Part shown: one piece after another, positions 1 to 64,000 of the stretch
Layout: each line of letters starts with the position of its first letter
Position numbering within the stretch: position 1 is the stretch's first letter
Assembly: GCA_963556255.1 (NCBI GenBank)
Contig: OY744610.1
Coordinates: 8,469,529 to 8,533,528, forward strand
Origin: Allolobophora icterica
Taxonomy: Eukaryota > Annelida > Clitellata > Crassiclitellata > Lumbricidae
DNA: 64,000 bases
Direction: 5' to 3'
Notes under the pieces: generated by a model
Told to the model about the DNA's origin: nothing
Database searches by the model: none
What the model saw: only the letters and a program-made list of their open reading frames with translations
Position numbers and translations under genes: made by a program

Positions 1-1010
1 CAAAACAGAATTCATAATCCTAGGCCTTCCTGATCATAGCAAGAAAAGCCCTAACCCTTCCATACACCTGTCGACTAACTCATCGTTTCTTAACTTTCAC
101 ATCGGACCCCCCCCCCCGTCCATTAATTGTGATCCACACCTCTCCTTCTCTAACCACATCTCCAACCTCTCGCGCTTCTGCTTCAGGCACATTTGTAACC
201 TTCGTCGCATCCGGCCCAAGATCGACCTTCAAACTGCATCTACCATTGTTACCTCTGTTGTTAATTGATTACTGCAGTTTCCTCTTCCTCAACCTTGAAT
301 CCACCCAAATCAAGCGTCTGCAACTTATCCAAAAGTCACTAGCCAGGGTTGTCACGAGAATGCCCAAACATCATCATATCACTCTCATCCTCAAATCACT
401 ACATTGGCTAAAAATGCCACAGTGAATCCACTTCAAAGTCCTATCACAAACCTATAACTCCCTACAATATATCGAGCCCAAGTACCTCCGTGGTCTCTTC
501 ACCATCCAGGCAACCCGCTCTACCAGATCCTCTTCCTATTTCCGTCTTTCTCGATCTCCGGTCATTACTAATCTCAAGTTCTCCAACCCAGCCATATCCA
601 ACGGAGCACCACACCTCTGGAACGATCTTCCCCTTGAATTCCGCAGATTCTTGGTTCTTCCATCATCATTCCAACCCATCCTTCATCCTTCTCCTCATGT
701 TCCTCTATCTATCTCCGGGCTTTCCACTCCAAACTGAAGTCTCACCTTTTCAAGTTGGGCCTACTCCTACCCTGACTCATTTGATCCTCTGCCTTCCAAT
801 TCTTCTCGCCCTAAACGACACCCTCCTTCGCAGCTGCTCTTCCTCCTCTCTTAATCTGGAAACCAGACTCGGACCCTTTTTGGATTACTTTCTGGAAAAC
901 CCCCTCAACACTCACAGACGTATGCTGGTGCATTCTGCTTGAACAGAGCTTTGGTACTTCGTTCTCTCCTAATTTTCTTCCTTTCAGTAATGTCGCTGCA
1001 TTCATTAGGC
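1..1010 (+). pseudogene. 3' part of a CR1/L2-type non-LTR retrotransposon, decayed
   Basis: Translated pieces in shifting frames read like the C-terminal part of a CR1/L2-clade reverse transcriptase: a stretch with IDYCSFLFLNLESTQIKRLQ, then LKSLHWLK, and farther on a segment coding APHLWNDLPLEFR in another frame. These match the family pattern of YCN, LHWLP and WN-LP motifs near the ORF end. Frameshifts and stops show it is dead. The last part (about 835-905) recurs at 55300-55430, which suggests a shared 3' region. The left end lies outside the window. Confidence 0.75.
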
Positions 1011-1018
1011 GTTACAAT

Positions 1019-1224
1019 CATAGGCGTTATTTGTCGGGGGAGCGAGGGGTAACCGTACCCACCCCACATTTTGGGCTGGAGTACTGTACCCCCCCCCCCA
1101 CATTTTGAACAATGCCAATCTATTTTATTATATTGCCTTCCCAGGGATCGCAGTCAACGCCTTGCTTCTTGCATGTAAGAAATTGGTATCCCCCACTATA
1201 ATTATAGACCGAAGTTACGCCCTG
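1019..1224. mobile_element. hAT-type MITE, 206 bp
   Basis: Ends are CATAGGCGTTATTT and AAGTTACGCCCTG, imperfect inverted termini. It is flanked on both sides by the 8-bp duplication GTTACAAT (1011-1018 and 1225-1232), the size expected for hAT. No coding capacity. A relative in the opposite orientation sits at 6418-6618. Runs of C/G next to each end (GGGGGAGCGAGGGG, CCCCCCCCCC) are shared by both copies. Confidence 0.88.
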
Positions 1225-1581
1225 GTTACAATTACATGCATGTAATCCTATAACACACCAGAGGCGATTTCCGCAACTGATTTGAACGTGTATTTCATGA
1301 ATTGTAACCGTTCGAAGACAGTCAGCTGAAGAAAAAGAAAAATAATATACCACATTGACATTATTCAAAGAATTTTATATGGTAAATATTTTACCGCCGG
1401 TAGAGAGCAGAAGATGCAAAGCAAAATCAACAATATTTTGAGTACTATTTACACTCACATGCTGGCAACTTTCCATCGCTATTAGAAAACGTTTACTTAA
1501 AAAAGAAATTTTCGCGCCATTTTCAATCCACCCTACTACGCATACCACGTACAGCTCTCTGCCTCTTCATTCCTCTCTGTC

Positions 1582-1624
<43 letters not shown>

Positions 1625-1725
1625 TCCCATCTCTGTTTCTGTCTATCTGTCTCCTTTTCACTCTGTCTCTCTGTCTCTATCTCTAAAATGCCTGTGGTTG
1701 TCCTATACACCACTTCAGAAGTTTA
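1225..1725. other. Non-coding stretch with a TCTG/CTGT microsatellite
   Basis: No exon is recognised. A tetranucleotide array of TCTG units occupies about 1576-1625, followed by degenerate CTCTGTCT sequence to about 1690. The duplicated receptor segment begins after it, near 1726. The position just upstream suggests that the stalk exon present in unit 2 is absent or replaced here. Confidence 0.7.
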
Positions 1726-2253
1726 AATAGTGTTGCATGAAGTGGGACCAGGAAGTTCTTTCTCAACGTTTTTCACTTTACCTCTTAACAAGCATTGGCA
1801 ACTGTTGTGTATTAATGGCTCACTCTTTGATTTGACTTTTGTTTCTGTTAAATTTGTACTCTGTGCTTCGCTTCTGTTAAATGAGAAACTTAGCTTTTTC
1901 TTTCTGCTAACTGGATACTTTCTGTTTTACTGAGCCAAATCTATTCTGTACATCCGACTGCAGCAGCTTGATAACACAGCAATGGGAAAAATACGTTAAA
2001 GTGCAGTATAAATTGTATACAGATATATATCTATATATATGTATATATATATGTGTGTGTGTGTGTGCGTGTGTCTGTGTAAATTTGTGTACTTATATAT
2101 GGATACATAAACGTGTGTGCTGGATGCGTGCATACAAAAGTAAATATATGCGCAATGCGCAAAATCAAACAGATTTAGCTGATATGAGAAATATGCATAG
2201 GGAAAATTTATGATAGTTGAATTATGTATAATGGTCCGAGTGATTGAGTTTGG

Positions 2254-2802
2254 CAAAGTTTTTGAGAGCGAGACTTTGGCTGACGGGTCCAGGAAGGTGG
2301 ACCATATTAACAAGATCGTGATTTGCGTCAGTTTCTGTTTGATTATGTCGAACTTATTTTAGTCATCGATACTCAGCCGATCATAACGAAACTTCAAACG
2401 ATCTTTAACCATCATAGCTCGCTTACGTGTTTTTCTCTTGTCTTTTCCAAAGATCTACAATGGTGTCAAAGTCGAAACATCAGAGCTTTTTATTCTGACG
2501 CCAACAATTTTGGAGAATTCGGGAGAATATTTTCGTTTCTTTCTTCAGCATTGTTCCGCGGAAAAATAAATTTCGTTCATTGACAAAATATTTAGATTAT
2601 GCTTGATGGTTTTTTGATCTATGAGAATCTAAATTTTCCGGCGAGTTTAGATGCTAATTTATTATAACTGAAATAGCTTACTTTTCACGCATTTAAGCAA
2701 TTAAGTTCGACATAATCACACAGAAACTGACGAAAATCACGATTTTCTTAATATGGTCCACCATCCTGGATCAGTCAGCCAAAGTCTCACTCTCAAACTT
2801 GG
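2254..2802. repeat. Foldback with inverted arms of about 105 bp
   Basis: The arm at about 2254-2365 is repeated in reverse complement at about 2698-2802, with matching blocks such as GTGGACCATATTAA, TCGTGATTT and GATTATGTCGAACTTA. The loop is about 330 bp. It ends some 40 bp upstream of the transmembrane exon. Unit 2 has the left arm at about 11025-11130, but its right arm is replaced by a SINE/LINE fragment, so the foldback predates the unit 1/2 duplication. It may be an old MITE or a structural intron element. Confidence 0.8.
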
Positions 2803-2844
2803 TACTTAAGGCATTAACTGTTATTTTGACAGTTGTTTTATCAG

Positions 2845-2961
2845 AAAGAGGTAAAATGGGAATTGGTGTTGGCATTGGCGTCGGTGGAACATTGGTTTTT
2901 GTCGGAATTCTCTTTGCTGTCCTATGCACGAGATTTGAATGGATTAGAAGAACTAAGACAG
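2845..2961 (+). CDS. Unit 1 transmembrane exon of an Ig-type receptor (partial gene)
   Basis: After an acceptor (TTATCAG) the exon reads in phase 1 and ends at a GT donor (ACAG|GTATTT), also phase 1. It codes RGKMGIGVGIGVGG, then a hydrophobic run (TLVFVGILFAVL), then CTRFEWIRRTK: a glycine-rich single-pass helix followed by a basic stop-transfer stretch. The helix resembles gene A's (VGLTVGLGG). An in-phase alternative acceptor (GACAG) lies 12-13 bp upstream. The next exon is the tail at 3324. The ectodomain exons are not visible in the window and may lie upstream of position 1, or the copy may be a fragment. Confidence 0.72.
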
Positions 2962-3323
2962 GTATTTTATGAATTGTACTAGTCTTGTTTATGTCATTTA
3001 GTAATACAGACTGTACGTCGACGCGTTATCCAAAATGAATGCATCTCTGCATTTGATTCATTAGTTCGTCATTCGTTCATTTTTTTATCCTAGATAAACT
3101 CATTAGCTCGAAACTTTGAAACTTGAAACTTTGACAAACGTTTATGAATCGCAGTTTGATTAATTTCCTAACATTTAAAAGAATTATTTAGAGGGTAAAT
3201 TCAGCGTTGAACGGATGCAACTACAAAAATCAGAGGTATAATTAGTGCAAATGAGAACTTATGTTTCTATGTTTACATTAAATGATTTAATAAATTTTTA
3301 TTTAACTGTCACTTGTATGGTAG

Positions 3324-3637
3324 ATGATAAAAGGACAAATGGAATGGAAGAAGATTGTGGAAGAATCCGAACCCACACAGACAATTCAAATGCTCCGCAC
3401 TACGAACCTCTCAATGTTCTCTCGGTGCAAAATTTGAACGCTGTTCCAACCTATGAACAGTTGACAACATCCACTAATGTCGATGTCAATGAACAGGATC
3501 TCCCAAACAGAGCAACTTACGAGAACATTGAGTGCAAGTTGAACGCAAATGAAACCAATTTAACCGAATATGAAAGTCTTCAGCAGGGAGAACTGGTGCC
3601 CGCAGGTGAATATCAGAGCATTAAATCTAAGCAATAG
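3324..3637 (+). CDS. Unit 1 cytoplasmic-tail exon with repeated YxxL/I motifs (ITAM-like)
   Basis: The acceptor GGTAG is followed by a phase-1 reading frame (G|AT) that fits the donor of the membrane exon at 2961. About 104 residues end in TAG. Five tyrosine motifs occur in order: YEPL, YEQL, YENI, YESL and YQSI. The last two are separated by ten residues, matching the ITAM rule YxxL/I-x6-12-YxxL/I; the first two are 13 apart. Such motifs recruit SH2 proteins in immune receptors, so a signalling role is inferred. The tail is acidic and polar with no other domain. The start Met of the longer open frame is intronic and not used here. Confidence 0.75.
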
Positions 3638-3640
3638 AAC

Positions 3641-4157
3641 ATCAACGAAAATATTTCTAAAGTAAATGCTTAAGTGCTTTCTGTACAGTCATTTGTGTGT
3701 TCAAATGAATCTGTTTTTATATGGGGAACTCCTTTATGTCTTACGGCGAATGTGAATAATTTTTAAGGCACGCTATTGAGACTGACATACTCTCTCATCA
3801 CAGATCTTACCGTTCTTACGTTGCTTAAAGATGAACTCTTACTTATTTTAGCGCTGTCAAAATAGCATAGCAAGAGAGTAGGCCCTAATGCCTAATGTAT
3901 GACATTCACTTCTTAGGTCAACGATTCCCAGGAACAGCACAAAAGGAAGTTAAAAATGTTGAGTGCAGTTAATATGAACATTTGTCCGGATTGCTGTTGA
4001 TGGCTGCGCAGATTTCCTAAGAAATCGATTTGTCATTTGTAGATTTATAGATTAAATGAAGCTATTATTAATTGTCGACTATTATTTGCACTTATACATC
4101 AGGTGAGATTTAACGCAAAAATTGGCTCGACCTACTTTGCATACGTTAACTGAACTC
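3641..4157. other. 3' flank of unit 1, part of a dispersed duplication
   Basis: No coding exon seen. The stretch from about 3900 onward (through 4680, interrupted by the MITE at 4167) is homologous to 19720-20170: both have GACATTCACTTCT, CCGGATTGCTGTT and ATGGCTGCGCAGATT in order. The sequence is unlike a transposon terminus and looks like duplicated gene-flanking DNA. Confidence 0.65.
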
Positions 4158-4166
4158 GCCTTAACC

Positions 4167-4413
4167 AGTGCTTTTTTTCAGCCGGAACGAGCCGGAACGG
4201 CGTTCCGGCACCTTTTTTCAGGTACTAAAAAATAATATATTTATCTTAGTAATTAAAACAATATTTTTGTTATTTTTATTTAATTTCAGTGCTTTGAACT
4301 GTTTTCAGTGTTTATTGAGACCCCTCCCAATCCCCAATCTAGTTTTTCTCGGGATTTTAGCCCGCTTATAATTATTCCGTTCCGGAACCTTTTTCCCCAG
4401 AAAAAAAGCACCT
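4167..4413. mobile_element. hAT-type MITE, about 247 bp
   Basis: Ends AGTGCTTTTTTTC and GAAAAAAAGCACCTG are inverted repeats. GCCTTAACC is found on both sides (4158-4166 and 4414-4422), an 8-9 bp target duplication. Internal palindromic motifs GCCGGAACG/CGTTCCGG occur near both ends. No transposase. A related fragment in inverse orientation lies at 5928-6045. Confidence 0.85.
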
Positions 4414-4422
4414 GCCTTAACC

Positions 4423-4680
4423 TTATCTAAACATTATTCGATTGTCCCATTGAAACATATTCTTTTATCAGGAACAAGTTTCCGTTTTAATCGTGGATAA
4501 TCCCGTGGGTAATCTTGTATAGGCCTATTCCCTTGCTCTGAACGAAACTTTGCTGCTTGAATTCCTTGTTTCTTGCTCTGAAGTCAATGAAATTACTACC
4601 TCTCTTCACTGCAATTAGTCTGCCATGTATAATGCAACTTTCTACAGATAAAAATCCCTGCATATATATATAGTTGTGTT
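4423..4680. repeat. Duplicated flank, continued (pairs with about 20035-20170)
   Basis: The segment ATTCTTTTATCAGGAACA and the block TGCTTGAATTCCTT recur at 20035-20150, in the same order and at similar spacing. No protein is supported. The copy at 20 kb lacks the MITE at 4167-4413, so the MITE inserted after the duplication. Confidence 0.65.
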
Positions 4681-5475
4681 TTGCATCACGAACAAATCCA
4701 GTCACTAATTCTTTTCCGGAAATTAATTTGGATACGCGTTACAAAAAAAACGGTAACCTTTAGCGAAGCAACAATGTCAATGCTGTAGATTAAACTTAGA
4801 GTTAATAACGGACTGTTAGTCTGTAATCTAAAGCACACAATCATCGCAAACACTTCTTCTGACAAGTGGCACTCTTGCATTGTGACTCTAAGTACCAGAG
4901 GGAAAATAATCTATTCAAGAGTGCTCAACTCGATAGTCGAATGGCGTAAGTATTCCTGACGTCGTTTTAGTAATTAATAGAGGAGGAACATTTATTGCAA
5001 CACAGTTCAAACCTATTTCGGAGGCCGTATTACAGAGTCGTAATCAGCAGATGCTTTATTATTAATGAGCAATCAGAACAGAACTGAATTATGTATTAGA
5101 CGTTTTGCACACCAAGTCTTTACTGGAAGATCGCTTCAACACCTAAGACCTGTCGCAGTGATCATCAGAAGTCAAGTGTATGTATGGTTTATCCTATTTA
5201 GCAACTGCACGAGTAAAAACTGCATAGACGATTGTCTGGGTATCTCTGTTTCCGATTACTAAAATACCGCTTTTTTATCAAATTTTTTCATCATGCCATC
5301 AGTAGGCCATGTACTGGAAGAAACGATATTTGATGTCCATGGAATCGAATAGTCAACGTGACTGGTTCTAGAAGAAATATGAAATCTAGGACAAATGGAC
5401 TTCATATTGTTACGTTTCCCTGGGGTGCTGTGGCTTCCTACCAGGATGCCTAACCCCGATTCTATAGTCCCTGAG
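4681..5475. other. Intergenic, no gene recognised
   Basis: Open frames here are short and resemble no family I know. Positions about 5325-5400 (CCATGGAATCGAATAG, AAATCTAGGA) match 10221-10275 of unit 2, so this is the upstream flank of the tandemly repeated stalk-exon region, interrupted later by the piggyBac element. Confidence 0.6.
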
Positions 5476-5622
5476 TGTCAGCGAGGCGAGGGAAACGAGT
5501 CGGCGAGGCAAAGGCGAGTCGGCGAGTCCACGAGGCAGAGTCAGCGAGGCGAGGCATAGGCGAGTCGACGAGGCAGAGTCAGCGAGGCGAGGCAGAAGCG
5601 AGTCCAGCGAGGCAACGAAAAA
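5476..5622. repeat. Minisatellite of GAGGC/GCGAGTC units
   Basis: Irregular tandem units built on CAGCGAGGCGAGGC and GGCGAGTCGGCGAG repeat about six to eight times. It is G-rich on the + strand and bounded by unique sequence. No reading frame of interest. Confidence 0.75.
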
Positions 5623-5927
5623 GCTGAAAATGTTCTAGTAGCGGCCGCTACAATATAAGTGACTGAAATCTGATGAGCAGAGCAGATAATCATTTAAAAA
5701 TATAGATTTCGATGTTTCCAAGGTATCATCGTATTAATGGTTGCCATTCACACTACATTTATGAATATCCATATTTAAGGTTTCGTAGAACTTTTTTATT
5801 AATAGCAAAGAGCACTTGGGCAACTTCCGGTTAAGGCCGACAGGATTTGTTTACACCGTAGACATCGTTTTGAGATATCTACACCCAAACCATAAACAGC
5901 AGACACAATAGGCATATGCATTACGCG

Positions 5928-6045
5928 CAGTGCTTTTTTCTAGAAAAAGGTTCCGGTACTAAAAAAAATTGGTTCCGGAACTGAACAATTATGGAAGGGC
6001 TCAAATCCCGAGAAAAACGGGATTGGAGGTTGGGAGGGTTGCTTG
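5928..6045. mobile_element. Fragment of the 4167-type MITE, inverse orientation
   Basis: The sequence GTGCTTTTTTCTAG, a GGTTCCGG motif, then ATCCCGAGAAAAAC and GATTGGAGGTTGGGAGG matches the reverse complement of the right part of the element at 4167-4413. The other terminus is missing, so it is truncated. Confidence 0.7.
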
Positions 6046-6417
6046 ACTGAGTTGATGCCCGTTGTTTCTCTCTTTGTGGATCTATTTATTTAACCCTTCG
6101 TCGAGCGGGGGGTCAAAAATGACCCCAGAGTGCATTTTCAAACCATGGTTCGATATCAAAAACTGAAATGGCTGCCGTGAATTTTCACGAGAATTATTGT
6201 CTCTACGTATTCCAGTTGAGTATGCATGCAAATTTTAGATGGAAAAAAAATTACAAGACATTTGTACAGATAGGGTCATGGGGTCATTTTTGACCCCATA
6301 ATTGATTATTGATGTTTCTTTCTCATTAGACAGTCTAAAGTTGCACAACGCCCACAATTTTACTTCCTTATTTATTGTTACTCTTTACACAACGCTCAAG
6401 GTGCAATGATTAAAGGG

Positions 6418-6618
6418 CAGAGGCGTAACTTTGGTCTAAAAAGTGGGGGGTACCAGTTTTTTGCATATACGAAGCAAGGCCGATACTGCAATATCTGGGA
6501 AGGTATAATAATAAGATATTGACTGATGTTGTTCAAAATGTGTGGTGTACGGTACCCCAGTCCAAAAGGTAGGTAGGGGTACGGGTACCCCTCGTGCTCC
6601 CCACAAATTACGCCTATG
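6418..6618. mobile_element. hAT-type MITE inside the piggyBac element
   Basis: Termini CAGAGGCGTAACTTTGG and AAATTACGCCTATG are inverted and related to the element at 1019-1224, which lies in the opposite orientation. Flanking 8-mers TTAAAGGG and TTCCAGGG match at 6 of 8 positions. It separates the left end of the piggyBac from the readable transposase. Confidence 0.8.
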
Positions 6619-7595
6619 TTCCAGGGCCATTCCTGACAATTTGCGAAAGGCTCGCTCCATATCGAAGTCGGTACAAATTCATACAATATATACCGTCAAA
6701 GCCGGCAAAATACGGCATAAAGTTATGGATGTGCTGCGATGCTGAAACGAAGTACGTGTACAATGCCAGCATATATTGCAGCAAAGAGAGCGCTGATGCA
6801 GCTTCAACCAAAGATCTGGGAGGAAACATTGAACGTCAGCTCATACAACTTCTTGAATGTGGAGGTCGCAACATTACCACTGATAACTGTTGCACCTCGC
6901 TTGCCCTAGCTAGAGATGTTCTAAAGATAAAGAAATCTACTTTGGTTGGTACTATTCGTACTAATCGAGTAGAGTTGCCCAAAAAATTTGTTTCTCCCAG
7001 AGGACGCGAGATTGTACTCATCATTTGTCGGGTTCAATGAGACCGGCGACATGTCATTTCTTTCTTACAACTTTAAGAAAGACAAAGTGGTCATCGTCTT
7101 GTTGACTATGCACATCTCCAATGGAACTTTTAGTAAAGCACCAAGGAAACTTCCAGAGGTTATCAACTTCTACAACAAGACCAAAGTATTTGGTTGTGCT
7201 GACCAGATGATAGAAACCTTCAGCACGAAGTTCTCAACCAGCCTTTGGCCGGTAGTGCTGTTCTGCAACCTGCTTGATATTGCGGCACTTCAGGCTTACG
7301 TCCTTCGTGAGAAATTGAAGGTGGACAAAGCTCCAGTGAGTAACCATCATCAAGAAGCTGGGGGAAAAGACCTTTGCCAAGAGCTACATGTACAGGAAAA
7401 GCGATGCAACTCATCATGGACTGATTGGAGGATGACTGTTAGAGGACACTATGAACCTCCAAAGAAACGAGGTCGCTGCCAAGTTTTCCCAGACAGACGG
7501 ACAAAAAGGCCACGGCTGTGTGCAGGGCATGTCATAAGGATGTGTGCCTTGTCCACTGTCAAATCTTCTGTCAGACATGTCTCTCTGCTGATTGA
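6619..7595 (+). pseudogene. piggyBac transposase, N-terminus lost, frameshifted
   Basis: The translation contains family hallmarks: YIPSKPAKYGIKLWM followed by CDAETKYVY (first catalytic Asp region), TTDNCCTSLALA (second Asp), GTIRTNR, then in another frame YNKTKVFGCADQM with SLWP (third Asp region) and, in a third frame, a Cys/His-rich C-terminus with CRACHKDVC and FCQTCL. At least two frameshifts (near 7000 and near 7490) and the absence of the N-terminal half make it inactive. The intact protein would cut and paste DNA at TTAA sites. Confidence 0.9.
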
Positions 7596-8149
7596 TGAAA
7601 TACTTTCCTAGGCTCCTAGCAATCTCCTATGTTCAATCTAGCGTCATTTCATTGTACTGAGGGCACTATACATTAAGGCAGTGCTTCCCAACCTGTGTGC
7701 CGCGGCACACTTTTGTGCCGCGAGCGCGATGGAAGTGTGCCGCCGCCGAATGTCGGAAATCAGAAGTTTTGCATGACAATAATATCACTACATCATAATA
7801 TGCACTATCCCATACTGATAAATTGGTGAAGTCAAGTATAATTTCTGACCAGGCTGATTTAATTGTATGTGTATCTGCATAGACCACCGTGTGTTGCATC
7901 TATTAACTATGCGATGAACTAACTTACTTATTTACTCTGTCTACGACATCATCGTTAGTATGCTTCATTATTAGTCCTACGCATCTTTGTGTCATCGTAT
8001 AGTTTCAAATTCAATTTCTATGTTTCCTCGCCCAGTTAAAGTTGATCCATGTGCATTGTGCACGTGTATTACATGACATCGTTATTGAGTATAATTATGT
8101 CAGATTTGAAAGACAAGTTACAATATTATTTTCCAAGTTTAAATGTCTC

Positions 8150-8481
8150 TGACAAAGACTGGGTCAGAAACCCATTCATCACCAACTGAATTGGTTTGGC
8201 CTACAGATTGGGGAAAAGGAACAGCTGATTGACATTGCAGCTGACAGAACACTGCGACTTAAGTTCGCAGTAATGAATTTAACAGACTTCTGGATTATGA
8301 TACGCCCTTCTGCACTTCTTACCTGTGTGAAAAGGCATTTTCAAGAATGACACAAATCAAAATGAAATACAGAGAGTGTTTACAGGTAATTGAAAACGAC
8401 TTACGAATGTGCTTGTCAACCGCCGTCCAAGCACTTATTGACGCAATTTCACATTCTTTGCAAAGTCAACCGTCCAATTAG
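8150..8481 (+). pseudogene. hAT transposase C-terminal remnant
   Basis: In one frame the sequence ends with YLCEKAFSRMTQIKMKYRE, then NDLRMCLS, and a stop at 8481. This is the conserved C-terminal dimerisation region of hAT transposases of the ZBED/Charlie group (the CE-FS-M-IK-K-R pattern). Upstream sequence (FWIMIRPSAL) needs a frame change. No zinc finger or catalytic core remains. Confidence 0.85.
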
Positions 8482-8772
8482 TCATAGGCCTAGTTTTCAT
8501 TCTGGTTTACAGTCTGCTTTTAATCAATTTGTCCTGGTTATCTGGTTTTATAACAACGGCTGACAATTCCTGATTTTTTTATCAGTACTGATGTTGACAC
8601 AATGACATTGTTTTATCATTAATACACACTTTTATAGATTCAAAACATTGTAGCTAAACGGATAAATAAACGTTAGTTTATCTAAATTAAAATGAATAAG
8701 TGTATAATGAATAAGTGTATATACCAAATTTGTATGTATACATACATAAATTATATATAAAATAAGTACCAT

Positions 8773-9024
8773 CAGTGGCGGCGATCTTGTTTGGCACTTG
8801 GGAGGACATTTTGAACTGATCTGGTCAAAAAAAGAGTTTTGAACTGATCTGGTAAAAAACAGGTCAAACGAAATTTTCGCGCAAAATTTCATTACCTGAG
8901 TGCGAAAAAATGTTATGACCTTTTTGGTGTTTCTTCAAAATTTGGGGGTCCGATGTATGGCGTGTCCCCCCACTCTTAAAGGTGGGGTCTTGTCCCCCTC
9001 GGCCCCCCGGGATCGCCGCCTATG
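8773..9024. mobile_element. hAT-type MITE nested in the hAT element
   Basis: Ends CAGTGGCGGCGATC and GATCGCCGCCTATG are inverted. Flanking AGTACCAT and AGTAGCCT agree at 6 of 8 positions. Its interior has a G/C-rich GGGGGTCC to GGCCCCCCGG end and no coding potential. Confidence 0.8.
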
Positions 9025-9117
9025 AGTAGCCTACCATAAATGCAATGTGCCGTCTGGTGGATGGTTGTTAGAAAGTGTGCCGTGGTTGAAAAAAGGTTGG
9101 GAAGCACTGCATTAAGG

Positions 9118-9690
9118 TAAGAACAGTATTACAAACCTTAGTTTGTATGTGGCGTCATGACATCATGACGTGACGTCATGTCATGACACCACATCATGAC
9201 GTCACGTCATGACGTCATGTCCTGAGAAAGCGTCATTATATCGTATTGAGTGTGCTAAACATTAGGGTAAGAACAGCACTACAAGCCTATGTTTGTATGT
9301 GGCGTCATGACATCATGACGTGACAACATGTCATGACACCACGTCACGACGTCACGTCATGACGTCATGTCATGAGAAAGCGTCATTATATTGTATTGAG
9401 GGTGCTGAACATTAGGGTAAGAACAGCATTACAAGCCTATGTTTGTATGTGGCGTCATGACATCATGACGTGACGTCATGTCATGACACCACGTCATGAC
9501 AACACGCCATGACGTCACGTCATGACGTCTTGTCATGAGGAAGCGTCATTATATTTTATTGAGGGCGCTAAACATTAGGGTAAGAACAGTATTACAAGCC
9601 TTTTGTTGTATGTGGCGTCAAGACATCATGACGTAACGTCATGCCATGACGTCATTTTATGACGTCTCGTCATGAGGAAGTACAACAAAT
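9118..9690. repeat. Tandem array of about 150-bp units rich in TGACGTCA palindromes
   Basis: Units begin with TAAGAACAG at about 9118, 9268, 9418 and 9581. Each holds GTATGTGGCGTCATGACATC and a chain of TCATGACGT/ACGTCATGA palindromes. A further unit fragment precedes the hAT element (about 7650-7678). The array sits just inside the right end of the piggyBac and differs between units by substitutions and short indels. Confidence 0.88.
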
Positions 9691-9884
9691 AATGACATTT
9701 CAGTGAATAATAATAATAATGACCTTCTCGTGCAATCTAAGTGCTTATTTTATTCGAATTACATGATAACTACTGTGGGGTCAAAATTGACCCCACGCCC
9801 TTAGTTGTATGGTTTTTTTCCCGCCCGACGAAGGGTTAAGAGCATCAGCTTTTGTTTGTCACTCTGCAGATTTATTTATTTCAG

Positions 9885-9962
9885 TTACGCCCACTACTTT
9901 CACAGCTTCAAATACAGCAGGTACTTCATCGTTTAGTAGTAGATTCAGTCAAAGTGGATCAA
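9885..9962 (+). CDS. Ser/Thr-rich stalk exon, copy i (putative)
   Basis: After acceptor TTTATTTCAG a phase-1 frame codes TPTTFTASNTAGTSSFSSRF followed by SQSGS. It may end at CAA|GTACAG (9962) or at the stronger CAG|GTACTT (9920); both keep phase 1. The composition suits an O-glycosylated stalk like gene A exon 6, and its paralogue lies at 10448. It lies directly right of the piggyBac. Expression is unknown, so the exon call rests on splice signals, composition and duplication. Confidence 0.5.
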
Positions 9963-9994
9963 GTACAGAAGGTCGTAGACATAGCAGGAATTTG

Positions 9995-10202
<208 letters not shown>

Positions 10203-10447
10203 TATTTTATCAGTTTGATGACCATGGAATCGAATAAGTATTGCTACTGAGTAAAGCTGTATAAAATCTAGGATAGATGAGTTACATATTTGTCTGCGAG
10301 ATCTTGCTAGTTCATTGAAGCATGAAGTCATTTCTAAGCATGGCTGAATGCTGCTTGGCTGAGTCTCTTTCGTTTCTGTCTGTTCGTCTGTCTTCTTAAG
10401 AGCATCTGCTTTATCTGTCAGTATTTTCACGCATTTATGTCTTCCAG

Positions 10448-10507
10448 TTACTACAACTACCACCACCACCACAACCACTTCCAGTAAATTCAATCTAAGT
10501 GGATCAG
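10448..10507 (+). CDS. Thr-rich stalk exon, copy ii (putative)
   Basis: Acceptor TCTTCCAG, then a phase-1 frame coding a run of about ten Thr and SSKFNLSGS, with donor TCAG|GTGCAA in phase 1. Twenty codons. The segment from about 10205 to 10545 is a duplicate of 5330-6089 plus 9840-9990 (before the piggyBac entered), including the TTAAGAGCATC sequence. It would join the membrane exon of unit 2 in phase. Confidence 0.55.
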
Positions 10508-11478
10508 GTGCAAGATGCCAGAGAGCGCAGTGTAGACGACTAGTATGAATAGTATTGCGTGAAGTGGACCAGGGAGTGCTTTCTCAACGCTTTTCACTTT
10601 ACCTCATAACAAGCACTGGTTACTGTTGTGGACTAATAGAGCACTCTGTGATTTGACTTTTTGTCTGTTAAATTTGTTCTTCGTTTCTCATTTCTGTTAA
10701 ACGCGATACTTTGTTTTTGTTTTTGTTTGTTATCTGGATAATTTCTGTTTTGCTGAATTAATAACACAGCAATGGGAAAAATATGTTAAAGTGTAAAATA
10801 AATTGTATACAGAGATATAAATATATATATATAGATATATATGTGTGTAAATGTGTGTACTTATATATGTATATTTAAACGTATGTGTTGAATGCGTGCA
10901 TACAGAAGTTAATAAGTGCGCAATGCGTAAAAACAAACGGATATGAGAAATATGCAAAGGGTTAATTTATGATAGTTGAATTATATATGATGGTCTAAGT
11001 GAATGAGTTTTGCAGGCAAGGACATTGGCAAAGTTTTGAGAGTGGGACTTTGGCAGACGCATTCAGGCATGACGACCGTGTCAAGAGGATCGTGATTTGC
11101 GTCAGTCTCCGTGCGATTATGTCGAACTTAGTCTAGTCACCGATACTCAGCCGACCATGCAAAACTTTTCTGCGACCTTTAACGATCATAGCTCGTTACC
11201 TGTTTTTCTCTCGTCCTGTCCAGAGATCTACAGTGGTGTGAAAGTCGAAACTTCAGAGCGTTTTGTTCTGACACCAATAATTGTGGAGAATTCGGGAGAA
11301 TATTTTCATTTCTTTCTTCAACATTGTTCTGCAGAAAGATAAATTTCGTTCACTGACAAACTTTTTAGGTGTAGGCTTGATCGTTTTTTCATCTATGAGA
11401 ACCTAGATTTTCAGGAGAGTTTAGTTGTTAATATATAGCGGATATAGTTTAGTTTTCACCAATTTAAGCAGTTGCAAT

Positions 11479-11757
11479 TTCCGACTTAGCCTCTCGCAGA
11501 GCTTTGCGCTCTGCGACTAATGGGGAGCTATTGGTCCCTCGGGCCTGCTCCGCAGTCAGGCAACGCCGATTCTTTTCGATTGTTGGCCCATCTACCCGGA
11601 ATGGTCTTCCATTCTCCTTACGCTGCTTCCCACGGAATAATTCACCTGATTTCTTACGATAACTCAAGTTCTATCTATTTAGCCGTGGCTGGGCTGGGAG
11701 CGCCTCTGATTAGGTCTCTTGAAGAAGCGCTATATAAATTTCCAGAATGAATGAATG
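11479..11757 (+). mobile_element. LINE/SINE 3'-end fragment ending in (AATG)n
   Basis: The sequence ends GGGAGCGCCTCTGATT, then AAGAAGCGCTATATAAAT and an AATGAATGAATGA tail. The same 3' signature occurs at the end of the L2-like element at 14640 (in reverse) and of the SINE at 62463. It is absent from unit 1, so it inserted after the duplication. Confidence 0.75.
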
Positions 11758-11820
11758 AGTGCAATGAGTTCCTCTTGGTACTAAAGTCATTAACTGCTAT
11801 TCTGACAAGTGGTTTATCAG

Positions 11821-11945
11821 AAGGAGGTAAAATCGGAATCGGTGTTGGCATTGGCGTCGGTGGAATGTTGGTTTTAGGCGGAATCCTCTTTGCTGTTCTG
11901 TGCAAGAGATATGAATGGATAAAAGAAATAAGACAAGCATTTTAA
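11821..11945 (+). CDS. Unit 2 transmembrane exon, junction altered
   Basis: After TTATCAG the frame codes GGKIGIGVGIGVGG, a hydrophobic stretch (MLVLGGILFAVL) and CKRYEWIKEIRQ, very like unit 1. Where unit 1 has ACAG|GTATTT, unit 2 has ACAA|GCATTT, and one base is missing a few positions earlier. The conserved GT donor is therefore lost and the phase shifts from 1 to 0. Without splicing the frame adds AF and stops at 11943-11945, giving a receptor with almost no tail. The copy may be a pseudogene or produce a short form. Confidence 0.62.
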
Positions 11946-12329
11946 GAACTTTACCTGCTCTTGTCAGGTTTTTTTTTACATTTAAACATAATGAATATTT
12001 AACAATGATTAACAGTACGACTGTACGTCGACGCGTAATACAAAATAAATGCACACGTGCATTTCATTCATTGTTTCGTTATTAGCTCATTTATTCGCCC
12101 TAGATTTAAAACTCATCATACAGAGTGCTGCAAGAATTGTGTTGTTTGACACTTTAACAAACAGCTTATCAGCTTATGAATCTCAGTTTGCTAACTTTCC
12201 TTAATTTATATTCCTTTACATTTAGGGGATAAATTCTGAAGTGTAATTTATGCAAATCCACCTTGTATTAATCTGTTAACATAATATTGTTTATCATTAA
12301 AAAAAATTTAATTGCAACTTTTTTGGTAG

Positions 12330-12628
12330 ATGATAAAATGACAACCGGAATGGAAGGAGGTTCTGATGTAAACCGAACTCATAGAGACAGTTCAACTGTT
12401 CCACACTACGAACCTCTCAATGTTCCCTCAGCGCAGAATTTGAACGCTCAACCAACTTATGAACCGTTGACAACATCCGCTAAAGTTGATGTCATTGAAC
12501 AAATTCTCTCAGAGAATTTTGAGAACAAGCTGAGTGCAAACGGATCCAGTTTAACCGAATATGATAGTCTTCAACAGAGAGAACTGGCGCCTGCAGATGA
12601 ATATGAGAGCATAAAACCTAAGCAATAG
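12330..12628 (+). CDS. Unit 2 cytoplasmic-tail exon with ITAM-like pair
   Basis: Acceptor TTTGGTAG and a phase-1 frame of about 99 residues ending TAG. Motifs YEPL, YEPL, YDSL and YESI are present. YDSL and YESI are ten residues apart, as in unit 1. The unit 1 motif YENI is changed to FENK. The frame is fully open despite the broken upstream junction, so it may still be used through another donor that I could not find. The Met-initiated longer frame from 12287 starts in the intron. Confidence 0.62.
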
Positions 12629-12630
12629 GA

Positions 12631-13095
12631 CATTAACAACAAATTCTAAAGTGATTTCTTAGATGCTTTCTAAATAGTCATTTTTGTCGTATTTTATTTT
12701 TGCGTTCAAATGAATCTGGTTTCAACATAAAAAAAATCAATAACAGTAGGACATAAGTATAGCAACTTGTCTTTCTGTACTGTCTTTTTTATGATAATTT
12801 ACTCTAGATTCTCGTAGCCTAAATGGGAAACTTCTGTATGTCTGGCAGTCCTTGTGAATAATTCTTAATGCTTGATATTGAAAGTGACAGCGTCTCTCAT
12901 CGAGGACCTCATAAACAATGTTTAAAGGTGAAACCTTGTTCCTTATGAAATATTAGCGCATTTTGAGAAAAATAGTTCAATTGGTCGCAGGTTACTTGTT
13001 CTTCGGGCAGTACTATGTACCATGTCTAAAAACATTGGCCATGGTTTCTTCACGGCAGACCTTCCCTTTAGTGTTTTCTTAATAGGGGGGGGGGA
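12631..13095. other. 3' flank of unit 2, no gene seen
   Basis: Weak similarity to 3641-3860 (CTCTCATC, TTTAAAG blocks) shows it continues the duplicated 3' flank. No coding exon or element terminus is recognised. Confidence 0.5.
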
Positions 13096-13390
13096 GATGG
13101 TTGTATGATAATATGCTGGCTTGAAAGTCACAAGGGCGCGGGTTCGATATCCGCTAGCCCCATAAAGGCTGACGCATCCTGTTCAGTACTTACACTCCCT
13201 ACGGTCGACTCTAAATGAGAAGTAGCATAGATGGGCGCCATGCATGGCTGCCATAAGTTAAGTTCGACTCCTGTTGAACTTGTTATCGCCCGTCACTACA
13301 ATATCATATAATCTTTCTGTGTGCTAGTGTAGCGCCATCCTCTAAATAAAGAGTGCTTACTGCAGTATGAATCAGCACCCACGACTACCT
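13096..13390 (+). mobile_element. tRNA-derived SINE
   Basis: The head carries a pol III B-box-like GGTTCGATATCC (about 13140) after AAAGTCACAAGGGCGCG. The body is unrelated to tRNA, and the end reads AAATAAAGAGTGC. The A box is degenerate and there is no cloverleaf, so it is not a functional tRNA gene. Exact ends are not defined. Confidence 0.6.
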
Positions 13391-14639
13391 TAGATCTCAA
13401 CTGTATTTTGCCCCCACCTGGCCTTGAAATTCATAGGCTTACATGTCATGCTAAATAGATTAATGACAAAGGCTTGAATGTACATTTTTATAAATATGTA
13501 TATAATGTCAAATTCAAGGCTATGACATGTTATAGTCAACACAACATCTAAGAAGCTATAAGTCAATTTCTCTCCGCGTTGAAGTACCAATATTGACCAC
13601 TCTCTTTAACTCCGCGTAATCCCTTGTCTCCTTTGTAGAGACCGAAGTTAATAGTTCGAATGAAGGTCTTACTGTCTCCGAAAGCACATGCACTTCACTC
13701 GCAACAAAACATACGAAGTCCGTTAACCGTGGATCGTTCGAACTGTTGACATTTCTATCGAAGAAAGTCACGCCTCGTAACCGTTCTCGTTCGCAAGCGT
13801 TTCATTCGAAGAATTTGCATTCACAGTCTGACTGCACGACTTAGGCCTACTAGTTCATCCGAACTAATCTCATGACAAAAGTTCGCCAACTAAGGACTAC
13901 AACAGCCGTCCTAGCCGAACTCAACGAGTTGATACCCCAGCGATTTCACGAAACGACCAGTTCATTCGAAATCCAAACAGAGGCCTACAACTGAGTTAGT
14001 TCGTCACATCGTCACCGTTGGTTGCTAAGCTCCCGACGCGTCAGCTGATATCACCATAGCAACTTAACTGAAATGTTTCAGTTAGACCAATGAGGTGAGT
14101 CCATATTATCTCGCCGCTTCTTTAAAGATATGATCTGTCCATGTACCTTAAATTTCATTGTTATCTTATAATGTTTGGCTTCAATTTGCTGGCATGCTAA
14201 CTGAATTACATTTACATAGCTCCATTAATCTTACATCGCATGCTATACACTTGCTCTTATCTATAATAATTATATTGACATGCATTAAGTAGTGTGGGCA
14301 AGAATAATTGTGTGGACTTAGAGAATCGTCACAGCTAGTCAGTTTGAATTTAATAAACGAATTTTATAAAAAATATCAGTAATCAGTTTAGCAATGCCAA
14401 CTTTTATTGCTGCAATATGCTTGATCTCATCACTGGATTCTTGGATTGAAGAACATAAAATAGCACACCTGTTTCGATATGCTAAAAGTCGATGAACGCT
14501 GTTTTTAATTACTACGAGGCGCTTTATTAATTCTTATTACATATCATATATAAAAACAATCATGCATATGTACATATATGCATGCATACGTATGTTTGGT
14601 GGTTTCCTGCTGTTTAACTGTGTCATAACAATTTGTAAT
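13391..14639. other. Non-coding, nothing recognised
   Basis: No exon or repeat terminus is supported. TTCGAA and GTTCGAAC words are frequent at 13560-13990, which may reflect an old repeat. Short frames on the - strand look random. Confidence 0.55.
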
Positions 14640-16375
14640 TTGTAATTGTAATCGAGGATTTATATAGCGCCACTCATAATCAGAGGCGCTCCCGACCCGT
14701 GTCAGTGTCTTCACTGACAAAGAGAAATGTTTTCAGGCGCTTGCGAGACTGGGCAGGAGACAGAGAGAGGAGGACAAGCCTAAAGCCCTGAGGGAGGCTG
14801 TTCCAACTGGAAGGGCCCACAACCGCAAAACTACGGGACTGGGCAGTAGCAGTGCGCATCCAAGGGACTAACAAGAGGCCACGGGCAGATGACCGGAGAG
14901 AGGCCCGACCAGGCAAACTGGAAACTGGGGTGCAGTAAGCCCTGAGATACAGCGGAGCTGAGCCAACAAGACAGTTACGCATGAGGGAAAGGACCTTAAA
15001 TTGAATGCGTTGGTGAATGGGAAGCCAGTGAAGGGAGTCCCGGATGTAGGAAGAGATATGGGCAAACTTCATGATGCCCCCTACAAGGCGAGCAGCAGCA
15101 TTAAGGATGGACTGAAGTTTAGATGTGTTAGCAGAGGACAGGCCAATATAGACAGCATTTCCGTAGTCAATCCTAGTACAGATCAGAGCATGAACCAAGG
15201 TCACAATCGCATGCAGCGGAAGAGACTGGCGAATGGCACGAAGTTGGCGTAAATAGTAAAAACACGAGCGAGAGACACTATTGACATGATCAGATAGAGA
15301 AAGAGTAGGATCTAGGACAAATCCAAGATCACGGACAGAGGAGGAAAAGTACACATTGGGAAACCTGAGGCGCAGAGAGTCAGCATCAATCCTGGCAAGC
15401 TGGACACGATTGCCAAGCCAAATGTACTTGGTTTTATCATAGTTAAGACGAAGGCGATTTGAGGACAACCAGAGATCAAGAGCAGAGGAAGCCTCCAGGA
15501 TGCGTTCAACCATAAGAGCAGCTGAGTTGGCTGGACCATGGAGGTATGCCTGTGTGTCATCAGCGTATTGGTGAGACAAAACACCCATTGGACCAAGAAC
15601 CCCAGCTAGATCCGAGGTATACAAAATGAACAGAAGGGGGGCGAGGACAGAGCCCTGAGGTAGTCCATATGGGATGTGGGTCCAAGGAGAGCGGGTAGGT
15701 CCAAAAACAACAGAAACAGAGCGATCAGTAAGGAATGAGCGAAACCAAAGAAGAGCAGAGTCAGCAATGCCAAAAGATTTAGATAAACGGTCTAAGAGGA
15801 TGGTATGGTCTACAGTATCAAAGGCAGCGCTGATATCATAAAGAGCAAGTAAAGTGACCTGGCCACGATCAAAGGCTTGAAATACTTCAGCTAGAAGGCG
15901 CAGTATAAGCGATTCTGTCGAGTAGAATTTCCTGAACCCAGACTGAAGAGTAGGCATAAGAGAGTTAGAGTCAAGGTAATAGATCAGTTGACAAGAGACA
16001 CATTTTTCCAGAAGCTTTGAAAGAAAAGAGAGGTTTGAGATAGGACGATAGTTTGAAGGAGAGTTAGGATCAAGGCCTTGGCGCTTAATGGAAGGGAAAA
16101 CCACAGCCCTTTTGTGCAGTGTCGGGACATAACCTTGAGCTAGAGAAGAATTACACAGTAAAGCCAAAAATGGAGTCAATTCATCTACAAAGTCCTTAAC
16201 TAGAAATGGAGGAAGCAGGTCTAGTTCACACGACTTCGAGGAAGAATCCAGTATCAGCTGACGGATTACAGATGGCTCAAGTGGTTTCCATGACGAGAGG
16301 CTAGCTGTAGTAGAAGTGAAGGAAGGAGGTGGTACAAAGATGCATAGCGTTGCTGTCCTCGTGTTTTAAGGCTTG
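14640..16375 (-). mobile_element. CR1/L2-type non-LTR retrotransposon, 5'-truncated
   Basis: The 3' end (on - strand) is GGGAGCGCCTCTGATTATGA, then GGCGCTATATAAAT and a short TTACAAAT-type repeat tail, typical of the L2/CR1 group, which lacks poly(A). The 5' end runs into a TA microsatellite near 16440. The open frame continues upstream of its first Met at 16179 to about 16370, so the coding part is cut at the 5' side. No endonuclease domain is left. Confidence 0.88.
14680..16179 (-). CDS. Reverse transcriptase of an L2/CR1-like LINE, 499 codons from first Met
   Basis: The domain order fits the family: SNYRPISNLSFLSKLLEKCV (RT motif 1-2), a QSGFRK-STES motif, ALYDISAAFDTVDH (catalytic Asp), GLPQGSVLAPLLFILYTSDL, then HQYADDTQAY (YADD active site). 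The thumb and C-terminal region follow, with SLHWLPIHQRIQFKV and a WNSLP motif. The frame is intact over 499 codons, unusually well kept compared with other LINE pieces in the window. It lacks the endonuclease region because the copy is truncated. The protein would copy LINE RNA into DNA at a nicked target. Confidence 0.92.
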   Translation of the reverse strand: MTPFLALLCNSSLAQGYVPTLHKRAVVFPSIKRQGLDPNSPSNYRPISNLSFLSKLLEKCVSCQLIYYLDSNSLMPTLQSGFRKFYSTESLILRLLAEVFQAFDRGQVTLLALYDISAAFDTVDHTILLDRLSKSFGIADSALLWFRSFLTDRSVSVVFGPTRSPWTHIPYGLPQGSVLAPLLFILYTSDLAGVLGPMGVLSHQYADDTQAYLHGPANSAALMVERILEASSALDLWLSSNRLRLNYDKTKYIWLGNRVQLARIDADSLRLRFPNVYFSSSVRDLGFVLDPTLSLSDHVNSVSRSCFYYLRQLRAIRQSLPLHAIVTLVHALICTRIDYGNAVYIGLSSANTSKLQSILNAAARLVGGIMKFAHISSYIRDSLHWLPIHQRIQFKVLSLMRNCLVGSAPLYLRAYCTPVSSLPGRASLRSSARGLLLVPWMRTATAQSRSFAVVGPSSWNSLPQGFRLVLLSLSPAQSRKRLKTFLFVSEDTDTGRERL

Positions 16376-16456
16376 GAAGTTGCACTTTGGTGGCGACAGT
16401 GTAATTTAATAAACAAATATTATAAAAAACAGTACTAGACGGAATTGTAGTACGTG

Positions 16457-16457
<1 letters not shown>

Positions 16458-16520
<63 letters not shown>
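16458..16520. repeat. (TA)n microsatellite
   Basis: Uninterrupted TA dinucleotides of about 60 bp. Confidence 0.97.
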
Positions 16521-16524
<4 letters not shown>

Positions 16525-17032
16525 CAATCTTTATTGATATTCACGACAATTACAGTTTGTTATGAGCATCCGATAGACGTAAAGTGCCAAGTACAATAAC
16601 ACATTGGTATGAAACAAATTAACAGTGAAAGCACTTAGTAGCCTTTAGTAAAAATAGACAATTTCATATCACGTATTACCATATAAATTTAGCATACAGT
16701 ATACTTAGTAGGTCATTAGTCGCGAATAGCAAAGGGTAACCCTAAAGGGATGGAAGTCCCGCTATCCAGGGAAGCCCTGCTATTTCTATTGCAAATTAAA
16801 TGATGGCAGCTGAAAAGATCCAATATCGGATACATGATTTGGTAAACATGAGTTATATGAAAACTGCATGGGTACTTAACTAAGTCTAACTAATAACGCT
16901 TAACTAATAAGGCTTACAGTATATAAAACAAGTATAAAACCCAAAAAGAAGCCCAACAAAATTGGCTTCCACGGGTCCAGACTAAGACTAAGACTAAGAT
17001 TAGACTAAGACTAAGATATATATATATATATA
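16521..17032. other. Probable 3' fragment of an unclassified repeat, no gene
   Basis: Begins TTCAATCAATCTTTATTGA (AATAAA on the - strand) and ends in ACTAAGACTAAG repeats and TA dinucleotides, which resembles the 3' end of a retroposon on the - strand. No coding frame is visible. Confidence 0.45.
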
Positions 17033-18963
17033 TTAGGGTGGTTCTGAAATCTGAAATGTTTAAATGTGATTATTTCCGCTTATTATCTTGTTCCAGTACA
17101 TATAAAAATAAATCTGGCCAAATATGAGCTGATTTGAGCAATATTTAGAGGTAGCTCAATGAAGTTGAAGTTGTCAGAGCTTGTCTAACATACGTTAATT
17201 ACTGTGCATGTGCATCCAAAAGATAGAGTTTCAGTTTTACGATTACAGTAACGAATATTATTATTGGATCAAAGTAAAGACAAATGTTAACAGGAAAACT
17301 GAGCCTCAGCAAAAAAAGAAATGAAACAGAATTTGTTGAAGCCTTAGATAATTTATTTCACATTGCTCTCTTGGATGCCTTAAACATAATCGAAATCTAA
17401 GAGGATAAAGAGTGTCTGCTTGCCCAAAGAGAAAGAGGTCGCCATTGTTGTATTGGACCATGCAGTTGATATGGTACTTACTTCAAAAGAAATGAGGGCA
17501 TCTAAAATACCAAAATCAAGCATGGAGAGAAAGCAGAAAGAAGATCAATATGTGGAAGCCATGAATGAGAAAGTTATTCTTGAAACCTCTAGTAGTGATG
17601 ATTCAACTGAAGAATGCGAAGATGGTGCCAGTCAAAATGTAAATTTAGTGAAAAGGAAAATTCCTTAAAAAAAGCGACTAACAACAAATACTGTGACACC
17701 AAGTCTGGCAGCAGCTTTGGACAGAACAAAGTTAAGTGATAGGAAGGCAACATACGTGTTAGCAGCTGCAGCTGTATAGTCTAGGCCACAATCTAGACGA
17801 GTTGAAAATCAGCCGTTCTTCAATACATAGAGAAGGAGAACAATATCGAGAAGAAACTGTTAAGAAATCAAAGATATATGTAAAACAACTACATCATCTA
17901 CACTGGTTGTGCACTTGGATGATAACTCCTTCCGGATCTGACAGGTAAACATTTGGTTGACCGTCTACCTGTCATTTTATCTGATGTTGGGGAAAGCCAA
18001 CTTCTTGAAGTTGCCAAGCTACATTCTGGCACAGGAGAAGCACAGGCAGCCGCTGTTGCTAAATTGTCGCTGGAATGATTTATGCTTACTGAATACTCTT
18101 TTTAGCTATCAAAAAGAAAATCCTGCTCTCTCCAAAGTAGCCAGCAATAAATGTGCAGGTCATCTGTGGTACCTTAGTGAGGAGCTCGTGGCTTTGGCAT
18201 TTTTGGATTTGGCATTGACAGCCAAGTCCAAACGAGCAATGGTGAAACCTTTATATGAGCGACCAGGCCAAGATGATCCTCCTAAGAGAATACAGGTAGA
18301 TGTTCAGAAATCTGTGGTCATGAGCATAGAATGAACATACAATGACCTCGATGCTATTTTCTGACCGGCTAAGATTCTCTAGTGATTTCCTGAAAAGCGA
18401 TCCTAAAACATGGGAACTTAGAGATGATTATAAAGTTAAGAAATTATTCATCATCTGCAAATTGTAAATGACAACGCAGCAGCTGAAAGATTGAAGAGTA
18501 CAATTCCATAATTACAAAGAAAACCAGAAACAACATCTGTTTCAAGTAGTGCATGATCATAGACGCAACTTCCCAGAATGCAAGAAAGAAATGCTTAAGT
18601 CAAAATTAACTTCAGCAAGTGATTTGTGAGCCATTTTATTATTATTGCATAATAACATAAAGTTCTACTAATTAATTGAAATTATGTAGAACTACTACTT
18701 TAACAGTTTGTTCACTAAATAATAACAACAATTAAACATTGTTGTTTCATTACGTAAGAAAAATATTAAAAATGATGGATAATTGAAAAATTTATTTTAA
18801 AATACTATTATGTCAAATTTAAATGTTATTGAGCTACCCCTAAATGACAAGATAATGTTCTATAACTTTGTACAAATTTCTTTTATATTCATTGGAACAC
18901 AACTCAAAGCGGAAACTCAAGAAAAAACAGTTTTAATTTTTTCCCATGAAAGTCAGAACCACC

Positions 18964-18967
<4 letters not shown>
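17033..18967. mobile_element. Decayed DNA transposon inserted in a TA repeat
   Basis: It starts TTAGGGTGGTTCTGA and ends TCAGAACCACCCTAA, exact inverted termini, and both sides are TA microsatellite, so the target duplication cannot be read. The interior (+) codes remnants of an animal transposon protein seen again at 57990-58690. About 1.9 kb; clearly non-autonomous. Confidence 0.85.
17420..18630 (+). pseudogene. Transposon protein remnant, family not named
   Basis: Readable blocks in several frames are PSLAAALDRTKLSDRKATYV, HLVDRLPVILSD (after a frame change), GTGEAQAAAVAKL, GHLWYLSEELVALAFLD and a degenerate DPKTWELRDDY. I recall this order (SLAAALDRTKVS..., VDRLPV, GTG, HLWYLSEELV, ND-AE) from uncharacterised transposon-borne proteins of many invertebrates, but I cannot place it in a superfamily. 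The RNase H-like part between the blocks is deleted. Confidence 0.7.

Positions 18968-19020
<53 letters not shown>
18968..19020. repeat. (TA)n microsatellite
   Basis: About 50 bp of TA dinucleotides, the right half of the TA array split by the 17033-18967 element. Confidence 0.95.
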
Positions 19021-19026
<6 letters not shown>

Positions 19027-19179
19027 GAGCCTTTGTATGCATGCAAACGTAGTGTTTGAAAGTCGTCCATTAACGAATTAACCGGCACTTAAATGTGTTT
19101 ACCTGCTACAATGTTGTTGCATAAAATTCGCGTGAATATGTATGAATAGCAACCCAGTTGTCGAAATTATAATGATAAT

Positions 19180-19690
19180 TATTATTATTAAAGAGCTTTT
19201 AAATATCACTCCTTTAAGGTCATGTACTCAGTAGCGCTTCCAGTCCACGGGTAAAGAGAGCAGTTTTTAAGTTAGTAAGGAACAAGGTAGAGTGAGTCAA
19301 ATGGACAAAGCGAAGCGCAACAGGAAGGACATTCCAGGTTGCAACTCGAGCGACCGAAAAAGAACGGCACTGCAAAATAGCTGTCCGCGTGCGGGGACCA
19401 AAAGCTCTGCCTGGTCAGCCGAGCGAAGAACAGATCGCCGTATGACCCCTTAGGTAGGGCGACAAAACTCCCGCTAGTGTAAGGGGCAAGTCCCTCCAGA
19501 CAACGCCTGACCAGTGCAGAGACCTCTGTAGACGATCCGCAGCGGGAAAGGAAGCCAGCGCAGAACATCCCGCGTATAGACAGAAACCTTGCTGAATCAG
19601 GGGATGCGACCAATAAGGCGTGGAGCGACCGTGCAGCTGCACGTAAAACCCGATCCAAGCATCCAATGCGGGCAGCTTCGAAAGAGATAT
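19180..19690 (-). pseudogene. CR1-like LINE, reverse transcriptase C-terminal fragment
   Basis: On the - strand, pieces in different frames read AARIGCLDRVLRAAAR, WLPFPLRI, CRSFSVARVATWNVLP and RFVHLTHSTLFLTNLKTALF. These fit the CR1-clade end (SFSVA-P-WN-LP, then LKT-LF). One or more frameshifts. The 3' end at about 19190 shows an ATTATTATTA repeat. Confidence 0.8.
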
Positions 19691-19719
19691 ATGTCTATTG
19701 TACTAGTCGTACAATAGAC

Positions 19720-20170
19720 ATTATATACAGTACGACATTCACTTCTCAGGTGAATGAATCCCAGGGAACAGCACAAACAGGAAGATACAGACCTTGTGTA
19801 AAATTAATATGAACATTAAATTTTATCCGGATTGCTGTTCATGGCTGCGCAGATTTTTTGATTTTTCATTATATCGTATTTTGATAGATAAAATGAGGCT
19901 ACTGTCAAATGTTGGTTTGTCTATGTCAGAAAAAATTAATGCAAAATATTGCTGACTCGACCTACTTTGCCAATGTAAACTGTAGGCCTATTTGCCTTTG
20001 CTTAGATCTATCGGACCGTCCTGCTGCAGCATATTCTTTCTGTCAGGAACACGTCTCCGTTATAATCGTGGATTATCCTGTGCAAACGGTAGAATAAACC
20101 CTGGCTCTTGCTCGCAACGAAACTTGGCTGCTTGAATTCCTTATTTCTTCTGCTGAATGTATAACATCGA
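19720..20170. repeat. Duplicated flank, pairs with 3900-4680
   Basis: Shares CCGGATTGCTGTT, ATGGCTGCGCAGATT, TCGACCTACTTTGC and GCTTGAATTCCTT with 3900-4600 in the same order. It implies that the 3' flank of unit 2 continues here after 6 kb of insertions. Confidence 0.75.
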
Positions 20171-20198
20171 GCGATTTCAGTTGACACATAGATACTAT

Positions 20199-20394
20199 CA
20201 AGGCCGTAGCTAGGGGGGTGTTTTTGGTGTTTAAACACCCCCCAAATTAAATAATGTAAAAATAAAATAATGCATTTACTAACTCCAAACCCCTTGGTCG
20301 GTTGACTCGGTTGTTTGTCGGCTTGCTCAAGGACGAGAAAACACCCCCCGAAATAGAAAACACCCCCCGAAACAAAATCCTGGCTACGGCCTTG
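20199..20394. mobile_element. hAT-type MITE, 196 bp
   Basis: Termini CAAGGCCGTAGCTAGG and CCTGGCTACGGCCTTG. Exact 8-bp duplication GATACTAT at 20191-20198 and 20395-20402. Internal copies of AAACACCCCCC in both orientations. Confidence 0.92.
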
Positions 20395-20402
20395 GATACT
20401 AT

Positions 20403-20809
20403 TAGCTATGCGTCACAAAAATTCGTTCACCTCACAATTGCTCTGTGTCCTCGATTTTCTGTCGTATGGTTGTGTGCATTTCTGCAGTTTGGAAGGAGGG
20501 CAATATCAAAATACACTTGTATTCAGTGCGTCTGATTTGAAAATAGTAGGCGGGTTGATAATCGATCGCGCTGGATCGAGTAGGCGAGCGATGCGCGATC
20601 TACCTCGGGAGTTTTTGTGTACAACGTATTTTGTGTATCGTATTCGTGATTTTTTTTATAGCTGCATAAAAGTGCATATAGTACTCATCTAGTAGGCCTA
20701 CCTCAATTCATTTCCGTTATCTGAGTAGGTCTCTTGAAGAGGTGCTACCTAAATTCTCAGAATGAATGAATGAATGAACATTCACTAGAAACCTACCATT
20801 GACGTAAGA
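20403..20809. other. Intergenic with a LINE 3' tail
   Basis: About 20720-20778 carries GTCTCTTGAAGAGGTGCTAC followed by AATGAATGAATGAATGAAC, the tail also present at 11720-11757. The rest shows nothing recognisable. Confidence 0.55.
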
Positions 20810-21797
20810 TAGGGGTGGACAAACTTTTTGCACATAGGGCCACATTAAACGCTAAAAATATTCTGAGGGCCGGATAACAAATTTTTAACTTTTAATAACG
20901 ACTAACATGAAAAGAAGTTTACTTATTTATAATATATTAAATACACTTTGGCTGTTACAAATGAGATGTATGCGACTGCTAACATGCATGCATTTACTTA
21001 ACAAGTTTCCCATAATCCGGAGTGATTGCGCTGTTGCAATATTCCCAGTTTGAATTCAAGTTTAGATCAGCAAACTGAAGCCTGTACTTGGATTTTTTTT
21101 ATCTTTATAGTTGAAAATCTTTGTTGACCGATGTAACTAGACGCGAATAACACAAACATTTTTCAAGCAAAAGTTTGTAGATTTGAGAATAGGCCTATTT
21201 CCTTCCTGAAAAGAATGTCATCAGTTCTGATCCTTTGAGCTGTTCTTTGAGAACAATGTCACTTTGTGGGTCGGTTAACTCTAGCTGAAGTTCCGTATAT
21301 AAGCTATTATTGTCAATGTCAAATGTGAACAAGGTATAGTAAGCACAGCAAATTCAGTGTCAATTGATTTAAAATCCACAACTCGTCTGGAGAAGTCTTC
21401 TGTAAAACTTGACAACCGAAGGCTATATATTTCCTACCCTGCAGTTTGCAACTGCAGGACATAAAAGTTCCCGTAGTTTTGTTCTCTAGTCTAGTTTGAA
21501 AGCAACATCAGCTTTACTTGAATGGATTTCCCTTCTGCGTAACCTATACAGATCATAAAAATCATGTGCCAAAACATCTGCAGAGAAGTGGGGCAGATCG
21601 GCAGAGCTAATGCATAGAGTTATTTTTAAAGACGAGACCGCAATAGTAGGCTAAGTTAGAGAGCAGCGCCGCTTGAGTAAAACGAAGAAAACTTCTTGCG
21701 ATCTGATTTTTTAAAAAATTTTCTGAAGAATTGTGGGGTCGGATAAAAGTGTTGGCGGTCCGGATCCGGCCCGCGGGCCGTAGTTTGCCCACCTCTG
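20810..21797. mobile_element. hAT element remnant, 988 bp
   Basis: Starts TAGGGGTGGACAAACTTTTT and ends GTTTGCCCACCTCTG, inverted. Flanking ACGTAAGA and GCGTAAGA match at 7 of 8 positions. GGCCCGCGGGCC at the right end is typical of this hAT group. Transposase traces on the - strand (an ELQLELTD-like block) are too decayed to annotate as a gene. Confidence 0.85.
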
Positions 21798-21959
21798 GCG
21801 TAAGATGACGTCTTACGGCTGATTTCACAACGTGGTTTGAGCCTTCGGCATGCGTTGAACACTCATGTTGGCTTGACCTTTCAGCCGGCAATCCATTCGA
21901 ATTTTTTCGACGTGCTTTCTGCAGTACTTGCAGTTAATTTTGTTCACAGTCCGACGGTT

Positions 21960-22050
21960 TTCTATTTCGACTACATTGACATCGAACGATTTCTTTTTCG
22001 ACTACATCGACATCGAACGATTTCTATGTCGACTACATCGACATCGAGCC
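21960..22050. repeat. Short tandem repeat, three units of about 36 bp
   Basis: Units containing TCGACTACATCGACATCGA and CGATTTCT follow one another three times with few changes. Confidence 0.85.
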
Positions 22051-22183
22051 CTAATTTCCGTGACAGATACGTGCTATACCGTACATTATTATTCGACTTG
22101 CTCATCTGCCCCGCCATTGATGTTTAAAATAATTTCCGAAAATGGTGGTGTAACGGATGATTTCACGCGGGGTGAGGTGTCGG

Positions 22184-22550
22184 TTATGAAGAGCGGGTAA
22201 GATTAGCAATGTGTTCAGAAAAGGTGAGCGTACTCTCAAGGACAACACCAAGGTCACGGACACTAGAGAGAAAAGCGAATGACGGGAATTTCTCAGCAAG
22301 AAGTGGGAAGTCTAGTTTGAGGAGCTGTTGACGAGTACCAAACCATATAAGCTGCGTCTTAGTTGGGTTCAAAGAGAGACGATTAGAAGACAGCCAAAGG
22401 TGTAAATCACGTGAGAGAGCATCAATGCGTCCTGTTAATGCAAGCTGTGCAGAGGGAGTGCAATGAACGAGCGCTTGGGCGTCGTCTGCATAAAGATGAC
22501 CAGTTCATATGTGCTTAGCAAATATAGCGGAAATGTCAGCCGTGTATATG
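22184..22550 (-). pseudogene. L2/CR1-like LINE, internal reverse transcriptase fragment
   Basis: The - strand codes LNPTKTQLIWFGTRQQLLKL and SSVRDLGVVLESTLTFSEHI, preceded by WLSSNRLSL and a DDAQA remnant of the YADD region. These are the standard palm-to-thumb segments of L2-like RT. Truncated at both ends. Confidence 0.88.
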
Positions 22551-23404
22551 AGGTAGCCTAAAGGATATGGCCTAAATATAGGGCCTAGATATATGTGCGC
22601 ACAAAGTAGAATAGACCGCGGTTCGTACAGTTTGCATGCATACAGCGCATACAACTTATTAGTGTATGCCGTGCATGAATAGACTGACGATTGCTGTGTT
22701 CAAAAATAATGGTGGCCTTTGACTGATATGTACATCATAGCTTGAGAGTTCTTTGACAAAAGACTCGCAACGCTTTGATGGCCATTGTCAATATATCTCT
22801 GGGCCTACTCCACAGTCAAGCTTTGCGGATTATGTGCACTGCTCGTCACAGGGATTGCTTGAAGGACCGCGAGAAGTTAGGCTTGGTGCAGAAATTGAGA
22901 AGCATTGTGGCATCTTTTTGTTAATCGGAGAAGTTGTTATTTCATAACAACAAAAGCAGAAATTTCAAACACTTTTGACCTGCGGCTGTGTAGCTTTTAG
23001 TGACAGCTATAATGTCAAAAGCCATGTTTAACCTGTCAATAAATTATTCCCTCACCTCTTGAACTTCCTCCTTCCTCCAGCATACGTTCGTATAACTTGA
23101 AAAATGAAAACTGTTGAAACTTATAGCGTATCAGTGCATTCCTAAGCCTTACAGCTTTGCTGTTTATTGTCACTCCAAAACTTACTAATAAGGTGGACAG
23201 TGTATCTAAAACATCTGCCCATCATTTCTGAAATTGCTGGTTCATTTTGCCATAAGATAAAACCGTACTTATAAAAATGCAAAATGTTGCTTCTAGAAAC
23301 TTCACTCTAATCTCATGGTGACACGAATCTAAAATATGCGATTAATTGTGTGTGAAATAAATTGACTGATGATCAGGACAATATGATAACGACGCCATAA
23401 TAGA
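22551..23404. other. Upstream region of gene A, duplicated before gene B
   Basis: Shares GTTTGCATGCATACAG and GCCATGTTT-ACCTGT blocks with 53040-53850. No exon is recognised. It is part of a duplicated gene-upstream segment; the copy at 53 kb has three transposon insertions that this one lacks. Confidence 0.65.
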
Positions 23405-23640
23405 CGTCTTCAGATTAAAGTATGTCCCATATCCAACAAAGTGGGAAGTAAGGTAGGCGCTCATTCCCTTTTCTTGGCCTTTCAGCCAGCAAAGGACGAA
23501 TCCCAAGGTCAAGGACACGGGGCCAGTGATATCGCAGGACTTGCTGTTTACTGGTGACAGAGGCACGGTGTGCGCAAAACAACTTGCCCAAGGTCGTTGC
23601 ACGGAGTCGAACCGGCGACCGCACGATCATTGACCACATA
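23405..23640 (-). mobile_element. tRNA-derived SINE, - strand
   Basis: The reverse strand reads GGTCAATGATCGTGCGGTCG, then GCCGGTTCGACTCCGTGC (B box), then ACCTTGGGCAAGTTG, a body shared in style with the SINE at 62463 (ACCTTGAGCAAGTCC). The sequence is cut short on its 3' side. Confidence 0.7.
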
Positions 23641-23825
23641 AGTCATTAGATTAGACTAAATAAAGTTGGAACCGTCCAATAATTTCTGTCACAGGCATTA
23701 GGCAACAAAAAAGGTATAAACGCATGGTATAAACTGAAACCCAGTGAACCGTCAAATGATATTATCGCTCACGCATGTGGCCATACTATTATCTCGGACA
23801 AAAGCGTGCTGGGTCGAATTTAACC

Positions 23826-23960
23826 CTGGACTATAAAACGCACGACAGTCAAACATGGGAATTACTGGCCGGGCTATAAAGCGCAAGATCTATAAAAGAG
23901 CGAAGCAGAGCAATGACTTGAAAGCAAACAAGCTATAAAAGCCAATGCGCCTTAACACGT
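23826..23960 (+). promoter_or_regulatory. Candidate core promoter region of gene A
   Basis: Four TATA-like motifs CTATAAA(A) occur at about 23831, 23873, 23890 and 23933. The last (GCTATAAAAGCCAATGCG) has a counterpart before gene B (GCATAAAAGCAAGCGG, about 54843). Transcription would begin some 30 bp further on, followed by a 5'-UTR intron whose acceptor (TTTTTACAG|TGAA, 24450) is conserved before gene B (TGCACAG|TGAA, 55874). Confidence 0.4.
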
Positions 23961-24492
23961 GGCGTTGAAGTCAATATATGCGATTGACATAACTATCATT
24001 TTCCAAGTCGATTTGAAAAAGAACATTAAACTTTTCGTAAAGGTAATAATTGTGTTTATTTTACTAATGTAACATAAGAGTCAATTGATTTGAAGCTTTC
24101 TTACAGCAAATGTTTGAAAGACTCTGATGAATCTGTCGTGAAGTGGCGCTATATAATGTGCAATTATAATTACCATTAATTAACTAGACTGAGACTGAAA
24201 CGATTAAACTCATGTTGCTACAAAGTGCTATAGACGTGTATTATCTATGCCAAGTGAGAATGCTTCCTGGTTTTTCAAGTGATTATGAAGCAATAAAATT
24301 AGGAATGTAACAATTCATTGTTTAGTTATTCAAAGTGCTGTGCAATGTTCGATTCCTCGGAATTACTATTTGTTGGTGCTGCCAATCTTGTTGCTTGTCA
24401 ACTGTTTACAACAATCTTTGAACTTAATTTTTTTTGTTACATTTTTACAGTGAAAAGACGGAATTAACAAAAGCTGAGGTCTTTCGAATTGA

Positions 24493-37199
<12,707 letters not shown>

Positions 37200-37512
37200 T
37201 AGAATCTTGTTTCTTCAACACTTTTTCAGACGGAATTTACAATTTCTCATCTAATACCCAGACTTAAATTGTCATGATATTTTATAACATTCAGAAGTAT
37301 GAGTTTAGAGAACCAGAGATAATTTGGCGAAAATATTACCTTTGTTAGAGAAGTTTAAGGTTATCATGTACTCTTACTTGATTGGAATCAGAGTTAACTT
37401 CGTTTCTCGTGTTAATTACAGTAATGGTTTAAATTAGAATAATTATGTTCAGCCGACGTAGCGTGGTTAAGTGAAAATCACAACATTGTAAGCACTTCTA
37501 AATTGCCTTCTA

Positions 37513-37992
37513 AGACTGGTAGTAGTCCCTGGACCTCATCTGTCGCCGCTAAGCCCTTAAGTCGAAACCAGTCGCTAAGCTAGCGACTTCGCTCACGTTA
37601 ATATTTTATGCCTAGTGTCTTAATCGCGGTCTCCGAGTTTCGGATTCTGACGAAGACATCAGCAGGAGGACAGAAGCAACACTTGCTTATAAGGTACGAG
37701 TCACAGTGCAAAAGAATAACGGTCTAACAATCACTCGATATCAGGTGCTTTACTTACTACCTGCCCGAGTGGTGCCTGTAACTCTGCATGACGTCACGCA
37801 ATCGTTTTCATCGAAAATGGTGTATGTTCGTAGTTCTCATAAGGCAAACGTAGCGTTGAAAATACGTCGGTTTCAACGTCCACGCCCAGTCGCCTAAGAC
37901 TGACTTGATGAGATAGCATTGGACTTAACGTCAATCGCTAACTCGTCAAATCAGTCGGTAGGAATTCCTAAGCGACTGACTCCATGGACTAA
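37513..37992. mobile_element. Candidate MITE downstream of gene A
   Basis: TAGTCCCTGGACCTCATC at the left and GACTCCATGGACTA at the right are imperfect inverted ends, with GTCGC motifs inside both. No clear target duplication. The interior has many GTCGCTAAG-like words. Confidence 0.35.
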
Positions 37993-38105
37993 ATCGCAGT
38001 AGGTTACTTACATGACCACTGTCAACAACCATATTGGGTTGCGGCCTATTTGCAGTTCCATAGAGCTGAGCACAATAAGAAAAACCTACAAGTCCGAATA
38101 ATGAC

Positions 38106-38403
38106 CAGAAACGCGTTTACAGAAAATGGGCCCTGGGCGCAAACATTTTTGAGGACCCTTCTGAACGTGTAGACTGAGAGCAAAATCATGTACAAAAACC
38201 CACAAGTTGAACTTTAAGCCGTTTTTGTGAGTGTTATTGATCCTGTGATTATGATTATTTATAGAAGCTATTTCAAGGAATGTGAAGCGATTTGGTTTAA
38301 TGTTATATTTTATAACTGAAAATTTTTTCATTCGTTTTAGCGCCCTCCGAGATTTGGAACCCTTGGCGCGCTCCTAGTGCGCCTACGTGTAAACGCGCCT
38401 CTG
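38106..38403. mobile_element. hAT-type MITE, 298 bp
   Basis: Ends CAGAAACGCGTTTACAG and CGTGTAAACGCGCCTCTG. Exact 8-bp duplication ATAATGAC at 38098-38105 and 38404-38411. Confidence 0.92.
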
Positions 38404-39774
38404 ATAATGACTAGGCCTGTAGGGTTTACATTAGCGAGAATGCTGGCCTAATACTGCGATAATGTTCTGCTGTAAAAAGAGAAAACGTAAGCAGATGATT
38501 AGTAGCAGATCCATTAAATTTATTAACTTAGTACTAGGCGAATCGAATTTTTCTTTCAAATCTGCGCTGTCGCGAACTGCAATTTAGACAAATTATTCGT
38601 ATTATTTTCACAAAACATCGACAACTTTCTCTTACTCTTGTGGCGAAAATGTGACGTCATGTATGCTGACGCATAGTTAGGGCTTAGATAGTTCATGCTT
38701 ACAGTAAGTAAGTAAGTAAGTTTATTCTTTATTAAGAAGCGCTAGCAAACGCACAGCGCCGTACAAGATAATACATCATATCATTTCATACTACATAGTC
38801 TATTACAATCGAACTTAATTTGTGATGATGTCTCTGAACTACATATTATTTTAAGAGAAAAGTTATTACAAATGAATACATAAAAGATACAAAGGATACG
38901 AAAAAGGCTATTTGTATAGCATCCTGGCAAGGAAGCATTTCCGAGACAAGTTGTCATACTTAGGTAGCTCTCGGTTAAGTTATCGTGGGCGCAAAGAGTA
39001 GCCAATGTGCTTAATAGGCGGTAGCTATGGATGTAAAACATGGCATGGATTGTACAAAATATTGGCAAAGAGACTAGCGTCAGCATTGTTACAAAGTGCC
39101 TCAAATGAACGTAAGTTTCAACTTGGATTTACGTTTGTGAATCTATCGAGTAAGAAGTGTTTTCGTTGATTCTGTTATTGTGGATTTACATTGAAAATTT
39201 ATTACATGAGAAAGTGTCTCATCGTTTCTGTTGTATTGGATTTATGTTGCTGAGCTGTTGAACAAGAAATCGTTTAAAATGGTCTTCGTCTGTGTTCGTC
39301 GATTTTCTGGAGAAGCTTAGTCGATCAGTGGCCTTTAAGCCCTCCCCGCTGACTGTGAGGGCCGGACCCGGACTTTTATCATACCTGCAGCTCCTGACCG
39401 TGCTTGTTGGTATCCTGGTCAAGTAATAGAGAGAGAAGCCGGTCCGGAGGGCGGAGAAAAACGGAGGGGAAACTGTGGGTCTCATTCCAGTTGTCCAATT
39501 CGCCTTTACCACTCGCACAGCACGGCAAGAGAGAGACCTTTACGCACACCCACACCTGTTGCAAGCCTTGTTTCTCCCCGACTTTAAGAGAAGGGAGAAG
39601 AAGCTAGCCACACTGAAGAGAAGGAAGTCAGAAGCCCGCCACACTCTTAACGAGTCGACAATAATTGCTCAGTGGCAGCTACGAATGCATATGCTTTATG
39701 TATTCTGAGGCACATCATATTATACCTAAATTTTTAAGGCATTGTTGTAGCAGGCCGATTATATTAGGATTACG
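38404..39774. other. Intergenic, LINE-like tail but no gene
   Basis: AAGTAAGTAAGTAAG followed by TTTATTCTTTATTAAGAAGC at about 38702-38740 looks like the reversed 3' tail of a non-LTR element, but the frames that follow are not recognisable. A block at about 39680-39765 (GAGGCACA, GGCATTGTTGTAGCAGGCC) recurs at 52265-52312, on the other side of the LTR element. Confidence 0.5.
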
Positions 39775-39778
39775 ATAA

Positions 39779-41975
39779 TGTGACGTTCGTCGCTCGAGAT
39801 CAACTAACCCTTCATCAGACGTGGTACCAATTTGTGTCGGTCTTACCCGAGACGCTGCTTCGTCGTCGGGCTGGGTTCGGCTCCAGCCAACCGACCTTCT
39901 GGAGTCGCCCGGGTCACTATCCTGTCTACTTCTGCTGTAGACGAGCGGTTCCCTGTCTCCGCTCTCAGTGCCCATTTCTCCAAGAGGAGGTTCCGAGGGT
40001 ATCGCTTGTTTGCGAACAGTGTCGCTGTCAAGCTCCATCTCACTTTCGGACTCTGCCACTGCCGCGGTCGCCGGGTGGGCAACGTCCTCGTCCTCAGGAT
40101 GGCCGTCCTTTAGAACAGGGTTCGCTCTCTTGCCGGCAGGAGTCCTCAGCTTCCTGTGAGATCTCTTAGTCAAAGACTTCCTCTTTTTCTCCGCCTTAAC
40201 CGAACCCTCACGTACCATTCTGCATCTCATGACTCTCGAGTTATCGTCAATCGGGGAAAACTCTGAACGTTCTCTTGTCCGAGAGGACAAGGTGTACATC
40301 TGACGAGTCGTCACGTCGTGCCGTCTCAAACACGCGAACATCTTGCGATAATATATACACGTGTAATATTATCGCGGTATACTGGTCTCACGACACTCTC
40401 TTCTGATAGGACAGGTTCTAGGTTTAAAACCTCCCTAACCGCACGCAGAACTGGGTTCCGACCGGCGCACGAGGTGGGCCCTACTTCGCACTTCGGTCAG
40501 TTCTCGGGACTACGTGTTTCGATCACCAAGTTATTTGCTCTGAATAACGATTGGCTTGAATACAAGATTTTCCTGACTCTATCGTTTTCCTGGTCTTACC
40601 GCACTGTAATCAGTTGTCGGGCGGTCTTTTCCCGTACTGCGGTTTTTCGGTAACAGTGGTCTTTCCCAGTAACTATTTTTAGTTACCGGGCGATGGAGCC
40701 CCTCCAACGCTCCACCGGCGTGTCAGCCATCCAAGTGTCACAATCCAAATGTAACGCCGACCCCGTAAGGTTACCAGAATGTCCTGAATTTTGTTCCCAA
40801 GAATTTCCGAATTTTGGTTCCCTAACGAGGGTCACGCTTACTCCCACAGGTAACCGGACAAGCTCCGATCCTGCCTGTCGCCAAATTTACCCTTATTATC
40901 GTTTTTGTACTAAACTGGTTTTTTCAGGTATCCCGACGGTCACTTCACCGAGTGCCGAAGTCGCGTAAAACTCTCCCAGCCGATGACGCCGAAGTCGCGT
41001 AAAATCCTCCCGGCCGAGTACGCCGAAAGTGCGTAGAACTTCCCTTGTGTCGAGTACGCCGAAATCGCGTAAAACTCTTCTCAGTGTATAAAACCAAACA
41101 CTGTCGGATCTTGGAGTTCTTCGAACTCCAAGAGGGATTTCCTTGCCCGACGCCAAATTTACTCTTGGTTTCAAGGATTTCAGAATTCCAGAAAATGGCT
41201 ACCTTAAGAAGGTCACCTCTACTCCCATGGGTTACCGGACAAGCTCCGATCGCGGAGTTCTTCAAAACCCAGGAGGGACTTTCCTGCCCGTCGCCAAATT
41301 CACCCTGGTTTTCGATCTCACACTGAATTGGTTTTCCTGTGTATCAACGGTATCCTTCCCCGAGTATTACTCAGCCGTAGATTTCCCACGATCGGGATCT
41401 AGACCGCTTCGCGATCAACGGAGGGATCCAACCCGCCGGATCGGCGCTGTCGGCCCGTCTCCCAACAGTGAACTTCTTTAGCTGTACTCGGGATCGCCTG
41501 ATTATATTATTCGAACGCCCCTTTCGTCCGTAAATATATTTGTACTAACCGGAAACTCGAACTCTGACTCTGTCGTAACCAAAATCACTCGCCTACCACA
41601 CTGAGTGCAGTATATTTTAATCGGTAACTGAATCGCTAACCAACAACGCTGTTTCACAGTATTGCTATGTATGAAGAGTCGAACCAACTCTTCACGTATA
41701 AAGCAGCACACCGTGAGGCAGGCTCTATGCATCCCGAATTAACGCGTCTGCTCGCTATGCGCTGGCTTTACACCTTCGATCGGGCTTCCCTATCACGGTC
41801 GTTGCCGGACCGTCGCCTATTGAAATTAAATAAAAATTAAATGATCGATGCTGGGTCTTCGCATGAAAAATTAAGAGAAACGATGCTGTTCCCTTCGCAT
41901 GTAAACTGAAAGAAAACGATGCTATTCGCATAAAATAAATCTTCCCACTTACGCACTGTGGCCTTGACCGCCACA
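39779..41975 (-). repeat. 3' LTR (with respect to the - strand element)
   Basis: TG...CA ends. It carries the first about 188 codons of the gag-pol frame (ATG at 40341 on the - strand), which run through the LTR edge into host flank and stop at 39715. Contains four degenerate GCCGAAGTCGCGTAAAA units at about 40954-41073. Confidence 0.95.
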
Positions 41976-41990
41976 CTCTCCCCACCTTAC
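41976..41990 (-). promoter_or_regulatory. Polypurine tract
   Basis: On the - strand GTAAGGTGGGGAGAG directly precedes the 3' LTR (TGTGGCGG). The position and purine content match the plus-strand priming site of LTR elements. Confidence 0.85.
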
Positions 41991-42120
41991 TTAGATGCGG
42001 AGCATCTCTGCCAAAATCGGGGACCTTAATCAAACGTGACAGGAACATCCCCAACCCAGATCCACTTAGAGAGCAAGGAACCAAATGCACCTTTGGTTAT
42101 AGGGCGGTCTATCGACAATC

Positions 42121-42269
42121 TCGGCACCCTGCACGTACGCCAAACACGATGAGAACCGTGATAGCGACAGCCTTTTTAATGATGCTTTCGATCTCTCGGC
42201 ACCCTGCACGTACGCCAAACACGATGAGAACCGTGATAGCGACAGCCTTTTTAATGATGCTTTCGATCC
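42121..42269. repeat. 75-bp tandem duplication in the element's 3' untranslated part
   Basis: TCGGCACCCTGCACGTACGC starts both copies (42121 and 42196), and they are nearly identical. Farther on, an AACGCAAT(T/G)AAGCG motif recurs at about 42498, 42627 and 42740. Confidence 0.9.
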
Positions 42270-42822
42270 GAACCACCACCCTACTGGCAACCTGTCGTAC
42301 CTGACAAATCGCCAACCTTAACAGGCCCTCTATCATGAACCTAGGCTCTACCGGACCCCAAGGGCCAGGAGAACTTAAGGAGAGAAAAGTCGCCCACTGT
42401 CTCCCGATCTGGTAACCATTGTCGATCAGTCACACCCGGTACCACTTCCAAATCGTGAAAGCAAAATAATAGTACAAGTTATCATATTGTAGAACCAACG
42501 CAATGAAGCGTCCTAGTACTGGAATCTTTACTCGTTTCAGTACTAAACACTAATCCAATGTTTAACCGAAAACATATCATCAAAAGGAAACTTAAACAGT
42601 CATTCACTGACAATCTGTCAAAACAACGCAATTAAGCGTTGCTGGTAGCACCGGTACTGTATGCTCCCAGATACCGCTCAAAAGAAATACTCTCATCAAA
42701 AGGGCAACTGAAACATGGGTCTCCAATAGTCAATGAAACCAACGCAATTAAGCGTTCATCTAGTTGGTCCTAGATACACGTCTGCTTCAGAAGGTCACTA
42801 ACAAGGACTTCTACAGTCGTAG

Positions 42823-43065
42823 TCATCCATCCAAGCGAGGTTTTCGTCTCGTCCGTCGTCCAGGTGGCAATTCTGGATCAGCGGTCTCGTCTGGATTTTC
42901 TGAAGGTTCCTCTGGTTCATGTTCTGCATTAGAATCTTGAGCCAGGACTGGCCAGTCTACTGTAGGTAACTCAAGATTTCTGTCCCTCTCCGGTAACCAG
43001 GTACTCGGAGGTTTACCGTAAAACGGCTTCAATTTATCCACGTGCACAACCATTAGCGTGGATTT
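42823..43065 (-). pseudogene. Integrase C-terminal end, out of frame with pol
   Basis: The - strand frame codes SPKSTLMVVHVDKLKPFYG, the standard end of Ty3 integrase beta-barrel regions (V-H-V-D-x-L-K-P), then a Pro/Glu-rich tail ending RRTRRKPRLDG. The open frame overlaps the end of the long ORF but sits in another frame, and nothing between is left of the DDE core. Confidence 0.88.
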
Positions 43066-46000
43066 CGGACTCTTCTGAATCTCTCCATTGGTTCACCGAC
43101 CACCGGAGTCTGCATGTAACCCTGTCTTGGAGGTTTCTCCCTTCGATAACGAGCACAGCGATCGCACCTTTGGCAGAACCGTCTAACATCGTCCTTCCAA
43201 CTCGGCCAATACGCCCGGCGTTGCAACTGAGTTAAACTCTTCCGAATCCCGAAATGTCCTCCGGCAAAGCTTGCGTGTGTTAACTGAAGCATCTCTTGCC
43301 GTAAAGATAAGGGCACAACTAACTGAGATCGCTCAGCTTTTCCTGTGTTACCCTGAATCCAGCCTCTGTGTAACACTCCTTGCAGGACTTCCAGCTGATT
43401 CCAGTTGCTCACCAACACTTTCACCTCTCCGTTAGCAGGTGATAGTTCTGCCTGTATTGGATGATGCTTCGACTCCTTCCAATCAAGGACCGTACCAATA
43501 TTGTAATCGCTCTGCTGTTCTCTTCGAAGAAACTCCTTTGTCCAACGGATTTCCTGGCCTGTATCTTCACTGGTAACCTCGGAGCGCGTTACTTCTCCGA
43601 TCGGACGTGCCCACATCACGTCTTCATTCGTAACTCTCATGGTAACCACTTTAGGTTGTTCCTCACCCGGACCTCTAGACATCGCGTCTGCGTTACCGTG
43701 TTTTGCTCCCGGTCTGTGACATATCTCCATGTCAAACTCCTCTATCATCTCTAACCAACGAGCCTGTTGGCCAATCGGTTCCGGTGTTCTGCGTAACCAC
43801 TGAAGTGCGGAGTGGTCTGTTCTGAGTAGGAATTTACTACCCAGTAAGTACTGACGAAACTCTTTCAAGAAATACACCACAGCTAACAACTCTCGCCTGG
43901 TAACGTTATAGTTCCGTTCCGCCGTCGACAAGAGCCGACTCGCGTAACAAATCACTGTCTCTTCTCCTTCTTGTACTTGCGATAACACCGCTCCAATGGC
44001 GTATGCCGAGGCATCCGTATCTAGGATGTACTGGCCCTCGTCGTTCGGTAACCCAAGTATAGGTGCGGAAACCAACTTTCGTTTAAGTTCTTCGAAAGCT
44101 CCCTGACATTCGTCAGTCCAATGGAACGGTACATTTTTCCTGGTCAGAAAATGAAGTGGTTGAGCTACCACCGCGAAATCATGTATGAAACGTCGGTAAT
44201 AGGAGCAAAGACCAACGAAGGATCTGACTTGCCTCAAGTTCCGAGGAGCAGACCATTCTTCTACGGCCTTGATCTTGCTCGGATCCGTCGCGACCCCTTC
44301 TTCACTCAAAACGTGACCAAGAAACAATACTCTCTGTTGTAACAGGTAACATTTGGATGGTTTCAGCTTGAGATTATACTCTTGTAATCTCCTGAAAATC
44401 ATCTCTAGACGTTGCATGTGCGTCTCTACGTCCCTCGAGAACACAATTATGTCATCCAAGTAAACCAGACAGATGTCATAGTTTAGCCCTGTCAAGACTA
44501 AGTTCATTAGTCGACAAAACGAGGCCGGACTATTGCACAATCCGAAAGGTAACACTTTGAATTGGAAGCTGCCCCTTCTCGTAACGAACCCGGTCTTGTG
44601 TTTGTCTCTTGGGTGCAAGGCCATCTGGTGATAACCTGCTCTCAAATCGAACGTACTGTACCATCTGGCGCCACCCAGGGTATCTAAACTCTCGCGGATA
44701 AGGGGTAACGGATGAGCATCTTTCCGTGTCTTCAGGTTCAGTTGCCTGTAATCGATACAGAAACGCATACTGCCATCCTTTTTCTTAACCATTACGACAT
44801 TGGATGCCCATTCCGATATCGAAGGTTCAATAATTCCTTGTCTCAACATGTCTTCTACCTGACGATCAACTTCCGGTAACATGGAAAGCGGTTGACGTCT
44901 CAAAGGTTGCCGAACTGGTTTCTCCTGTCCCGTATCGATCTCGTGTTGGATCACCGAAGTGAATCCGTTATCACTTTCGTTAAGGGAAAACGTTGCGCTG
45001 TACGTTAGCACAAGTTTTCGTAACCTGATTCGCTCTTCTTCCGAAATGTCTGCTGGCACTTCTTCCCATAGTCGTTTTAGGGTCTGTTCGGCAAGTGGGT
45101 TGAGCGTCTGCTCCGCTACTCTGGCCGTTGTACTGATCTTCGATCCAAACCGGTCAATCGTACTTTGCTGCTTTCCTCGGCGTTCCTCCGGATAACCTGG
45201 GCCCATAGGCTTCTCCGGATTTTCGCTTCGGTAAGGCTCATCATACGATTCCGTTCTGGCTCGATTAACTGTCACATCGACTACGTTCACTCGCTCCAGC
45301 GGACATTCAGTCCGTTTCTTGACTAGCGAATCTCTGTCTCCAACATTCAACATCCTGATCCACACTTCCGTGTCTCTTCCTGTCACCAACGTACGTCCGA
45401 TTATCAAATCTTTTGATAATTCCATTGGAATGGTCGTCCAATCTTCATTATCCTTTTGGAAATGCGGGTATACTACCCAAGCTGGAACGTCAACTTCGCT
45501 CCTTGGAGGAACTATTATGTCCTCTTGCACAATAACCCTCCGGCACATGGACTCGGTAACGACCTCTTTCAGAGGGATCTTCTCGCTCCCAAGGAAAACG
45601 CATCGACTTGCGAAGTCCCATCTTGCCTGATTGGCTTCCAGCCAAGATAACCCCAAGATCACTTCTGTCACTTGGTCTGTAACTAGACAGGGTACAGGGT
45701 ACACCTGCTTTCCGATCCGAATCTTAAGGTTAGTTTCACCATCCACCTTAATCTGACTTCCATTAGCGGCTAGGAGTCGCTGTTCTGACGGTACTAGCAC
45801 AGCGTCTAGCACGAAACGTCGTGGCACAAGTGACATTTCACTTCCAGAATCAAGTAGACAGTGTATACGTTTTCCTGCCAGTCTCGCAACCACGTAGGCC
45901 ACCCTACTGCCTTTGACCAGTCGGTTTTGGGTTTCCTCTTGTATCGGTTCAGCCTTTGTAGGTTCACTGGTGCCGGTTGCACCATTCGTCTCAGCGTTTC

Positions 46001-49000
46001 TCTGAGGACAAAATCGCTTCACATGTCCTTTTCGTTTGCACAAGTAGCATTCGATATCCGGGTTACGCAACCGTGTGGGCGGATAAATCCGTCGCCATCC
46101 CACATTTGGTTCGGTTGTCCTCTGATCTCCCACAGCTAGATCAGAACTGTTCTCCCTTTCATGAGGTTTTCTCGGAACGATGCCCAAATTCTGATTTATT
46201 GTCACTCGATCAAGTTCTCTTGAAAGATTTTTAATCTTTCTCTCGAGATCTTCTAGACGACGAGACTGTTGCCCCTCAGTGCTCGAGTCTTTTCGGTCTT
46301 CCATGGTAACTTTAACTCTCGCGTGTCTCCGGTCTAAATCACCACCTTGTGTCGAAGATCGACCATAGGCATCCAACCTCACCGCATGTTTATACGCCGC
46401 TTCGAGGTTAACTGGTTCTCGCTCGCGCACCTTCTGCCCCAAATCCTGGTTTGCCAGTGCATCAATGAAAGCGTCACAAGCGACCGTCTCGACGATATCA
46501 CTTGTTGGTCCTGGGTATGCCAAAGCCATTAGCCTCCTTACTTCCTGCACTACACTACTCAGCGTTTCTCCGTGAGCCTGCCGGTAAGTGCGAAGTTTCA
46601 TCCGATATAGGCTAGTTTGGTCATCAGACCCGTACCGGGCCTTAAGCCGCTCAACAAGTTCTCGCCAAGACACGTCCCTCTGTGCACCCATGTCCCACAA
46701 CAGCTGCGAAGCGGGACCCGTTAGGGCACACATTAACTGGTCTGCTTTTTCCTGATCACTCCACCGGTTGCACCGTGCACAAACTTCGAACTTTGCTAGA
46801 AAGGCTGCGATCGCTGACTTGCCGTCGTACTTCTCTAGCTTGATTCGTATACCGCGATCCGATCGGTCTTCGCCTCTTGTCCGCGTAACAAGTGATCTTC
46901 CGACACTCTTCTTGGGATTTCCTCTCCGGTTGTCCTCATCGTTACTCCTGGAATCGTTTTCCTCGTCTGTCCTCACCACTGACCAGTGCCGACTCTGTCC
47001 CCTCAGAGTACCCAACGTCTTCCCTGTACGCCACTTAGAAGACATCGTAGTCATCTCTCGGTCGCCTGACGTTGCACTGTCTTCATCAGAGATGTACTCA
47101 GCCTGTCTCTGACCTTTTCTACGAGGCTCACCACCTTCGTAGTCTTTGGACTCCGATCGTTTATATTTATTGCGAGAGCTCTGAGAGTTTCCGTTGACGA
47201 ACGTAACTCTTCTGTCTTCTTCGCGAATATCTCTTTTTCCTGACTCTGGCGGTCTGTCAGATTCGTCGTACCTAAGACAATTACGACTTCTCGAATCTGG
47301 TTTGTGCCCTTTAGAGTACCGCTCGAGGGTCTCATCCCAGGCCAAATGATCTCTGTCTCTTCCCATGTTCGATTCTCTCTCGGTTTCTCTATCAAGTGCC
47401 TGTTTTAAACCGTGTCTCTCGTACTCTGGTAGACGTTCCTTACCATACGTCTCCCTTTCAGTTTTCTCATAACTCTCGTGTCTTCCTCGTTGGCGGAGGT
47501 TTTTCCTGTCAAAAACTCCGGTTCTCATGGCCTCTTCTGGACCAACACTATCGGTGTCTGAATCCGAAGAACTCACTGACGAACGTAATTTCGCCTCAAC
47601 TCTTCCTCTTGTCAACAGGCGTTGTCGACTCGATTGCCTTGCCGTTTTTCCGTGTGACTCTCTCCCGCTGTCCTCGGGAAGATAGCGGCTACGTAACTTT
47701 TCCGAAGTTTCCGAAAGCGAAACTTCCTCACGTGTCTCTGTGTTACCTCGGCTCCGTGCTGGCTCTTCGATCTGCAGCTTCCCTCGGCGATCCATCTGGT
47801 AACCTGGGCCCGTAGGTTTCCCCGATGTCTCGCGTCGGTAAGACTTCGCATGCTGAGCAGCAGGAACAGACAGTTCTTCAAGTTTCGAACTCATCATTGC
47901 CACACTCTGTCGCAGGTAAGACATCTCCGCTTGCCAATCTACATCATCGGTCACAGGTCTTGGGCGACCTTCTTCCATGTTGGTAAACGGTACTCGATTA
48001 CCTTCGTTTCGCTGATGCGCCACGATGTCACCACTCGTTTTCTGCACTACCGCGTCACCCCGCGGTTTCAGGCCTGTCTCAATGTCTCTTGGCCTATCAC
48101 AAGCCTGTCTCAACTGTACAGGTTGCCTGCCCCGTACGATACTAGGTACTTGAACCTGCACAAGGTTCCCCGATCTATTGTCGACGAGTGGTTTGGACCT
48201 GTCAAACCTACTCTCACCAACGGCCTCTCGCCAGTGTGTGAATGTCTCGTTATTCACATCGTTCTGTACTACCTCAGTAGTCTTTGGAACGGTTATCAAC
48301 CATCCGTTATCCTCATGGAAACCTCTTTCACGCCCACTGCGGGTTCCAGCTTCCGTTTCAAATGCACTGGTTTCGTCAGGTGCACCCGTTTCATCAAGCA
48401 ACCTTCGTTTGCTTTTCCGTTTACGTAACTTTGGACGCGCGCCTCCGTGCTCACTATGGGGCACTTCATCCGACTCGTCCTCGGTATCTTCCTGACCTTG
48501 CCTGTTTCTGTGACAAGAAAACGCTAGTACCCCACTTCTGGTACCAGTTTGTGACGTTCGTCGCTCGAGATCAACTAACCCTTCATCAGACGTGGTACCA
48601 ATTTGTGTCGGTCTTACCCGAGACGCTGCTTCGTCGTCGGGCTGGGTTCGGCTCCAGCCAACCGACCTTCTGGAGTCGCCCGGGTCACTATCCTGTCTAC
48701 TTCTGCTGTAGACGAGCGGTTCCCTGTCTCCGCTCTCAGTGCCCATTTCTCCAAGAGGAGGTTCCGAGGGTATCGCTTGTTTGCGAACAGTGTCGCTGTC
48801 AAGCTCCATCTCACTTTCGGACTCTGCCACTGCCGCGGTCGCCGGGTGGGCAACGTCCTCGTCCTCAGGATGGCCGTCCTTTAGAACAGGGTTCGCTCTC
48901 TTGCCGGCAGGAGTCCTCAGCTTCCTGTGAGATCTCTTAGTCAAAGACTTCCTCTTTTTCTCCGCCTTAACCGAACCCTCACGTACCATTCTGCATCTCA

Positions 49001-49112
49001 TGACTCTCGAGTTATCGTCAATCGGGGAAAACTCTGAACGTTCTCTTGTCCGAGAGGACAAGGTGTACATCTGACGAGTCGTCACGTCGTGCCGTCTCAA
49101 ACACGCGAACAT
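43053..49112 (-). CDS. Gag-Pol polyprotein of the Ty3/gypsy element, 2,019 codons
   Basis: Residues 1-750 are charged and low-complexity (Arg/Glu/Ser). About 760-900 is a retrotransposon Gag domain (YDGKSAIAAFLAKFEVCARC to about LDAYGR). A CX2CX4HX4C knuckle lies near 1020 (CYLCKRKGHVKRFC), and the protease LLDSGSEMS near 1087. RT has FCIDYRQLN (about 1450) and YLDDIIVFS (about 1551). RNase H has LDTDASAYAIG (about 1700). The integrase HHCC zinc motif lies at about 1955-1995 (HFGIRKS, CQRCDRC). It stops 14 residues after GEPMERF, where the catalytic core should start. Gag, protease and RT look intact, with no gag-pol frameshift. The first about 188 codons lie in the 5' LTR. Confidence 0.93.
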   Translation of the reverse strand: MFACLRRHDVTTRQMYTLSSRTRERSEFSPIDDNSRVMRCRMVREGSVKAEKKRKSLTKRSHRKLRTPAGKRANPVLKDGHPEDEDVAHPATAAVAESESEMELDSDTVRKQAIPSEPPLGEMGTESGDREPLVYSRSRQDSDPGDSRRSVGWSRTQPDDEAASRVRPTQIGTTSDEGLVDLERRTSQTGTRSGVLAFSCHRNRQGQEDTEDESDEVPHSEHGGARPKLRKRKSKRRLLDETGAPDETSAFETEAGTRSGRERGFHEDNGWLITVPKTTEVVQNDVNNETFTHWREAVGESRFDRSKPLVDNRSGNLVQVQVPSIVRGRQPVQLRQACDRPRDIETGLKPRGDAVVQKTSGDIVAHQRNEGNRVPFTNMEEGRPRPVTDDVDWQAEMSYLRQSVAMMSSKLEELSVPAAQHAKSYRRETSGKPTGPGYQMDRRGKLQIEEPARSRGNTETREEVSLSETSEKLRSRYLPEDSGRESHGKTARQSSRQRLLTRGRVEAKLRSSVSSSDSDTDSVGPEEAMRTGVFDRKNLRQRGRHESYEKTERETYGKERLPEYERHGLKQALDRETERESNMGRDRDHLAWDETLERYSKGHKPDSRSRNCLRYDESDRPPESGKRDIREEDRRVTFVNGNSQSSRNKYKRSESKDYEGGEPRRKGQRQAEYISDEDSATSGDREMTTMSSKWRTGKTLGTLRGQSRHWSVVRTDEENDSRSNDEDNRRGNPKKSVGRSLVTRTRGEDRSDRGIRIKLEKYDGKSAIAAFLAKFEVCARCNRWSDQEKADQLMCALTGPASQLLWDMGAQRDVSWRELVERLKARYGSDDQTSLYRMKLRTYRQAHGETLSSVVQEVRRLMALAYPGPTSDIVETVACDAFIDALANQDLGQKVREREPVNLEAAYKHAVRLDAYGRSSTQGGDLDRRHARVKVTMEDRKDSSTEGQQSRRLEDLERKIKNLSRELDRVTINQNLGIVPRKPHERENSSDLAVGDQRTTEPNVGWRRIYPPTRLRNPDIECYLCKRKGHVKRFCPQRNAETNGATGTSEPTKAEPIQEETQNRLVKGSRVAYVVARLAGKRIHCLLDSGSEMSLVPRRFVLDAVLVPSEQRLLAANGSQIKVDGETNLKIRIGKQVYPVPCLVTDQVTEVILGLSWLEANQARWDFASRCVFLGSEKIPLKEVVTESMCRRVIVQEDIIVPPRSEVDVPAWVVYPHFQKDNEDWTTIPMELSKDLIIGRTLVTGRDTEVWIRMLNVGDRDSLVKKRTECPLERVNVVDVTVNRARTESYDEPYRSENPEKPMGPGYPEERRGKQQSTIDRFGSKISTTARVAEQTLNPLAEQTLKRLWEEVPADISEEERIRLRKLVLTYSATFSLNESDNGFTSVIQHEIDTGQEKPVRQPLRRQPLSMLPEVDRQVEDMLRQGIIEPSISEWASNVVMVKKKDGSMRFCIDYRQLNLKTRKDAHPLPLIRESLDTLGGARWYSTFDLRAGYHQMALHPRDKHKTGFVTRRGSFQFKVLPFGLCNSPASFCRLMNLVLTGLNYDICLVYLDDIIVFSRDVETHMQRLEMIFRRLQEYNLKLKPSKCYLLQQRVLFLGHVLSEEGVATDPSKIKAVEEWSAPRNLRQVRSFVGLCSYYRRFIHDFAVVAQPLHFLTRKNVPFHWTDECQGAFEELKRKLVSAPILGLPNDEGQYILDTDASAYAIGAVLSQVQEGEETVICYASRLLSTAERNYNVTRRELLAVVYFLKEFRQYLLGSKFLLRTDHSALQWLRRTPEPIGQQARWLEMIEEFDMEICHRPGAKHGNADAMSRGPGEEQPKVVTMRVTNEDVMWARPIGEVTRSEVTSEDTGQEIRWTKEFLRREQQSDYNIGTVLDWKESKHHPIQAELSPANGEVKVLVSNWNQLEVLQGVLHRGWIQGNTGKAERSQLVVPLSLRQEMLQLTHASFAGGHFGIRKSLTQLQRRAYWPSWKDDVRRFCQRCDRCARYRREKPPRQGYMQTPVVGEPMERFRRVRNPR
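48530..48546 (-). promoter_or_regulatory. tRNA primer-binding site
   Basis: Three bases after the 5' LTR end the - strand reads TGGTACCAGAAGTGGGG. It starts with TGG, complementary to a tRNA CCA end, at the usual position. The gag-pol frame runs through it (coding TGTRSG). Confidence 0.85.
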
Positions 49113-50746
49113 CTTGCGATAATATATACACGTGTAATATTATCGCGGTATACTGGTCTCACGACACTCTCTTCTGATAGGACAGGTTCTAGGTTTAAAA
49201 CCTCCCTAACCGCACGCAGAACTGGGTTCCGACCGGCGCACGAGGTGGGCCCTACTTCGCACTTCGGTCAGTTCTCGGGACTACGTGTTTCGATCACCAA
49301 GTTATTTGCTCTGAATAACGATTGGCTTGAATACAAGATTTTCCTGACTCTATCGTTTTCCTGGTCTTACCGCACTGTAATCAGTTGTCGGGCGGTCTTT
49401 TCCCGTACTGCGGTTTTTCGGTAACAGTGGTCTTTCCCAGTAACTATTTTTAGTTACCGGGCGATGGAGCCCCTCCAACGCTCCACCGGCGTGTCAGCCA
49501 TCCAAGTGTCACAATCCAAATGTAACGCCGACCCCGTAAGGTTACCAGAATGTCCTGAATTTTGTTCCCAAGAATTTCCGAATTTTGGTTCCCTAACGAG
49601 GGTCACGCTTACTCCCACAGGTAACCGGACAAGCTCCGATCCTGCCTGTCGCCAAATTTACCCTTATTATCGTTTTTGTACTAAACTGGTTTTTTCAGGT
49701 ATCCCGACGGTCACTTCACCGAGTGCCGAAGTCGCGTAAAACTCTCCCAGCCGATGACGCCGAAGTCGCGTAAAATCCTCCCGGCCGAGTACGCCGAAAG
49801 TGCGTAGAACTTCCCTTGTGTCGAGTACGCCGAAATCGCGTAAAACTCTTCTCAGTGTATAAAACCAAACACTGTCGGATCTTGGAGTTCTTCGAACTCC
49901 AAGAGGGATTTCCTTGCCCGACGCCAAATTTACTCTTGGTTTCAAGGATTTCAGAATTCCAGAAAATGGCTACCTTAAGAAGGTCACCTCTACTCCCATG
50001 GGTTACCGGACAAGCTCCGATCGCGGAGTTCTTCAAAACCCAGGAGGGACTTTCCTGCCCGTCGCCAAATTCACCCTGGTTTTCGATCTCACACTGAATT
50101 GGTTTTCCTGTGTATCAACGGTATCCTTCCCCGAGTATTACTCAGCCGTAGATTTCCCACGATCGGGATCTAGACCGCTTCGCGATCAACGGAGGGATCC
50201 AACCCGCCGGATCGGCGCTGTCGGCCCGTCTCCCAACAGTGAACTTCTTTAGCTGTACTCGGGATCGCCTGATTATATTATTCGAACGCCCCTTTCGTCC
50301 GTAAATATATTTGTACTAACCGGAAACTCGAACTCTGACTCTGTCGTAACCAAAATCACTCGCCTACCACACTGAGTGCAGTATATTTTAATCGGTAACT
50401 GAATCGCTAACCAACAACGCTGTTTCACAGTATTGCTATGTATGAAGAGTCGAACCAACTCTTCACGTATAAAGCAGCACACCGTGAGGCAGGCTCTATG
50501 CATCCCGAATTAACGCGTCTGCTCGCTATGCGCTGGCTTTACACCTTCGATCGGGCTTCCCTATCACGGTCGTTGCCGGACCGTCGCCTATTGAAATTAA
50601 ATAAAAATTAAATGATCGATGCTGGGTCTTCGCATGAAAAATTAAGAGAAACGATGCTGTTCCCTTCGCATGTAAACTGAAAGAAAACGATGCTATTCGC
50701 ATAAAATAAATCTTCCCACTTACGCACTGTGGCCTTGACCGCCACA
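48550..50746 (-). repeat. 5' LTR (with respect to the - strand element)
   Basis: Same as 39779-41975, with no difference in any frame I compared. It must hold the promoter. On the - strand a TATA-like TATATATTATCGC lies some 20 bp before the gag ATG (49112), but a TATA that close would put the start of transcription inside the frame, so the real promoter is probably farther upstream. Degenerate GCCGAAGTCGCGTAAAA units at about 49725-49844. Confidence 0.93.
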
Positions 50747-50949
50747 ATAAGATCAAGCTAGGCAAAAAGCAAAGTGTAATAAGTTAAGTAAAGTAAGTAC
50801 GGTGAATTTAGCGAAATATGGCCAATCGACGATGATGTTATTTTATTTAAGTGTAGAATTCATTATGTAGCTTGTTTGTTATATATTTAACTACATTGAC
50901 CCTAATCAGTTTAAGGTTATCTGTAGGCCTAGTTCAGACTGCAGGTGGT

Positions 50950-51550
50950 TCATGGTCTCATAGGTACTTATACTTCAGAAAGAATACTTTTCAAGATAAA
51001 GGAGTCTCCAGCGATGATACATGATCGCATGCCTCACATCATGCCCAACAGTAAGAGATGCCTTCGGCCCATGGTCTGAGAGTCCCAAGTATGTATTACG
51101 AAGTCAAAGCCACGGCGCTGTCAAGGTTCCTCTACGCCTCCCCGGTGTGGTGGGACTTCACAATCCAGAGTGAGCTTGATAAGAAGTGGTTACCTCCCCG
51201 ATGACTCTCCGTCCATCCATCAGCTGTGTAGCTTGGCCGACAACCGCCTTTTCTCGGCAGTTCTGAGTAATGAAGGGCATGTCCTGCACAGTCTGCTTCC
51301 GCCTGTAAAGGTTACCGGATATATGCACTCCGACCCCGAGCCCATGACCGAGTCATTCCTTCAGCTGAAAAACATTCTTAACTAGGACGCTGTACTCATA
51401 ACTTGATGAATAACTCTCTGCTTAACACTATTTATATAGGTCTGGCCACACTAGTTTTGCTGTGTAGGTGCGAATGTTTTTATGTGTTTATGTACACCAA
51501 AATGCGGTTCGCAATTGGTTTCATAAAGAATATTCTATTCTATTCTATAA
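50950..51550 (+). pseudogene. LINE 3' end (RT C-terminus) inside the inverted-repeat element
   Basis: A frame codes DNRLFSAVLSNEGHVLHSLLP followed by PPVK, the usual C-terminal end of a CR1/Rex-type group (LF-K-L-NP-HVLH-LLPP). The stop is at 51384. The tail ends in TATTCTATTCTATTCT, a 3' microsatellite. Confidence 0.85.
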
Positions 51551-51800
51551 CCGGTCAAGATTTCAGTGTGCCACCTGTAGTGTTGCTCTGTGTTTGCAAA
51601 GTGACCTTAACTCTTTCATCGAGTTCAACACTAACCAACTCTCATCACTGTGCAATAAAATTCGTTGCTACAAGGTAAATGACCATAATCTGACATTGAA
51701 CCAACACAGTCCAACAATTTTCAAGACTGCTACCAAAGTGTACTTTTGCTGCCTAACGGACAATGGGACATATTTGTCCCATAGAATAAGGTAGCCATAA
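51551..51800 (+). pseudogene. piggyBac-like C-terminal Cys-rich remnant
   Basis: FQCATCSVALCLQSDLNSF then EFNT resembles the piggyBac C-terminal ending C-x2-C-x4-C followed by F-x-x-(Y/F)HT. Only this tail is present, cut off on its left by the LINE insertion. Confidence 0.6.
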
Positions 51801-52035
51801 TGCACATGACTGTGTACTTCTATGCATCAAATAACTACATTATGTTGACAGGAAACCCCTAGACAGTGCATTTGTGTTAGTTGTAAACATTTTGCAGACC
51901 AAATAAACATCTTGTCCCTTAGAGGGTTAATTAAAAGTTTTATGAATGTTCAAACAAACAAGCTACATAATGAATTCTACACTTAAATAAAATAACATCA
52001 TCGTCGATTGGCCATATTTCGCTAAATTCACCGTA

Positions 52036-53254
52036 TGAACGAAAAATCAAATTATTTTAAAAAATCTATTAAACCTTGAACAGCAATCCAGACAAAATAA
52101 AGTAAGTAAGTAAGTAAGTTCTTTGACGACGTCTGCAACTTACTCCCTACTTATGTTGTGCCCTGTGGGTCATTGGCCAGGTAAGTGAATACTTTGCAGT
52201 AGGCAAAAACTTTTCATGATCATATTGCAAACGCAGGTCTTTATACACACGTGTATGCTATACCGAGGCACACATGCACACGATTTTATGAGGCATTATT
52301 GTAGCAAGCCTGTGCATTTCAGTACTGATTAATTTATTAAAGAACGACACGAAGCCGTCAAAGAATACGTGCTATCGTATCTGCTTACACACACATATTC
52401 ATAGATCATACATTCGTACACCCACAGTTTCGTCGGTCATTTGTTACAATAAAATGTTTATCTGGCTACAGATGCATAACTTTCCGTCTGTATTTGAAAA
52501 TTACGCATCACCTTTCACGAAACTACTGTAAAAGTAGGTTATGGTGACTTTTCAGTAGCAGGCAACAATCGAGTTTGCATCCTTAAAGGAGAAAAACATG
52601 ATTAGATTTCGATATTAACTCAGTCTAGGAAGATATAAAATGTGCGATTTTTGTTTGACTGCAACGCCACAACCTGAACTTTGGAAGAAAATATCGTTAA
52701 GCTTAGAGTCGGTAGATAAACACCAAATAATATTGATTGCACAATCATGATATTAATAAATTCCCAAAGTGTCTCTTTTGAAACAATCTACTCAGCAGCG
52801 CTTGTGACTATAAGGGCCTTACGGCTACATTCCAGCGTCCAGTGAAAACTTTGTGATGGCTGTGCTGCTCTTATGTCAAAACTCATCATTTGCAAATAAT
52901 CTCGTACGTCGACATAAATGCAGGTTATTCTAAACTACACGGTGAGATTCTTCTCTTTCCAGGCTCATAAGAAGTTCACACGCTAGAAATTTTATCTACG
53001 CGGCACAAAAGGTGCGCATAAAAATCCACGGCGATTCGTGTAGTTTGCATGCATACAGCTGCATAAAACCCATCATTGCGTGGCTTAGACTGTCAATGAG
53101 TAATTTAAATTCCCATTGCAAGTTTACGTGTATGTATCATAATATTATGGTGGAAAGTCGATCGACAAAGACCCGAGTCGCTTCGATGAGTCTAAGCGTG
53201 TCTCAACGCCTGCTTACTATACGCCTATCCTTAGGCCTACTCAGTATTCAAGTT
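52036..53254. other. Intergenic, upstream flank of gene B
   Basis: A (AAGT)n run at about 52100-52120. About 52265-52312 is similar to 39690-39760, left of the LTR element. About 53020-53250 resembles the region before gene A (22610-22860). No exons seen. Confidence 0.6.
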
Positions 53255-53262
53255 TCACGCAG

Positions 53263-53538
53263 CAGGGGCGGATCCAGGGGGGGCCAATCCGGCCATGGCC
53301 CCCCCATTTGAAATTTTTCTTTATTTTTGACATGTGTTTTATGGGCGTTTTATGATGTTTACACAGGCGTGGCCCCCCTGTAGGCGTGGATGAGTAAAAT
53401 GTACACAGAACGTAGATGTAGACTGAAGACATTAAAAAGGTTAATGACTAAAAAAAAAAAAAAAAGGTCATCAACTTTTTTGGGAGATGACTACTAAATT
53501 TTTGGCCCCCCCTGATAGACTTTCTGGATCCGCCGCTG
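53263..53538. mobile_element. hAT-type MITE, 276 bp
   Basis: CAGGGGCGGATCCAGG and CTGGATCCGCCGCTG ends. Exact duplication TCACGCAG at 53255-53262 and 53539-53546. Absent from the homologous site before gene A (near 22820), so it inserted after the A/B duplication. Confidence 0.93.
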
Positions 53539-53890
53539 TCACGCAGTTATGTTAACTGCAAATGTGACATGTTTATCTTGAAGGACCAAGATCCTTCTCA
53601 CAATCCAGACCCATGAGACGTTGACACACTGCATTCTAGGACCGTGAGAAAGCAGTTCGCGAAATAAGGTTTGGAACAAAACTTGTGAAGGATTGTAGTT
53701 TATTCTTTTGCATCGAAGGAATTGGTTTTTCATTACAACAAAGCAGGAATTTCCGACACTCTTTACTTCATCAATCTACGGCTGCGTAGAGATGTAACAG
53801 CAGTCAGGTCATAAGCCATGTTTCACCTGTAAATAATTACCTAATGAATTTCTCCTTTTTCTCAAGCTACGACAAATGAAGTACAATGGC

Positions 53891-54650
53891 CATAGGCGGA
53901 GTTTGGTTTTAGTTCATTGGGGGGGATAACGCATACCGTCCACTCCTACCTTCGCCCGCCGTAAAGCGACGCCCCCTTTAAAACGAAGGGGTTTTGGGGC
54001 GATTTGAGTCCCCAGTCAGGTTTTTGAGCATACTTGGTACTTATTTTCGGCGTTCTGGTGAGAAGATTTGGAAGGATTTAACTGTTTAAAAATATAATGT
54101 GAACGAAAGAAACCATTTTGGCAGCACAGTCATGGGCCGTTGCGTTTATTACTTGCGCCAGCCTTGCCATATGTGGTAACTGAGCACTGGAGGGCTTTGT
54201 GGGCAACGTGGATGACACGCAAAAGGTTTCCAAAAATTATCAGCGAAACCACAAACTCAGCTTTCTGAATGTGCAGGTCGAGACCAGCCGCTTCAGCCGA
54301 ACAAGTCAAAACGGAATCGAAGACGTACTCAAGAGACTTGACAATGTCAGCATAATTGACCTTAACAGCTTCAATGCCTTCCAACACCATGTCCAGCCCG
54401 TGTCACTCAGTTGACCAATTTCTCTGGCTTTTAATTAAGCCAAGCATATATTCTGCATGTTAAGGAAAATCTCGTGCGAGCCTGGATTGGCAGAAAATTT
54501 GTAAAGCTGCTCTATTGTATTGAAGAATCCAACACTCCAACAGCCATGCGATTCGTGTCTGCACGTCAGAAACGTAGCCTGACAAACAGCTAAGTATATG
54601 GGTTCATGGGGGGCTTAGCCCTCCATAGCCCCTGATAAACTCCGCCCATG
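53891..54650. mobile_element. hAT element remnant, 760 bp
   Basis: Ends CATAGGCGGAGTTT and AACTCCGCCCATG. Flanking ACAATGGC and ACACTGGC match at 7 of 8. A decayed - strand frame (54130-54390) may come from a transposase of the zinc finger TTF type but is too short to name. Confidence 0.82.
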
Positions 54651-54659
54651 ACACTGGCG

Positions 54660-55069
54660 TAATATTAAATTCAACGCACCTTCACATTTAACTGTAGCCA
54701 TGTCGGTATTTCCGAATCGTGTTGGGTTGTATTTTTGTCTGGACTATACGCGAACACGTCAGTCGTACAACTGAATTAATGACTGGGTTATAATGCGCTT
54801 GACAAAAGGGTGAAATAAAGCAATGACTTAAAAGTGAAAAGGCATAAAAGCAAGCGGCGCTTTGAGATTTGGTGTTGCAGTTAGGCCTACTATACACTTT
54901 TGACATACCTGTCATTCTCTAAATTGACTACGGTTAGTAAGTAACTCTTAGTCAAGTAATCCTGAAAATTTTATTTCTTTTCGAATCGACAAGTACATGT
55001 AAGATAAGCAATAGTTGATTTGAAGCTTGATCTTATATAGAAGTGATTGTCAAACACTTTCCTTGACAG
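54660..55069 (+). promoter_or_regulatory. Candidate promoter region of gene B
   Basis: The segment 54700-54920 is homologous to 23790-23990 before gene A: AAAGCAATGACTT, GGCATAAAAGC and ATATACACTTTTGACATA align in order. The TATA-like CATAAAAG at about 54844 is the counterpart of TATAAAAG at 23934. Confidence 0.4.
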
Positions 55070-55077
55070 CTGCTCTG

Positions 55078-55296
55078 CAGGAGCGTAGCCAGACTTCAAT
55101 TCAAGAGGAGGCAACTACTGCTTGTCACAAAATTTGATGACCTTTTTTGGGAATTTCTTCCATTCAAGAGGAGGCAACTTCCACCTCTAATCGGGTGTAC
55201 TTGAGGATGCAGGGCTATAACCCAAGGAAAATTTTTAAATCTAAAAAACAAGAGGAGGCAAATGCCTCCTCTTGCCTCAATGTAGCTACGCCTATG
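55078..55296. mobile_element. hAT-type MITE, 219 bp
   Basis: CAGGAGCGTAGCCAGA and TGTAGCTACGCCTATG ends. Exact duplication CTGCTCTG (55070-55077, 55297-55304). AAGAGGAGGCAA repeats three times inside. Confidence 0.93.
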
Positions 55297-55304
55297 CTGC
55301 TCTG

Positions 55305-55430
55305 CCTCCTCTCTTAGATCTGGAAACCTGACTCGGACTGCTTTTGGACCACTCTCTGGTTTGATTTGGCCTTCTGGAAACCGGACTTGGATCACTTCAG
55401 AACTACCTACTGGAAACCCCTCTGATTTAA
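55305..55430 (+). pseudogene. LINE 3' fragment, similar to 835-905
   Basis: TAGATCTGGAAACC-GACTCGGA and CTCTGGTTTGATT match the 3' part of the LINE remnant at the window start. No frame of use. Confidence 0.5.
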
Positions 55431-55571
55431 CGTAGCGCTCGCGAATAGGCTGCTGCTCTGCGCTTGGCCTTCGAGTGGCGCTTTAGAAGTTTGGAGATGA
55501 CGATTACGATTTCATGAAACTAGGTCGAGGTGGAATTGGCTTAGCTGACGTTGTTTCAAAGTGGCTAACTC

Positions 55572-55664
55572 AGGTTTGCTAGAGTTTTTCTTCAAAGACC
55601 ATATTTATTAGCCTATGTTTGGCGTTCAGGTTGTTTATGAAGAACATAATAGAAATATTAAAAT
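55572..55664. repeat. 93-bp direct repeat, copy 1
   Basis: Identical to 56011-56103, 439 bp downstream. Lies upstream of gene B exon 1. Confidence 0.95.
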
Positions 55665-55924
55665 GTGTCGAACTTTACATCGATGCAAACTTAGAATGCG
55701 ATGTTGTGTTTGAGGGTGATTATGAATCAACGAAACTCGGAATTTGACATTTAGAAGTATGGCTATTCAGTATGTTCAATTTTGTTGTGCTGCCTTGATT
55801 AATTTGCATTGCCTTTTGCTTGAGGAAGGTTTCACTCAAACGTTTAACTTAACGTCTTTGTTATATTTGCACAGTGAACAGCGGATTCAACTACAATACC
55901 TATGAGCATAGAAACTGAATCAAC

Positions 55925-56012
55925 ATGACCGAAGGCTACAAAAGATACGTGATTCTTAAAGTGGCATTCAGTCTGCTAATGTTCTCTTTGTTGAAAGATA
56001 TATCAATAGAAG
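55925..56012 (+). CDS. Gene B exon 1: signal peptide
   Basis: ATG after a conserved UTR acceptor (TTGCACAG|TGAACAG). MTEGYKRYVILKVAFSLLMF then SLLKDISIE; hydrophobic core VAFSLLMFSLL. Phase-1 donor GAAG|GTTTGC at 56013. Confidence 0.75.
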
Positions 56013-59000
56013 GTTTGCTAGAGTTTTTCTTCAAAGACCATATTTATTAGCCTATGTTTGGCGTTCAGGTTGTTTATGAAGAACATAATAGAAATATTAA
56101 AATCGTAGGCCTATTTTTCAATTTTTATCAACAACAGCCTCACGTTATCACATCGTTTTCAGAAGACCATATTTTTGCTCATCTTTACAATCAATCTGTG
56201 CATTATGAAATTCATTTCTTGGTTAGTCGATACATTGCGTGTTTATATCAAATAAATACACAATTACTCGTTAATGAGATCTACTTCTCATGGAACCTTT
56301 AAGAAATCGCTAACTTCCAAGATAATCATGACTATTCTTCAAGCTCTATTTTTAAAATTTCATTTATGTCCAAGAATTTATGTTACTGACACTTTATTTT
56401 ATGCCAGACACCGGCAAACCGTTGACAAGAAGATTACCTTCGTTAAATAAGTCGCACTTTTCCAGAAGTTATTGCGCAGTAGACCCTATATAAACAATCT
56501 TTATCACGCGATGTTTTTTTAATGGAAAGGTTACAGTTTCAATCCCGGTTTTTTTCATGGTGTTTGATCTTGCATTACGGATCTGTTGTCTTTTGTGTAA
56601 GGTGTTGAGTGCTTGACGAATATGAAGAATATGGCGGTTTACGAAGGACAACAGACCACAATAACGAATCTAACAGCTGACACTCGTAACGTAAGTTGGA
56701 CAATCATTCCAACTTCTAACGATGTTGGTAGTTACACTATCTGGAATGGCAGTCAAGTGGATCCTTCATTGACTAATCTCTTCAGCGTTAATCAAAACGG
56801 TCTAGTAATACGTAACGCTACAACGACTCCAACTGGTCAAGGTCCGATTTCAACTTCCGGTCAGTACATCGCACAGTGTCTGGTAGATGACAATATGACA
56901 GGAGCCAAACTCCTTGTCGTCCGTGAGTATTTTAAGTGGTATTGATGTTCAGTCAAATCAAATCAACTATTCGTTTACTACTCATACCAGTTGACATAAC
57001 GCAATTGGTTTGCAATCTCCGATATATATTAAAGTGTTTAAATAATCTCTCAGCAGTCCCTCACCCTTCTCTATGCTAATAGAAGTTTCGGTATACAGAA
57101 CCCGCGACATAAAGTTGTGTCATTCTTATTATGGAAGGGAGAAGTTGTGAGCCCGAGGGCGAAGAAGATAAGGGGTTGGTCGGCTCTTGGGGAAGTAAGG
57201 GCGAAGAACATGTTGTGGATTTGAGGCCACTGCTTTAAATAGCTCATCACTAAATAGGTCACCTGTCAAGCGAGCGTGATCATCTGCTTTCTGGTTGGTC
57301 TTTGGGTGGTAGATTGTCCAACTTACGTTACGAGTTAATTTTACGTAAACGTGTTAAGAGCCTATCCACCTGTTCCTTTCTCCTTGCTCAGGTAAGAAAA
57401 ACCCCACGATAGAGGGGAGGCAAACATTAATGAGGATAGCGTGGTAGCTCAGGCAATCTCATACAGTGTTGTTGATGGAAACCCATGTAATCGAAGGACT
57501 CCCAGTGCATAGAGGGATGAGGTTGAAGCCGTTAGGACTGCGTACAGATGTAACCCCATCTTTAAATCGGTTCGTTCTATAATGACGAGTGATTGATACG
57601 ACAAAAATGAGTGTGACAACTGATATTCTAGTTATGACGAAGCTGAGCCTTCTCATTATGTGACGTCTACAGGATTCACCCGAAGAGTCATTAGGCCTAC
57701 GTTAGTTAACCTGGGAATTAGCCACACGTAGAAGAGAACTTCGCGATCAGAATATAAAAGTAATATCATGAAAGAACTGAATTTCAGTTACAAATAATTG
57801 AAAATATAATAATAAAATATAAATGTAAAACCCATTATGAACATAGGCCTACCGCAATGTGATAAACTTCTCAAACCGAATTCAGAAGAACAGTTACAAG
57901 CCACGCAGCGATCCGGGCAAGACCCGAATGCCGTGAATCCCAAACTCCAAGTTTATATAGATTTTCCCCGCGTGGGTGTGGTCACGTGGTCCATCGAGGC
58001 CTCTCGACAAAGGATAAAAAAACAGGACAGCAATTTGGCAGAATCGAACAAAAGATCCGAGCTAAAAGAGCAATGCACCATGCTCGCTGGATGGCGAAGG
58101 CCATCTATGCTCTGAAGACCAGCTGAAGCTGACGGCCCGACAGAAAAGCAGACTGACAGAGCTTTCCCTTTTTGTTGCTTGCATTTGTGTATTGCTGTTT
58201 CTGGCATGAAGCTCCACTGGGATCGATTGCTGCAAAGAATGATGCTTAGTCTGCTCAAGATGTATCCGAATCGCCTTGTTGCCACAGCATTGTCTCGTCA
58301 CCTTTGGTACTTTTCTTAGCACCTCATAGTATTCGACAGTCGGGTTCACACAAATGTCAAGAGAGCCATGATAGCCAACCTCCAGCTTGCAAAGATTTCA
58401 TCGAATCTGTGAAGGGTGAATGCCACCACAGTCGCTGACTTCTGGAGACTGAACCATTTTCCCCTTAAAGTTTCTGAGCATCACGTGACCCAGAAGATGG
58501 AAAGATGAAGAGTCCTACTAGAAGTTTAAAGCAAGAGTCCTAACCATGAAGGTGGTCAATGACAGAGCTGAATGTGGCATTGCACTCATCCAGAAATACA
58601 ATGAAACGATCACAAAAGATGAAGATCAGAAGCAGTTTTTGCTCCAGTTTGTCCAGCGCCTCAGCCTGTTGTAACTCACCCTATCCAAAGCAGCCATGAT
58701 TACTAACAGATAAGCACTGTAAACTGTTGCTATGCAAAGTTGCATACACAGTTTGACTATATCCTTCAGACTTGATAAAGTGCATAAAGTAACCAGTTTT
58801 TAAATGCTGCATTCGTTCTGCATTCATTCGTGTCAATGTCAATAGTGAATTTTATCTGAAAGACTATTTTCACGACTAATGCCTGTTACGGTTGACAGAT
58901 ACCAGTTAACAGTTTTTCAATTGTTTGATTATTGTTCACTTTCTGTTACTAAATGTAAGAAAATAAAAATATGGATGTAATTACCAAAATTAACTCGCTA

Positions 59001-62000
59001 TTCGCTATTTTTCTAAAAAGTGATAATTCATAGCGACCCCTAATATTCTCGGATTAACTTCAAAATTTGTCACAAAATTCAAAGTGTTACATGTAACAAG
59101 GGCAGCCTTGTGGAGAAACAAATTTCTAAATTTCATTTTTTTGGACCACCATATTGACGACGGATTGAAGCTGACGCATGCTGAACTTCGGCAGGCCAAC
59201 AAGGATGGAATAACAAAAGTCAAAGTGCGTCAGATGAAAGAATATAATTATCAGTGTCTCTACAGGACTAAACGATATCGCGCCAAATGACCCTTACAAA
59301 ACGCCACTGGTGATAGCAGAACCTGCATTGCGAGTTCACGTCGCCAGTCATGGTTGGTTCTACGTCCATCCGCACACCAAGATCACGGACGATAAGTTTT
59401 TGACTACATTCACTTCTTCACCAATCTTGTGTGCCACACCAGAAATACTACGTCTTCGTCTGATTGCAAGTCATCCATAACTGTTCTTCTGCAATACTCT
59501 AGCGCAGCGTTCATCTTTAGATCCAAGTTTAATAGGTCATATTGCACAGTGTAAATGTAAAGCTGTAGGCCTATATAAACCTTTTGATTACAAGTGAAAC
59601 AAGTTGATTTGTTTAAATCAAATATACCTCAAACCGACGTCTGGCTTGCATGAAACCCTATCAAGAATGAAAGCGTCAAACAATTTTCGAACACTTCAGT
59701 GAAGAAAATTCCTATAATGTTATAACATCTCTTTTTTTCACTGTGACAGGTAATCCTCCAGAATGTTCATGCAATGCTACTTCACCAAACGCTGTACAAC
59801 TATCATGTAGTATACGTTATGCCGATACCACAGTGCATCCGATTAATGCTATTATGACTTGGAAAATCGGTGACGTAGTTTACACTAGTGACACTCCTCC
59901 AAGGGCGAGGAGTGATAACTATGTCTTCCAATCTACATCAACAATTACAGTGAACACCAGATCCACCGCAAACTGGGAATGCACAGTTACCTTTAATGCA
60001 CCAACTCATGTTGATAATCCATTCATCGCAACGAATGCACCCGAGTTCAGCGCATCTTGCTCAGTAGCAGGTGAGTTTTTACAGTCTGTTGCCGAACTAT
60101 AAGGCAATCAACTATGTTAAGTATAGCATATTATGACAGATAAGGATATATAAATAGCATAGGAATAAGTATATTGCTTTTAGACGGATACGATGACAAT
60201 AGTATTTGCCTTTGCAAATGCATTATTATTGTAACACTTCTATTAGAAAACTACTCAAATGATCTTCCCATGTGAAAACTCAATAACATAATCGAATAGA
60301 ATGGTCTTCAGTGTCGAGTGAAGCGGAGGCAGAGACAGAGTAAGGATCTCAAATCACAGATTGCAGGTCTATTCCAAAGCGAATTGAATTGCCAATCACG
60401 ACGAAGCTGCAATGTTATATTTCGGAAGTACGAGAATGAGGTAAAACCAGAAGCCTTGTGCTGCACGACGTAATCGTAATCGTAAACTTCAAATTATGAA
60501 AGCGTTACTATAAAGCTAAGCGCAGGGCACCAGCTTATTCACGATAACTGAAGATATTCACTTTATTACGTACGGATGACTCTGAAATACAGAGCTCAAG
60601 GCCAACAGATACACGTCAGAAAAAGTATCTGAAACTTAGTTCTCCTTCGCATAGGAAGCCGATGCAGCTCATCCCTTATTTAGCCAGCTATTTTTCTATA
60701 TATAGGCCTAGGCCTAGCTATAATGATCTGAAGAACATAAACTCTACTGAGGTCTATTAATAGAAACAGGTTAGATCTTGGAACTGACCCATTAACCCAA
60801 TTTTTAAAGTTGTACAGTGAGCGAGTGATGAAGGATTTCTTACAAAACAGTGTGTGAAAGTATGGTAATTGAAATGTGTGTTTGTAGCGTTCTCGTCGCC
60901 CTCTGGCGACCACGCGCCCTGTTACAGAGCATTGGCTGACCGGAAATGTTGCCCAAGGTTCGAACGCGAGTTTGCCTTGAGCCCCGCACCTGAGCTCACT
61001 GGAAAAACATCATGCGCTATATGTTTTGTATGCACCAGGGATGGACACTGAGATATGTCGAGATGTCGGAGCGTGTGTTAGGTTCATTTGCTACTGCAAC
61101 AGTACTTTCGGCGGGAAAGTTCCCGCGCAAAGGTCAACTTCCCGCGCTAACTGTGACACACTGTTTTCTAATTTTTCCTGGCGCCAGATAAATCCTTTCA
61201 CGATATCACACAGTTCAAATATCACACTGTGACAGAATTATCAGCCATAATTCCCCTTTATTTCAAATGTTCTTTATTAATATGACAAAAATTATATAAT
61301 CATCAAATTCTACTTCTGCTACTCACTGGTGGCAGTTTAATTAGGCCTACATTTATCATTTCAAATTGTCTATCTAGGCCAAATGTCAAATTATACATTA
61401 AAAGAAACTAGCTGCAGTTATTCGGTTTCAGCTCCGCTAAAGAATCTCTCAAAATAATAATAACCACAATCGCTCAAGTTATCGGAAAGTTCCAGTTACA
61501 TTAAAATTACGCAATTGACTACGGGCAAGAGTGAAATTAAACAAATCAGTTCTTAAAAGAATTGGAAACGATACTCAGCCTTAACCGCTTCAAATGTCAA
61601 CCTCTTAGAACTGTCGATCGATTCAATTTAATCGAACAGAACTAGACCAAAACTGACAATTACGAAACCATAGAAAGACACAGGCAACACTGACACGGCA
61701 CTAGACTCACCCTGTCACACACACTGGCTTACACGACACTGGCAAAAACACCTCTGGCGCGCAATTAACGTGGCCGTCCCTTATTATAGCAATCTTTATT
61801 CGCTCGCAAACTTTCCTCCAATTCACCAGCCAATCAGTAGACTCCGAATCTACCGCGCTCAGTTTTCATTAGCGTGTTATAAATAGATTTTAGCATATGC
61901 AGCGCCATGGAAATGTCTATTTTCGCCTGGCCTGCATCTATGTGGCGCTGATTATTGAAAGGCAAAATTATTGTTCGTTACATGTTCCCTTATTCGTAAG

Positions 62001-64000
62001 TTAAATTTATGAAGGTGCATTGCTGGCGGTAATTGTTGAACACAGTGATGGGGTGACTGGATGCTTTTAAAGAACTTCAGTTCAGTTTTCTCACAAATCT
62101 TCCCCAACGTTAAACTGTCGCCGCTAGAGAGGTTGCTGCACCCAGCAACTGAAAGGTTCTTATACATGTTCGTGCTTCTGGAATAATACATGGGGAGCTA
62201 TTTTTAGTATGCATTCTGATAAAAAAAATCAGCACAATCACTAGTATAGGTCTGGAAATACGTAATGTTCAGATGATCTACTGTCTCGTACTCCTCGTAG
62301 CATGGACCAGAACCTGATGGCCAATGCACCGTTGATCCCATCATATCACAATATTACCGGTTCTTTCAACAATAACAATTTGTTTATTATTGAAATAGTT
62401 ATCGCGTCAGTCCAGTTGAATTTCACTGAGAACAGAAATGTCATCAAGAAGTAAATGGCGTACAGCGTGGTGGCTCAGTGGTAAGTTCGGCGCCTTGTGA
62501 CCGGAGGGTTGCAGGTTCGAATGCCACTCTAGCTGCTGCGTACGGACCTTGAGCAAGTCCTTCACTCGCGATTGCTCGTGGCGCTTCGGCGTGAAAATTC
62601 CGGCACAGTATGAAATGATATAGTCGGGAGCGCCTCTGAGTAGTAGTAGATTTGGGGAGGCGCTATAGAAATATCAGGAATAAATAAACAATCTAGAAGA
62701 ATCGTCACAGATGGTCACACGTACACAATCGGAAATTCCAAACCCACTTTAGACGTCGATAAAGTTGCGCGACTACAGGCGTTGCATCCGTGAATGACAA
62801 TGACATCGCCTAGCAGACAATCGTTAGTGAAAGATGATCCATGTGCGGCTATCCAAATTGTCACAGAACTGGCAAATGCTCTTTGTCTTCGAAAAGTGCT
62901 CACTGATGCTTGTGGGGGAGTAAAAACAAAGAGTTTGGCCTATTCAAGAGATTCCAGAAGTAATGGCCATACATACGTACACATTCATATGAAATGGGGA
63001 AGGTATTTTAAAGTCAGCTAGGAAGAAAAGAACTTATAGTGATCATGTAAAAGAGTGCAACACTTTAAAACAATGTGCTAAAGCATCAAAAAGGCTAACT
63101 CAACCATAGGCATGATAAGAAGGATAATAGCCACCAGAGAGCTGATACAATTTACTCATATTGTACAAATATCTGGTTAGGCTACAGTTGGAATACTGCG
63201 TACAGGTAAATGGAATCAACATCCGAAACAGGACATAGAAAACTAGATAAAGTGCAAAGACGGCTACAAAAATGATTTGAGGCTACCAAGATTTAAGTTA
63301 TGCAAGAAGATTGAAAAGGTGTGGCTACCAACATTTGGGTAAAGAAGAAGGCGACATTTGATTGAAGCTTAGGCTACACGATTATAACTGCAAAGGGAGA
63401 ATTACAGTGGCAGAGGTTCTTTGAATTTGCACCAAGCAAGGCAACCCGAGGACACAGGTTTAGGCTATAAATTATTTAAGTAATCGAAATGAACATTAGG
63501 GCAGAATTCTTCAGTGCAAGGTTCGTTGACTTGTGGAATGGTTTGGATGATAGTACTGTCTCATTGGACACTATCAGAGCTTTTAAGCGGTAGTTTGTAG
63601 AATTGGCCTATTAAGCGTTCCAGGTTAATTTGCAGTGGTCCTAGCACAGAGCCACTTAAAAGCCTTGTTATTTTATGTTAAATCTTTATTTATTGCAGGC
63701 ATCCTACAAGATAAAAACAATCGTTAACGGTAAACCCATTATTGAATTTATTTAAATAATAGCTCTTCAGATCTCACTGGAACCATTAGTCGGACCAATA
63801 GCTGGAGGAACGAACATCACGATAATTGGATCAGCGACAATTGATCTATCGAGATGCTACAGCTCAAATATATCAGATATAAGAGGTGTTAGAAATGTCT
63901 ATATTGGAAATGATTTGTCTGCAACATCCGTGTCCTTTTCACCTAATGGCAGGTTAGAGGAATACGTAATCCAGTACGTTCAGCATAACATTATACTTTA
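55925..64000 (+). CDS. Receptor gene B (paralogue of gene A), incomplete at window end
   Basis: Exons recognised: 55925-56012 (signal peptide), 56602-56922 (V-like Ig), 59750-60070 (C-like Ig), 63763-63952 (IPT part 1). All are on the + strand with matching phases up to exon 3. The next junction (phase 1 into 63763) also fits, so exons 1-4 could be contiguous. I saw no counterpart of gene A's second Ig pair, mucin exon or canonical Ig exon between 60071 and 63762. The rest of the gene lies beyond the window. A cell-surface recognition protein is inferred. Confidence 0.78.
56011..56103. repeat. 93-bp direct repeat, copy 2, starting at the exon 1 donor
   Basis: Identical to 55572-55664. Its first bases AGGTTTGCT include the GT donor of exon 1, so the duplicated block supplied, or kept, the splice site. 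Confidence 0.95.
56602..56922 (+). CDS. Gene B exon 2: V-like Ig domain
   Basis: Phase 1-1, 107 codons (GTGTAAG| and |GTGAGT). GVECLTNMKNMAVYEGQQ, NVSWTIIPTS, NGLVIRNATTTPTG, GQYIAQCLV. The B-strand Cys is absent and the F-strand Cys present, with the early VEC Cys as likely partner. Several sequons. Close to gene A exon 4. Confidence 0.88.
57060..57980. other. Intron 2 of gene B, no exon seen
   Basis: A GCGTGGTAGCTCAGG motif at about 57439 recalls a pol III A box and could be a SINE scrap. Nothing else is recognisable. Confidence 0.4.
57990..58690 (+). pseudogene. DNA transposon protein remnant, same family as 17033-18967
   Basis: Frames give HARWMAKAIYALKT, LSRHLWYFS and finally VVNDRAECGIALIQKYNETI followed by DEDQKQFLLQFVQ with a stop at about 58676. 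The HLWY block and its order match the 17-18 kb element, whose C-terminal part reads VHDHRRNFPECKKE. It is an old, frameshifted copy in intron 2 of gene B. Confidence 0.7.
59750..60070 (+). CDS. Gene B exon 3: C-like Ig domain
   Basis: Phase 1-1, 107 codons (TGACAG| and AGCAG|GTGAGT). PPECSCNATS, VQLSCSIRYAD, NAIMTWKIGD, ANWECTVTF, APEFSASC: B-F Cys pair, core Trp and outer Cys pair as in gene A exons 3 and 5. Confidence 0.9.
60071..62462. other. Intron of gene B, no exon recognised
   Basis: I looked for Ig or Thr/Pro repeats and found none. About 60895-60912 shows a short GTCGCCCTCTGGCGACC inverted repeat. The remaining sequence is AT-rich, with several TAGGCCTA words, which are common across the window. 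Confidence 0.5.
62463..62690 (+). mobile_element. tRNA-derived SINE with L2-like 3' end
   Basis: GTGGCTCAGTGGTAAG (A box) and GGTTCGAATGCC (B box) form a tRNA-like head. The body has GACCTTGAGCAAGTCCTTCAC, and the tail reads GGGAGCGCCTCTGAGTAG, GGCGCTATAGAAATA and AATAAATAAA. The tail matches the 3' end of the LINE at 14640. Confidence 0.85.
63030..63620 (+). pseudogene. CR1-like LINE, C-terminal RT fragment
   Basis: Pieces read KANSTIGMIRRIIATREL-type, LEYCVQ-W-type, DIEKLDKVQRRLQK, then AEFFSARFVDLWNGLDD and LDTIRAFKR. This is the C-terminal pattern of CR1 pol (LEYC-Q-W-P, EK-QRRATK, FF--R---WN-L). Stops and shifts throughout. Confidence 0.8.
63763..63952 (+). CDS. Gene B exon 4: first half of an IPT/TIG domain
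   Basis: Acceptor AATAATAG|CTCTTCAG, phase 1 to phase 2 (GGCAG|GTTAGA). ISLEPLVGPIAGGTNITIIG and VYIGNDLSATS are nearly the same as gene A exon 8. An alternative acceptor (CTTCAG, 63770) would change the phase and is less likely. Confidence 0.85.

Follow-up and report, generated by a model that had tools for sequence, protein, structure and literature searches.

A large chromosome 9 complex of immunoglobulin-type receptor genes in the earthworm Allolobophora icterica, with a putative role in non-self recognition

We analysed a stretch of 64,000 nucleotides from chromosome 9 of Allolobophora icterica (8.47-8.53 Mb; hereafter the window), in which paralogous receptor units lie head to tail (Table 1). 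The first-pass annotation had described four copies or parts of one receptor type with mixed tails. The head-to-tail order was borne out, but the copies fall into two families: units 1 and 2 differ from the gene A type in their membrane and tail exons, and unit 1 differs in its Ig exons as well, which rules out a single receptor type with mixed tails. Retroelement frames are interleaved among the copies. An open reading frame at 6973-7608 had been suspected by eye to be piggyBac; Pfam gave no support, and this assignment was dropped.

Gene A (24517-37199) was modelled as 13 exons encoding 1,277 amino acids in a frame open without an internal stop, in keeping with the earlier description of it as complete; exon boundaries were set by hand, guided by splice signals and paralogues. 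The predicted protein has, in order, a signal peptide, two V-like/C-like Ig pairs, a mucin repeat, a V-type Ig domain, a MET/plexin-like IPT stem, a single membrane span and a tail. All 12 acceptors are AG and 11 of the 12 donors are GT, the remaining donor being the GC of the signal-peptide exon. The phase-1 junctions claimed previously were found for the Ig and mucin exons, which are all 1-1, but the IPT exons use phases 2 and 0 as well.

Gene B is a paralogue of gene A, and its 5' part occupies the end of the window, as proposed: it starts at 55925, runs past the window end and has an open frame as far as we read it (67820), with no stop located up to there. We drew on three further IPT paralogues, Z, C and D; for Z and C, single exons alone were used and not whole-protein models, and no IPT1a exon was found in gene C. 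The B stem served as query in a protein search that scored the 8,000 candidates sharing the most words with it; among these the search returned a sole relative, P0001 (61% identity over 56% of the query), in which the IPT3, IPT4 and membrane exon types are fused without introns. Because the start of P0001 resembles intron sequence, P0001 could derive either from an incompletely spliced transcript or from another animal's gene with few introns.

Units 1 and 2 represent the second receptor type, which has its own Ig exons and tails rich in YxxL/I motifs. Unit 1 has its Ig exons at -4289 and -3478, before the window starts, and they are unlike those of the gene A type. Aligned blocks of the two units are 71-88% identical, confirming the tandem duplication reported before. 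The tails had also been called ITAM-like, and this description fits only in a loose sense. Strict ITAM spacing (YxxL/I x6-8 YxxL/I) occurred in none of the eight tails read, but the looser pair YxxL/I x6-12 YxxL/I occurred in all three YxxL/I-family tails, with one x10 pair each, and in none of the five IPT-gene tails. In the three YxxL/I-family tails, 5/5, 4/4 and 4/6 of the tyrosines sit inside a YxxL/I motif, a concentration equalled or exceeded in at most 0.2% of shuffles. The five IPT-gene tails contained no ITAM, and one of them carried an ITIM-type motif, as did 8% of shuffles.

Table 1. Positions of receptor exons in the window and the basis of each assignment
Feature	Position	Strand	Basis or remark
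Unit 1 membrane-span exon region	2798..2944	+	protein identity 72% with unit 2, 63% with the -68471 copy; repeat D9
Unit 1 tail exon, five YxxL/I motifs	3317..3637	+	stop 3635-3637
Unit 2 remnant, C-like Ig exon of YxxL/I receptor	4789..4956	+	block -3295..-2908 vs 4804..5167, 78%
Unit 2 membrane-span exon region	11774..11942	+	repeat and protein comparison
Unit 2 tail exon, four YxxL/I motifs	12323..12628	+	stop 12626-12628
Gene A signal-peptide exon	24517..24568	+	GC donor; family pattern, 27 genome matches, control 0
Gene A Ig1, V-like	24730..25056	+	spliced model; V-like profile comparison
Gene A Ig2, C-like	26401..26712	+	spliced model; C-like profile comparison
Gene A Ig3, V-like	27019..27348	+	spliced model; query of V-like genome search
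Gene A Ig4, C-like	27839..28153	+	spliced model; C-like profile comparison
Gene A mucin exon	28545..29339	+	18.8 copies of a 36-nt unit; Thr-, Ser-, Pro-rich
Gene A Ig5, V-set-like	29904..30227	+	Pfam V-set E 7e-5 (below cut-off); CRTAM V-type structure E 2.7e-6
Gene A IPT exon 1 (IPT1a)	30637..30829	+	TIG E 0.022 (below cut-off); homologue in gene B, 63763-63952
Gene A IPT exon 2 (IPT1b)	31316..31492	+	spliced model
Gene A IPT exon 3 (IPT2)	34838..34973	+	spliced model
Gene A IPT exon 4 (IPT3)	35293..35643	+	spliced model; adjoins the next two exon types in P0001
Gene A IPT exon 5 (IPT4)	36272..36445	+	spliced model; P0001
Gene A membrane span and tail, stop	36852..37199	+	spliced model; tail motif count
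Gene B signal-peptide exon	55925..56012	+	shifted donor used
Gene B V-like Ig	56602..56922	+	spliced model
Gene B C-like Ig	59750..60070	+	end reset manually from 60064 to the GT that follows, same frame
Gene B IPT exon 1	63763..63952	+	repeat and protein comparison; remaining B exons beyond the window

Predicted domains were compared with Pfam and with solved structures, and matches to the latter were found for two of the Ig types and for the IPT stem of gene B. The C-like profile matched antibody constant domains (E 4.4e-7) and Ig5 matched the V-type domain of CRTAM; both types are recognisable in sequence as Ig domains of the immunoglobulin superfamily, and no single exon reached the curated Pfam cut-offs for Ig families. 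For the V-like type (Ig1 and Ig3), none of six members matched a Pfam Ig family and no Ig among the solved structures matched, so that only an hhalign match to the Ig5 type (E 2.4e-7, probability 93) links it to Ig. Pfam placed TIG domains above the cut-off in spliced gene B (E 3.1e-11, three stretches) and gene D (E 1e-10, two stretches); in gene A, where the scan covered 8 of the 13 exon frames, TIG stayed below it. Among solved structures, the B stem matched MET (E 1.2e-4) and plexin-A1 (E 2.4e-4), and the IPT3 exon profile alone matched no IPT domain.

The window is a small part of a much larger complex, and the layout of the locus is more extreme than the window shows. Both families belong to one chromosome 9 complex that extends from base 98 to 13.5 Mb (at least 13 Mb). 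Across this interval we counted at least 145 V-like and at least 147 C-like Ig exons, both being lower bounds with 150 exons scored from 247 and 277 candidates, respectively. The complex also holds 27 matches to the signal-peptide pattern of the family (reversed-pattern control, 0), together with 15 matches to the YxxL/I tail and some 26 IPT bodies. It comprises many separate genes that have signal peptides and stems of their own. In a 33-kb array stretch at 7.45 Mb, neither a signal peptide nor a membrane span or stem could be recognised, indicating that some of the Ig exons do not belong to a receptor.

Genes A and B are mosaics. Their synonymous difference is 0.66 in the Ig pair and 0.24 in the body, and their DNA similarity begins at 30629, just 5' of the first IPT exon. 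Taking the A-B, Z-B and B-C comparisons together, pS was 0.64-0.67 for the Ig pair versus 0.24-0.30 for the body, with separate bootstrap intervals. The closest pair, A-Z, gave no clear mosaic (0.25 versus 0.18, intervals overlapping). In the nine gene pairs tested, dN/dS was below 1 in all exons, and there was thus no sign of positive selection at the exon level.

The allorecognition- or immune-type layout suggested in the first-pass annotation is present: Ig receptor genes are clustered and duplicated, the families interleave, Ig pairs vary in number, genes are mosaic and frames are mostly intact; these features speak to layout and not to function. We consider it probable (roughly 60%) that the locus encodes single-pass surface receptors in a complex that is expanding and recombining and has a role in non-self or allogeneic recognition. 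An IPT gene would begin with a signal peptide, followed by a variable number of V-like/C-like pairs, from none to several, and in some genes by a mucin stalk and a V-set-like Ig domain; an IPT stem of MET/plexin type, one membrane span and a short tail would complete it. If the products are expressed at the surface, other cells or microbes would most likely carry the ligands of the N-terminal Ig pairs, which are the variable part, and the more uniform stem would keep these pairs away from the membrane. Signalling by the interleaved second family, which combines Ig ectodomains with tyrosine-rich YxxL/I tails, would most likely run through SH2 proteins. New specificities could arise by tandem duplication and by swapping Ig modules onto common bodies. 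Counting against this reading are the dN/dS values, the unclear A-Z pair, the 33-kb stretch free of receptor parts, the IPT-gene tails without ITAMs, the V-like type with no direct Ig match, the IPT3 profile with no IPT match and the stops in 5 of 16 YxxL/I tail matches. A bolder extension, which we regard as unlikely, is that the V-like/C-like arrays lacking starts and stems are cassettes joined to the roughly 26 IPT bodies by alternative splicing, trans-splicing or somatic change, forming an anticipatory repertoire that underlies specific graft rejection.

Other readings of the same genes are less probable. The Ig exon arrays could instead provide cell identities for self-avoidance or sorting, as in a Dscam-like wiring or tissue-adhesion family whose IPT stem came from plexin-like ancestors. 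The resemblance of the stem to MET and plexin-A1 would fit such an origin, and frame-keeping Ig exons in arrays would permit alternative exon use. However, at E up to 1 Pfam returned no Sema, kinase or plexin-GAP match for spliced genes B (without its signal peptide) and D. Moreover, the complex is made up of numerous separate, mosaic genes and not of a single conserved gene that carries exon arrays, and we consider this reading unlikely. Diverging surface receptors, some mucin-stalked, would also suit gamete or mate recognition in a hermaphrodite; the hundreds of Ig exons exceed by far the gamete recognition families that we know of, and we think such a role quite improbable.

Equally improbable is the view that unequal exchange within an unstable part of the chromosome generated the complex largely as a side effect, with most arrays unused or decaying. 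Stops in 5 of 16 YxxL/I tail matches and in 6 of the 150 scored V-like exons, together with the interleaved retroelement frames, speak for this view. By contrast, 294 of the 300 scored Ig exons are stop-free (C-like 150/150, V-like 144/150), many of them less than 50% identical to the query with frames still open, although the scoring may favour intact copies. Inflation of copy number by unpurged haplotypes is very improbable: the assembly is not fully phased and had 189 haplotypic duplications removed (PMC11530748), but three near-copies of the gene D start share 88-93% identity across 0.6-1.5 kb, and most of the V-like exons compared have diverged much further, making haplotype duplication unlikely as the only source of copies.

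The reading as a recognition complex matters for an old problem. Both earthworms and leeches have been recorded to reject grafts, and allograft rejection is documented for the group to which A. icterica belongs, according to an excerpt of PMC2248247. The word immunoglobulin did not turn up when two annelid genome papers were searched for it. To our knowledge, no molecular locus has been named for earthworm graft rejection, which has been studied since 1969 and would gain a testable candidate: being rich in Ig-receptor genes and exons, the region is a strong candidate for self/non-self discrimination in earthworms. The size and mosaic make-up of the complex would offer a named chromosomal interval for work on linkage, polymorphism and coelomocyte expression. 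Among protostomes, it would also be an example of modular receptors whose Ig pairs sit on a MET/plexin-like stem.

Several known systems share parts of this design. Dscam1 carries arrays of Ig exons that preserve the reading frame, as the earthworm arrays do, whereas the earthworm exons belong to many separate genes with their own signal peptides and stems. The IPT/TIG stem is shared with MET receptor kinases and plexins, but the spliced B and D models, which have N-terminal Ig domains instead, matched none of Sema, PSI, kinase and plexin-GAP. In Botryllus, the fuhc/fester locus encodes Ig-type receptors with ITIM or hemITAM motifs, as described in part of PMC12065747. Their Ig/Sushi make-up differs from that of the earthworm receptors, and they are tied genetically to fusion phenotypes. 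We know of no IPT stem or mucin repeat in Alr, the allorecognition complex of Hydractinia and Podocoryna. As far as excerpts of the Alr literature describe it, the likeness to the earthworm is one of layout, with IgSF genes clustered and duplicated on one chromosome; for Podocoryna, 22 putative genes are placed inside the complex and 8 named genes outside it (PMC13119343), and in Hydractinia some candidates bear ITAM or ITIM motifs (PMC12065747). Compared with Alr, the earthworm complex is distinguished by hundreds of Ig exons spread over at least 13 Mb.

Gene A, the IPT-type receptor gene inside the window (chromosome 9:8469529-8533528 of the 1.118-Gb assembly), was modeled as 13 exons that splice to 1,277 codons with no internal stops. 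These exons encode, in order, a signal peptide, two Ig pairs (V-like, C-like, V-like, C-like), a mucin repeat, a V-set-like Ig (Ig5), an IPT-type part spread over five exons, and a membrane span with tail. The first-pass annotation had reported phase-1 junctions; the Ig and mucin exons are indeed in phase 1 at both ends, and the IPT exons use phases 2 and 0 too. Intron 1 apparently starts with GC (24569-24570, the signal-peptide exon donor), and the neighboring genes C, D, and E carry GT at that site. Database protein P0001, in which the IPT3 (gene A IPT exon 4), IPT4, and membrane exon types are joined without introns, supports two of the splice junctions; its start resembles intron sequence, and it may represent a partly spliced transcript or an intron-poor gene from another animal.

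The IPT assignment of gene A draws on its spliced paralogues B and D, which matched Pfam TIG (3.1e-11 and 1e-10, respectively); spliced B also matched the solved MET and plexin-A1 structures (1.2e-4 and 2.4e-4). In gene A's own exon frames, TIG reached an E value of 0.022, below the Pfam cut-off, and the IPT3 profile alone matched no IPT domain among solved structures. A six-sequence C-like profile matched antibody constant domains (4.4e-7). None of six V-like exons matched a Pfam Ig family, nor did V-like exons match an Ig among solved structures. The V-like type aligns with the Ig5 type across 98 columns, and V-like exons are likely, though not proven, to encode Ig domains.

Features in and around the window (window offsets, negative upstream of its start) and elsewhere in the assembly
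Feature	Position	Strand	Remark
Unit resembling unit 1	-83 to -67.6 kb		YxxL/I-tail family
Gene Z	-60.5 to -46.7 kb		upstream of window
Unit 1 Ig exons	-4289 and -3478		upstream of window
Unit 2 C-like exon	4789-4956		only a part found
TGA/GAT microsatellite	9996-10200		long
Non-LTR reverse transcriptase frame	14680-16365	-	Pfam RVT_1 4.6e-23
Third reverse transcriptase fragment	22184-22504	-	by eye only
Gene A	24517-37199		13-exon model
TGA/GAT microsatellite	31701-32129		long; gene A intron between IPT exons
Reverse transcriptase fragment	32295-32675	+	gene A intron between IPT exons 2 and 3; RVT_1 E 0.0028, below cut-off
Retroelement-type region	39779-50783	-	between genes A and B; long open frame 43053-49139
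Compared stretches of the long direct repeats on either side of that frame	39779-40078 and 48550-48849		100% identical over 300 nt compared
Perfect 83-nt inverted repeat	50798-50880 and 51953-52035		1.07 kb apart
Exact 93-nt repeat	55572-55664 and 56011-56103		flanks gene B signal-peptide exon
Gene B	from 55925		membrane/tail exon open as far as 67820, no stop reached in stretch read
Gene C	from 74.9 kb		downstream
Gene D	from 92.4 kb		downstream
Gene D tail	102923-103510		tyrosine-bearing 24-residue repeat (YDDYLQ or YEDYLQ), present four times in tandem
Gene E	from 108.7 kb		downstream
IPT3 places, chromosome 9	8.07-10.21 Mb		26
IPT3 places, C3	10 at 78.70-78.90 Mb		11
IPT3 places, C6; C8; C11, C179, C184			6; 4; one each
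TIG matches, C5	2734242-2826089	-	seven, in open frames of 537-588 codons, one strand, 92 kb
COX1-like stretches, C8	61145195-61147845	opposing	in-frame TGA codons

The second copy of the 93-nt repeat provides gene B with a shifted splice donor. Gene D had no Ig pair that we could find. Gene E had one, and the 53 kb read beyond it contained no stem. By eye, the retroelement-type region that separates genes A and B resembles a young LTR element; the 83-nt inverted repeat is perhaps a small DNA transposon.

Genome-wide, the V-like query had 247 candidates, and the 150 scored place at least 145 V-like exons on chromosome 9; the C-like query had 277, and the 150 scored place at least 147 C-like exons there. 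The chromosome 9 matches listed span 98 bp to 13.47 Mb, and among the matches listed, stops were absent from every one of the 150 to the C-like query and from 144 of the 150 to the V-like query. At least 81 of 147 C-like exons had a same-strand V-like exon within 4 kb upstream (median 1.2 kb); among the matches listed, none had an opposite-strand V-like exon within 4 kb. A 33-base signal-peptide pattern (three or fewer mismatches) matched 27 times, always on chromosome 9, and its reversed control never. At 8.02-8.58 Mb, an IPT body preceded the next signal peptide in 9 out of 10 cases, with listed V-like or C-like exons usually lying in the gap, and the three signal-peptide matches at 7.87-7.93 Mb had no IPT body before the next one.

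The 64 IPT3 matches were merged by hand into about 50 places. Judged by sequence, the TIG frames on C5 are another IPT family in tandem array. At chromosome 9:7.454-7.487 Mb lies an array whose exons, four V-like plus three C-like, share a single orientation; profiles on plus-strand frames and tblastn on both strands recognized no start, membrane, or stem exon there, although a diverged exon could escape them. Its V-like exons at 7456035 and 7483887, 28 kb apart, are 83% identical, with its other V-like pairs at 38-74%; this may reflect a higher-order repeat whose unit holds several Ig pairs.

Units 1 and 2 had been annotated as the same receptor type as A and B; they proved instead to belong to a second family, with YxxL/I tails, represented here by membrane and tail exons, unit 2 being a tandem copy. 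Pfam Ig matches of this family's Ig exons stayed under the cut-off (best E 4e-4). Its tail exon matched 16 times genome-wide, 15 on chromosome 9, with eight between IPT genes at 8.22-8.48 Mb and stops in five of the 16. YxxL/I content in the three tails read from this family was far above that of their shuffles. None of five IPT-gene tails contained an ITAM, and only that of Z contained an ITIM-type motif, a single one, which about 8% of shuffles match.

Some of the IPT genes are mosaics. Across four gene pairs with five body exons each, synonymous difference for A-B, Z-B, and B-C was 0.64-0.67 in the Ig pair versus 0.24-0.30 in the body, and the bootstrap intervals did not overlap; the A-Z values, 0.25 versus 0.18, had overlapping intervals. 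The second Ig pair of gene A differed from the Ig pair of gene B by 0.65. DNA similarity between A and B, introns included, began at 30629 and continued in blocks to 37456, and at E 1e-5 the Ig portion showed none. Either Ig pairs were swapped between genes or 3' halves were homogenized, and both processes yield new combinations. The dN/dS ratio was below 1 in all exons of nine gene pairs.

In the most likely mechanism, the signal peptide would deliver the receptor to the cell surface, where the N-terminal Ig pairs, presented by the mucin and IPT stem, would contact ligand; signaling could be direct or run through phosphotyrosine adaptors in the YxxL/I family. Taken together, the family, the layout, the mosaic ages, and the animal itself, an earthworm, favor non-self or allogeneic recognition over any other single interpretation (probability about 0.6). 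Its main rival, a wiring role for the receptor complex, seems unlikely to us.

COX1 and COX1-like sequences were also noted: the stretches on C8 are probably nuclear copies of mitochondrial DNA, a stop-free 721-codon frame on the 28-kb contig C257 is probably bacterial, and mitochondrial COX1, read with the invertebrate code, is followed by COX2, ATP8, and COX3 (named by eye), which is the annelid gene order.

Our literature search found no description of this receptor family in annelids, which does not prove it unreported, and a word search of two annelid genome papers returned no mention of immunoglobulin. Clustered Ig receptors serving allorecognition are already known from Hydractinia and Botryllus (PMC13119343; PMC12065747).
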